Shown one piece after another: positions 1-64,000 of a DNA stretch of 64,000 nucleotides. The first letter of the stretch is position 1, and the number at the start of each line of letters is the position of its first letter. The notes below the pieces were generated by a model. That model was given only the letters and a program-made list of their open reading frames with translations. It was not told where the DNA came from and did not search any database. Source of the stretch: Pocillopora verrucosa (Eukaryota > Cnidaria > Anthozoa > Scleractinia > Pocilloporidae); assembly GCF_036669915.1 (NCBI RefSeq), contig NC_089315.1:1136503-1200502 (forward strand), read 5' to 3'. Made by a program: the position numbers and the translations under genes.

Positions 1-423
1 ATAACAATCAAAGTTCTTTTAATTTGCGTAATAACCTTAAAGGGAAGATCGGAAGTCATAAGTTCTTTTAATTTTCTTTTAGTAATAAACAGAAAAAGTT
101 CTTCGTACACTTTGTGGACGTTTGAGAAATTTTGAGGACAAATCATTATCAACGATAGCATCTCATTTCAATAATCCGGGGGAATATGTAGGTCTTAAAA
201 CACTGTTTTAACTTAGGTACACCGCACGCAGCCTTATCAGACGAACACAACAACGCTTTGAAACCATGCATAAAGAAAAAGTTTGATTTTATCAACTGAA
301 ATAAGAATGCAAATTGGCCAGCGTAAAGAGTTTCTAAAGCTGACATTTCGAAAGTGAAGCCTTCGTGAGAGGGAAGGGGAAATACCAAATAAAATTTGAT
401 TTAACAAGATCATTTTTTTTATT
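1..423. other. Duplicated upstream DNA of gene A1, no gene
   Basis: I see no gene here. The stretch matches 27341-27762 almost base for base, so it is the left part of the block repeated upstream of the second A gene. It includes a diverged relative of the Penelope-type terminal motif near 300-365. An open frame on the minus strand (149-388) occurs in both copies but has no recognisable domain and is probably chance. Confidence 0.6.
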
Positions 424-594
424 AACTGAGTTGATAATGTAAATTGGCCACCGTAAAGAGTTTATAAGCTGACTTTTCGAGCGTTAGCCCTTCGTCAGGG
501 GGAAAGCCTGTCTTTCACACTGACGAAGGGCTAACGCTCGAAATGTCAGCTTTTTTACCCTTTACGGTGGCTAATTTACGTTTTCAACTCAGTT
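424..594. repeat. Long inverted repeat resembling Penelope-element ends
   Basis: The arms at 424-497 and 521-594 are near-complementary around a 23-base loop. The inner motif GACGAAGGGCTAACGCTCGA recurs at the 3' end of the GIY-YIG retroelement fragment at 48003-48096. DNA just right of the right arm (to about 655) is the reverse complement of the 5' edge of that same element (47428-47508). This looks like a solo end of a Penelope-like element, a group known for inverted terminal repeats. A second copy is at 27763-27933. Confidence 0.6.
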
Positions 595-632
595 GTTAAC
601 ACTAAATTACCTGCTAGACTCTCCCACCGACA

Positions 633-667
<35 letters not shown>

Positions 668-996
668 ATTGTGGATTGCACTCTTTGCATCACTGATAAC
701 TGTGAACTTTGTGTCGATAAACCATCGAAATTTCTATCGTGTTACTGAAGTTTTCCCCATTACGAAAGAAAGAAGTTGAAACAAGGTATCAAAAATACAA
801 CAAATAATGTCATGTCGAGCAAAGCTGATCATTTTCCGCGAAAAATGGCTAAATTGGCGTAATTCAATGATAGAACGCAAATTTAATGATGCATGAAACG
901 TGAAATTATCTCGTTATTCTATTTATCGGCTAAATATTGACATATGCTTTCACAAACTGATCAGACAGAAAAGAAGAAGCATCAAGATATTCAAGC

Positions 997-3150
997 ATGT
1001 TCCCTCAGTGGTTCAGGTTTGCTGTGGTTACTCTTATCAAACTGGTGCTGGTTTTTGGTCGACATAAAGTTGGAGCAGATTTCAGCGATAGCTGCGACAA
1101 CTCACCTAATTCCCTCTCATGCATCCACACGTATGAAGAGCTTTATAACAGCTTGGCAAAGTCAGAAAACAGTTTTAACATTGAGTCAGCTATATATCCA
1201 TCGAGGAGGCCTTCTTCTGTCCGTGTGTTTGTAAATTTACATGGTCCTAACGAGGCAGAAAACCTCATCGTGCCCTACACTTGGAGCCTTTCCTGTTTGT
1301 ATGTTGCTGTCCCACCACTCATGCTGGAAGTTTTGTCCCTCGGATCCATCCTTGTGACGCCTCGGACTCAAACACTGAATATAACTATTCCATATTTCTG
1401 CTGCAATGTGTCAAAGAAGGAGAATGAAAGAAGGACAATAGTTAAAGAAAGGATTAAAAGAGCTCTCGCATCAGTAAGTGTGTTGTTTTCTCCCTTAATT
1501 TGGAAACAACAGGAAACTGATTAGAAGAGCTGCCTTCAGCACTCTTAGTCCTCCGTTAGTTAGCAAGTATGCAGAAATGAAAAGAAAATAAACGCTATTA
1601 TTTGGTTGGCAATAAGGTACACGGACGTTCCCCTATTGTAAATTTAAACAGCTTTTGGTCCTGAATTATTCTAAAGGTGTTTCGAGTACGTGACGTTAAT
1701 AATTGTCTTAGCTGAAGTCTACTGCTAAAAAATCTTTTGAGCCAAGCAACCCACACTTTCAAGTTTCCCTGAAAGTTTGCGGGCCGGTACTCTTCAATAT
1801 TCCTTGGTGGAAAAAGGCATTGCTTAACTCACTAACAACCGTCTCTCAGCTATTGACCATCCTTTGAAGTTTATACAATTTTGATATACGATTGCTGGTA
1901 CATTTCAGCTTCAAGATCTTGCCGTATCACCAGGGATACGGGATCCAAGGACGAACACAGCGGAATGTGTTATCGAAGGCCACGGAATAGACTCAAGGGC
2001 TACAGGACGCAGTGTGTATATCAGAACAATCCATTGGTGTTCATTTCTTTTCGCTGTTGTAGTTTCCCATATGTTAACTTCATTTCTTCATCATTGCAGA
2101 AAAGAAGGTTGGCCAGAGAAAACCCCAGGCAAAAGGCTCGCAGGCAGGCGAGACAGGCAAAAGATTAGGATAAAAAATACTGCTAAGGCTATCTTCTATC
2201 TAGGTCTTTTGTTATCGATACTTGGTTTAAGTCAACAATTGATACTCCTTTTCCTTTTTGTAAATTTTTACCAGGAAGAAGTTCTTCTTTACTGGGACAT
2301 TGCAACTATTTTACTCTCTCTCTGGGTGGCAATGGCATTCAATACAGTGATTGGCCTAATACCACATATCCGTAATAAATTAGAAAATTATTTTCCATGG
2401 CTGAAGACAGACTCGGCTGACAGGGGAGAAGGCATGAGCTGTTTTTCTAAACCGGTCGCCTTTACATGTGCAGCCACCACTAGTTTCTGTTCCTGTTGGA
2501 TGCTAATTGGCATAATGCTTAACCCGACTTGGGGTTTGACTGTTGCGCTTATGATATGCTTTACTTTTGCCTCCTTCACTTATGCTGTCTACGAATATCT
2601 TACTTTAGTTAGCTGTAAACAAGATGGAGTGAAACCCGATAAACTGCATGCTCTATTACCTGGTCTGTTGGGTTTCCTTGCTGTTATTGTCTTAATTCCA
2701 GTAATTGTGTTCGCCGGCCAGTCATTTAATGGAAGAGAAACTGCGGATGAAACATTGAAGACCATACTTATGACTGCTCTTGGTTCCTTCGTTTCGTGGT
2801 TGTCTTGGAAGAGGCTTCTGGACAAAAGCCAAAAGTCAGAAGAGAAACAAACCCAACTCCCATCCAGTGACCCAAGGCGGACGCCTTCTGACGTCGTTAC
2901 GGATACTGACTCAAGGCAATTTTCATTCAGCGATTCATCAACTTCTTACACCTCAAGTCAGAATTCTTTATATCATACATGTCCTTGCCTATGTCATCCA
3001 CCAGTAAACGATCACAATACGGCGGAAAGTCAGTCCTCAAACGATGGTTTATTTATAGAAAAAAGCCAAGCATGTTGCAGAATGGTGCTAAGTGGTAAAA
3101 ATATCAAATTTAACGAGAAACAAAGGAATGACATAGAGAGCAAAGTGTAG
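997..3150 (+). CDS. Gene A1: signal peptide, cysteine ectodomain and about 7 TM helices (unrecognised family)
   Basis: Coding exons are 997-1473 and 1909-3150, joined in phase 0 (TCA|gtaagt; acatttcag|CTT), giving 572 aa. Exon 1 has a hydrophobic N-terminus (about residues 1-26), then an ectodomain with the core KSENSFNIESA, an LSCLY motif and a CC pair. Exon 2 starts LQDLAV and has seven hydrophobic segments, with GIMLNPTWGL between TM4 and TM5 and AGQSFNGRETADE after TM6. The tail is Ser/Thr-rich with a cysteine cluster CPCLC. Basic loops fall on the cytoplasmic side if the N-terminus is outside. I do not recognise the family; a membrane receptor or channel-like role is only a guess. The start is the first ATG giving a signal peptide. 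An out-of-frame ATG lies upstream at 944. The intron is shorter (435 bp) than in the second A copy (584 bp). Confidence 0.82.
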
Positions 3151-4768
3151 CAAAATCTGAATTCGTCGGCTTAAAACTCGGTCTCCATGTGGAATACCAC
3201 TTTTATTTGCAATCGACTTCTTAAATTACGATTTGTAGGGTCAAAGAAGATATTTGAATCGGTTTGCAGAGTTTGAAATGTCAAAATAGTAATGAAATGG
3301 CGGGAAAAACTATTTCCTACTGCTTCTCTTATAACATACGTTGAGTAACCACTCGTCTGGAAACTCATACATTTAACAAAAGGTAGAAAGATTTCGAGAC
3401 TTCAATGAAATCAATTGCATCACGAGGAACTAAGCACAGTGCCATAAGTGGCAATGGCGGTTGTGTGTTGGGAATATGCCATTATTAAGGAAATGTATCA
3501 ACTAAATATTTTTCCAACAGTGGGGTTGTTACTGGAAGAACAATCTGTCGAGGAGATTTTTAATAACAAGAGAAGAGGCAAGATTTTTTCATGTTTAAGA
3601 TAACTCTGCTCAGGAGCACGAGCGAAATGGCTGTACTGTTTTAGTACTTTTTGTTGTACAAATATAGATAGAGTCTAGCTGTGGATCTGAGAAGGAGTCA
3701 TTTTCTTCATTGAGGAAGTTTTCCATAAGAGCTTTTTCCAAGATGTTCTCGAGGCCAAATACCATGGAACACACGAGTTCTCTACTGTTGATAGGTGACT
3801 CACCTACATTTAACTGACAGGAATTATTTTTTACTGATGTGATCAGTTATGATAAATTCAATCTTGTATTACCTTGATTACATTGGAAATCTAGTTAAAT
3901 AACGTTAGGATCTATTGCTCTCTAAAAAACTTGTAAAACTAAAAACAAATTGAGTGTTCGTCCTCAAGTCAACGTGAAAATGAATCACCTTGCATTTGCT
4001 CAAAATTATATTTAGACATCATTAACAATAGCTGACCCGTGGCTGCAGTTGTCACGACATCATTATCAACTTGTAAACAATGGATACTAAAAACATCGCT
4101 CGACTTGTAAGTCAAATCATGTGGAAACGTTCAGCCTATTAATCGGTAAGGTAAATTTCTCATGATATCAGCCTTCCCCATAAGCCTCGAGCTCAATTAT
4201 CGACCGGACCGGATAGCCATAAAAGATCAGGCATATTATTTATTTGAACCGTTAAAGAATTAAGAAATATAAGTGTAAGAGTTTATAAGTTTACAACTTC
4301 CGTTTTCTTTCGGAGCAATCTAGTGTGACTTATTTCCATTGACACCCAAGTAAGTGATCTGTGGTCGTTCAACTCCTATAGTCACAGGCTTAAATTTGGA
4401 TATCTCATTTTGGTTTCGTTTCACTTGAAGGTGGCAAAACAGAAAAGGCATTAAAAGAATATCATAAAACAGAACATCAAACATGAAGAGTACAAAAACG
4501 TACCATTCAACAAGAAATACATATATCATAAAATAGGAACCATCCGAACTAAATGTATCAACTCGGAGGCTATGAACTAAATTAAGTGTCACTCAGCTGC
4601 TTTGATGATAAGCGATACATTTATGAAGATGGTATAACATCTTACGCTTATGGACAAATTTGAAGATGCAACGTCACGGCACATCTATACCGGCCCACCT
4701 TAATAATTCAGCGCTTCAATGTAATATTTCTACTGAACGATGTGACGTCACGCCACAGTTGTGTCAGC
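3151..4768. other. 3' flank of gene A1, no gene
   Basis: No convincing gene is seen. The segment from about 3310 to 4420 is homologous to the DNA upstream of B-type genes (about 17.4-18.2, 24.85-25.75 and 41.55-42.43 kb), which ties the A and B units to a common ancestral array. The same region is duplicated at 30639-32228. Confidence 0.6.
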
Positions 4769-5305
4769 TTACATCTTGCAAGTTTCACAGGCACAGTCTA
4801 GTTCATGAGTCCATGTTAGAGCTGCCTCATGATGACTTTTAAAATAATCAACCACGGTTTTACCATTCCTTACAAACCATATAAATGGTAACTTACATCT
4901 TAACACCTTTTTATAAGGACTAAAAAGCTTGTAAGACATTCTAAGTTGCCAAGCTCTTGTTTTCTTAACTCTACAATTCGAATCAACCCAATCATCGAGG
5001 CTACCAGAAACTCGATACATACTCATTTCCTCTTGAAACTTTTCAAAGGCTCGACTAAGGCACATTCCATATACGAATGCATTCTGAATAACATAGTTTT
5101 CGACAGTCCTAAAGCAGTCATAACAATACAACTTCATCCAATAGTCAGCAAATAACCGGACATTGTCGTTCATGTAGGCCATATTTTGGTAATAAAACCC
5201 GTTGATGATTTTTACGTTGATATCTCTTTTATAGCCAGTGTCATTCATATCTTCTAAATCCAAATCATGCACCAAATCGGTTAAACCAGTTTTACTCTCA
5301 GCCAT
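4769..5305 (-). CDS. Single-exon ORF of 178 aa, unrecognised
   Basis: An ATG-started open frame on the strand opposite the receptor array. The protein begins MAESKTGLTDLVHDL, has no signal peptide or membrane segment, is rich in aromatic residues in the middle (NGFYYQN, YWMKLYCYDCF), and ends with a cysteine group CACETCKM. I do not recognise a family. The copy at 32229-32765 has the same length and differs by about seven residues, with few silent changes, so the pair gives no clear sign of purifying selection. It occurs only in the A-type units. It could be a real small gene, a domesticated mobile-element ORF or a decaying relic. Confidence 0.5.
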   Translation of the reverse strand: MAESKTGLTDLVHDLDLEDMNDTGYKRDINVKIINGFYYQNMAYMNDNVRLFADYWMKLYCYDCFRTVENYVIQNAFVYGMCLSRAFEKFQEEMSMYRVSGSLDDWVDSNCRVKKTRAWQLRMSYKLFSPYKKVLRCKLPFIWFVRNGKTVVDYFKSHHEAALTWTHELDCACETCKM

Positions 5306-6976
5306 TTTTAAAATTAAATTAATTTATGACCTTCTAAATATACCAAGCCCAAGCTTCAGCTGTGTGATGATCATCTTGCTAAGAGTCATGGCGAAACTAT
5401 AAGAGTTTGGATGGGAATATTTACGACCGCTCTTAGAAATGAAAAATACAGTCAAATTCTCAATAAAAATACCTCACCTTACTTCCACAGTGCATCGCTT
5501 GTTATCTGACCGCTTACTATATTAAAAAGAACCCATTTCGGCGAGTTATCCATTTCTAAAAGCCTGTGGTAAACTTAGAAACACCTGGAGCTTGGGCCGC
5601 CTGCAAACATCATTTACTGAGATTGGTTGAAAAAAATCACGAGACAGTCGTATGACCATCATTCCACTTTAAAAACAATAGAGCAAGTTCAGACCTGTTA
5701 GCGGGCAACCCCCTATTTTGTTTCCGAGTATTTGACTAATTATTCAGATGCACTCTATCCGTTCAACCCTGCTGGTCGCAGCCGTCAAAGTGGGAATATT
5801 GTTCCTGCGTTTCTTGTCAGTGTCATCGAGCAGATTTCTGTGTCAAAACTCAATCCTACTTCGTAACTCACAAAAAAGGTATTTCCAACATATACCATGA
5901 TTTTTTTAAGTGAGTAAGCTCGTCTTAAAGCTCAAATAGCGATAACATAACACAGACCCAGTATAGTAAATCGAACGCAATCGAACTGAATTTCAATTAG
6001 ATATTATTATATATGTAAAACAATGGAAAAATGTTTCCTCGACTCTAAATGTCTAAGAAATAATTGTCCCTTCATCAATTGTTCATTTTTCTGGTAAATT
6101 AGTTAAGAGTATCTGATATTGTATCTAAATAGCAACCAGTCTTGCGGCTAAACAAATCTTTTCCTTTTTCACTGAGTCCGGGATAATGTTATGATATTGT
6201 AAGGTGAAGTTATTCCTTAATCACAAATTTTACATGCTGTATAACAGTTCAAGCTAACGATATTATTAAGTATGATTCTAATCATTATACACCTGAGTAC
6301 AGCACTGTTTATTAAAAAACTATAATCTCAGTAGTTATCTTGTGCCAAAACAGGTTTGGATTTTTTAATTTACATCTCCAATGTAGCGTTGTAGTTCTGG
6401 ATGCATTTTATATAAATTCATCACTTGGAAAGATTTTTCAACTCTATATAAAAAACTGTAATGTGCGTGCAAAGAGGATAACAAGCCAACTTTTAAATAG
6501 TGCTTTCGTTCAGATTTGAGTTTACATAGGTGGCTGTTCCTACAGTACATGGCACCCTTAAGAAACTGAAATTTTTCTGGTTTAAAAATTGAAAAAGTTC
6601 GTCATATCTGGTGGTCTGGAACGAACACAGATGAACTTTGCCCCAACAGCCTCTTTGAAGACAAGTGAGTAATACTAGGAGGGGGGGGGGTCTATCAGTT
6701 TATAAAATATCTCCTTTTAAGTATTGTGTCCATTTTATTTTTTCTCTACCAAATTAAAGCTGTCAAGGTTTTTCAGGTATTTTACTACATAACTGATCTT
6801 GCAAGAGCTTTCACATGCACCAAGTCTTACTGAAAGCACTGCCAAATACAAAGACCTCAAATTGTACCTTTTTTAAGTGCCCTATCCTATACAATGTATC
6901 AATTAATTAATCTTGTAGCAGTATGATTACTACAAAATATGACTTAATAAATAAATTCAGACTTCTCAACATGTTT
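5306..6976. other. Inter-unit DNA, no gene
   Basis: No gene is seen. From about 5990 onward the sequence is homologous to the 3' flanks of the B genes (for example from 21515), so the A unit ends in B-type tail DNA that leads into a PHPT1 exon 3 relic. A G tract lies near 6682. Confidence 0.55.
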
Positions 6977-7072
6977 CTAATAACCCTTATTGGAGAAGGT
7001 AATACTTTCAAAATCTGGGTAAGCTTTTATAAGTTTCTCGACTGCGATGGAGTGATCTGCTCTACCAAACCC
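6977..7072 (-). pseudogene. PHPT1: PHPT1 exon 3 relic, copy 1 (open)
   Basis: On the minus strand a splice acceptor (ttccag) is followed by 96 nt encoding GFGRADHSIAVEKLIKAYP and ending SNKGY-stop. This matches exon 3 of the complete gene at 47122-47217. No exon 2 or exon 1 lies behind it in this unit, because the unit is fused directly to the next B-gene upstream region near 7270. It is a headless 3' fragment carried along by tandem duplication. The frame is intact, though it differs from the parent at several residues. Confidence 0.75.
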
Positions 7073-8452
7073 CTGGAAATTAAAAATAAATATTTCAGAA
7101 AGTCAGTCATAGCAGAGAAAACCATGTGTCACTAATAATTACTTATTACCAACAGACTGACATATGCTTGCCTAAAGGTCAGTGTATTGAGGGGTCTGGG
7201 TTGAATTCATTCCCGAGCCATAGTTTAGTGTTCCTTAGCAGATTGTTTCACTCTCACAAGTCCTCTCACCACCCTAATAAACTTGTAAAACTAAAAAAAA
7301 ATTGAGTGTTCGTCCTCAAGTCGTTGGTTTGTAAGTCAGATCGTTTGGTTTGTAAGTCTTCTTTACAGGGAAGGTACTCTCCACCTGTTTCATAACATTT
7401 TTCTTTTAGTTGTAAGCATGTCGTCCACCTACCAAAAATTCAAAGACGATCAGGGTTAGGAGAGTTTGTTTATTACCTGAAAGGTTTGCTGACACAAGTT
7501 TAGTTATGAAAAAGCCCTACATTTCAAATTTATTAGACGCAATATAAGATTTCGATGTCTAAAATTTAATGTTTTTGCGAGGTCTTAGTGACTAGAATTA
7601 GTGATTCCGTGGTCATCTGTGATAACCGCGAGAGATAAAATTAGGACAGTCAAGCCTACGATAAGCCATTAGTCGTTAGGAGGGTTTAGGTAAGAAGTTA
7701 AGCTGTTTCCAGCGCTGATTTTTTCCCTTAAATGTTTATATCAAAAGGAATTGATTTCAAACTTTGATTAGTTGAGGCTTTATTCAGAATGGCAAACGAT
7801 AGAAGCTTACAGATACGGATTATTGGAGTTAGACCTTGCTATTTCATGGAAACCGGAAGTATCATGAACGTGTTCTTTTATTTACATCCAGCCGATATAC
7901 TAAGTATTTGGCCGAGCCAAAATGTAAAGAATTGTACCACAAATCACTGCAGATAAACTGTTGCCAACAACCTTCCCACAAGCGTTACGATCATTTAAGC
8001 CACATCGTAGCTAGTTTCTCCACATTAATTCGCGAGAAATCCTCTACTGATTCTTCTTGAATATATTCAATGTTGAAAGAAAGGCATTCAGTATTCGTTT
8101 CAAAGCCTCGTTTCACCCAAGAATATAAACGAGTACCATAGCACTATCAAGGACTAACTTTTTTATGTGCTGGGTGATTTTCTGCGATGGACTTGCGTCC
8201 TTTCCACATGGAGTGGCAATATACTAACTTGACACTTCATGCTATATGGAAACTGTGATAACCTCTAGCAATAATCTAAGCGAGTTCCGCTCATAAAATA
8301 TTGTGTTTTGACAGCTAACAGGAAATAACCAGCCTCAAAAAGTAAAAGTGGATCAAACAAAGCTGATTTGTATTCATTCCGCTTCTCTTGCAGGAAATTT
8401 TGGAACTGGTCAAGGGATTCAAAGCTCTTAGAATCTCCACTGTTTTTCAAGG
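7073..8452. other. Unit junction and upstream region of gene B1
   Basis: Near 7257-7280 the PHPT1-derived flank is joined directly to B-upstream DNA. The same join is present at 34715-34740, so it predates the block duplication. The rest is the upstream region shared by all B genes. A short open frame at 7836-8060 recurs in other units but is disrupted differently in each, so I do not call it a gene. Confidence 0.5.
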
Positions 8453-10555
8453 ATGGCATTTTTGCGAATCGATCTCAAATTTCTGGTCTTAATTCAAGTT
8501 ATGATAATACACCTATTTCCAAAACACATGTCTCAAGCAACAGCTACCAATAACTGTACAACTGCGGTCAATTCAACTGATGCCTGTAACAAAATCACTT
8601 ACGAACAAGTTTACAACATCTTGACGAAATCAGAAAACAGTTTCAACATCGAGTCGGCTCTTTATCCACCCAAGAGGCCTTCCTCAGTTCGTGTGTTTGT
8701 AAATGTCTATGGCCCCAACAAAACGGAAAGTTCAACTCCTGCTGCCAAATACACGTGGAGTATTTCTTGCCTGTACGCTGCTCTTCCTGCTAAAGTTCTT
8801 GAATTTTGGTCCTTATGGTCAATCATGGTGACCAGTCGAACACAGGAGCTTAACATAACAATTTCACTTTCCTGCTGTGATGTGACGAAAGGGAAACTAA
8901 AAAAACACATCGAAGACGCTCTAGCTGCTGTAAGTACTTTGACCAATTTAGATTATGTGCCAAAATAGCAAAAGAATTCTTATTGAACATTAAAAACCGA
9001 TCAGGAAAAAACAGTGCACTCTTAACCTTGTAAACATCTTCTCCGAAAAGAATTGAAAGTAGAGTTGTTACTTCAGTTATAATAACTTCATCTATGGAAC
9101 TGAAAATGTTAGTACCCCTTGGAAAATGAGAAATTCGGATAGGTACGATTTTGGACTACGTCCCCACCCCTCTCCCCTCTCCTCGTCTAAATTTGTTAAT
9201 TAACATCTTCGTTCTAGTCTCTCCCACAAACTGTAGGTCACTTAAATGAACGCAAAAAGCTAAAACAGTTCAAAAGAATTGTCTTTGAAGTCCATGAACA
9301 GAAACGCAACGATTCTCTAAAGTGGAGATAAAATTTCCATCTTTGCGGAGAGAGTGATTCATATTTCCTTTATTCGAGTTGTTTGGCAAATTGTGCCAGA
9401 GTCAGGGAGATTCGTGTATGTTCCCAGAAACTTATAGCTTATTCGGCAGAGTTGGCTTGTAAGTTGGGCATGTACACTGTTATTACGACCATGAACCCAT
9501 GACTTGGTACTAGTCATACCAAAAGGGATTCATTGTTCTGTGTTTTAAATATTTTTTAAAACCTTCCAATATCCCATAGCTTATCACTTCTTTTTCGCTT
9601 ACTCTTTTAGAATCATCCTTTTCTTTGATTTGACTTAGTTCTGTCTTATGTTTCATAGCTCCAAGATCTGGCTGTTAGGCCAGCAATGAGAGACCCCCAA
9701 CTGAATTCTGCTGAGTGTATCACAGAGGGACATCAACCAAATATTTCTTCTGTTACAGAACACAGTTGGCGAATAATATTAATTTTAGTCCTCTCTTTCC
9801 TCTTTTCGATAGTGTCTGGGCCATTGTTGGCCTTTATAACAATGAAGAAACGGGATGAGCTCAAAAATGAGGGGGAATGGGAGTCAAAAGTTAAGAAAAA
9901 TTCGATAGATTTCCTTTGTGGATTTTTGTTAGTAATATTTGTTGCTATATATATAGCAAAAGTGGTAATAGTTTATGGATATAGCAGCGGTGAGAAAATT
10001 GTTCCAATTAACATGTATGCTGTTTTTGTAGCAATACAACCAATCATTGTGTTTGTTGGGATTATAGTCTTTTGTATGACATTATATTGCTGTGGGGAAG
10101 ACCAGGAAAGACAACAACAACAAGAACAACAACAAGAACTTCCAATGGAGGACATTGTAAAGAAGAAGTCATTCTTTTTCATAATTTGTGCAAATTTAGC
10201 AACCTACCATTTTTGTTGGCTCTTAGTTGGTATAATGCTGAATCCTATCTGGGGTCTCGTTGTTCTGCTCGTACTTTGCCTTTTTATTGGTGTCTCAACC
10301 TTTGCATTTTATACCTACAAGTCTCCAGTCCCTCAAGGGGAAAACCCCCCCAAAAAAAGTCTGTTATTTTCCTCATGTTTTGCTAGGTTCCTAGCCATCT
10401 GTGTTCTTATTGTTATTGTGATTCTAGCTGGGCAGTCATATAATGGAAGACAAACTGCTGATGAAGCTTTGAAAGAAGCAGTGATGTATTTAATCTCTAT
10501 ATTCTTTTCATGGCTCTATTGGAAGGGGTACTGGCTTAGATCTGCTGATCATTAA
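8453..10555 (+). CDS. Gene B1: signal peptide, cysteine ectodomain and about 7 TM helices
   Basis: Coding exons are 8453-8929 and 9659-10555, joined in phase 0 (GCT|gtaagt; tttcatag|CTC), giving 457 aa. A signal peptide covers about residues 1-28. The ectodomain has cysteines before ITYEQVYN, in ISCLYAALP and as a CC pair, plus several N-x-S/T sites. Exon 2 has hydrophobic segments at roughly 198-220, 243-266, 280-303, 331-352, 357-378, 400-418 and 430-448. Signature motifs are GIMLNPIWGL and AGQSYNGRQTADEALK. The TM3-TM4 loop is Gln-rich. The tail stops early (LRSADH): gene B4 has GAA where B1 has TAA, so B1 has lost about 11 tail residues. Function is unknown. Confidence 0.82.
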
Positions 10556-11598
10556 AGTGGTCATCTTCTGAATGAACTAGCGTAAAAGAAATGCAAACAC
10601 TTGTGTCTTAAGATGCTCCAATCCTTTCATTTGGATATTATTGTACATGTAAACCAATGGAAAAATTTTTTCTGGACTCACCCTAAGCATCTGAGTAATA
10701 ACTAACCCTTCATTAATTGCTCATTTTCTGGTAAATTAATGAAGAGTATTTGGTATTGTATCAAAATAGTAGCTGGTCTTATGGCTAAACTTATCTTTTC
10801 CTTTTTCCCTAAGTGCTTGATGATGTAATGATATTGTAAGGTGAAGTTTTTCCTTAGTCACAAATTTTACATGCTGTATAACAGTTCATGCAAATGATAT
10901 AATTAAGTAAGATCCTAATCATTACACACCTAACTTAATTTGAAGAAGTACACCACTGTTTATTAAAATTATAATCTCAGTTACTATCTTGTGCTAAAAC
11001 AGGTTTGGAAAGCAAACCTTAGCAACCTATTGTATAAATTTAACTAACCTTAGTTTGCATAACTTGGTACCAATGAAGCCCAAACTAGCTAACTGGCGAA
11101 ATGTTTACCACCAAGGTAAATAATATTTGTGCCTTTCAAAGTCTATAATTTTTTTGTTCTCATATACAGGTTTCAATTTGTTTACATCTCCAATGTAGCA
11201 TTGTAGTTCTGGATGCATTTTATAAAAATTCATTACGTGGAAAAATTTCTAAATCTATATAAAAAACTGTTAGTAATATGTATGCATAGAGGATAACTAG
11301 CCAATGGTAAACAGTGCTTTCATTAAGATTTGAGGTTACATAGGTGGCTGTCCCTACATGGCACCTTTAAGAAACTGAAATTGTTCTGGTTTAAAAATGG
11401 AAAAAGTTCGTCATATCTGGTGGTCTGCAACAGAACACTGAGTTGGGAGGGGGTCCATCAGTTTATAAAACATCTCCTTTTATGTATTGTGTCAATTTTA
11501 TTTTTTCTTTAGTGAATTAAAGCTGTCAAGATTTTTTCAGGTATTTTGCTACACAACTAACCTTGCAAGGCTCTCACAAGGCTCTTACCAAGTCTTTA
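10556..11598. other. 3' flank of gene B1, no gene
   Basis: Probable 3' untranslated and flanking DNA. It is closest to the flank of gene B4 (45911 onward), including a shared stretch around aatgcaaacacttgtgtc. No gene is seen. Confidence 0.5.
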
Positions 11599-11619
11599 CC
11601 CTTGCGAAATGGCTTTTGG

Positions 11620-11960
11620 AATTCCTAGGAATTCCTAGGAATAAAGGTGTGAATTTTCACGGTAAATTCGGACTGGGAATTCCTAGGAATTCCTAGGAAT
11701 TCCCAACCATAACAACTCTGGTTCTAAAAACCTAGAAATTCCTAGAAATTCCCAGAAATTCCCAGAAATTCCCAGAAATTCCAAGTTTATAGCCAACAGG
11801 ACTTGGAATTCCTAGGAATTCCTAGGAATTCTAACTCAGAGAACCAATGACTTTCCCTGAAAAGCTGTAAATCTAAAAAATTCCTAGGAATTTCTGGGAA
11901 TTTCTGGGAATTTTTGGGAATTTTTAGGAATGTTTAAGAATTACTGGGAATTTTAAGCAA
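11620..11960. repeat. Left subterminal array of GGAATTCCTAGG words
   Basis: Multiple copies of the self-complementary words GGAATTCC and CCTAGG alternate with CCCAGAAATT and its complement. The words can pair within this array and with the array at 14870-15205. Confidence 0.7.
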
Positions 11961-13418
11961 AAATTTGAGGCTAATGACATAAAATAAATACTTTAAATTA
12001 AAAAAAACCCAGCTAAAATTCAAGTATTCAATGAAATTTATTTAGAAGCTTAATTAAGGCTTACATGTAAAATATTTTTGATTAATTAACATCAATGTGT
12101 GGTAATATTAGGATTGAATTTGATTTATTTTTCTTTTCTTGAAAACTTCATACGGATTAATCCTCAATTACAGCTATTCATATAAAATAGTTCTAATCAA
12201 TCATTAAATTTGGTTTGACACAAATTGTGAATAAAATCTGTTGATTCTTTTCCATAAAATACAATATCTTAAGTTATATTTGAAAACCAAGCACTCTTGG
12301 GAGTGAAGGGGCTAATTACAGACAAATAAAATTGATTTTTTGATTAAAATCTTGTTGTAACTGTAACAATAAATTAGAATGAAGTTATCCTTAACTGCAA
12401 ACTTAGCTGCTGTTTGTACTGTTTGTATTTTTTTTCCCTGGGCTCACAATGAGTTGGCCTTGAATGAGGTTGTCAACAAGAACCTTGACCATTTTGTATC
12501 TGGATTCCTTGACATCTGAATTTGAAAAAAAATAATATATTAAAATATGTATATTTAAAGCTCAGACCAGGCTTTTAAGATGGCTATGAGGAAAAGGGCA
12601 TTCATTGGATTCTCAAATTGAGAAATCTCTGTTATATTGAGTGACTTTTATATTGGAGTTAGTACATCTCTCTCATGGATTTTACTAAAAAAGGGCTGAA
12701 TACATTATTTTGTTTTTACCAAGGAGGGCTTCTTTATGTACTAAGGTTTGTTTAATAACAGTTCCTATTATGAATCTTGAATGTTCCCAAACGTGACTAG
12801 AGGAATCTTGAAACCTTACTGATAGGTTTATTTCATTGTAAAGCATAAGCTTAAGAAACTGCGGCATGCATTGTGACCGATTCGATTCTCAGAATTATTC
12901 TAGTTTCAGTTGCGCCGAGCGTTATGTAAGCTTAATTCAACCCGCTACATCTATTCTTTTATAAGATTTTGATCACGTAACGAATATCGCAGTTTTTACT
13001 CACCACAAACTTTAAAAATCGTAGCTTTACAGATGGCCACTCGACCCTTGTTTGTACCAGTCAATATGTCAACTGTTGTCCCTTCTTTTCACTCCACGGC
13101 GCCAACGACTTTCTTTTCTTTTACAACACTCACGCTATTCTCGTTTTCCCATTGAACCACAATAAAAGCTATCTTTAGAAATGTTATATTAAGCAAAACA
13201 GTTGAGAAAAGCGATCAACCGATCCAAAGTACATTCAAAGATGAGCGCCAAATGGAGTCTTCTTTGTTTCCGATCACGGGCATGATCACGTGGATCTTTT
13301 AGGACTTGTAATTGGCTAGCAAAGTGAATCCGCTGGCTTGCCGATTGCAGTGTTAAGAGAAGCACCCAACTTTATTCTGACTTCTCCGACCGGTTCTCTG
13401 CTTCTAGAAGATGGATAG

Positions 13419-13808
13419 CTTGGTGATATAAATAAAGATGTGAGCTCACTCTATGTAGAAATAATCGAAAAGAATCGATCGTATTACAAATGCACGATTT
13501 GTGGCCGAAAGTTGTCGAGGAAACAAAGACTCGAAACTCACTTGAGTTGTGTTAATGGCCAAGGTGAGAAATAACACAAGCCAATCAGTTTTGAATGCGA
13601 CTACAAATCGTCTTTTACCCTCATATTTATAAAAGAAGGATACCACATTCGGAAGTATAAGAGATACATAGATGATCCCAGTGTACCAGTACCTAAATCT
13701 ACAAAGCTTGACCGTAGCAAGCGTTCAGCAACACGTTCCAACACCGCCATCTCGATTCCTCAGTCAGTCGTTTCCACTGAACTTAAAGCAGTATTGACAA
13801 CAGAGTAG
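13419..13808 (+). CDS. Possible two-exon zinc-finger-like small protein (fragment)
   Basis: An open frame to 13563 contains a C-x2-C ... H-x2-C pattern (KCTICGRKLSRKQRLETHLS then C) and ends at a good donor (CAAG|gtgaga). It can join an acceptor at 13635/13636 in frame, continuing with a basic stretch (HIRKYKRYIDDPSVPVPKST) to a stop at 13806-13808. No start codon is visible in frame, since TAG occurs at 13416-13418, so an upstream exon would be needed. It could be a gene piece captured by the surrounding element, or chance. Confidence 0.3.
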
Positions 13809-14869
13809 AGTGCGTCTTACAAAAGAGAAACATTTGTACAAGAGACAGGAGTAGCTATATGCGATTACAGAGGTGCGTTGGAACTCTGGTCCACAAATAG
13901 TTATGCACTGCCCGAAGTATAAAACAATCTTGTTGATAGCTGACAGACAGAGAAGAACAACAAGTAAACTTAAGAGCTGTTATTATTGAAGTGTGACTAT
14001 CACTTTTCATTTTTAATATAAAGAAGGACTTGTAATTTGCACCAAAAATAAAAAGATGTAATATTTTTTTGGGAGATCCAGTGATTGGGACATTTAAGAA
14101 ATTAAGTTATGAAAGGAAACTTGGTTGGTACTTCTCACTACTAACAAGTCTTGTTGACAAATATTTTCAGATCAGAGTTTCAAATAAAGTAAATTGAAGA
14201 CGTCATATAAAAGGTGTTTTTCCTCTAAGGGAACATTGACTACCTCTGTCTTGTCTGCATGCCAAATGTTTGCAAAGTGTGTGGATGATCCACAAGTATT
14301 GGAACTCTTACAAAAATGTTTTGTAAGAATAAAAACAGCAAAACAAATTACAGCAATTAGTCATGAAAATAGAGCAAAAAACTGAAAAAAAAAAAGCAGC
14401 AACAACAATCATGAAAAAAGAAAGATTAATTAGGTGCTGAATTTGTTTGTCTAAGGCATGAAATTTCTACTAAAAGTATTGTCAACAAAAAGTCTCTGAC
14501 AGTGTTTGAGGCAACTGAGCTTGACTGTTCCAAGGTTTTCTAACAAAGGCAACCAGTAATGTAGGTTAGGGAAGTAAGATAATGTAATTATTGTTAATTA
14601 TTGTGGAAGTTGGCAATTTCCATTTAACATAACTGACAGCTGGTTCATGAGAAAATCCATATTAATGTAAAGATTTACTAAAACTTAGTTTGAGTAATAA
14701 ATTTCATGATCTTTAAGTTATAAACATGTACATGTATGTATATCTCTTGGTAAGTTTTGTATAGCATACCTTTTATTGAGCCAAAGTTTTAAGCCTCTGA
14801 AATTACTCTTTTTCTTAAAACCTTCACATTCAAGGTATTGAGAATTTCTTAGAATTTATGTGGACCTCA

Positions 14870-15205
14870 GGGTATTAAAATTGCCTCAAATTCAATTCCC
14901 AGAAATTCCCAAGAGTTCCACACTTCTTAAATTATAGGTAGTTTGTAAAGCTGAGAATTCCTAGGGATTCCAAGTCCTCACAAAACTGGAGTCTTCCTTT
15001 CCCAGAAATTCTCAGTAATTCCAAGCTTTTTAAATCAGAGTTAATTTGCATAGTTGGGAATTTTTGAGAATTCCTAGGAATTCCTAGGAATTCCTAGGAA
15101 TTCCCAGAAATTCCCAGAAAACTGGGAATTTGGTTTGCAAGGGTCATTTGCATAATTGGGAATTTTTGAGAATTCCTAGGAATTCCCAGAAAACTGGGAA
15201 TTCAG
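14870..15205. repeat. Right subterminal array of GGAATTCC/CCCAGAAATT words
   Basis: Same words as the left array of the element. It also has a partial internal repetition of the terminal part (a GCAAGGGTCATTTGCATA-type segment near 15138). Confidence 0.65.
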
Positions 15206-15368
15206 TTCGCAAGGGTACTGAAACCACTGCCAAATACAAAGACCTCAAGTTATACCATTTTTAAGTGCCCTATCCTATACAATGTATCAAATAATTAATC
15301 TTTTAGCAGGATGACGACTATTAACAAAATATGAATCAATAAATACCTTCAGACTTCTCAATATGTTT

Positions 15369-15464
15369 TTAGTAACCCTCATTGGAGATGGTAATACTTT
15401 CATAATCTGGGTAAGCTTTTTTAAGTTTCTCGACTGTGATGGAGTAATCAGCTCTACCAAACCC
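15369..15464 (-). pseudogene. PHPT1: PHPT1 exon 3 relic, copy 2 (open)
   Basis: A minus-strand acceptor (tttcag) is followed by a 96-nt open exon encoding GFGRADYSITVEKLKKAYP and ending ISNEGY-stop. The His of GRADHS in the parent is Tyr here. There is a matching exon 2 relic at 17103-17230 but no exon 1. Confidence 0.75.
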
Positions 15465-15804
15465 CTGAAAATTAAACATAATTGTTTCAGAAAGTCAGTC
15501 ATAAAAATGGAGAAAATCATGTATCACCAATAATTATTTATTACCAACAGACTGACATATGCTTACCTAAAGGTCAGTGTATTGAGGGGTCTGGGTTAAA
15601 TTCCTGCCCAAGCCATAATAAGTGTTCCTTAACAGATTGTTTCACTCTCACAAGTCCTGTCTCCACCCAGGAACAAGATGTCAAGAATAGGTTCTGACAA
15701 ACTGCTGGAGAAACCCAACAAGATGCTGGGTGGTAACCTGCAATAGACTTACATCACATGCAGGGGAGGCAAGTGGTGCTACTCATAGTCACTTCATTCA
15801 GGCC

Positions 15805-16018
15805 TTAACCCTTTACACACCAACATTTAGCACGCATTTTCTCCATTCTGTTAGCTATATGTTTCCTAAGGTGCTGACAAGAAGAACTTCCCAAACAATC
15901 CAGGGCTTTTGTAGTTTTTGATCATTTCCATTATTCTTATGACCTTAGTGTGTGATTCAGGGGTGATACTGTTGGGAGAAATTAGATGTTAGTCACTCTT
16001 AGAGGGTCAAAGGGTTAA
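15805..16018. mobile_element. TTAA-ended MITE, copy 1
   Basis: A 214-bp element beginning ttaaccctttacac and ending gggtcaaagggttaa, with roughly inverted ends. Copies sit at the same place in other units (23183, 39787, 48132), and an independent diverged copy is at 61257. I recall this type as a common coral repeat, but have not checked it. Confidence 0.65.
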
Positions 16019-17102
16019 ACAACCAAAAACTCTCACTATGTGGGCCCCAAAAAGTTGGCTACAGAGCAATTGCTACCCTGTTTTACCCTCGCAGCATGAG
16101 ACCCAGATGGTTTTCAGAATAAAGAACACAGGGAATTAAACATGTACACACACAAATTAAAGGATCAAAATTAACCCATCAATCCACCTTTCTCTACATA
16201 AAAAGTACAATGAGAACACTTAAGCAGCATGGCTGAATAACAATTTTAAGGCTCTGCACTCAACTTAGTAAATATGTGTACCAGTATATCTTTCAGATAC
16301 AAGGATTGACTGAATGACTAATAATAAAATACACGACAGGTCCAGAATTTATATGGCCCATGAATTTAGCTTTGGTTCTACCACTTGAGCATCTGAGATC
16401 AAAAATAAACACCACAACAGACAGAGGCTTGTTTTGGGACCAAACACTCTATTAAATGTATATATCAATAACACACTAGACTATTACATAACAAAGATAT
16501 TGGAAGAATACACTAAACCAACGGTACAGCAATCAAGAATAAACTACAAACACGAATAAGATTAAAGTACAATCATAACTGTCGATGGTGTGGGTGGGAG
16601 GGAAACTAAAACTTTCTTAATGCTAGAAATAAACTTGTTGCTTGCTTGCTTGCAAGATTACTAAAAACACGTGCACATATATCTAAGCAGTAATACTAAA
16701 GTAATTTTGTAATAAAAACGCATTAGCGTGGTGAATAGCCATTGGCTTTACCCAAGTATTATGACTTACATGCTAAACAAATTGCTCAATCTTACAGAAA
16801 AGGGAAAGTATTAACGTTCACTCTGCCTGTACCCAGTCCAGACCTCTCAGTTATCGATGTTTAGGTTCATATTAATAGAGATAAATATTCACTTTTTATC
16901 AGGTATAATTGCAGATGCAAAACAAAGAGGTTCTCCAGGCTACTGCACTGGATGAAACTACCCTCTAACACAGTTTACACAACATCTTCAGATTAAACTG
17001 TAGGTTCTTCAAAAAAACAAGTTTTGTCTCACACTGCGGTATGACCTCGTAACAAATCGAAAATAATAGAACATCTTAATTAATCCTGAGGCTGAAACCT
17101 AT
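16019..17102. other. PHPT1 intron-derived DNA, no gene
   Basis: Corresponds to intron 2 of the complete PHPT1 gene, between relic exons 3 and 2. No gene is seen. Confidence 0.55.
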
Positions 17103-17230
17103 CACAGAATAACCATACACAAGGATTTTCTTGTCATTGAGTCTGTAATGTTGTATTCTGTCTTCACCTAAACATTCAGTTTTCAGTCTCATCTCTCCAA
17201 TTTCCTTCTCTACTTTGTCATAAATATCAG
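17103..17230 (-). pseudogene. PHPT1: PHPT1 exon 2 relic, copy 1, donor lost
   Basis: The minus-strand acceptor (ctttcag) is intact. The exon reads DIYDKVEKEIGEMRLKTECL then GEDR where the family has GGGR, and ends ILVYGYSV. The donor, gtaggt in the parent, reads ataggt here, so splicing to exon 3 should fail. The broken donor and the altered glycine motif point to a decayed fragment. Confidence 0.75.
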
Positions 17231-19316
17231 CTGAAAGAAAGACGTGGGACAAAATTATTAAAAATTTTCAATAATACAACACAGGCCTCTATACACTGGT
17301 CAGTCGCATCACTAACAACAATCAGCAGGAAAATGGACAAAATAATACACAAGAAGCAAAATGAACAAGATCATATCCTGAGTGTGTTTAGCAACTAGGG
17401 AAAAGGCAAGATTTTTCATGTTTAAAAAAACTCTGTTCAGGAACACGAGCGAAATGGCTGTATTGTTGTGCTACCTTTTGTTGTACAAATATAGACTGAG
17501 TCTAACTGCGGGTCTAAGAAGGAGTAATTTCATATGAGGTTTTTCCCAGATGTTACTGTTCTTGGGGCTACAAGTTCTCTACTATTGATAGGTGACTTAG
17601 CTAAACTAGACTGACAGGAATTATTTCGTACTGATGTGATCAGTTATGATAGATTTAATTTTGTATCACCCTGGTTACATTGCAAATCTAATCAAATAAC
17701 GTTTGGGTATATTGCTCTCTAATAAACTTGTAAAACTCAAAACAAATTGAGTAAGTCGACGTGAAAATAAATCAGCTTGCATTTGCTGGAAAATGTATTT
17801 AAAATCATTCACAATAGCTGAATTGTGGCTCCAGTAGTCACAACACCCTTATCAACTTGTAAACACTAGATACTAAAAATATCGCTTGACTTGTAAGTCA
17901 AATCATGTGAAGGCATTCAGCCTATTTATCGGTAAGGTAAATTTCTCATGATATCAGCCTTCTCCATTAGCCTTGAGCTCAATTATCGAGTAGATGGACA
18001 TAAAAGATCAGGTTTATTACTAATTTAAACCGTTAAAGAATTAAGAAATATAAGTATATGAGTTTGCAGTTTACAACTTCCGTTTTCTTTCGGAGTAATC
18101 TAGCGTGACCTATTTAAATTCACGCGATCTGTGGTCATTGGACTCTCGTCGTCACAGGCTTAAATGAAAATTTGAATATCTCAATTTGGTGTCGTTTCAC
18201 TTGATCGTTTGGTTTGGAAGTCTTCTTTACAGGGAAGGTACTCTCCACCTGTTTCATAACATTTTTCTTTTAGTTGTAAGCTTGTCGTCCACCTACCAAA
18301 AAATGAAAGACGATCAGGGTTGAGAGAGTTTGTTTATTACCTGAAAGGTTTGCTGACACAAGTTTAGTTATGAAAAAGCCCTACTTTTCAAATTTATTAG
18401 ACACAATATGAGATTTCGATGTCTAAAATTCAATGTTTTTGCGAGGTGTTAGTGACTAGAATTAGTGATTCCGTGGTCATCTATGATAACCACGAGAGAT
18501 GAAATTAGGACGGTTGAGCCTACGATAAGCCATTAGTCGTTGGGAGGGTTTAGGTAAGAAGTTAAGCTGTTTCCGGCGCTGATTTTTTTCCTTAAATGTC
18601 TATATCAAAAGGAATTGATTTCAAACTTTGATGAGTAGAGGCTTTATTCAGAATGGCAAACGGTAGAAGCTTACAGATACGGATTATTGGAGTTAGACAT
18701 TGCTATTTCATGGAAACCGGAAGTATCGTGAACGTGTTCTTTTATTTACATCCAGCCAATATACTAAGTATTTGGCCGAGCCAAAGCGTAGTGACTTGTA
18801 CCACAAATTACTGCAGATAAACTGTGGCCAACAACCTTTCTGCAAGCGTTTCGATCATCTAAGCCACACTGTAGCTAGTTTCTCCACGTGAACTCGCGAG
18901 AAATCCTCTACCGATTCTTCTTGAATATATTCACAGTTGACAGAAAAGCACTCAGTATTCGTTTCAAAGCCTCGTTTCACCTAAGAATATAAATGGGTAC
19001 CATAACACTCTCAAGGACTAACGTTTTTATGTGCTGGGTGATTTTCTGCGATGGACTTGCCTCTTGTCCACAGGGAGTAGCAGTATACTAACTCAACACT
19101 TCATGCTATATGGAAACTGTGATAACCTCTAGCAGTATTCTAAGCGATTTTCGCTCATAAAATATTGTGTTTTGACAGCTAACAGGAAATAACCAGCCTC
19201 AAAAAGTAAATGTGCATCGAACAAAGCTGATTTGTATTCATTCCGCTTCTCTTGCAGGAAATTTTGGAACTGGATAAGGGATTCAAAGCTATTAGAATCT
19301 CCACTGTTTTTCAAGG
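17231..19316. other. Unit boundary and upstream region of gene B2
   Basis: PHPT1 intron-1-derived DNA ends near 17390 and is followed by DNA homologous to the A1 3' flank and then by the common B upstream region. No gene is seen; a recurrent short open frame (18700-18891) is not conserved as a frame across units. Confidence 0.5.
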
Positions 19317-21500
19317 ATGGCATTTTTGCGAATCGATCTCAAATTTCTCGTCTTAATTCAAGTTGTGATAATACACCTATTTCCAAAACACATGTCCCAA
19401 GCAACAGCTACCAATAACTGTACAAGTGCAGTCAGTCCAACTGATGCCTGTAACAAAATCACTTACGAACAAGTTTACAACATCTTGGCGAAATCAGAAA
19501 ACAGTTTCAACATCGAGTCGGCTCTTTATCCACCCAAGAGGCCTTCCTCAGTGCGGGTATTTGTAAATGTCTATGGCCCCAACAAAACGGAAAGTTCAAC
19601 TCCTGCTGCCAAATACACGTGGAGTATTTCTTGCCTGTACGCTGCTCTTCCTGCTAAAGTTCTTGAATTTTGGTCTTTATGGTCAATCATGGTGACCAGT
19701 CGAACACAGGAGCTTAACATAACAATTTCACTTTCCTGCTGTGATGTGACGAAAGGGAAACTAAAAAAACATATCGAAGACGCTCTAGCTGCTGTAAGTA
19801 CTTTGACCAATTTAGATTATGTACCGAAATAGCAAAAATATTCCAATTGAACATTAAAAAACCAATCAGGAAAAAACATTGCACCTTAAACCTTGTTAAC
19901 ATCTTCTCCGAAAAGAACTGAAAGTAAAGTTGTTAGTTCAGTTATTATAACTTCATCCATGGAACTGAAAATGTTAGTACCCCTTGGAAAATGAGAAATT
20001 CGGATAGGTACGATTTTGGACCACGTCCCCACCCCTCTCCGCTCTCCTCGTCTAAATTTGTTTATTAGCATCTTTGTTCCGATATCTCCTTCAAACTGGA
20101 AGTCACTTAAATGAAAACAAATATCAAATTCAAATCCGTTAAAAAGAATTGTCTTTAAAGTCCATGAACAGAAACGCGACGATTCTCTAAAGTGGAGAAA
20201 AAAATTTTCTTGCCTCTCCATCTTTGCGGAGATAGTGGTTCATATTTCCTTTTTTCGAGTTGTTTGGCAAACTATGCTAGAGTCAGGGATATTCGTGTGT
20301 TTTCCCTAAGACTTATGGCTTATTCGAGAGAGTTGGCATGTATGCTGGGCATGTACACTGTTATTATGACCAAGAACCCATGACTTGGTGCTGGACATAC
20401 CAACAGGGATTCATTGTTCTGTGTTTTTAAATATTTTTCCAAACCTTCCATTATCCCATAGCTCATCTTCACTTCTTTTTCGCTTACTCTTTTAGAATCA
20501 TCTTTTTGTTTGATTTGACTTAGTTCTTTCTTATGTTTCATAGTTCCAAGATCTGGCTATTAGGCCAGCAATGAGAGACCCCCAACTGAATTCTGCTGAG
20601 TGTATCACAGAGGGACATCAACCGAGTATTTCCTCTGTTACAGAACACAGTTGGCGAATAAGATTAATTTTAATCCTCTCCTCTCTCTTTTCAATAGTGT
20701 TTGGGCCATTGTTGGCCTTTACAACAACGAGAAAACAGGACGAGCTCGGAAAAAAGGACAACAATAGAAAAAATACGGTAGATTTCCTGTGTGTGTTTTT
20801 GTTTGTAATAATCACTGTTTTAATTATAGCAAGATATGTAACAGTCCATACAAGTAGCAGCGATAAGAAAATGGTTCCTTATTATATGTTCCCTATTATT
20901 GAACTGATACAACCGGCCATTGTGCTTGCTGGGGTAATCGTCTTTTTGGTGACATGGGTGAAATGTGGGGGTAGCGACCAGAATAACTATAGTGTAAAGG
21001 TGAAGTCACTTCTTTTCATAATTTGTGCAAATTTAGCAACCTACCATTTTTGTTGGCTCTTAGTCGGTATAATGCTGAATCCTATCTGGGGTCTTGTTGT
21101 TCTGCTCGTACTTTGCCTTTTTATTGGTATCTCAACCTTTGCATTTTATACCTACATGTCTTCAAATGACGCCTCAAAATGTCAGTCATTTTCTTCATGT
21201 TTTGCTGGGTTCCTAGCTGTCTGTGGTCTTATTGTTATTGTAATTCTAGCTGGGCAGTCATATAATGGAAGACAAACTGCTGATGAGGCTTTGAAAGAAG
21301 CAGTGATGTATTTAATCTCTATATTCTTTTCATGGCTCTATTGGAAGAGGTGGGTTAATAAAAGTAAGAAATCTGCAGATTGCAAAAGTGGTCCTGTTTC
21401 GGCTCCTAACTCATCACAAGAAAATGGTCATGTTCCAGAGCACAGTGGAACAGAAATGGAAACACTTATGCAGCAAGATGTTCGAAACATTACAGTGTAA
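19317..21500 (+). CDS. Gene B2: signal peptide, cysteine ectodomain and about 7 TM helices
   Basis: Coding exons are 19317-19793 and 20544-21500, phase 0, giving 477 aa. The ectodomain is almost identical to that of B1 and B3. Exon 2 is more diverged in the first three membrane segments and has a short TM3-TM4 loop (CGGSDQNNYSVKVKS) instead of the Gln-rich loop of B1. The tail is long (RWVNKSKKSADCKSG through METLMQQDV) and ends in VRNITV. Signature motifs GIMLNPIWGL and AGQSYNGRQTADEALK are kept. No disabling change is seen. Function is unknown; the family call rests on comparison within the window. Confidence 0.82.
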
Positions 21501-22656
21501 ACCTGGATATCACTGTATAATTATGTAAACAAATGGAAAAATGTTTCCTCCACTCTAAACATCTGAGTAATAATTGTCCCTTCGTCAACTGTTTATTTTC
21601 TGGTAAATTAGTGAAGAGTATTTGGTATTGTATCAAAATAGCAACCAGTCTTGTGGCTAAACTTATCTTTTCCTTTTTCCCTAAGTGCTGGATAATGTTA
21701 TGATATTGTAAGGTGAAGTTATTCCTTAATCACAAACTTTACATGTTGTCTAACAGTTCAAGGTAATGGTATAATTAGGTAAGATCCTAATCATTATACA
21801 CCTAACTATTTGAAGAAGTACACCACTGTTTATAAAAATTATAATCTCAGTTTTTATCTCGTGCTAAAACAGCTTTGGATAACGAACCTTAGCAACCTAT
21901 TATATAAATTTAACTAGCTTTAGTTTACATAACTTTGTACCAATGAAGCCTTAGCTAACTGGAAAAATTTTTACCACCAAAGTATATAATATTTGTACCT
22001 TTTGAAGTGTATAATTTTTCTTTCTCATACACAGGTTTGGATTTGTTTACATCTCCAATGTAGCACAGTAGTTCTAGATGCAATTTATGTAAATTCATTA
22101 CTTGGAAAGATTCTTTAGAATCCACGTAAAAAACTGTTAGTAATGTACATGCATAGAGTATAATTAGCCAACTTGTAAACAGTGCTTTTATTCAGATTTG
22201 AGGTTACATAGGGCTTTCCCTACATGGCATTCTTAAGAAACTAAAATTGTTCTGGTTTAAAAATGGAAAATGTTTGTCAAATCTGGTGGTCTGGAACAGA
22301 ACACAAACACAAACTCTACCCCATCAGCCTGTTTGGGGACAAATGAATATTACTAGGGGGGGGGGGGTCTATCAGTGTATAACACATCTCCTTTTAAGTA
22401 TCGTATCAAATTTATTTTTTCTTTACCAAATTAAAGCTGTCAAGATTTTTTCAGGTATTTTGCTACACAACTGATCTTGAAGAGCTCTGACACAGGCACC
22501 AAGTCTTACTGAAAGCACTGCCAAATACAAAGACCTCAAGTTGTATCTTTTTTTAAGTGCCCTATCCTATACAATGTATCAAATAATTAATCTTTTAGTA
22601 GTATGATTACTACAAAATATGACCTAATAAATACATTCAGACTTCTCAACATGTTT
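21501..22656. other. 3' flank of gene B2, no gene
   Basis: Likely 3' untranslated and flanking DNA, nearly identical to the flank of B3 (38107 onward). It contains a G tract near 22358-22368 whose length differs between units. No gene is seen. Confidence 0.5.
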
Positions 22657-22752
22657 CTAATAACCCTCATTGGAGAAGGGAATACTTTCATAGTGTGGGT
22701 AAGCTGTTTTAAGTTTCTTGTCTGTGATGGAGTGATCTGCTCTTCCAAACCC
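22657..22752 (-). pseudogene. PHPT1: PHPT1 exon 3 relic, copy 3 (open)
   Basis: A minus-strand 96-nt exon after a tttcag acceptor. It encodes GFGRADHSITDKKLKTAYP and ends FSNEGY-stop, with substitutions at sites where the parent reads VTVKKLKKAYPDYE and SITF. A headless copy in the B2 unit. Confidence 0.75.
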
Positions 22753-22950
22753 CTGAAAATTAAACATAATTGTTTCAGAAAGTCAGTCATAAAAATGGAG
22801 AAAACCATGTATCACCAATAATTATTTATTACCAACAGACTGACATATGATTGCCTAAAGGCCCGTGTATTGAGGGGTCTGGGTTAAATTCCTGCCCAAG
22901 CCATAGTATAGTGTTCCTTAGCAGATTGTTTCACTCTCACAAGTCCTCTC

Positions 22951-23125
22951 GGATCATGTGTACTATAGGGCGGCCTCGGTCGACATATAGGCCGACAATC
23001 GACCGATATATCGGTCGCCTATCGGTCGACTATCGGTCGGCAATCGACCGACTATCGGTTGACAGTCGGCCGATGTATCGGTCGATATGTCGACCGAGGC
23101 CACCTAAATATAGTACGCATGATCC
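22951..23125. mobile_element. CG-rich foldback element, copy 1
   Basis: Long inverted ends (ggatcatgtgtactat with cggcctcggtcgacatat, mirrored at the other end) enclose repeated ATCGACCGA/TCGGTCGAC words, so the whole unit can fold on itself. Its base composition is unlike the AT-rich surroundings. Units without it (15655, 34715) read continuously through the site; an apparent 5-bp ctctc duplication flanks it. The second copy at 39560-39729 is at the same place. Confidence 0.75.
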
Positions 23126-23182
23126 GTACTCTCTCCACCCAGGAACAAGATGTCAAGAATAGGTTCTGACAAACTTCACGCC

Positions 23183-23395
23183 TTAACTCTTTACACACCA
23201 ACATTGGTATGCATTTCCTCCATACTGTTAGCTATATGTTTCCTAAGGTGCTGTCAAGAAGAATTTCCCGAACAATCCAGGGCTTTTTTAGTTTTCGATC
23301 ATTTTCATTATTCTCATGACCTTAATGTGTGATTCAGGGGTGATACTGTTGGGAGAAATTAGATGTTAGTCATTCTTAGAGGGTCAAAGGGTTAA
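23183..23395. mobile_element. TTAA-ended MITE, copy 2
   Basis: Same element and same position in the unit as the copy at 15805-16018, inherited by tandem duplication. Confidence 0.65.
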
Positions 23396-24527
23396 ACAAC
23401 CAAAAACTCTAGCTATGTGGGCCCCAAAAAGTTGACTACAGAGCAATTGCTACCCTGTTTTACCCTCACAGCATGAGACCCAGATGGTTTTTGGAATAAA
23501 GAACACACTAGGATCAAAATTAACCCATCAATCCACCTTTCTCTATAACATAAAAGTACAATAAGAACACTAGTAGCATGGCTGTCAATGGCAACTTCAA
23601 GGCCCTGCATTCAACTTAGTAAATATGTGTATTAGTATATCTTTCAGATACAAGGATTGACTAAATGCATTACTAATAATAAAATACATGACAGGTCCAG
23701 AATTTATATGGCCCAATTAGCTTTGGTTTTGCCACTCGAGCATCTGAGATCAAAACTAACCACCACAACAGACAGAGGCTTGTTTTGGGACCAGACACCA
23801 TTAAATGTATCCATCTTACATAAATAACACACTGGACTGTTACATAACAAAGATATTGGACGAATGTACTAAACCAAAGGTCCAGTAATCAAGAATAAAT
23901 TACAAACACGAAAGAGATTAAGGTACGATCAAAACTGTCGATGGTGTGGGTGGGAGGGAATCTAAAACTTTCTTAATGCTAGAAATAAACTTGTTGCTTG
24001 CTTGCTTGCAAGATCACTAATAACACGTGCACATATATCTAAGCGGTAATACGAAAGTAATTTTGCAATTAAAACACGTTAGTGTGGTGAATAGCTATTA
24101 ATTGGCTTTACCCAAGTCTTATGACTCAGTTATATGCTAAACGAATTGCCCAATCTTACAGAAAAGGGAAAGTACTAACTTGAGTTATCGATGTCTAGGA
24201 TCATTTTAATAGAGTTTAATATTCACTTTTTATCAGGTATAAATGTAGATGCAAAACAAAGAGGCTCTCCAGGCTGCTGCACTGGATGAAACTACCCTCT
24301 AACACAGTTTACATAACATCTTCAGATTAAACTGTGGGTTCTTCAAAACATTATGAAGCTGTCCCGGGGTTGTTGAAACACATTTTTCTAATTTATCACT
24401 GTTGTTAAGATATTTTAATTTGTAGTTTAGATATACTCCTCAAGTTTGGTCTCACTGACTGCGGTATGACCTCGTAACAGTTCGAAAATAACAGAACATC
24501 CTAATTAATCTTGAGGATGAAACATAC
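23396..24527. other. PHPT1 intron-derived DNA, no gene
   Basis: Homologous to intron 2 of the complete PHPT1 gene and nearly identical to 40000-41132. No gene is seen. Confidence 0.5.
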
Positions 24528-24602
24528 CACAGAATAACCATACACAAAGATTTTCTTGTCACTGAGTCTGTCATGTTGTATTCTGCTTTCAACTAAACAT
24601 TA
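24528..24602 (-). pseudogene. PHPT1: PHPT1 exon 2 relic, copy 2, truncated
   Basis: Only the 3' part of exon 2 remains, ending in KIFVYGYSV with a usable donor (gtatgt). Compared with 41133-41260, a deletion removes the front of the exon and its acceptor; the ends fall in a short shared aaacatt/atattc stretch. It cannot be spliced in the normal way. Confidence 0.7.
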
Positions 24603-26828
24603 TTCAATAATACAACACAGGCTTTTATACACTGGTCAGTCGCATCACTGACGACAATCAACAGGAAAATAGACAAAATAATAAACAACAAGCAAAATGA
24701 ACATCACTTCACGCCCAAACTCCTGAGTTAAACATAATCAAATCGGATCAAACGATCTATTGAAATTTCTTTGTACTTAAAGTCTTTGTGGTGTTGTTAG
24801 AAACCAACACTGCACAAGTGATAAATTTTCTCAAGTTCACGACTACGGTCTCTTATGACATACGTTGAGTAACCAGTCGTGTCTGGAAACTCATATATTT
24901 AACAACTGACTGAAAGATTTCGTGTTTTCATGTTTAAAATGAATCTTTTCAGGAACACGAGCGAAATGGCTGTACTGTTGTGCTACTTTTTGTTGTACAA
25001 ATATAGACTGAGTCTAGCTGCGGGTCTAAGAAGGAGTCATTTTCTTCGTTGAGGAAGTTTTTTATATTAGGTTTTCCTAGATATTACTGTTCTTGGGGCT
25101 AAATACGCGACTGAAAAAACTAAACTGACAGGAATTATTTTGTACTGATGTGATCAGTTATGATATATTTAATTTTGTATTACCCTGATTACATTGCAAA
25201 TCTAGTTAAATAACGTTTGGATACATTGCTCTCTAATCAGCTTGTAAAACTCAAAACAAATTGAGTATTAGTCTTCAAGTCGACGTGAGAATGAATCAGC
25301 TTGCATTTGCTCGAAAATGTATTTAAAATCATTCACAATAGCTGACCTGTGGCTATACTTGTCATAACACCCTTATCAACTTGTAAACACTGGATACTAA
25401 AAATATCGCTTGACTTGTAAGTCAAATCATGAAGAGGCTTTCAGCTTATTTATCGGTGAGGTAAATTTCTCATGATATCAGTTTTCTCCATTAGCCTTGA
25501 GCTCAATTATCGAGTAGATAGCTATTAAAGATCAGGAATATTACTAATTTAAACCGTTAAAGAATTAAGAAATATAAGTTTATGAGTTTACAGTTTACAA
25601 TTTCCGTTTTCTTTCGGAGTAATCTAGCGTGACCTATTTAAATTCATGCCCGAGTAAGCGATCTGCGGTCGTTGGACTCCCGTCGTCACAGGCTTAAATT
25701 AAAATTTTGGATATCTCAATTTGGTGTCGTTTCACTTGATCGTTTGGTTTGGAAGTCTTCTCTACAGGGAAGGTACTCTCCACCTGTTTCATAACATTTT
25801 TCATTAGTGATAAGCTTGTAGTCCGCCTACCAAAAAGCAAAGACGATCAGGGTTAAGAGAGTTTGTTTATTACCTGAAAGGTTTGCTGACACAAGTTTAG
25901 CCATGAAAGAGCCTTGCATTTCAAATTTATTAGACGCAATATGAGATTTTGATGTCTAAAATTTAGTCTTAGTTACTAGAATTAGTGATTCCGTGGTCAT
26001 CTGTGATAACCACGAGACATAAAATTAAGACAGTCGAGCTTACAATAAGCCATTAGTCGTTACATCAGGAAGATTTAGGTAAGAAGTTAAGCTGTTTCCG
26101 GCGCTGATTGTTTTCCTTAAATGTCTATATCAAAAGGAATGGATTTGAAATTTTTATTAGTAGAGGCTTTATTTAGAATGGCAAACGATAGAAGCTTAGA
26201 CACGAATTACTGGAGTTAGATATTGTTATTTCCCTGAAACCGGAAGTATCGTGAACGTGTCCTTTTATTTACATCCAGCCGATATACTAAGTATTTAGCC
26301 GAGCCAAAATGTAGGGACTTGTACCACAAATTACTGCAGATAAACTGTTCCCAACAACCTTTTCGCAAACGATCTTTTAAGCCTCATTGTAGCTATAGTC
26401 TCTGTACATAAACTCGCGAGAAATCCTCTACAGATTCTTCTTGAATATATTCACTGTTGAAAGAAAAGCATTCAGTATTCGTTTTAAAGCCCCGTTTCAC
26501 CCAGGAATATAAATGGGTACCATAACACTCTCAGGGACTAGCTTTTTTATGTGCAGGGTGATTTTCTGCGATGGACTTGCGTCCTGTCCACAGGGAGTAG
26601 CAATATACTAACTCAACACTTAATGCTCTATGGAAACTGTGATAAACTCTAGCGGTAATCTAAGCGAGTTTCACTCGTAAAATATTGTCTTTTGACAGCT
26701 AACATGGAATAACCAGCCTCAAAAAGTATACGTGGATCAAACAAAGCTGATTTGTATTCATACCACTTCTCTTGCAGGAAATTTTTCAACTAGCCTAGGG
26801 ATTCTATTAGAATCTCCACTGTTTATCA
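24603..26828. other. Orphan B-type upstream region, gene missing
   Basis: This stretch is homologous to the DNA upstream of gene B4 (about 41290-43525), but the match stops a few bases before where the B start codon should be (tccactgttt at about 26817-26826). No ectodomain or membrane exon follows. It is what remains of a seventh receptor unit, cut at its 5' edge by a rearrangement. Confidence 0.7.
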
Positions 26829-27340
26829 TGTATGCGCGAGTTTGATTTAAAATCAGTAATTGCTAAACATAAGAAATGTGAAAATAGATAGAGATAACGA
26901 TTTCTGCCATTTCTTGGGGTCAAAATTCATTAACTGACAGGGGCAGCAAAGTGCGTAACAGCGAACGTCTGTCACAATTAAGACAAGCACAAATAAGGAC
27001 GCGCAAATCAGGCATTACCGTTTACAATTCATGCAGCTTCATTAGGTAAAGGAGGGCGCAGGCAAGTGTAACTATGTGTTATTCTTTAAATATAAACAAT
27101 GATTTATTTAAAGCTATTTTTGAAAGGGAAAGTTCATTACCCACTTTGAGCAAGAATAGCTTGCGTAGGCATTTTTTTTTAAATGCGTACATAACCCAAA
27201 GTATTCAAATGAAATCAAGTAGCGTGGCCAATTAACGGGGTAGTCCTCGGGAATGAAATCGAAAGGGAAAAAGAAATGAATGAAACGATTAATGAATGAC
27301 AGCAACATTCTTGATAAAAATGATGATCATGAAGTGTAAT
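26829..27340. other. Unmatched junction DNA, no gene
   Basis: I find no counterpart elsewhere in the window and no gene. It separates the orphan B upstream region from the second A block, so it may be DNA that lies left of position 1 in the first block. Confidence 0.4.
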
Positions 27341-27762
27341 AACAATCAAAGTTCTTTCAATTTGCGTAATAACCTTAAAGGGAAGATCGAAAGTCATAAG
27401 TTATTTTAATTTTCTTTTAGTAATAAACAGAAAAAGTTCTTCGCACACTTTGTGTGCATTTGAGAAATTTCAAGGACAAATCATTATCAGCTATGGCATC
27501 TCATTTCAATAATCTGCGAGAATATGTAGGTCTTAAAACACTGTTTTAACTTAGGTCCACCGCACGCAGCCTTATAAGACGAACACAACAACGCTTTGAA
27601 ACCACGCATAAAGAAAAAAATTAATTTTATTAACTGAAATAATAATGCAAATTGGCCAGCGTAAAGAGTTTCTAAAGCTGACATTTCGAAAGTCAAGCCT
27701 TCGTGACAGGGAAGGGGAAATACCAAATAAAATTTGATTTAACAAGATCATTTTTTTTTATT

Positions 27763-27933
27763 AACTGAGTTGATAATGTAAATTGGTCACCGTAAAGAGT
27801 TTATAAGCTAACTTTTCGAGCGTTAGCCCTTCGTCAGAGGGAAAGCCTGTCTTTCACACTGACGAAGGGCTAACGCTCGAAATGTCAGCTTATAAACTCT
27901 TTACGGAGGCTAATTTACGTTTTCAACTCAGTT
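27763..27933. repeat. Long inverted repeat resembling Penelope-element ends, copy 2
   Basis: Counterpart of 424-594, with the same hairpin arms and loop, inherited with the block duplication. It lies about 400 bp upstream of gene A2. Confidence 0.6.
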
Positions 27934-28335
27934 GTTAACACTAAATTACCTGCTATACTCTCCCACAGACGCAGCACCACAGTTTCTTTGGAAACTTTCC
28001 CCCTTTATTGTGGATTGCACTCTTTGCATCAATGATAACTGTGAACTTTGTGTCGATAAACCATCGAAATTTCTATCGTGTTACTGAAGTTTTCCCCGTT
28101 ACGAAAGAAAGAAGTTTAAACAAGGTATCTAAAATACAACAGAAAATGTCATATCGAGCAAAGCTGATCATTTTCCGCGAAAAATGGCTAAACTGGCGTA
28201 ATTCAATGATAGAACGCAGATTTAATGATGCATGAAACGTGAAATTATCTCGTTATTCTATTTATCGGCTAAATATTGTCATATGCTTTTACAAATTTAT
28301 CAGACTGAAAAGAAGAAGCATCAAGATATTCAAGC

Positions 28336-30638
28336 ATGTCTCCTCAGTGGTTCAGGTTTACTGTGGTAACTCTTATCAAACTGGTGCTGGTTTTTGGTCG
28401 ACATAATGTTGGAGCAGATTTCAGCGATAACTGTGACAACTCGCCTAATTCCCTCTCATGCATCCACACGTATGAAGAGCTTTATAACAGCTTGGCAAAG
28501 TCAGAAAACAGTTTTAACATTGAGTCAGCTATATATCCATCCAGGAGGCCTTCTTCTGTCCGTGTGTTTGTAAATTTACATGGTCCTAACGAGGCAGAAA
28601 ACCTCATCGTGCCATACACTTGGAGCCTTTCCTGTTTGTATGTTGCTGTTCCACCACTCATGCTGGAAGTTTTGTCCCTCGGATCCATCCTTGTGACGCC
28701 TCGGACTCAAACACTGAATATAACTATTCCATATTTCTGCTGTAATGTGTCAAAGAAGGAGGATGAAAGAAGGACAATAATTAAAGAAAGGATTAAAAGA
28801 GCTCTTGCATCGGTAAGTGTATTGTTTTCTCCCTTAATTTGGAAACAACAGGAAACTGATTAAAAGAGCTGCCTTCAGTACTCTTATTCCTCCATTAGTT
28901 AGCAAGTATGCAGAAATGAAAAGAAAATAAAAGCTATTATTTGGTTGGCAATAAGGTACACGGACGTTCCCCTAAACGAAACAGCTTTTGGTCCTGAATT
29001 ATTCTAAAGGTGTTTCGAGTAGGCAACGTTAGTAATTGTCTTAGCTGAAGTCTACTGCTAAAAAGGCGAAGTCTTTTGAGCCAAGCAATCCACACTTTCC
29101 ATATATTGAAGACTGGTTGCGAGTTAATCGCATGATTTATAATTAGCACCTTGTCAAGTTTCCCTGAAAGTTTGCGGGCCGGTACTCATCAATATTCCTT
29201 GGCGGAAAAAAGGCATTGCTTAACTCACTAACAACCGTCTCTCAGCTACTGACCATCCTTTCCCGTACGGGCCTGAATTTTTTTAAGGTCCTATTTACAA
29301 CTACTTGTTTTAGTAGTGTTCTTAGCTGCGAGGATCTCTTAATTTCATCCTTTGAAGTTTATACAATTTTGATACAGGATTGCTGTTACATTTCAGCTTC
29401 AAGATCTGGCCGTATCACCAGGGATACGGGATCCAAGGATGAACACAGCGGAATGTGTTATCGAAGGCCACGGAATAGACATAGAGGCTACAGGACGCAG
29501 TGTGTACATCAAAGTAATCCATTGGTGTTCATTTCTTTTCACTTTGGCAGTTTTCTATTTGTTAACTTCATTTATTGAACATTGTAGAAAAGAAGGTTGG
29601 CCAGAGAAAACCACAGGGAGGGAACACACGAATACAACCGGCCGAGACAGGCAAAAGATCAGGATAAAAAATACTGTTAAGGCTATCTTCTATCTAGGTC
29701 TTTTGTTGTCAGTTCTTGGTTTAAGTCAACAATTGGTGCTCCTTTTACTTTTTGTAAATTTTTACCTGGAAGAAGTTCTCCTTTACAAGGACATTGTACC
29801 TATTTTAGTCTGTATCTGGTTTGCATTCAATACAGTGATTGGCCTAATACCACATATCCGTAAGAAATTAGAAAATTATTTTCCATGGCTGAAGACAGAC
29901 TCGGCTGACAGGGGAGAAGGTATGAGCTGTTTTTCTAAACCGGTCGCCTATACATGTGCAGCCACCACTAGTTTCTGTTCCTGTTGGATGCTAATTGGCA
30001 TAATGCTTAACCCGACTTGGGGCTTGACTGTTGCGTTTATAATATGCTTTACTTTTGCCTCCTTCACTTATGCTGTCTACGAATATCTCACTTTAGTTAG
30101 CTGTAAACAAGATGGAGTGAAACCCGATAAACTGCATGCCCTATTACCTGGTCTTTTGGGTTTCCTTGCTGTTATTGTCTTAATTCCAGAAATTGTGTTC
30201 GCCGGCCAGTCATTTAATGGAAGAGAAACTGCGGATGAAACATTGAAGACCATAGTTATGACTGCTCTTTGTTCCTTCATTTCGTGGTTGTCTTGGAAGA
30301 GGCTTCTGGACAAAAGCCAAAAGTCAGAGGAGAAACAAACCCAACTCCCATCCAGTGACCCAAGGCGGACGCCTTCTGACGTCGTTACGGATACTGACTC
30401 AAGGCAATTTTCATTCAGCGATTCATCAACTTATTACACCTCAAGTCAGAATTCTTTATATCATACATGTCCTTGCCTATGTCATCCACCAGTAAACGAT
30501 CACAATACGGCGGAAAGCCAGTCCTCAAACGATGGTTCATTTATAGAAGAAAGCCAAGCATGTTGCAGAATGGTGCTAAGTGGTGAAAATATCGAATTTA
30601 ACGAGAAACAAAGGAACGACATAGAGAGCAAAGTGTAG
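28336..30638 (+). CDS. Gene A2: signal peptide, cysteine ectodomain and about 7 TM helices
   Basis: Coding exons are 28336-28812 and 29397-30638, joined in phase 0 (TCG|gtaagt; acatttcag|CTT), giving 572 aa, the same length as A1. The ectodomain is nearly identical to A1. In exon 2 the region after TM1 differs most (TTGREHTNTTGRDRQK against a KRLAGRR version in A1), and a few membrane residues differ. Motifs GIMLNPTWGL and AGQSFNGRETADE and the Ser/Thr-rich tail with CPCLC are present. An ATG inside exon 2 (29439) is not the start; the frame is continuous from the acceptor. Function is unknown. Confidence 0.82.
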
Positions 30639-32228
30639 CAAAATCTGAATTCGTCGGCTTAAAACTCGGTTTCCATGTGGAATACCACTTTTATTGGCAA
30701 TCGACTTCTTAAATTACGATTTGTGGGGTCAAAGAAGATATTTGAATCGGTTTGCAGAGTTTGAAATGTCAAAATAGTAATGAAATGGCGGGAAAAACTA
30801 TTTCCTACTGCTTCTCTTATAACATACTTTGAGTAACCACTCGTCTGGAAACTCAATGAAATCAATTGCATCACGTTGAGGAACTAAGCACAGTGCCATA
30901 AGTGGCAATGGCGGTTGTGTGTTGGGAATATGCCATTATTAAGGATATGTATGAACTAGATATTTTTCCAACAGTGGGGTTGTTACTGGAAGAACAATCT
31001 GTCGAGGAGTTTTTTAATAACAAGAGAAAAGGCAAGATTTTTTCATGTTTAAGATAACTCTTCTCAGGAACACGAGCGAAATGGCTGTACTGTTTTAGTA
31101 TTTTTTGTTGTAGAAATATAGATTGAGTCTAGCTGTGGATCTGAGAAGGAGTCATTTTCTTCATTGAGGAAGTTTTTCATAAGAGCTTTTTCCAAGATGT
31201 TCTCGAGGCCAAATACCATGGAACACACAAGTTCTCTACTGTTGATAGGTGACTCAGCTACATTTAACTGACAGGAATTATTTTTTACTGATGTGATCAG
31301 TTATGATAAATTCAATCTTGTGTTACCTTGATTACATTGGAAGTCTAGTTAAATAACGTTTGGATATATTGCTCTCTAAAAAACTTGTAAAACTAAAAAC
31401 AAATTGAGTGTTCGTCCTCAAGTCAACGTGAAAATGAATCAGCTTGCATTTGCTCAAAATTATATTTAGACATCATTAACAATAGCTGACCAGTGGCTGC
31501 AGTTGTCACGACATCATTATCAACTTGTAAACAATGGATACTAAAAACATCGCTCGACTTGTAAGTCAAATCATGTGGAAACGTTCAGCCTAGTAATCGG
31601 TAAGGTAAATTTCTCATGATATCAGCCTTCCCCATAAGCCTCGAGCTCAATTATCGACCGGACCGGATAGCCATAAAAGATCAGGCATATTATTTATTTG
31701 AACCGTTAAAGAATTAAGAAATATAAGTGTAAGAGTTTATAAGTTTACAACTTCCGTTTTCTTTCGGAGCAATCAAGTGTGACTTATTTCCATTGACACC
31801 CAAGTAAGTGATCTGTGGTCGTTCAACTCCTATAGTCACAGGCTTAAATGAAAATTTTGGATATTTCATTTTGGTTTCGTTTCACTTGAAGGTGGCAAAA
31901 CAGAAAAGGCATTAAAAGAATATCATAAAACAGAACATCAAACATGAAGAGTACAAAAACGTACCATTCAACAAGCAACACATATATCATAAAATAAGAA
32001 CCATCCGAACTAAATGTATCAACTCGGAGGCTATGAACTAAATAAAGTGTCACTCAGCTGCTTTGATGATAAGCGATACATTTATGAAGATGGTATAACA
32101 TCTTACGCTTATGGACAAATTTGAAGATGCAACGTCACGGCACATCTATACCGGCCCACCTTAATAATTCAGCGCTTCAATGTAATATTTCTACTGAAGA
32201 TGTGACGTCACGCCACAGTTGTGTCAGC
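30639..32228. other. 3' flank of gene A2, no gene
   Basis: Duplicate of 3151-4768. No gene is seen. Confidence 0.5.
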
Positions 32229-32765
32229 TTACATCTTGCAAGTTTCACAGGCACAGTCTAGTTCATGAGTCCATGTTAGAGCTGCCTCATGATGACTTTT
32301 AAAATAATCAACCACAGTTTTACCATTCCTTACAAACCATATAAATGGTAACTTACATCTTAACACCTTTTTATAAGGACTAAAAAGCTTGTAAGACATT
32401 CTAAGTTGCCAAGCTCTTGTTTTCTTAATTCTACAATTCGAATCAACCCAATCATCGAGGCTACCAGAAACTCGCTTCATACTCATTTCCTCTTGAAACT
32501 TTTCAAAGGCTCGACTAAGGCACATTCCATATACGAATGCGTTCTGAATAACATAGTTTTCGACAGTCCTAAAGCAGTCATAACAATACAACTTCATCCA
32601 ATAGTCAGCAAATAACCGGACATTGTCGTTCATGTAGGCCACATTTTGGTAATAAAACCCGTTGATGATTTTTACGTCGATATCTCTTTTATAGCCAGTG
32701 TCATTCACATCTTCTAAATCCAAATCATGCACCAAATCGGTTAAACCAGTTTCGCTCTCAGCCAT
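32229..32765 (-). CDS. Single-exon ORF of 178 aa, second copy
   Basis: Same length and context as the ORF at 4769-5305. It begins MAESETGLTDLVHDL and keeps the cysteine-rich end CACETCKM. Differences from the first copy include K to E at residue 5, two M to V, one N to D, one Y to K and one V to I. No domain is recognised. The intact frame in both copies is mild support for coding, but the copies are recent. Confidence 0.5.
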   Translation of the reverse strand: MAESETGLTDLVHDLDLEDVNDTGYKRDIDVKIINGFYYQNVAYMNDNVRLFADYWMKLYCYDCFRTVENYVIQNAFVYGMCLSRAFEKFQEEMSMKRVSGSLDDWVDSNCRIKKTRAWQLRMSYKLFSPYKKVLRCKLPFIWFVRNGKTVVDYFKSHHEAALTWTHELDCACETCKM

Positions 32766-34441
32766 TTTTAAAATTAAATTAGTTCATGACCTTCTAAATA
32801 TACCAAGCCCAAGCTTCAGCTGTGTGATGATCATCTTGCTAAGAGTCATGGCGAAACTATAAGAGTTTGGATGGGAATATTTACGACCGCTCTTAGGAAT
32901 GAAAAATACAGTCAAATTCTCAATAAAAATACCTCACCTTACTTCCACAGTGCATCGCTTGCTATCTGACCGCTTACTATTTTAAAAAGAACCCATTTCG
33001 GCGAGTTGTCCATTTCTAAATGCCTGTAGTAAACTTAGAAACACCTGGAGCTTGGGCCGCCCGCAAACATCATTTACTGAGATTGGTTGAAAAAAATCAC
33101 GAGACAGTCGTATGACCATCATTCCACTTCAAAAACAATAGAGCAAGTTCAGACCTGTAGCGGGCAACCCCCTATTTTGTTTCCGAGTATTTGACTAATT
33201 ATTCAGGTGCACTCTATCCGTTCAACCCTGATGGTCGCAGCCGTCAAAGTGGGAATATTGTTCCTGCGTTTCTTGTCAGTGTCATCGAGCAGATTTCTGT
33301 GTCAAAAATCAATCCTACTTCGTGACTCACAAAAAAGGTATTTCCAACATATACCATGATTTTTTTAAGTGAGTAAGCTCGTCTTAAAGCTCAAATAGCG
33401 ATAACATAACACAGACCCAGTATAGTAAATCGAACGCAATCGAACTGAATTTCAATTAGATATTATTATATATGTAAAACAATGGAAAAATGTTTCCTCG
33501 ACTCTAAATGTCTAAGAAATAATTGTCCCTTCATCAATTGTTCATTTTTCTGGTAAATTAGTTAAGGAGTATCTGATATTGTATGTAAATAGCAACCAGT
33601 CTTGCGGCTAAACAAGTCTTTTCCTTTTTCCCTGAGTCCGGGATAATGTTATGATATTGTAAGGTGAAGTTATTCCTTAATCGCAAATTTTACATGCTGT
33701 ATAACAGTTCAAGCTAACGATATAATTAAGTATGATTCTAATCATTATACACCTGAGTACAGCACTGTTTATTAAAAAACTATAATCTCAGTAGTTATCT
33801 TGTGCCAAAACAGGTTTGGATTTGTTAGTTTACATCTCCAATGTAGCGTTGTAGTTCTGGATGCATTTTATATAAATTCATCACTTGGAAAGATTTTTCA
33901 ACTCTATATAAAAAACTGTAATGTGCGTGCAAAGAGGATAACAAGCCAACTTTTAAATAGTGCTTTCGTTCAGATTTGAGTTTACATAGGTGGCTGTTCC
34001 TACAGTACTTGGCACCCTTAAGAAACTAAAATTTTTCTGGTTTAAAAATTGAAAAAGTTCGTCATATCTGGTGGTCTGGAACGAACACAGATGAACTTTG
34101 CCCCAACAGCCTCTTTGAAGACAAGTGAGTAATACTAGGAGGGGGGGGGGGGGGTCTATCAGTTTATAAAATATCTCCTTTTAAGCACTGTGTCCATTTT
34201 ATTTTTTCTCTACCAAATTAAAGCTGTCAAGGTTTTCCAGGTATTTTACTACACAACTGATCTTGCAAGAGCTTTCACATGCACCAAGTCTTACTGAAAG
34301 CACTGCCAAATACAAAGACCTCAAATTGTACCTTTTTTTAAGTGCCCTATCCTATACAATGTATCAAATAATTAATCTTTTGGTAGCAAGATTACTACAA
34401 AATATGACTTAATAAATACATTCAGACTTCTCAACATGTTT
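32766..34441. other. Inter-unit DNA, no gene
   Basis: Duplicate of 5306-6976. It contains a longer G tract (34141 onward) than the other units. No gene is seen. Confidence 0.5.
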
Positions 34442-34527
34442 CTAATAACGAAGGTCATACTTTCATAATCTGGGTAAGCTTTTATAAGTTTCTCGACTGC
34501 GATGGAGTGATCAGCTCTACCAAACCC
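34442..34527 (-). pseudogene. PHPT1: PHPT1 exon 3 relic, copy 4, frameshifted
   Basis: It matches exon 3 but lacks 10 nt near the end, where the parent encodes the residues before EGY-stop, so the final residues are lost. The span is 86 nt where the other copies have 96. The acceptor and the GFGRAD start are kept. Confidence 0.7.
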
Positions 34528-35907
34528 CTGGAAATTAAAAATAAATGTTTCAGAAAGTCAGTCATAGCAGAGAAAACCATGTGTCACTTATAATTACTTA
34601 TTACCAACAGACTGACATATGCTTGCCTAAAGGTCAGTGTATTGAGGGGTCTGGGTTGAATTCCTTCCCGAGCCATAGTTTAGTGTTCCTTAGCAGATTG
34701 TTTCACTCTCACAAGTCCTCTCTCCACCCTAATAAACTTGTAAAACTAAAAACAAATTGAGTGTTCGTCCTCAAGTCGTTGGTTTGTAAGTCAGATCGTT
34801 TGGTTTGTAAGTCTTCTTTACAGGAAAGGTACTCTCCACCTGTTTCATAACATTTTTCTTTTAGTTGTAAGCATGTCGTCCACCTACCAAAAATTCAAAG
34901 ACGATCAGGGTTAAGAGAGTTTGTTTATTACCTGAAAGGTTTGCTGACACAAGTTTAGTTATGAAAAAGCCCTACATTTCAAATTTATTAGACGCAATAT
35001 AAGATTTCGATGTCTAAAATTTAATGTTTTTGCGAGGTCTTAGTGACTAGAATTAGTGATTCCGTGGTCATCTGTGATAACCGCGAGAGATGAAATTAGG
35101 ACAGTCAAGCCTACGATAAGCCATTAGTCGTTGGGAGGGTTTAGGTAAGAAGTTAAGCTGTTTCCGGCGCTAATTTTTTTCCTTAAATGTTTATATCAAA
35201 AGGAATTGATTTCAAACTTTGATTAGTAGAGGCTTTATTCAGAATGGCAAACGATAGAAGCTTACAGATACGGATTATTGGAGTTAGACATTGCTATTTC
35301 ATGGAAACCGGAAGTATCGTGAACGTGTTCTTTTATTTACTTCCAGCCGATATACTAAGTATTTGGCCGAGCCAAAATGTAAAGAATTGTACCACAAATT
35401 ACTGCAGATAAACTGTTGCCAACAACCTTCCCACAAGCGTTACGATCATTTAAGCCACATCGTAGCTAGTTTCTCTACATTAATTCGCGAGAAATCCTCT
35501 ACTGATTCTTCTTGAATATATTCAATGTTGACAGAAAGCATACAGTATTCGTTTCAAAGCCTCGTTTCACCCAAGAATATAAACGAGTACCATAGCACTA
35601 TCAAGGACTAACTTTTTTTATGTGCTGGGTGATTTTCTGCGATGGACTTGCGTCCTGTCCACATGGAGTGGCAATATACTAACTCGACACTTCATGCTAT
35701 ATGGAAACTGTGATAACCTCTAGCAATAATCTAAGCGAGTTCCGCTCATAAAATATTGTGTTTTGACAGCTAACATGAAATAACCAGCCTCAAAAAGTAA
35801 AAGTGGATCAAACAAAGCTGATTTGTATTCATTCCGCTTCTCTTGCAGGAAATTTTGGAACTGGTCAAGGGATTCAAAGCTATTAGAATCTCCACTGTTT
35901 TTTAAGG
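34528..35907. other. Unit junction and upstream region of gene B3
   Basis: The junction near 34715-34740 is the same fusion as at 7257-7280. The rest is the B upstream region, nearly identical to that of B1. No gene is seen. Confidence 0.5.
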
Positions 35908-38106
35908 ATGGCATTTTTGCGAATCGATCTCAAATTTCTCGTCTTAATTCAAGTTATGATAATACACTTATTTCCAAAACACATGTCTCAAGCAACAGCT
36001 ACCAATAACTGTACAACTGCGGTCAATTCAACTGATGCCTGTAACAAAATCACTTACGAACAAGTTTACAACATCTTGGCGAAATCAGAAAACAGTTTCA
36101 ACATCGAGTCGGCTCTTTATCCACCCAAGAGGCCTTCCTCAGTTCGTGTGTTTGTAAATGTCTATGGCCCCAAAAAAACGGAAAATTCAACTCCTGCTGC
36201 CAAATACACGTGGAGTATTTCTTGCCTGTACGCTGCTCTTCCTGCTAAAGTTCTTGAATTTTGGTCTTTATGGTCAATCATGGTGACCAGTCGAACACAG
36301 GAGCTTAACATAACAATTTCACTTTCCTGCTGTGATGTGACGAAAGGGAAACTAAAAAAACACATCGAAGACGCTCTAGCTGCTGTAAGTACTTTGACCA
36401 ATTTAGATTATGTGCCAAAATAGCAAAAGAGTTCTTATTGAACATTAAAAACCGATCAGGAAAAAACATTGCACTCTTAACCTTGTAAACATCTTCTCCG
36501 AAAAGAATTGAAAGTAGAGTTGTTACTTCAGTTATTATAACTTCATCTATGGAACTGAAAATGTTAGTACCCCTTGGAAAATGAGAAATTCGGATAGGTA
36601 CGATTTTGGACTTCGTCCCCACCCCTCTCCCCTCTCCTCGTCTAAATTTGTTAATTAACATCTTCGTTCTAGTCTCTCCCACAAACTGTAGGTCACTTAA
36701 ATGAACGCAAAACGCTAAAACAGTTCAAAAGAATTGTCTTTGAAGTCCATGAACAGAAACGCAACGATTCTCTAAAGTGGAGATAAAATTTCCATCTTTG
36801 CGGAGAGAGTGATTCATATTTCCTTTATTCGAGTTGTTTGGCAAATTGTGCCAGAGTCAGGGAGATTCGTGTATGTTCCCAGAAACTTATAGCTTATTCG
36901 GCAGAGTTGGCGTGTAAGTTGGGCATGTACACTGTTATTACGACCATGAACCCATGACTTGGTACTAGTCATACCAAAAGGGATTCATTGTTCTGTGTTT
37001 TAAATATTTTTTAAAACCTTCCAATACCCCATAGCTTATCACTTCTTTTTCGCTTACTCTTTTAGAATCATCCTTTTCTTTGATTTGACTTAGTTCTGTC
37101 TTATGTTTCATAGCTCCAAGATCTGGCTGTTAGGCCAGCAATGAGAGACCCCCAACTGAATTCTGCTGAGTGTATCACAGAGGGACATCAACCAAATATT
37201 TCTTCTGTTACAGAACACAGTTGGCGAATAATAGTAATTTTAGTCCTCTCTTTCCTCTTTTCGATAGTGTCTGGGCCATTGTTGGCCTTTATAACAACGA
37301 AAAAACGGGATGAGCTCAGAAATGAGGGAGATAGGAAGTCAAAAGCTAAGAAAAATTCGATAGATTTCCTTTGTGGGTTTTTGTTAGTAATATTTGTTGC
37401 TATATATATAGCAAAAGTGGCAATAGTTTATGGATATAGCAGCGGTGAGAAAATTGTTCCAATTAACATGTATGCTGTTTTTGTAGCAATACAACCAATC
37501 ATTGTGTTTGTTGGGATTATAGTCTCTTGTATGACATTATATTGCTGTGGGGAAGACCAGGAAAGACAACAACAACATGGACATCCAATGCAGGACATTG
37601 TAAAGAAGAAGTCATTCTTTTTCATAATTTGTGCAAATTTAGCAACCTATCATTTTTGTTGGCTCGTAGTTGGTATAATGCTGAATCCTATCTGGGGTCT
37701 CGTTGTTCTGCTCGTACTTTGCCTTTTTATTGGTGTCTCAACCTTTGCATTTTATACCTACATATATTCAGTCCCTCAAGGGAAAAACCTTAAAAAAAAA
37801 TGTCTGTTATTTTCCTCATGTTTTGCTGGGTTCCTGGCCATCTGTGTTCTTATTGTTATTGTGATTCTAGCTGGGCAGTCATATAATGGAAGACAAACTG
37901 CTGATGAAGCTTTGAAAGAAGCAGTGATGTATTTAATCTCTATATTCTTTTCATGGCTCTATTGGAAGAGGTGGGTTAATAAAAGTAAGAAATCTGCAGA
38001 TTGCAAAAGTGGTCCTGTTTCGGCTCCTAACTCATCACAAGAAAATGGTCATGCTCCAGAGCACAGTGGAACAGAAATGGAAACACTTATGCAGCAAGAT
38101 GTTTGA
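35908..38106 (+). CDS. Gene B3: signal peptide, cysteine ectodomain and about 7 TM helices (B1/B2 mosaic)
   Basis: Coding exons are 35908-36384 and 37114-38106, phase 0, giving 489 aa. From the upstream region through TM6 it follows B1 (for example the loop CGEDQERQQQHGHPMQD against the longer Gln loop of B1). After about 37909-37969 it switches to the B2 type: RWVNKSKKSADCKSG tail ending METLMQQDV, then the B2-like 3' flank. Its tail ends at a TGA where B2 reads CGA and continues for five more residues. Signature motifs are intact. No disabling mutation is seen. Function is unknown. Confidence 0.82.
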
Positions 38107-39265
38107 AACATTACAGTGTTAGCTTGGATATCATTGTATAATTATGTAAACAAATGGAAAAATGTTTCCTCCACTCTAAACATCTGAGTAATAATTGTCC
38201 CTTCGTCAACTGTTTATTTTCTGGTAAATTAGTGAAGAGTATTTGGTATTGTATCAAAATAGCAACCAGTCTTGTGGCTAAACTTATCTTTTCCTTTTTC
38301 CCTAAGTGCTGGATAATGTTATGATATTGTAAGGTGAAGTTATTCCTTAATCACAAATTTTACATGTTGTCTAACAGTTCAAGGTAATGGTATAATTAGG
38401 TAAGATCCTAATCATTATACACCTAACTATTTGAAGAAGTACACCACTGTTTATAAAAATTATAATCTCAGTTTTTATCTCGTGCTAAAACAGCTTTGGA
38501 TAACGAACCTTAGAAACCTATTGTATAAATTTAACTAGCTTTAGTTTGCATAACTTTGTACCAATGAAGCCTTAGCTAACTGGGAAAAATTTTTACCACC
38601 AAAGTATATAATATTTGTACCTTTTGAAGTGTATAATTTTTCTTTCTCATACACAGGTTTGGATTTGTTTACATCTCCAATGTAGCACAGTAGTTTTAGA
38701 TGCAATTTATGTAAATTCATTACTTGGAAAGATTCTTTAGAATCCACGTAAAAAACTGTTAGTAATGTACATGCATAGAGGATAATTAGCCAACTTGTAA
38801 ACAGTGCTTTTATTCAAATTTGAGGTTACATAGGACTTTCCCTACATGGCATTCTTAAGAAACTAAAATTGTTCTGGTTTAAAAATGGAAAATATTTGTC
38901 AAATCTGGTGGTCTGGAACAGAACACAAACACAAACTCTACCCTATCAGCCTGTTTGGGGACAAATGAATATTACTAGGGGGGGGGGTCTATCAGTGTAT
39001 AACACATCTCCTTTTAAGTATCGTATCAATTTTATTTTTTCTTTACCAAATTAAAGCTGTCAAGATTTTTTCAGGTATTTTGCTACACAACTGATCTTGA
39101 AGAGCTCTGACACAGGCACCAAGTCTTACTGAAAGCACTGCCAAATACAAAGACCTCAAGTTGTATCTTTTTTTAAGTGCCCTATCCTATACAATGTATC
39201 AAATAATTAATCTTTTAGTAGTATGATTACTACAAAATATGACTTAATAAATACATTTAGACTTT
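38107..39265. other. 3' flank of gene B3, no gene
   Basis: Nearly identical to the flank of B2 (21501-22656). No gene is seen. Confidence 0.5.
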
Positions 39266-39361
39266 CTAACAACCCTCATTGGAGAAGGTAATACTTTCAT
39301 AATTTGGGTAAGCTGTTTTAAGTTTCACGTCTGTGATGGAGTGATCTGCTCTTCCAAACCC
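39266..39361 (-). pseudogene. PHPT1: PHPT1 exon 3 relic, copy 5 (open)
   Basis: A 96-nt minus-strand exon after a tttcag acceptor, encoding GFGRADHSITDVKLKTAYP and ending FSNEGC-stop. The C-terminal Tyr of the family is Cys here. Confidence 0.75.
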
Positions 39362-39559
39362 CTGAAAATTAAACATAATTGTTTCAGAAAGTCAGTCATA
39401 AAAATGGAGAAAATCATGTATCACCAATAATTATTTATTACCAACAGACTGACATATGATTGCCTAAAGGTCAGTATATTGAGGGGTCTGGGTTAAATTC
39501 CTGCCCGAGCCATAGTATAGTGTTCCTTAGCAGATTGTTTCACTCTCACAAGTCCTCTC

Positions 39560-39729
39560 GGATCATGTGTACTATTGGTGGCCTCGGTCGACATATAGGC
39601 CGACAATCGACCGATATATCGGTCGACTATCGGTCGACTATCGGTCGGCAATCGACCGACTATCGGTTGACAGTCGGCCGATGTATCGGTCGATATGTCG
39701 ACCGAGGCCACCTATAGTACACATGATCC
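39560..39729. mobile_element. CG-rich foldback element, copy 2
   Basis: Same element and position as 22951-23125. In this copy the ends pair more cleanly (ggatcatgtgtactat against atagtacacatgatcc). Confidence 0.75.
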
Positions 39730-39786
39730 GTACTCTCTCTACCCAGGAACAAGATGTCAAGAATAGGTTCTGACAAACTTCACTCC

Positions 39787-39999
39787 TTAACTCTTTACAC
39801 ACCAACATTGGTATGCATTTTCTCCATACTGTTAGCTATATGTTTCCTAAGGTGCTGTCAAGAAGAATTTCCCAAACAATCCAGGGCTTTTTTAGTTTTC
39901 GATCATTTCCATTATTCCCATGACCTTAATGTGTGATTCAGGGGTGATACTGTTGGGAGAAATTAGATGTTAGTCACTCTTAGAGGGTCAAAGGGTTAA
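39787..39999. mobile_element. TTAA-ended MITE, copy 3
   Basis: Counterpart of the copies at 15805 and 23183. Confidence 0.65.
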
Positions 40000-41132
40000 A
40001 CAACCAAAAACTCTAGCTATGTGGGCCCCAAAAAGTTGGCTACAGAGCAATTGCTACCCTGTTGTACCCCCACAGCATGAGACCCAGATGGTTTTTGGAA
40101 TAAAGAACACACTAGGATCAAAATTAACCCATCAATCCACCTTTCTCTATAACATAAAAAGTACAATAAGAACACTAGTAGCATGACTGTCAATGGCAAC
40201 TTCAAGGCCCTGCATTCAACTTAGTAAATATGTGTATCAGTATATCTTTCAGATACAAGGATTGACTAAATGCATTACTAATAATAAAATACATGACAGG
40301 TCCAGAATTTACATGGCCCATGAATTTAGCTTTGGTTTTGCCACTCGAGCATCTGAGATCAAAACTAAACACCACAACAGACAGAGGCTTGTTTTGGGAC
40401 CAGACACTATTAAATGTATCCATCTTACATAAATAACACACTGGACTGTTACATAACAAAGATATTGGACGAATGTACTAAACCAAAGGTCCAGTAATCA
40501 AGAATAAATTACAAACACGAAAGAGATTAAGGTACGATCAAAACTGTCGATGGTGTGGGTGGGAAGGAATCTAAAACTTTCTTAATGCTAGAAATAAACT
40601 TGTTGCTTGCTTGCTTGCAAGATTACTAATAACACGTGCACGTATATCTAAGCGGTGATACGAAAGTAATTTTGCAATTAAAACACGTTAGTGTGGTGAA
40701 TAGCTATTGGCTTTACCCAAGTCTTATGACTCAGTTATATGCTAAACGAATTGCCCAATCTTACAGAAAAGGGAAAGTACTAACTTGAGTTACCGATGTC
40801 TAGGTTCATATTAATAGAGTTTAATATTCACTTTTTATCAGGTATAAATGTAGATGCAAAACAAAGAGGCTCTCCAGGCTGCTGCACTGGATGAAACTAC
40901 CCTCTAACACAGTTTACATAACATCTTCAGATTAAACTGTGGGTTCTTCAAAACATTATGAAGCTGTCCCGGGGTTGTTGAAACACATTTTTCTAATTTA
41001 TCACTGTTGTTTAGATATTTTAATTTGTAGTTTAGATATATTCCTCAAGTTTGGTCTCACTGACTGCGGTATGACCTCGTAACAGTTCGAAAATAACAGA
41101 ACATCCTAATTCATCTTGAGGATGAAACCTAC
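40000..41132. other. PHPT1 intron-derived DNA, no gene
   Basis: Homologous to intron 2 of the complete PHPT1 gene. No gene is seen. Confidence 0.5.
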
Positions 41133-41260
41133 CACAGAATAACCATACACAAAGATTTTCTCGTCACTGAGTCTGTCATGTTGTATTCTGCTTTCAACTA
41201 AACATTCAGTTTTCATTTTTATCTCTCCAATTTCCTTCTCTACTTTGTCATAAATATCAG
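41133..41260 (-). pseudogene. PHPT1: PHPT1 exon 2 relic, copy 3 (splice sites intact)
   Basis: Acceptor ctttcag and donor gtaggt are both kept. The exon encodes DIYDKVEKEIGEIKMKTECL then VESR in place of GGGR, and ends FVYGYSV. With the exon 3 relic at 39266 it could be spliced in frame, but exon 1 is absent. Confidence 0.75.
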
Positions 41261-43527
41261 CTGAAAGAAAGACGTGGGACGAAATTATTTAAAATATTCA
41301 ATAATACAACACAGGCTTTTATACACTGGTCAGTCGCATCACTGACGACAATCAACAGGAAAATGGACAAAATAATAAACAACAAGCAAAATGAACATCA
41401 CTTCACGCCCAAACTCCTGAGTTAAACATAATCAAATCGGATCATACGATCTATTGAAATTTCTTTGTAGTTAAAGTCTTTGTGGTGTTGTTAGAAACCA
41501 ACACTGCACAAGTGATAAATTTTCTCAAGTTCACGACTACGGTCTCTTATGACATACGTTGAGTAACCAGTCGTGTCTGGAAACTCGTACATTTAACAAC
41601 TGACTGAAAGATTTCGTGTTTTCATGTTTAAAATGAATCTGTTCAGGAACACGAGCGAAATGGCTGTACTGTTGTGCTACTTTTTGTTTTACAAATATAG
41701 ACTGAGTCTAGCTGCGGGTCTAAGAAGGAGTCATTTTCTTCGTTGAGGAAGTTTTTTATATTAGGTTTTCCTAGATATTACTGTTCTTGGGGCTAAATAC
41801 GCGACTGAAAAAACTAAACTGACAGGAATTATTTTGTACTGATGTGATCAGTTATGATAGATTTAATTTTGTATTACCCTGATTGCATTGCAAATCTAGT
41901 TAAATAACGTTTGGATACATTGCTCTCTAATAAGCTTGTAAAACTCAAAACAAATTGAGTATTCGTCTTCAAGTCGAAGTGAGAATGAATCAGCTTGCAT
42001 TTGCTCGAGAATGTAATAAAATCATTCACAATAGCTGACCTGTGGCTACACTTGTCATAACACCCTTATCAACTTGTAAACACTGGATACTAAAAATATC
42101 GCTTGACTTGTAAGTCAAATCATGAAGAGGCTTTCAGCTTATTTATCGGTAAGGTAAATTTCTCATGATATCAGTTTTCTCCATTAGCCTTGAGCTCAAT
42201 TATCGAGTAGATAGCTATTAAAGATCAGGTTTATTACTAATTTAAACCGTTAAAGAATTAAGAAATATAAGTTTATGAGTTTACAGTTTACAATTTCCGT
42301 TTTCTTTCGGAGTAATCTAGCGTGACCTATTTAAATTTATGCCCGAGTAAGCGATCTGCGGTCGTTGGACTCCCGTCGTCACAGGCTTAAATTAAAATTT
42401 TGGATATCTCAATTTGGTGTCGTTTCACTTGATCGTTTGGTTTGGAAGTCTTCTCTACAGGGAAGGTACTCTTCACCTGTTTCATAACATTTTTCATTAG
42501 TGATAAGCTTGTAGTCCGCCTACCAAAAAGCAAAGACGATCAGGGTTAAGAGAGTTTGTTTATTACCTGAAAGGTTTGCTGACACAAGTTTAGCCATGAA
42601 AGAGCCTTGCATTTCAAATTTATTAGACGCAATATGAGATTTCGATGTCTAAAATTTAGTCTTAGTTAATAGAATTAGTGATTCCGTGGTCATCTGTGAT
42701 AACCACGAGAGATAAAATTAAGACAGTCGAGCTTACAATAAGCCATTAGTCGTTACATCAGGAGGGTTTAGGTAAGAAGTTAAGCTGTTTCCGGCGCTGA
42801 TTGTTTTCCTTCAATGTCTACATCAAAAGAAATTGATTTGAAATTTTTATTAGTAGAGGCTTTATTTAGAATGGCAAACGATAGAAGCTTAGACACGAAT
42901 TACTGGAGTTAGATATTGTTATTTCCCGGAAACCGGAAGTATCGTGAACGTGTCCTTTTATTTACATCCAGCCGATATACTAAGTATTTAGCCGAGCCAA
43001 AATGTAGGGACTTTTACCACAAATTACTGCAGATAAACTGTTGCCAACAACCTTTTCGCAAACGATCTTTTAAGCCACATTGTAGCTATAGTTTCTCTAC
43101 ATAAATTCGCGAGCCTCTACAGATTCTTCTTGAATATATTCACTGTTGAAAGAAAAGCATTCAGTATTCGTTTTAAAGCCCCGTTTCACCCAGGAATATA
43201 AATGGGTACCATAACACTCTCAGGGACTAGCTTTTTTATGTGCAGGGTGATTTTCTGAGATGGACTTGAGTCATGTCCACAGGGAGTAGCAATATACTAA
43301 CTCGACACTTTATGCTATATGGAAACTGTGATAAACTCTAACGGTAATCTAAGCGAGTTTCGCTTGTAAAATATTGTGTTTTGACAGCTTACATGGAATA
43401 ACCAGCCTCAAAAAGTATACGTGGATCAAATAAAGCTGATTTGTATTCATACCGCTTCTCTTGCAGGATATTTTTCAACTAGCCTAGGGATTCTATTAGC
43501 TATTAGAATCTCCACTGTTTGTCAAGG
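41261..43527. other. Unit boundary and upstream region of gene B4
   Basis: PHPT1 intron-1-derived DNA gives way near 41540 to the shared upstream region. It is the closest relative of the orphan region at 24603-26828. No gene is seen. Confidence 0.5.
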
Positions 43528-45178
43528 ATGGCATTTTTGCAATTCGATCTTACAATTCTCGTCCTCATCCAAGTTATGATAATACACTTATTTCCAAAAC
43601 ACATGTCCCAAGCAACAGTCACCAATAACTGTACAAGTGCTGTCAATCCAATTGACGCCTGTAACAAAATCACCTACGAACAAGTTTACAACATCTTGGC
43701 GAAATCAGAAAACAGTTTCAACATCGAGTCGGCTCTTTATCCACCCAACGGAGACCTTCCTCAGTGCGTGTATTTGTAAATGTCTATGGCCCCAACAAAA
43801 CGGAAAGTTCAACTCCTGCTGCTAAGTACACGTGGAGTATTTCTTGCCTGTACGCTGCTCTTCCTGCTAAAGTTCTTGAATTTTGGTCTTTATGGTCAAT
43901 CATGGTGACCAGTCGAACACAGGAGCTTAACATAACAATTTCACTTTCCTACTGTGATGTGACGAAAGGGAAACTAAAAAAACACATCGAAGACGCTCTA
44001 GCTTCTGTAAGTACTCTGACCAATTTAGATTATGTACCGAAATAGCAAAAATATTCTAATTGAACATTAAAAACCAATCAGGAAAAAACATTGCACTCTA
44101 AACCTTGTAAACATCTGCTCCGGAAAGAATTGAAAGTAGAGTTGTTACTTCAGTCACCATAACTTCATCCGTGGAACTGAAAATGTTAGTACCCTTTGGA
44201 AAATGAAAATCTGGAAATGTACGCTTTTGGACCACATTCCCACCCCTCTCCACTGCCCTCATCTAAATTTGTTAATTAACATCTTTGTTCCAATCTCTTT
44301 TACAAACTGGAAGTCACTCAAATGAACGCAAATATCAAAAATTGAAAAACGGCAAAAAGAATTGTCCTTGAAGTCCATGAACAGAAACGCAACGATTCTC
44401 TAAAGTGAAGATAAAATTTTCTTGCCTTTCCATCTTTGCGGAGCGTGTGATTCATATTTCCTTTATTCGAGTTATTTTGCAAACTGTGCCAGAGTCAGGG
44501 AGATTCTTGTCTTTTCCCAGACACCTACGGCTTATTCGGGAGAAGAGTTGGCATGTATGCTGGGCATGTACACTGCTATTATGACCAAGGACCCATGACT
44601 TGGTACTAGTCATACCAAAAGGGATTCATTGTTCTATTTTAAATATTTTTCAAAACATTCCAATGCCCCATAGCTCAACTTCACTTCTTTTTCGCTTACT
44701 CGTTTAGAATCATCTTTTTGGTTGATTTAACTTAGTTCTGTCTTATGTTTCATAGCTTCAAGATCTGGCTGTCAGTCCAGCAATAAGGGACCCCCAACTG
44801 AATTCTGCTGAATGTATCACAGAGGGACATCAACCAAATATTTCTTCTGTTACAGAACATAGTCGGCGAATAATATTCATTTTAGTCCTCTCTTTTCTCT
44901 GTTCAATAGTGTTTGGACCATTGTTGGCCTTTACAACAACGAAAAAACGGGGCGAGCTCGAAGAAGAGGAGAAAAATACGATAGATTTCCTTTGTAAGGG
45001 TTTGTTGTTAGTACTTGTTGGCCTATACATAGCAAAAATGGTAACAGTCCATACAAGCAGCAGCGATGAGAAAATTGTTCCTTATTACATGAATTGTATT
45101 GTTAACGCGATACAACCAGTCATTATGGTTGTTGGGATTATTGTCTTTGGGGTGACATTTTATCTCTATGGGGGAAAA

Positions 45179-45418
45179 CAAGAAGAACAACAAGAAGGAC
45201 AACAAGAAGGACAACAAGAAGGACAACAAGAAGGACAACAAGAAGGACAACAAGAAGGACAACAAGAAGGACAACAAGAAGGACAACAAGTAGGACAACA
45301 AGAAGGACAACAAGAAGGACAACAAGAAGGACAACAAGAAGGACAACAAGAAGGACAACAAGAAGGACAACAAGAAGGACAACAAGAAGGACAACAAGAA
45401 GGACAACAAGAAGGACAT
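45179..45418 (+). repeat. 20-unit, 12-bp coding minisatellite (QEGQ)
   Basis: Twenty in-frame copies of caagaaggacaa encode QEGQ; the variants are QEEQ first, one QVGQ and QEGH last. It lies in the predicted cytoplasmic loop between TM3 and TM4 of gene B4. The corresponding loop is Gln-rich in B1 and B3 and absent in B2. Confidence 0.9.
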
Positions 45419-45436
45419 CAACTACTACATCCAAGG

Positions 45437-45484
45437 GAGGAAATTGTAGAGGAAATTGTAGAGGAAATTGTAGAGGAAATTGTA
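45437..45484 (+). repeat. 4-unit, 12-bp coding repeat (EEIV)
   Basis: Four perfect copies of gaggaaattgta encode EEIV, just after the QEGQ array. The other B genes have a single DIV or no counterpart here. Confidence 0.9.
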
Positions 45485-45910
45485 GAGAAGAAGTCATTCC
45501 TTTTCATAATTTGTGCTAATTTAGCAACCTACCATTTTTGTTGGCTCTTAGTCGGTATAATGCTGGATCCTATCTGGGGTCTTGTTGTTCTGCTCCTACT
45601 TTGCCTTGCTATTGGTGTCTCATCCTTTGCATTTTATACCTACAAGTCTTCAATTACTCCTGAAAACGACTGCTGCAACACAAAATGTCAGTTATTGTCC
45701 TCAAGTGTTGCTGGGTTTCTAGCTGTCTGTGGTCTTATTGCTGTTGTAGTTCTAGCTGGGCAGTCATACAATGGAAGACAAACTGCTGATGAAGCTTTGA
45801 AAGAAGCAGTGATGTATTTAATCTCTATCTCCTTCTCATGGCTCTATTGGAAGGGGTGGCTTAGATCTGCTGATCGTGAAAGGGGTCATCAGGCAGCTGA
45901 ACAAGTGTAA

Positions 45911-47121
45911 CATAAATGCAAACACTTGTGTCTTAAGATGCTCCAATCATTTCACTGTAAACTTGGATATTAATGTGTAATGTATTAATGTAAACCAATG
46001 GAAAAATATTTTCTGGACTCACCCTAAGCATCTGAGTAATAATTAACCCTTCATTAATTGCTCATTTTCTGGTAAATTAGTGAAGAGTATTTGGTATTGT
46101 ATCAAAATAGCAGCTGGTCTTGCGGCTAAAGTTATCTTTCCCTTTTTTCCTAAGTGCTGGATAATGTAATGATATTATAAGGTGAAGTTATTCCTTAGTC
46201 ACAAATTTTACAAGCTGTTTAACAGTTCATGGTAATGATATAATTAAGTAAGATCCTAATCATTATACACCTAACTATTTGAAGAAGTAAAGTACTGTTT
46301 ATTAAAATTATAATCTCAGTTATTATCTTGTGCTAAAACAGGTTTGAATAACAAACCTTAGTAGCCTATTATATAAATTTAACAAGCCTTAGTTTGCATA
46401 ACTTTGTACTGATGAAGCCCTAACTAGCAAAATGTTTACCACCAAAGTATATAATATTTGTGCCTTTCAAAGTCTATAATTTTTTTATTCTCATACACAA
46501 GTTTGGATTTATTTACATCTACAATGTAGCACTGTAGTTCTAGATGCATTTTATATAAATTCATTACTTGGAAAACTTTTTAAGTCTACATTAAAAACAG
46601 TTAGTAATATGTATGCATAGAGGATAATTGGCCAACTTGTAAACAGTGCTTTCATTCAGATTTGAGGTTACATAGGTGGCTGTCCCTACATGGCACCTTT
46701 AAGAAGCTAAAATTATTCTGGTTTAAAAATGGAAAAAGTTTGTCATATCTGGTGGTCTGCAACGGAACACAGATGAACTCTGCCTCAACATTCTGATCCT
46801 AAGTGAAGACAAGTGGGTAATACTAGGGGGGGTCCATCAGTTTATAAAAAATCTCCTTTTAAGTATTGTGTCAATTTTATTTTTTCTCTAGCAAATTAAA
46901 GCTGTCAAGACTTTTTCAGGTATTTTGCTACACAACTGATCTTGCAAGAGCTCTCACATACACCAAGTCTTACTGAAAGCACTGCCAAATACAAAGACCT
47001 CAAGTTGTACCACTTTTGAGAACCCTATCCTATACAATGTATCAAATAATTAATCTTGTAGCAGTATGATATTACTACAACATTTGACTTAATAAATACA
47101 TTCAGACTTTTCAACATGTTT
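45911..47121. other. 3' flank of gene B4 up to PHPT1, no gene
   Basis: 3' flank of the B4 type, convergent with the 3' end of PHPT1. No gene is seen. Confidence 0.5.
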
Positions 47122-47422
47122 CTAATAACCCTCATTGGAGAAGGTAATACTTTCATAATCTGGGTAAGCTTTTTTAAGTTTCTTGACTGTGACGGAGTGA
47201 TCAGCTCTACCAAACCCCTGGAAAATAAAACATAAATATTTCAGAAAGTCAGTCATAACAGAGAAAACCATGTGTCACTAATAATTACTTATTACCATCA
47301 GACTGACATATGCTTGCCTAAAGGTCAGTGTATTCAGGGGTCTGGGTTAAATTCCTGCCCAAGCCATAGTATAGTGTTCCTTAGCAGTTCTCTCCACCCA
47401 GGAACAACATGTCAAGAATCGA

Positions 47423-47463
<41 letters not shown>

Positions 47464-50037
47464 AGAATATAGCAGGTAATTTAGTGTTAACAACTGGGTT
47501 GAAAACATAAATTAAGGATAAGTTTTTTTTTTCATTCATAACATAGAGAAAATATCGGGACCCAAAAGATCCATTAAGATCATTGATCACTTTACATGTA
47601 CCTCCGCCAATGTTATTTACTGCATAACTTGCACTTATTGCAATAAGTTATACATCGGTGAAACAGGAAGACGACTGGGTGACCAATTCCGAGAACACCT
47701 TTGCGATGTGGAAAGAAATGACAAGGACAAATCCAAACCAGTGGCTAGACACTTTAATCTTCCTAATCATTCTAAACAGCATATGGCAGTTTGCGGCCTT
47801 TCCTTACATCTAGGCAGTTCGGAAAGCCATAAAACACTAGAACAAAAATTTATATTCCAAATTGGCACCCTTAATCCCCACGGAATCAACGAGCGCTTTT
47901 CATTCAACTAATTTATTCCTGTTTTCTCGTCATCATATTCCCACCAATGGCATAGCTCCACATTCTGCATATAAATCCACACACAACCCACAATTCCTCT
48001 AATCACTCTGACGAAGGGCTAACGCTCGAAATGTGAGCTTTTTTACCCTTTATGGTGGCTAATTTACGTTTTCAACCCAGTTGTTAACACTAAATTACAT
48101 GTCAAGAATAGGTTCTGACAAACTTCACGCCTTAACTCTTTACACACCAACATTGGTATGCATTTTCTCCATACTGTTAGCTATATGTCTCCTAAGGTGC
48201 TGACAAGAAGAACTTCCCAAACAATCCAGGGCTTTTTTAGTTTTCGATCATTTCCATTATTCTCATGACCTTAATGTGTGATTCAGGGGTGAGACTGTTG
48301 GGAGAAATTAGATGTTAGTCACTCTTAGAGGGTCAAAGGGTTAAACAACCAAAAACTCTAGTTATGTGGGCCCCAAAAAGTTGGCTACAGAACAATTGCT
48401 ACCCTGTTTTACCCTCACGGCATGAGACCCAGATGGTTTTTAGAATAAAGAACACAGGGAATTAAACATGCACACACATACACAAATGAAAGGATCAAAA
48501 TTAACCCATCAATCCACCTTTCTCTATAACATAAAAAGTACAATAAGAACACTAACAGCATGGCTGAATGGCAATTTCAAGGCCCCTGCATTTAACTTAG
48601 TAAATAAATTATGTGTATCAGTATATCTTTCAGATACAGAGATTGACTAAACGACTAGTAATAAAATGCATGGCTGGTCCAGAACTAATATGGCCCATGT
48701 ATTAAGCTTTAGTTTTGCCACTTGGGCATCTGAGATCAAATTTTCCCCAGGTATAAATGCATATGCAAAACAAAGAGGCTCTCCAGGCTACTGTACTGGA
48801 TGAAACTATCCTCTAAAACAGTCTACACAACATCCTCAGATTAAATTGTGGGTTATTCCAAACTGATTATGAAGCTGTCCCAGAGCTACTGTAAATATAT
48901 TTTTCTAATTTATCACTGCTGTGTAGATATTTTTATAGTTTAGATTTTTTCCTCAAGTTTGGTCTCACACTGCAATATGACCTAATAATAGCTCGAAAAT
49001 AGCTGAGCATCTTAATTAATCCTGAAGACGAAACCTACCACAGAATAACCATACACAAGGATTTTTTTTTCAAGTCTGTCATGTTGTATCCTGCCTCCAC
49101 CTAAACATTCAGTTTTCATTCTCATTTCTCCAATTTCCTCCTCTATTTTATCATAAATATCAGCTGAAAGAAAGATGTGGAACAAAATTATTAAAAATAT
49201 TCAATGATGTAACACAGGCTTTTATACACCAGTCAGTCACATCACTAACAACAATTAGGAGGAAAAGGGACAAAATAATAAATAAATAGCAAAATAAACA
49301 TCACTTCATGTCCAAAATCCTGAGTTAAACATATATCAATTCAGACCATATGATCAACTGCATTTTCTGTGTAGTTTAAGTCTTCATAATGCACCATGAA
49401 ACCAACACTGCTTTAGTGATAAATTTCCTCAAGCTCAAACATATTTGCTCAAACATATTTCAGTTCTGACCATAAGATCGATTTCTGTGTAGTCACTCAA
49501 ATGGTGGGTAAAATTTCCGCACAGCCCCATACTATTGTAAAACAAATCTGTTTTCCCAATGGCAATGTATTGTTTTTGTCATTGATTTTTTCTATCCAAT
49601 AACTGAATGCATAATGTAGGATGGGGCTGTGCGGAAATTTTACCCTCAACTTTATAACCTATTTATAGTCTGATATTTGTTTCTTCGAGCGACCTGACTT
49701 TTTATTTCAGGCGACATGACTAGAATTTCGGGCGACAAGACTCAGGTTCCGGGCGACACGACTTCGGACGTGATGACTTTCGGGCGATTTGACCAGTTTT
49801 CCTTTCATCGACTGTCATGAAGCGGCTTTCATAAAGAATGGGAAGATATGAAACACGTGAAGATCTGTCGACATGCTTACCATGGTAATTTGCCCAATCA
49901 AATCCTCTGACTATGCACTTGTAAGTATCCTCATTAGAAGGATCTATAACTTTGATAAGAACGTATTTAAAAAGTCCATTGGCATCAATCTCTACATCAG
50001 GAACACTTGATAATCCTAACGAGCCGCTCTCCGCCAT
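47122..50037 (-). CDS. PHPT1: 14 kDa phosphohistidine phosphatase, complete three-exon gene
   Basis: Exons on the minus strand are 50037-49881 (start ATG), 49163-49039 and 47217-47122 (stop TAG). All junctions have gt/ag and keep frame, giving 125 aa, the length of the human protein. Recognisable motifs are SVPDVEIDANGLFKYVLI, IVRGFDWANYHADIYDK (with the family's catalytic His in YHADIYD), ECLGGGRI, KKILVYGYS and the C-terminal FSNEGY. The family removes phosphate from phosphohistidine in cytosolic proteins. Its last intron holds a Penelope-element fragment and a MITE. Its exons 2-3 were copied with each receptor unit to the left, which identifies this as the parent copy. I found it by matching exons in three frames; no single open frame covers it. 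Confidence 0.9.
47420..48096 (+). mobile_element. 5'-truncated Penelope-like retroelement
   Basis: A fragment carrying the GIY-YIG endonuclease end of a Penelope-type element, bounded by 13-bp direct repeats acatgtcaagaat (47407-47419 and 48097-48109). Other units (for example 23150 and 39750) read through this site without the insert. Its left edge is the reverse complement of its right edge over part of its length, as in Penelope-type terminal repeats. Confidence 0.8.
47522..47911 (+). pseudogene. GIY-YIG endonuclease C-terminal fragment of Penelope-like element
   Basis: The open frame reads YCITCTYCNKLYIGETGRRL, then REHL, KPVARHFNLPNHS and GTLNPHGINERFSFN-stop. LYIG with the Cys pairs just before it and the RHFNLPNH segment are typical of the endonuclease domain of Penelope-like retroelements. 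The reverse transcriptase part is missing, and a stop lies just upstream (47519-47521), so this is a dead 5'-truncated copy. Confidence 0.8.
48132..48344. mobile_element. TTAA-ended MITE, copy 4
   Basis: Counterpart of the copies at 15805, 23183 and 39787, here within the last intron of the complete PHPT1 gene. It shows that the element was in the parent locus before the units multiplied. Confidence 0.65.
49506..49645. mobile_element. 140-bp TIR element (MITE)
   Basis: 25-bp terminal inverted repeats: gggtaaaatttccgcacagc at the left and its complement at the right (49621-49645), with an unrelated AT-rich core. The target duplication is unclear. It lies in intron 1 of PHPT1. Confidence 0.7.
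49686..49795. repeat. Degenerate minisatellite of about 20 bp (TTTCGGGCGACATGACT type)
   Basis: About five imperfect copies of a unit like tttcgggcgacatgact lie just downstream of PHPT1 exon 1 in intron 1. It is CG-richer than its surroundings. Confidence 0.6.
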
Positions 50038-50410
50038 GTTAGCTGTGCTAATTCTTAAAGACTGGGGAAACCTTTGGTTCCAGGCCCTCCAGAGTTTGCC
50101 TCGACCTACGGCAGAACACTCTATTCTCACCTCCCCTCCCTTCCGTTACACCACTTCTCCTTCAAGAAAATCTGATTAAACTAACTGACAACAGAAAGTA
50201 AGAGACAGATAAAAAGAAATGAAGGAAAGACCGAAAACTTTTTGAGGAGGAGGGGGTGGGGGGCTGGGTTCCAAAAGATCTCAGCAAGTAATAGCAACAT
50301 TTGTACACTGATCTAATCACTTTAATTAATTTTCATTTTGCTTAAGTGTGTATTGAGTGTTTCTTTGTTGACCCAATAACCTAACTGTAAAGTTTCCCAC
50401 CATTTACTTT

Positions 50411-50610
50411 GAATATTTGGAGAATAAAATTGACTCAGCAATGTGCAAAGTTTCAAAAACCTTTTTCAGGACAACACAAACAGGAGTCCGGTAAGTGTTC
50501 ACTTAAAACTGGTTAAAAGTGAACGCTTACAGGAATCCTGTTTGTGTTGTCCCGAAAAAGGTTTTTGAAATTTTGCACATTGCTGAGTCAATTTTATTCT
50601 CCAAATATTC
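50411..50610. repeat. Near-perfect hairpin with 94-bp arms
   Basis: Left arm 50411-50504 and right arm 50517-50610 are near-exact complements (for example tgactcagcaatgtgcaaag and its reverse), separated by a 12-base loop. No gene is involved. It looks like a foldback element or a source of a long double-stranded RNA stem, lying between PHPT1 and the WD-repeat gene. Confidence 0.85.
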
Positions 50611-50964
50611 ATTAAAAAAATCTAGATCTACAGTCATCTTCATCAATTTGTTTGGTGCCATCAACAGACAAATGACAAACATTTATGAAAAAACAGGTAT
50701 GGTTTTATTTGCTGGACTCATTATGTCTGAAAATTCTACAGCACCAGCCACAGCAGTCTTTGTAGTAAATGAGATTCATATACATTTTTCATGTACATGT
50801 AAATCGTAAAATGAGTCACTCTGACAAGTTGGATGCAACCAAATTGCTTCAGCTTGTACATGTGGATCAAAACTTAGGAAATCAAGATTTATACATATGC
50901 CAATTATGGCAAGAATATTACAAAACTACTTCCTACATCTAAATTTCAGCTATTAAAACTGAGT

Positions 50965-53900
50965 CTATTCCCACAGTGTTGACACCACTGACTGCCTGTC
51001 ATGCCAGGAAGACATATTCCCTTGGTCAGCATCTTGTGGTGTTTCCTGAAAACTCTTTCTCAAGAATGGAATCTGAAAGTTTTCAGCATGAAGCCTTTGT
51101 TGTTGTTCACTGGTAAATGAACCCTCAGCTATTTGGACTGCGTCGTCAATCAAGTCAAGAACCAAAGACTCCATGAAACACTGAATGTGCACATCTGAGT
51201 GTCCCTCAAAGGTCCAATCATGTTTCCTTATTGTGTGCAAAGTGACTGGAACACATTCAGTATTCTTAGTGCCAACATGTATCCACTGCTGGAAAGCAAT
51301 CCATGTTTGTTTACGTTGCTCTTGGGTGTTCTCATCTCTCACCTGCAGTAAAACTGCAGAATTTAGTGTGTGGGTATACAACAACACTTGGAGACCTTTG
51401 GATGTGCTAGCAACTTCTACCTTGGAAGTTGGAGGTACTTGACCTTTCTTGAGACTGAGATGGCAACCCACCCATCCCTCCTGAGTTTCTGCCATAACTT
51501 CATTTCCTGTTGTCATGGAAACTGCAGATAAATTTCCATTCACATTTGCCACAATGTACTCACTTCCTGTGGCATCTATAGCATGAGAGATTCCAAAAGA
51601 GCAGGTACTTCCAGAAAGACATCTTTCATGATCATCTTTGTCCAGAGCAATGTGCATGTAATTCTTACTAACAGACACTGTTGGTTCAAGATTGATGATA
51701 ACCAGAGAAACATGGGCTTCCTTTGGTTCTGCCACTGGAAACAGAAGCATGAACACAAGTCTGGTGCCTGCAAAGTTTTGTTTGGATAAGATGAACTTTG
51801 AACATGGAATTTGCAATGGCTTGTAAACCTTGGTGACATAAGATGCCAACTGGCCTGACCTCCGATAATAAGTCACATGGTGGAAAGTTGATCCTGATTC
51901 AGGAACATTTTTTGGTGCAAATATTTTGGTAACCTTGTTGTCCTTCTCTTGAGTCTGCCATGGTTTTTCCAGACGAAGAGAATTGATGTAACTCTGTGTC
52001 TTTATACGATTTTGAACCATTTTCTGCCTAAAAAAATTTTAAAATTATTTAAACTTGGCATGCTCAAAAATTTGAATGATAATAACCAAAATGTCCTAAT
52101 AAGTTTATGCTAAGTAAATGAACATTTCTTCATTTTTCAGTAAAACATGGTGTACTTTTTCATTTTCACTCAGCCCACATCACCAATAGTGACTGTATTA
52201 CAGGCAATCGCTATATTGTAGATAACATACAACATTTTATAGAAGTATTCAGTGGTAAATCAAACAAATCACCTTTAATTTTTGGTGCACACACATGCCA
52301 GACATGTGTCTATATCAAGAGAGGGTCAATAACACTATCCACTGGATACCAGTAATTCTCTATCTGGTTGGATAGCACAGTATCATTTGTTAATATTTAT
52401 CTGCTGGATAGCATTTCATCCATTGGATAGTGTTATCCATCCTTTGAACAAACAGGCTTAAAGTAAGAACTTCAACCTGAGACAGGAAACACTTTTACCT
52501 CAAATGATGGTGTTTATGCTTTGGACCTTTCACTTCATCTGTGAATTCTACTTTCTCCTGTGTTCCAAGAACAGGCTCGTATGTCATCTCCACCATGTTC
52601 AGCCTGTACTTAGTGCTGGGAACAAACCAGCCAAATCCAGTTAAGCATTCACTGGAGTATTCCCATATATTGATAAATCCTTTTTCATCAACAGTTACCA
52701 TAGGTGAAATGTTGTTCACAAATGTTATAAGCACAATCTTGTGACAATGTTCTTTAAATAGTTCAGCATCAACATCTTTACCAATCTTATGTGTTATACC
52801 ATTGGCTGGTTGAACCTGCGGAAAGGACATGATTGACACCATTTTGTTGAATCTAAGCTTCAAAATGTTCCCATTACTGAACCCCACCATCAAAAATGCT
52901 TGCTTTCCCAGAAGTGTTGCTGAAGGATGAAAAGCTACTGCTGTTACTTCACTTGATAAATCTCTGGAATCTGAAAATGGTCCTTTTGTGAACAGAAAGT
53001 CTCTTCGCTCTAGAGTCAACAATGGAATTAGAGCAGAAGGTTTAAAACCAATATTAACCTCCAAAGGCTCAAATGATTTCACTTCGTAAGGTATGGATAT
53101 CGTGTTGCCAAGCGACCATAGTGTGATGGCACCATAATCATTTAGACTAACCACTTGTGAAGAGTCAAAACTCCAGTGAAGTTGAACAACAGCAGAGTTA
53201 TTACCACGGCTGCTTCTCAATATGCGTGGTGGAAAGGTAGCTAAATCCCAGATCACAATGTCTCCTTGAACTGTTCCCAGAGCAATAAGGCTGTTATCAG
53301 GAGACAATGCAGTACAAGAGATACCTCTATAACGTCTTGGTAAAGGCAGTGTGCACAGGTCAACAGTGTTCCCCATCCAAAACTCTGATTCTTTATTTTG
53401 AAAGTCAACTTGCTCTGGAGGGAGATTAGCATCAGGTACATCACTGAAAGGTGTGATGTCATGAAAATGTAGCACAGTTCCATCAAAAGTATCTTCTTCT
53501 TCATCAACTATCACAGAAGTATCATTTACATTCTCATCTCTGTGAAATGATTGACTGTGAGACCAAACCTCTCTTTTCTTCAGGGCTTCCTTTTTGAACT
53601 GAGACAAAGCATTGTTCAGTAGGGAAATCTTTCTCTGATCAGCTGATTGAGAGCGAGGATCAAAAGAATCCAGTATAATTCTATCTAGCATGGTCCTAGT
53701 TTGAACCTCAAAAGCCACCAATTCAGCAGCTGTTTCCTTGGCAATCTGGTAAATGACATCTGTCAAAATGCCCTGTTCAATGTCGAGGCTCACCTGAAGA
53801 ATTTCATCGTGTTTTCTTTCAACGTCAAGTTCTTCGAAAAACCCTTCAGCAATACCTGCTGTATCATAGTCAGGTTTTACTCGTGGGCGTTCTGGAACGA

Positions 53901-54282
53901 TAAAATCCAAAACCTCGTCGACCCATGATCGTACAAACTCACGAACGAAATAGAAATCCTCCAACTGCCAGGGTTCGTACGTACCGATTCCCATTTCTCC
54001 ATCGTAAGGTTTTCTCAATAAATCAGTTCTAGCTTGGTTTTCCTTTCTAAGCGTTTGAACTTTTCTTTCAAACTCTGGAATTTTGTTTTTCGTTTTCTTA
54101 ATCTGTACACTCAATGTAGACGAACGCGTTGAACTATTTCTTGAAGAGTTCGTATCTCTTGCACCAATTTCACTCTTCAGAGAAAGAAGTCTCTCCCTTT
54201 CACGAAGAATTTCTTCACGCTGTCTTTCAAGTTCAATTTTTCTTGCCAAGTGAGCTTCTTTCCTGCGGTCAGCTTCATCCAT
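50965..54282 (-). CDS. Coiled-coil and WD-repeat-like protein
   Basis: Two coding exons, 54282-52499 and 52027-50965, join in frame (TTG AG|gtaaaa; ttttag|G CAG), giving 948 aa. The first about 110 residues are charged and helical (RKIELERQREEILRERERLL). After a helical region there are at least four WD-like blades at about 325-590, recognisable by ends such as GDIVIWDL, AITLWSL and FINIWEY. The C-terminal exon has no domain I recognise. I cannot name the ortholog; a ciliary or scaffold role would be a guess. The start chosen is MDEADRR because a likely splice acceptor (tttttccag) lies just upstream; reading through would add about 55 residues from 54447. A non-coding first exon is probably further upstream. 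Confidence 0.8.
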
Positions 54283-54504
54283 CTCTCTGGAAAAATTAAT
54301 CAAACTTAGAGGAAACGGGAAAACTTCACACACTTGACTGCCTGCTTGACTACCCACTGTTGTTTTAGAACCCAGACCCCAACGACAAGCGTGTGCATCT
54401 CGCGTGTATCCTCGCTCGCGTGTAATCCTGATTCTCTTCCACGCCAATCATCTTGCACAACAAGCCAATTTGTGAGTTTTCATTTTTCTCTGAGCTATCC
54501 CCCA

Positions 54505-54720
54505 CCTGTAATAGCACCATATAAAGTGCTGTATGAACATGAAAGCGAACTTCGCAGTATTGAACATTTCTTAAGCAGTAGTGAAAATAAGGCCTGAAAA
54601 AGAGTCAGGCCTGTACGGGATTTCAACCCATGAGAGGAGCCCATTATCCGGAGCTTCCATCTTTGATACTTACCCTCTGAGTCAACCCTGTCCCGTATCT
54701 TTTGACTTTTAGAAGCACCT
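54505..54720 (-). mobile_element. tRNA-derived SINE-like repeat
   Basis: On the minus strand the sequence has a B-box-like GGGTTGAAATCCCG preceded by a GATGGAAGCTCCGG region and followed by GGCCTGACTCTTTTTCAGGC and a tail reading TTCGCTTTCATGTTCATACA. The arrangement, and my memory of coral repeats, fit a tRNA-derived SINE. The boundaries are approximate. Confidence 0.5.
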
Positions 54721-57700
54721 CCCACGAGGTTTTTCGCGGGTGTTTATATAATAGCCAATCATAAAAGAGATGGGCTCCTGCCCAGTTCCTCGTATAGTTT
54801 TACTCTTCAGTATGTGAAAGAACTTTCATGAATGAGTGATTTTGGACATTACCCTAACGGTTTATTTATGCCGTGGGAAGAAATGGTCGGATTAAGTAAA
54901 ATCAAATAAATCGAATATAACCCCGTTTTTCCTTTTTACGACGAATACGTCAAACTGGTTGTGTTGGTTAAACTAGTTGTGCACTGCTTTCTAATTTTTA
55001 AGTGGGAGAAACGTAAAAACGGTCTTAAACTGAACCACGATTACAAACTGAACCAGCCGAATCCTGAAAAATCTGCCATCTGACAAAAGGTAAACTGAAT
55101 GAAATTTACTTTTAGACAACCTTCTTATTGAGACTGAATGGAGACCTCTTCTCTACCAGGAAGATACCAGCGACGACCAACTCGAAAGTATTTAGAAAAG
55201 GTCGGCTTTGGTGATTTGTTAAGAGTTCAAAACTTAGATACTAACCACACAAAACAATAACCTAACAACTAACACAAAAATATCTCAACAAGCAAAGGAA
55301 ATATGTACTTATTTGGAGGAAAGCATAACGACCAGCATAGTTTGTCTTCATTGTACCACTCGGCGTCTGCAATAAGAGTTTGAGCGTTTCCTTTTGGCAC
55401 CTCTTTCTTTCTGTTCCACAATTAAAATTCCCAGGGAGGGCAGTCCCTCTCGCCTACTCTTAATTGATTAGGAGCAATCAGTACCGCAAAAATGATTACC
55501 TAGGAGGCAATTTCGAGACTGTTGGTCTCGTTAAGAAAAATTTCTAAAAACAGAAAGCGACGATTTGTTTTGGTGAGGATTACAGAATTCAAGCTAACTG
55601 TTGAATCTGATCAAGAGAGGATGATATTTGAAGTGGTAAATATTTGTAGTAAGGTTATTCTTTCGAGCTGAATAAACGAAATTAATACTCAACCTAAATC
55701 TGCTGGTTCCAGTGGAGCACGATTTCAGTCAAGATCAAAGGTGAATCAGTACCCATCGTTGTAGGAGGAGGCAGAGAGGAAAGGGGGCGAGGGTCGAAAG
55801 CTGTAAAGAATAACTTAAGGCAGCAGCGAGATGATTGTACTCCTAAAAAGCACCCTGGTCGGTAATAGTGATTGACGCTTCGACAACTCTTAGGCACGTC
55901 ATAGTCACAGCACAGACCCTGATTATCACTTCGGCTAATAAACGTTGTCGACAAGAATGCTTTTTTCGGACTGCTCCCACCCGGACGATCAGACCACAGG
56001 ATGAAACATCTCGGTCTTACAGTGAGGCAAAAGGGAACTTATGAAGAGACGCTTTAAAGCGCGGACGGTAACCGGAAGAAGAATAAAACCAACTCTGATG
56101 CACCTTAACACTAATATATCGATCACGAGGTCTTCGTTATCACATTTTAAACCAAACTGTTCCGACCAAAAAGGTGTATTAGGACCAAAATTAAGAACTT
56201 TAAACTTCCAGCCGCTGTCCGCGTCTCTAAGACGTTGATGCTTAAGCTCCCTATTGAGGGAAAGGGAGGGGGGGGGGGGGTAATCCACTAATGAATTGGA
56301 AAAATTTCATTAAGGAAAAAAGATTTGACTATCATACTTATTTGAAAGGAAAAATCTCCTGGCTAACTTGATTTTTTGTTTTTTCCACTATGCTTCCAAA
56401 CACAAGTACCTATTACTTACGGAACATATTGTAAGAGTGTTCTTTACAGTAACATTAGCCACGAAAGCGAGATTAAGTGCATAGTATGCAAGTTCCACGT
56501 CTTAACATATTACATGTAAATGGAATAAGTAACAATTTCTATTCGTTTGGTATTAACTACCAAATAAGAATATCGATCACAATAAAAGTTAGTTTAAGTT
56601 TGAAAACTCGGCCGTTATTTCGTGGAAAATGCCACAAAAAAGTCAATTGACAAATGTCAACTCAACACTGAAGTCCTTGAAGTTTAAGAGGAAAAGTTAA
56701 TTCTGTAAATGAAACCCCTGTTTTACGTAAAACCAATTTCTGCTCTGCGAAACAGAGATTACCGCGCTAACAACTCAAGCCTGGACTTTGGCTGTCTCTT
56801 ACGAAGGAAAAGAAAGAATGCAGAAAATAAGAAACTTTACTAAATACATGACTTCGACTTTGGACTCTGCTGAATTTTGATTGATTCTGCTTCATGGCAG
56901 TAATCACTTGGAGTTGTCAAAAAGGTGAAAAATGGAGGACATGCCTGGTATCTCGTAGACTGAGATAGCGCGATGATATCTATTTCAAATTTGAACATGA
57001 AATATCAGTTAAGAATAAGAAATAACGCTACACCTTCTGAATTTGCATTAGCAGATGTTAATAAGTGATCATTCTTTGAAAAGAACGACATGCTTCAGCC
57101 TTGGTACACTGTTCTGATTATACAAAAGCTTGCTATTGATTCAGGAATAACTGATCGTTAACTAATTATCAAAACTAATCCTTTCATGTTGTATATACGG
57201 TAATATTTTTAAAGAATTATATACTTTTCTATAAGCAGAAAAATTAAAGACTAATCATTTACACTCATGAAAAGCTCACCACAAAAAATGCATTTGTTGT
57301 AAGAGGTAGAAAAGCTAGTTTCTAAAAATATTTTAGACCTTTGGTTATAAGGGAAACAAAGTTTTCATAACCATTTCTGGATCCCTTGTAAGGAAAAGCA
57401 TTCGCACTTTTACAGAGGAAGCAGAAGATACAGATTAGTTAGAAAAAATTCATTCAAATTACACGGTGCATTCATCCAATGCTACCCTTGTAATCACATG
57501 TATTTGATCCAATGAAACTTTGCTTTCAAAATGTTCAATTCTAAACATCATAGTTCTTGAAAGAAAAAAAAAATTTAATGAAGTACCTTCACTGCATACC
57601 ATGTTGGCAAAAATAACAACAACTACTCTTTTGCTTTCATCCTCTGGAGTTGGATGGTGGAAATAATTCAAATTAACTTTTCATTTAAACTGAACAATAT

Positions 57701-58617
57701 GTTCCCCCAACAAAAGTCAAACATTTTTTCTCTAAAGTATTATGACAATATATTTGTTCCAATATTATATATGAAAAGCCAATCTGCTCTTAAACTTTTC
57801 AGCTAAACATGCAATTAATGTGAAGTGAATTACTGCCACTTCAAATGGATAAGTCATCAATGTATAAATGAATTTAAAGCAAGTATTTTTTGCACATTTA
57901 GGATACATAAATAATATTACACCTGAATATTTATACACCCAGCAAAACTGGGATTTACCTCACAGTCAACATAAAGTAACTATTCTCACTAAGCTACCAT
58001 CTAATGTACAAGATAACTGACATGATACCAGTATACATTAGAACTTTATAAATAGTATATTAATCAAAATATGTCATATCCTACAAAAATACACAGTCTT
58101 AAGTATAAACAATGGTTTTACATTTGTATCTATAACTAGAGATACCTTAAGTCACCAGAGCCTTTATATTAACATTATATCTTAGGAATCTAGTAACCCA
58201 ATCAAATGACATGTGAATAATGCAATTATCAAGCCAATTTTAACTGTGAACCTGTCACAGACGATAGCACAGTAAAGTCGGTGCAGTCCCCGATTACCCA
58301 AAAATTGGAAAGATAACTCATGACTGGTTAACCCTGATTCAACCCACTCTTAACCATGTACATGCATTACACATCTTAACTGACTGTGAATGCACAGTAC
58401 CTTGTGACTTCTCTTCCCCCCCTCCACACCCACCCTCTCACCTTAGAGGCCCCCCCCCCCCCAACTGTTAATCCCTTGAGTAGGGCCTTTAGATGTTTAT
58501 CCATTTGGTTCATTTCGAAATGGAAGATTTAGGAGAAACTAACAGAATCAATTCAATATTTTATAATAATTTCATTGCTCCACTGTTTCCTCCTTAACAA
58601 ACAGTTGATCTCTCTCT
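54721..58617. other. Intergenic region, no gene found
   Basis: AT-rich DNA between the WD-repeat gene and the death-domain gene. Open frames here are short and overlap each other in several frames with no recognisable domain. It contains homopolymer G/C runs (56268-56280, 58451-58462). It may hold the promoter and untranslated first exon of the WD-repeat gene. Confidence 0.5.
55855..56005. repeat. Degraded interspersed repeat
   Basis: Words such as gtgattgacgcttcgacaac and cacccggacgatcaga resemble, as I recall them, parts of a widespread coral repeat with hairpin ends. Only one copy is in the window, so this is not verifiable here. Confidence 0.3.
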
Positions 58618-61600
58618 CTAACTTTCAATTTCTTCTGGGATATCCTCTAGGGGTTCAAGAAGATTGTTTTCTTCCAGTATCTGGTCAACATCATCACCTA
58701 CAAAAAGAAAGACTCATGGTTAAAGAAAACTGACTGTTACAATAATTGGAATATGCTTCCCAAGATCCAAACTGGTATGTTAATCTGCAAACATCTAACC
58801 CCAGAGCTGATTGGCCTCACCTTTACCATGATTTCAACATAATGTATGATCAATTACTGATCAGGCCCAAACAATGAAAAAATATTACTTATAAGTAAAA
58901 TTATAAGATAACTTAATAAGGTTGACTATCTTCATTCTATCTGGTGGGGGAAAATATCAACTCACTTGAAAAATATGTTAAGAGGACATCTAAGACATCC
59001 TGTCTTTTCATTGCAACAAGTGCTAGAACAAGCTCCTCAAATGTCAAATCTGGCTCGCATCTCTCAATACTTTTAAACAGCAATTTAGTTGGGCTGTTGA
59101 CATCTTCTGTGGGTTCAAAGATTTTACATTTTTCCTGAGGAATTTTCAGCTCCTTTGCAAGGTGTCTCCAATGGGGATGAGGAGGGTCTTCATTCAGCAG
59201 GTCTGTTATTTGATCAAGCAGCTCTGAGCCATCCAGAATATTTTTAACTAGCTCATCTCCTGAAAGACAAAGAAAGAATCTCCTTGTTGAAATATAAACA
59301 GCCAGTCCCCAAATAAGTTTTTTTTAAAATTTCCTTGTGACATAATGTTGAAACAGACAAAGATGTATCATTTAGTGAATAAAAAGCACCCACTGTTACA
59401 GACAAAGTATCTCAAAAATGAAAAATTAATTCTCAAAGCTCTTGTGATGTGCAAATTGCACCTACAGATCCCTCTCCATAAATAGAAAACGACTCTTGTT
59501 CAAGTAACTATAATTACATGAGGTACCTACTACTCGTAGTCATGATACTGCTGTTAGTAATAAACTAAATGTTTTTTAATTGACTGTAAAGAAAAGGAGG
59601 TTATCAAAGAAAACCTTAGAAAGGCAGAATTTAAACAGCATGAAAAGACAAGGCTGAGATTTTTCTTCATGTGACAAGTTGGACAACCTTGGAAAACAAG
59701 TACAAACTAAATGTAATCTGACATAGTTTGATGAATGAATGTAACCGAAGATTAATTAAAGATGCATTAAATGAAGATGCAGAAGATGCATTAAATCTGC
59801 AAACCAGTGTAGCTTCAAACTATGTCTGATTGTCCACCTGGTTGCCGTGTGAACTTTAATATATTTTAAATGTAATCTGCCCTGACTGCAAACATTACCA
59901 AAGATAAGTTTCCAGCCATGTAATAACACAAATTGAAATAATGAACAAACTTATATATGCTACCTGGAATTCCACCCTTGTCAAAGATTAGACCAACATC
60001 CTGTCTACCAATGGATATCAAGCAGTTTTTCAGATGTGCTAATGTCATCTCAGGATCAAATATGGGAATGTACTTTAACAACATTAAAGATGAATTATGC
60101 TTCTGGTGAGATCCAAGGTTTCGTAACACACGATGGGGTACATTCAGTTGTAGTGCCAGACCTTTCCAATCCTTTCTGCTTTTCATGTCGAGTTTCAGAG
60201 CCATATGACCAAGAATTCCTGTGTCATCTTTTTCAACAAGACTGGCAACTACACTTTCCTGACTGATGAGTCCAGCTGATTGAGATATAAACATACTAAA
60301 TAAGTTTATTAACAGAATCAGTCATGTATTCATTTTTAGTAAAGGAAAAAATTATTACAAATGAGAATAATGTTAAATTACTGGAAGAGGCTGGCAAAGC
60401 ATTTATACATGATGCCTGATTCACCCTAGAGTGAATTTTACAGAAAGGTAAGGTGAAATGAGATTTGAAGTTTTCCTTTCAACATTTGTGACCTTTCAAA
60501 TACTGTCTAAGGTACATGTGACATAAATTTTTTTAAAAATTTATGCAAGAGACAGGATCAGGACTCTATTTTGGCCCTCTACCTCAAGGTATTTTCTGTG
60601 CCAATTGCTCTTTGCATTTCTAAGAAACAAATTCACTGAATTGATTGAAAAACCTGCAATTTTTCTGTCTAGATAATGAGCCACATCACATCTGCCAATT
60701 TCTTTCAGAGCCTCCTTAACATCATCAATAGTAAGTTGAGGTTTTGTTGCTGTTAGGAACACAAACAAGTCCTCAGTTGGACTTGTAGCTGAGAAGGTAC
60801 CACAGTGTTCGTAGGCTTCTGGAGGTACACCCAATAATTTAGCCAGGTCTCTCCAACAAGGAACTTTCCCATATTGGTACTCTGTATCCAGACATTTACC
60901 GAGGTCTCCGAGAATAAGAGGATTGTTTGTGATGGTCTCAGTAAGGAGAGAATCTAAAATAAAAAAATTGATTGCAATATAATGTAACAATTTGGTGACA
61001 CTTAAATTTGACAGCTATAACATTGACCCACTAAGCATATTTTTGCATTGTCAGTACTTTCTGATTACAAGTCTGGCTGCCTCTTTAAGCAGGAAATATG
61101 ATGCAAAAAATGGTTATTCTGATTTGCTTGCAAGGGAACAAAGTGGGTCCGTTTTCCAGCTTGGGATTGCCTTCTCGGCAACAGGGCAGTCATTAGATTT
61201 TACAGCACCAGTCTTCTTTGACCACTCAACATCAAAAAAAAAAACAAATTTACAGCTTAACCCTTTGCACCTTACATGGGTATCCATATTCTCCATACAT
61301 TCTCTTTACATTTCCTATGGTGCTGACAAGGAGAATTTGTTAACCTATCATGAACTTCTCTAGTTGGTGATCATTTCTCTTTATTCTCAAGACCTTGCTG
61401 TTTGATTCAGCAGTGATACTTTAAGGAGAAATAAGATGCCAATCACCCTTTGAAGTTAAAGGAATGACCTTGACAAGTCACATGACGGTCATTATTGTAA
61501 CAGAAATAAGCTCATCCATATCAACTGTAACAGGCAATGACAACCATTGGATACAGAGCTCTGTTGTAACTCACAAAGAATTTCTGATAAAAACCATATT

Positions 61601-63941
61601 GAAATAGTTTATTTTATTCTTATGACATTTCATTTAACTGAGTCCTTACATAGAGAAATCGATCAATAGTTGAAAGTCATTTTTAATTCAAGTCATTTAC
61701 CTTCAACATCCACGTATCATTTGAACTTGAAATTAGACAGCTGGTGTGAGATAGAAGTTTTTGATTTGTAGGACAGTGTAAAAGCAAGGTGTATACAAGA
61801 AAAGAACTTCTCACCTGCATCAACTCTTTGCAAAACAGCAACTTCTCCTAAAGAGTTTTCCACAGATTCATCTTCACCCTCCTTTTGATCAAAATTGATG
61901 GATGGTTGTGGCGCAGCTTGCACACCCTGTCCATCTACTTTCTTCTCCATGGCAACCACATTTGAAGACAGAGTTTCTTCCTGAGAGTGCAGATCAACCT
62001 CTGTTTCTCTAATGTACCCTGGAGACTCCTCTTTTGACATTGTTTCTGAGAGTAATTCATGCTTATTGTTTTGATGACAATGATACTCATTTCCCTCTGC
62101 AATAACTGCTTCACCAGTCACACTGAAAAAGTCTTGCTGTGTTATAATTACCTGATTTTCATCCAAGCCTGGAGAAAATTTTTTTATTTCTATTTCAGAT
62201 TGTTCATCAAGATCACTGCCAACAACAACTGTATTATCCTCTGGATCAGTTCCTTGAAGAGCCAAAGAGGCATCAAGATGATCACTGGATGTACATGCAT
62301 TCTCAGAATGTTTATCACCTCTACCTGCGTCTAACTGCACCACTTTAATGTCTTTGACATCAGTTCCTTTCATTACTTCTGATACCAGAGAATGTTCAGT
62401 GGAAGAATTTTCTTGATTGATGTTCTCAGCTTCATACTCTCTCAAATGACCACTATCCCTGGTTTCACTCATGACAAGATCAACTGGTGCAATGACCTGA
62501 GAGGAAATTTCACTTCTGTCAGGTGAATCACTCTTACTCTCAGATGAAACAGTGGAATCCTCATTATCAAGAGTTTCCACCTCTGTATCACTGATTTCCA
62601 AGTCTTGCCTCTCAATTGACTCAGTTTTAACCTTCATATCAAGAGGTATTGAGCCTTCCAAAGCAACATGGTCACTTTCTATATGGACATGTTCATTGGG
62701 ATCTGAAGTTTCAAAGTGTTCCTGGTCTATCATAAAGCTTTCCTTGCTTTCTACTGAAGAATCAGTCATAGGTTCTTGAATATCAGATAGCTCTCCATTA
62801 CACAAACCCTTGCTTTCAGCTGGTGACATTTCTGAAGGGCTGGTCTCTGGTAAGAAATATTCACTCTCTGTGATGATCTTATCAGAAGTATCCTCTTGTT
62901 GAGTGGTTCCTTTTTCTACGGGGATGACACCACCCACTTATTAAAGAAAAAAAAAGAGCAAATATGTACTAGAATCCTTCAAAAAATTTTTAAGATAATA
63001 AATTTCTACAAAAGTCATATTGTTATATAATAACACAAGTTATTGCCTTGATTCATTAGGAATCAAGTTCTCACTGGTGTGTTGGTTCCCAAGGAATTAT
63101 GTTTCACAGTAAGTTTTATTTTTCTAAATAATATCTCCTCACATTTTAGGGCAATGGTTCCAATAAATCAACTAGAGGACCATCAGTTATAATTACTACG
63201 ACAATTCAAAAAATATCTTCAGATATTATGAATATGGTATAAAAACTGAGGATAAATAAGTGCTCTGAGATTGAACCAACTTCTTAGTAGTAAATATTTG
63301 AGACCTGAAGAATTTTGCTATCTTAAAGACAATTATATTAAAAAAAAAATTACCTTGAATGACCGTCACTAAATTGTCATTGTCACTTGTAATAATCTCA
63401 TTTCCATGGCAAGATACCACATTCACAATCCCCACAGCCTCTGCAGTTACATCAGCTCTTTTGGTTTCTTCAGTCCCAGAGAATGGTTTCTCTACTGAAC
63501 TAAAATTTTTGCTTTCATCTAGATCTTTCACTTTACTGGACCCTTCCCTGAGAGTATCTTGACATTTTGATTCATCTTCTCCCTTGTCATTTGAGTGATC
63601 TAAAGGATTTGAAATAGTTCCAGTTTCCAGCTCCTCCATTTTCTTACTAACAGAAGCACTTGCTTGATCTTGTTGGAATACTTCCTCTGTCTTATTCGAG
63701 TCAAGGGCATCCACCTTGACAGGAATTGATGATTCAGTACCAGGTTTGAATGGTTCCAAGGAAGGTAATGATTCATTGTTATTACCATGTGATTCATATG
63801 ATAAACCATGTGATGAAATCTCTGAGTCCTGACTGATTTCACCAACCAAGACTTCATTTCCAGCAATTTCATGCTCCAATTCCACATCTGCAGCATTCTT
63901 TTCTTCACTTGGTACAGCAGGATCACCATTTTGAATATTCT
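58618..63941 (-). CDS. Multi-death-domain protein, 3' part (5' end outside window)
   Basis: Minus-strand exons: 63941-63354, 62936-61815, 60953-60654, 60275-59964, 59259-58966 and 58697-58618 (stop). All internal exons are phase 1 at both ends, giving about 897 residues in the window. The first two encode an acidic, Ser/Thr-rich region with no domain I recognise. The next three each encode one death-domain-like module: W-x-x-LA-x-x-LG (CWRDLAKLLGVP, DWKGLALQLNVP, HWRHLAKELKIP), then a TLAHL/TFEEL-type helix and GR-DV or KRQDV. The tail is short and acidic (EDIPEEIES). Death domains mediate assembly of signalling complexes in apoptosis and innate immunity. The donor after the first module (GCAG|gttttt) is weak but is the one that keeps the phase. 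Confidence 0.8.
61257..61464. mobile_element. TTAA-ended MITE, independent copy
   Basis: It begins ttaaccctttgcacc and shares internal words (ggtgctgacaagga, gttggtgatcatttc, gtttgattcag) with the MITE of the receptor units, but is clearly diverged. It lies in an intron of the death-domain gene, so the family is dispersed and not just part of the tandem unit. Confidence 0.6.
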
Positions 63942-64000
63942 CTAGAGATAATCATAAAGATTTCGAGTAATCAGCAGGTAGAATTAAACATTTTATGAAA

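What the first reader, a model, noticed from the sequence alone, without database searches (positions are those of the whole stretch)
997..45910. Tandem array of an unrecognised two-exon, seven-helix membrane protein family
Six genes share one plan: a 477-nt exon with a signal peptide and cysteine ectodomain, a phase-0 intron, and an exon with about seven hydrophobic segments. Two signatures, GIMLNP-x-WGL and AGQS-x-NGR-x-TADE-x-LK, hold across types A and B while other parts diverge. Basic loops and charged tails fall on one side, consistent with N-terminus out and C-terminus in, a receptor-like topology. I know no characterised family with these motifs. A clustered, fast-duplicating surface protein in a cnidarian could serve sensing, immunity or self-recognition, but that is inference.
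Basis: partly seen in the sequence, partly recalled or inferred. Interest (0 to 1): 0.82.

Follow-up and report, generated by a model that had tools for sequence, protein, structure and literature searches.

The report
Stony-coral seven-pass surface protein array
A cluster of six duplicated coral genes encodes proteins predicted to cross the membrane seven times that match no named family; their outer parts stay much the same between copies while membrane and inner parts vary and seem to have been swapped.

Summary
The window, from Pocillopora or a close relative (inferred), carries six tandem two-exon genes, all on the + strand (A1, B1, B2, A2, B3, B4). Five are intact; B4 has a 2-nt insertion in exon 1. 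Each intact gene has a 477-nt exon 1 (putative signal peptide, cysteine ectodomain), a phase-0 intron and an exon 2 with seven predicted helices. Splicing is supported by 11 homologous proteins read without break from short contigs. No Pfam, PDB-sequence or structure match was convincing. Of 145 homologues 24 carry an organism name, all stony corals.

New here: (1) conservation lies in the ectodomain, the stalk, the NP turn and the AGQSxxGRxTADE loop; inner loops and tail are not conserved, unlike a classical G-protein receptor. (2) Between B copies TM1-3 is more divergent (73-79% DNA identity) than the adjacent intron (89-90%), while exon 1 is 94-97% identical. (3) B3 is a mosaic of B1 and B2, switching inside the TM7 block. 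The A/B pair appears older than the Stylophora-Oculina split.

Best reading: a stony-coral-restricted, receptor-like surface family with a fixed outer face and interchangeable membrane/cytoplasmic modules. Function is inferred (0.45). Ectodomain-based self-recognition is not supported.

The parts
997..1473 (+). A1 exon 1: putative signal peptide + cysteine alpha/beta ectodomain (477 nt)
   Evidence: open frame, GTAAGT donor; 94% identical over 157 aa to Pocillopora damicornis pdam_00023378
1909..3150 (+). A1 exon 2: stalk, seven TM helices, tail of about 112 residues
   Evidence: CAG acceptor, phase 0; Stylophora LOC111339455 reads through the same junction, 77% identity over 486 aa
8453..8929 (+). 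B1 exon 1
9659..10555 (+). B1 exon 2 (short tail GYWLRSADH)
19317..19793 (+). B2 exon 1
20544..21500 (+). B2 exon 2
28336..28812 (+). A2 exon 1
29397..30638 (+). A2 exon 2
35908..36384 (+). B3 exon 1
37114..38106 (+). B3 exon 2; mosaic, B1-like before and B2-like after the switch
37908..37969 (+). B1/B2 switch point in B3, inside the conserved TM7 block
   Evidence: left of it B3=B1 at 248 sites, B3=B2 at 27, neither at 5; right of it B3=B2 at 147 and B3=B1 at 7
43528..44006 (+). B4 exon 1, frame broken by a 2-nt insertion, one Cys lost
44756..45910 (+). B4 exon 2 with a long QEGQ repeat in the TM3-TM4 loop
24601..26834 (+). B-type 5' flank (97.1% to 41295-43530) with no B gene after it: likely remnant of a lost copy
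   Evidence: no coding match here
1..11596 (.). A1-B1 block, matched by 27339-39127 in two pieces at 94.6% and 94.1% identity

Best explanation
These genes encode a stony-coral-restricted family of seven-pass membrane proteins of the secretory pathway, most likely at the cell surface, with N-terminus outside and C-terminus inside (structure and topology predicted; restriction shown only for records that carry a name). I think they work as receptor-like sensors. The ectodomain, the stalk, the NP turn between TM4 and TM5 and the AGQSxxGRxTADE loop between TM6 and TM7 form one conserved outer surface that meets the same ligand or partner in all copies. TM1-3 with its short outer loop, the inner loops and the tail differ from copy to copy and give each copy its own membrane partner or output (inferred). 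The array evolves by block duplication and by crossing-over or conversion inside conserved blocks, which keeps exon 1 and TM7 alike and exchanges the modules between them (seen in B3 and in homologue P0006, barring assembly error).
For: Seven helices and ectodomain in two models. Columns above 3 bits: ectodomain 51/131, stalk 21/33, TM4-5 turn 2/3, TM6-7 loop 9/11; ICL1 0/12, ICL2 0/9, ICL3 1/23, tail 1/34. TM1-3 more divergent than the adjacent intron in 7 of 7 pairs, Fisher p from 2.5e-3 to 2.6e-12. dN/dS of exon 1 is 0.18-0.29 in A1-A2, B1-B2, B1-B3 and B2-B3; of TM1-3 0.95-1.18 in the six B pairs and 0.65 in A1-A2. B3 mosaic; P0006 has B1-class TM1-3 (92-93%) with B4-class TM4-7 (98%). A and B clades each hold window, Stylophora and Oculina members. 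Related proteins in Acropora, Montipora and Porites. 14 of the 50 rows in the structural second look of the better model are GPCR chains, though weak.
Confidence: 0.45

Rival explanations
1. An ion channel, transporter or auxiliary subunit: the conserved outer hairpins (TM4-NP-TM5, TM6-AGQS...TADE-TM7, with His in TM4 and Lys in TM7) line a pore or a substrate site, and the ectodomain gates or assembles it.
Confidence: 0.25
2. A secretory-pathway helper (cargo receptor or chaperone, working like GOST or Wntless proteins, recalled) whose lumenal face binds cargo.
For: Ectodomain plus seven helices with a conserved lumenal side and variable cytosolic side.
Against: No such Pfam domain in the complete lists for 8 homologues. 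Lineage restriction and copy-number growth fit less well with a housekeeping helper.
Confidence: 0.13
3. A self-recognition or immune receptor whose variable ectodomain tells self from non-self.
For: Tandem array, duplication and recombination; coral tandem families are enriched in receptors (PMC10236652, section 13).
Against: Exon 1 is among the least variable parts between copies. Allelic variation was not testable.
Confidence: 0.09
4. Drifting duplicates: TM1-3 and tail are simply relaxed, some copies are dying, and no special modular function exists.
For: B4 is frame-shifted and repeat-invaded; dN/dS is near 1 in TM1-3 of B pairs.
Against: Low dN/dS of exon 1; dS in TM1-3 is itself raised (0.23-0.39 between B classes against intron divergence of about 10-11%), which relaxed constraint alone does not give; five of six frames are intact; family present in six named coral genera.
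Confidence: 0.08

Closest known systems
Rhodopsin-like and other GPCR families amplified in corals (PMC10236652)
   Same: seven helices, probably N-out/C-in, tandem amplification in corals
   Different: no 7tm Pfam match in the complete lists for 8 homologues; conserved parts are outer, not cytoplasmic
Uncharacterised stony-coral proteins (e.g. Stylophora LOC111339455/LOC111339459, Oculina ACROYT_G004075/G004076)
   Same: members of this family; 21 of 24 named homologues align across the junction
   Different: none: these are the family; the names seen give no function apart from 'MARVEL domain-containing' for P0001
GOST / Wntless / TMEM87-type lumenal-domain seven-pass proteins (recalled)
   Same: lumenal domain followed by seven helices
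   Different: no sequence match or confident fold match here; ectodomain could not be compared alone
MARVEL-domain proteins (UniRef name of P0001)
   Same: only the name given to P0001
   Different: seven helices and an ectodomain; no MARVEL Pfam match for P0001
Dark orthogroups of stony corals (PMC13044578)
   Same: lineage-restricted, unannotated, often membrane proteins
   Different: I saw only passages and section 10; whether this family is among them was not checked

Membership tests
G-protein-coupled receptors | match to a 7tm/Frizzled/secretin Pfam family | tested here: not met
   complete lists at E<=1 for 8 homologues and for 3 window exon-2 frames hold none; the 25 families shown of 42 for 33 members hold none
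G-protein-coupled receptors | seven helices, N-out, C-in | tested here: inconclusive
   seven helices in both models; orientation rests on a putative signal peptide and a modest charge bias
G-protein-coupled receptors | conserved cytoplasmic coupling surface | tested here: not met
   inner loops and tail 2 conserved columns of 78 (0/12, 0/9, 1/23, 1/34)
G-protein-coupled receptors | GPCR fold | tested here: inconclusive
G-protein-coupled receptors | G-protein activation | not testable with these tools
   needs assay
MARVEL proteins | match to the MARVEL domain family | tested here: not met
   none in 8 homologues including P0001, the protein so named
SpoIIM / DUF95 | score above the Pfam cut-off | tested here: not met
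   22.3 bits against 26.9, in B1 exon 2 only among the five stretches scanned; P0004 carries a precomputed PF01944 tag
GOST / Wntless-type | lumenal domain fold plus seven helices | tested here: inconclusive
   not among the listed rows, but the ectodomain was not searched by itself
Stony-coral uncharacterised two-exon seven-pass family | same plan, motifs and splice junction | tested here: met

The most novel reading that the evidence does not exclude
A receptor superfamily born in stony corals, with its own ectodomain and seven-helix fold, in which one fixed outward face is combined with interchangeable TM1-3 and cytoplasmic modules by recombination within gene arrays: one input, many outputs. 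It could serve a coral-specific task such as symbiosis or skeleton-surface sensing.
Probability: 0.2. Interest if true: 0.8.

Novelty: new variant of a known kind. Interest (0 to 1): 0.55.

Why it matters
Corals carry many lineage-restricted membrane genes of unknown role (PMC13044578, passages). This one is coherent, multi-copy, named in Stylophora, Oculina, Pocillopora, Acropora, Montipora and Porites, constrained in its ectodomain and two outer hairpins, and has no named relative outside stony corals in the searches made. If it is a receptor, it would be a coral-specific signalling system with an unusual pattern, constant outside and variable inside, that can be tested by localisation, expression and ligand work.

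Tried and rejected
Pfam weak hits (SpoIIM, DUF1345, Steroid_dh, MFS_2 and others) are scattered: among the 25 of 42 families shown each matches one to five of 33 members, and wherever a cut-off was printed the score is below it. I take them as hydrophobic composition. PDB sequence search with B1 exon 2, the 16-row profile A3 and A1 exon 1 gave nothing below E 0.1; for A3 the best were yeast OST2 (0.1) and bacteriorhodopsin-I chains (0.53-1.3). NCBIfam: one weak hit among 4 proteins. Prokaryotic genomes, IMG/VR contigs and phage records: no relative. Foldseek: 0 of 134 (PDB, first model), 0 of 109 (PDB, second) and 0 of 155 (viral, second) matches at E<=0.001. VIA second look: TMEM16, 14-3-3, OSCA and insect-receptor rows of the weaker model are not among the 50 rows of the better model; that does not exclude them, but they were not pursued. 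Allelic duplication in the assembly was considered for the two A-B blocks: about 94% identity with uneven divergence and a B2-derived 3' end argues against it but does not exclude it. Literature: six text searches listed 13 papers in all, none about this family by title or start of abstract; two were opened in part. The six gene identifiers occur in none of the held main texts; supplements could not be searched. The genome search did not complete, so genome-wide copy number is unknown.
Full report
What is there. The window holds six tandem two-exon genes on the + strand: A1 (997-1473/1909-3150), B1 (8453-8929/9659-10555), B2 (19317-19793/20544-21500), A2 (28336-28812/29397-30638), B3 (35908-36384/37114-38106) and B4 (43528-44006/44756-45910). 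All donors are GTAAGT, all acceptors CAG or TAG, all introns phase 0. Five frames are intact (457-572 aa). B4 has a 2-nt insertion in exon 1, a lost cysteine and a long QEGQ repeat between TM3 and TM4. tblastn of the six proteins against the window finds these six pairs and nothing else.

Source organism. A1 exon 1 is 94% identical over 157 aa to Pocillopora damicornis pdam_00023378, and B3 is 63% identical to a Stylophora protein. The window is therefore from Pocillopora or a close relative (inference).

Are the splices real? Of 19 homologues whose source is lgn or jgi but not ena, 11 (P0010, P0016, P0018, P0019, P0025, P0035, P0045, P0055, P0075, P0079, P0141) align without break across the exon-1/exon-2 junction, all with a longest contig of 1,586-2,590 bases. 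P0121 instead runs on past exon 1, as unspliced DNA would. Of the 97 unnamed proteins with ena alone as source, 1 (P0124, not inspected) passes the same test, as expected if those were read from genomic DNA. I therefore read the 11 as transcript contigs; the tool does not say what lgn is. Of 24 named homologues 21 pass the test.

Who has it? Three protein searches gave 145 distinct proteins (74, 63 and 58 hits, overlapping). In the first two only the about 8,000 candidates sharing most words were scored. Of the 145, 24 carry an organism name, all stony corals: Stylophora, Oculina, Acropora, Montipora, Porites, Pocillopora. In the third search, restricted to 125 residues of P0034 that hold both signatures, only 279 candidates shared a word, and the 58 with E<=10 all have E of 1.7e-13 or lower. 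No relative was found in one genome for each of 84,980 prokaryote species, in IMG/VR or in phage records. The search needs shared five-residue words, so remote relatives in anemones are not excluded. A 40-row tree puts A1 and A2 with Stylophora LOC111339455 (99/100) and, in a starred clade of six (97/97), with Oculina G004076, whose model lacks most of the membrane part; B1-B4 group with Stylophora P0001 in a starred clade of nine (100/100) and, in one of 13 (100/100), with Oculina G004075. So the A-B neighbourhood probably predates the split of these corals.

Topology. N-out/C-in follows from a hydrophobic N-terminus after the Met (19-residue mean 1.6-2.1 in A1, B1, B2, B3, 1.33 in A2) plus seven helices. 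K+R counts favour it (inner loops and tail 4.7, 2.4, 3.3, 4.5; outer loops 0.8, 0.0, 1.0), but ICL3 was counted on 13 rows, inner loops are longer and about as acidic, and sequons (3.35 in exon 1 over 31 rows) are not much denser there than in ICL3 or tail. A hydrophobic stretch in exon 1 (family mean 1.53) scores above TM7 (1.45) yet is modelled inside the ectodomain.

Which parts are conserved? Columns above 3 bits number 51 of 131 in the ectodomain, 21 of 33 in the stalk, 2 of 3 in the TM4-5 turn (the NP of GIMxNPxWG), 9 of 11 in the TM6-7 loop (QSxxGRxTAD), but 1 of 7 in ECL1, and 0/12, 0/9, 1/23 and 1/34 in ICL1, ICL2, ICL3 and tail; helices TM1, TM4 and TM5 have 10/27, 12/23 and 8/24, TM6 and TM7 4/25 and 6/21, TM2 and TM3 1/24 and 1/22. 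Most exon-1 columns rest on about 29-34 rows, most exon-2 columns on about 120, so the ectodomain figure is somewhat inflated.

Where do copies differ? In DNA, B1-B2, B2-B3, B1-B4, B2-B4 and B3-B4 are 94.1-97.3% identical in exon 1, 89.0-90.0% in the intron, 73.2-78.5% in TM1-3, 83.5-91.2% in TM4-6 and 94.3-99.0% from ECL3 into TM7. TM1-3 exceeds the adjacent intron in divergence in all seven pairs tested, A1-A2 (88.3 against 95.1%) and B1-B3 (96.3 against 99.0%) included (Fisher p 2.5e-3 to 2.6e-12; sites are not independent, so p values are guides). In B1-B3 the TM4-6 part is lower still (93.8%). dN/dS in exon 1 is 0.18-0.29 in A1-A2, B1-B2, B1-B3 and B2-B3; in TM1-3 it is 0.95-1.18 in the six B pairs and 0.65 in A1-A2; in the A1-A2 stalk 1.71 on six changes. 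dS in TM1-3 is 0.23-0.39 between B classes; in the stalk it reaches 0.22-0.35 in pairs with B4, on few sites. A raised dS means that a segment is older than its flanks or comes from other copies, not only that constraint is relaxed. Amino-acid identity of five B classes is 81% in the stalk, 69% in TM1, 61% in ICL1, 37-55% from TM2 to ICL2, 80-84% in TM4-5, 43% in ICL3, 69% in TM6, 88% in ECL3, 98% in TM7 and 47% in the tail.

Recombination. Across the B3 locus, sites that distinguish B1 from B2 side with B1 (248 to 27, 5 neither) up to 37908 and with B2 (147 to 7) from 37969 on. The switch lies in the TM7 block; the 3' flank of B3 is 99.0% identical to that of B2 and 86.0% to that of B1. The unnamed homologue P0006 has TM1-3 of the B1 class (92-93%) and TM4-7 of the B4 class (98%, against 80% to B1 and B3). 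The A1-B1 block recurs as A2-B3 at about 94%. Unequal crossing-over inside conserved blocks explains both the block duplication and the module exchange. Chimaeric assembly is the caveat.

Mechanism. Shown: gene structure, restriction among named records, constraint pattern, mosaic sequence. Predicted: seven helices, topology, cysteine ectodomain. Inferred: surface location and receptor-like work, with one outer partner for all copies and copy-specific membrane or inner partners. The conserved ectodomain makes ectodomain-based self-recognition unlikely, and the unconserved inner side makes a shared G-protein interface unlikely; channel and secretory-helper roles remain open.

Known literature. 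Coral genomes are rich in tandem duplicates, with amplified families mostly receptors, adhesion and signalling proteins, 34 of 192 rhodopsin-like (PMC10236652; passages and section 13 seen). Many conserved dark coral orthogroups are membrane-associated, 115 of 161 with any assignment (PMC13044578; passages and section 10 seen). What I saw of them does not describe this family; supplements could not be read. Six text searches found no paper on it (the other listed papers were seen as listing only).

Noticed in passing
4769-5323 (-) and 32229-32783 (-): A 184-aa open frame opposite in strand, between A and B genes, duplicated with the block; no Pfam match and no PDB match below E 0.4 for the first copy.
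   Followed up: partly
24601-26834: A B-type upstream region, 97.1% like that of B4, with no gene after it: likely remnant of a lost seventh copy.
   Followed up: partly
about 45165-45410: A (QEGQ)n minisatellite inside the TM3-TM4 loop of B4; long frames are open there on both strands.
   Followed up: no
47522-47911 (+): GIY-YIG-like open frame (E 0.0029, below cut-off), perhaps a mobile-element fragment such as a Penelope-like element (recalled).
   Followed up: no
58937-61014 (-): Three exon-like frames each with a Death domain match, one above the Pfam cut-off and two below: likely a multi-Death-domain gene.
   Followed up: no
52495-54447 (-): Protein with WD40-repeat matches in its C-terminal half.
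   Followed up: partly
49720-50145 (-): Janus/Ocnus family match (E 2.3e-10), a phosphohistidine-phosphatase-like exon (function recalled).
   Followed up: no
P0006 (unnamed homologue): Natural-looking chimaera of B1-class TM1-3 and B4-class TM4-7 on a 5,984-base contig.
   Followed up: partly
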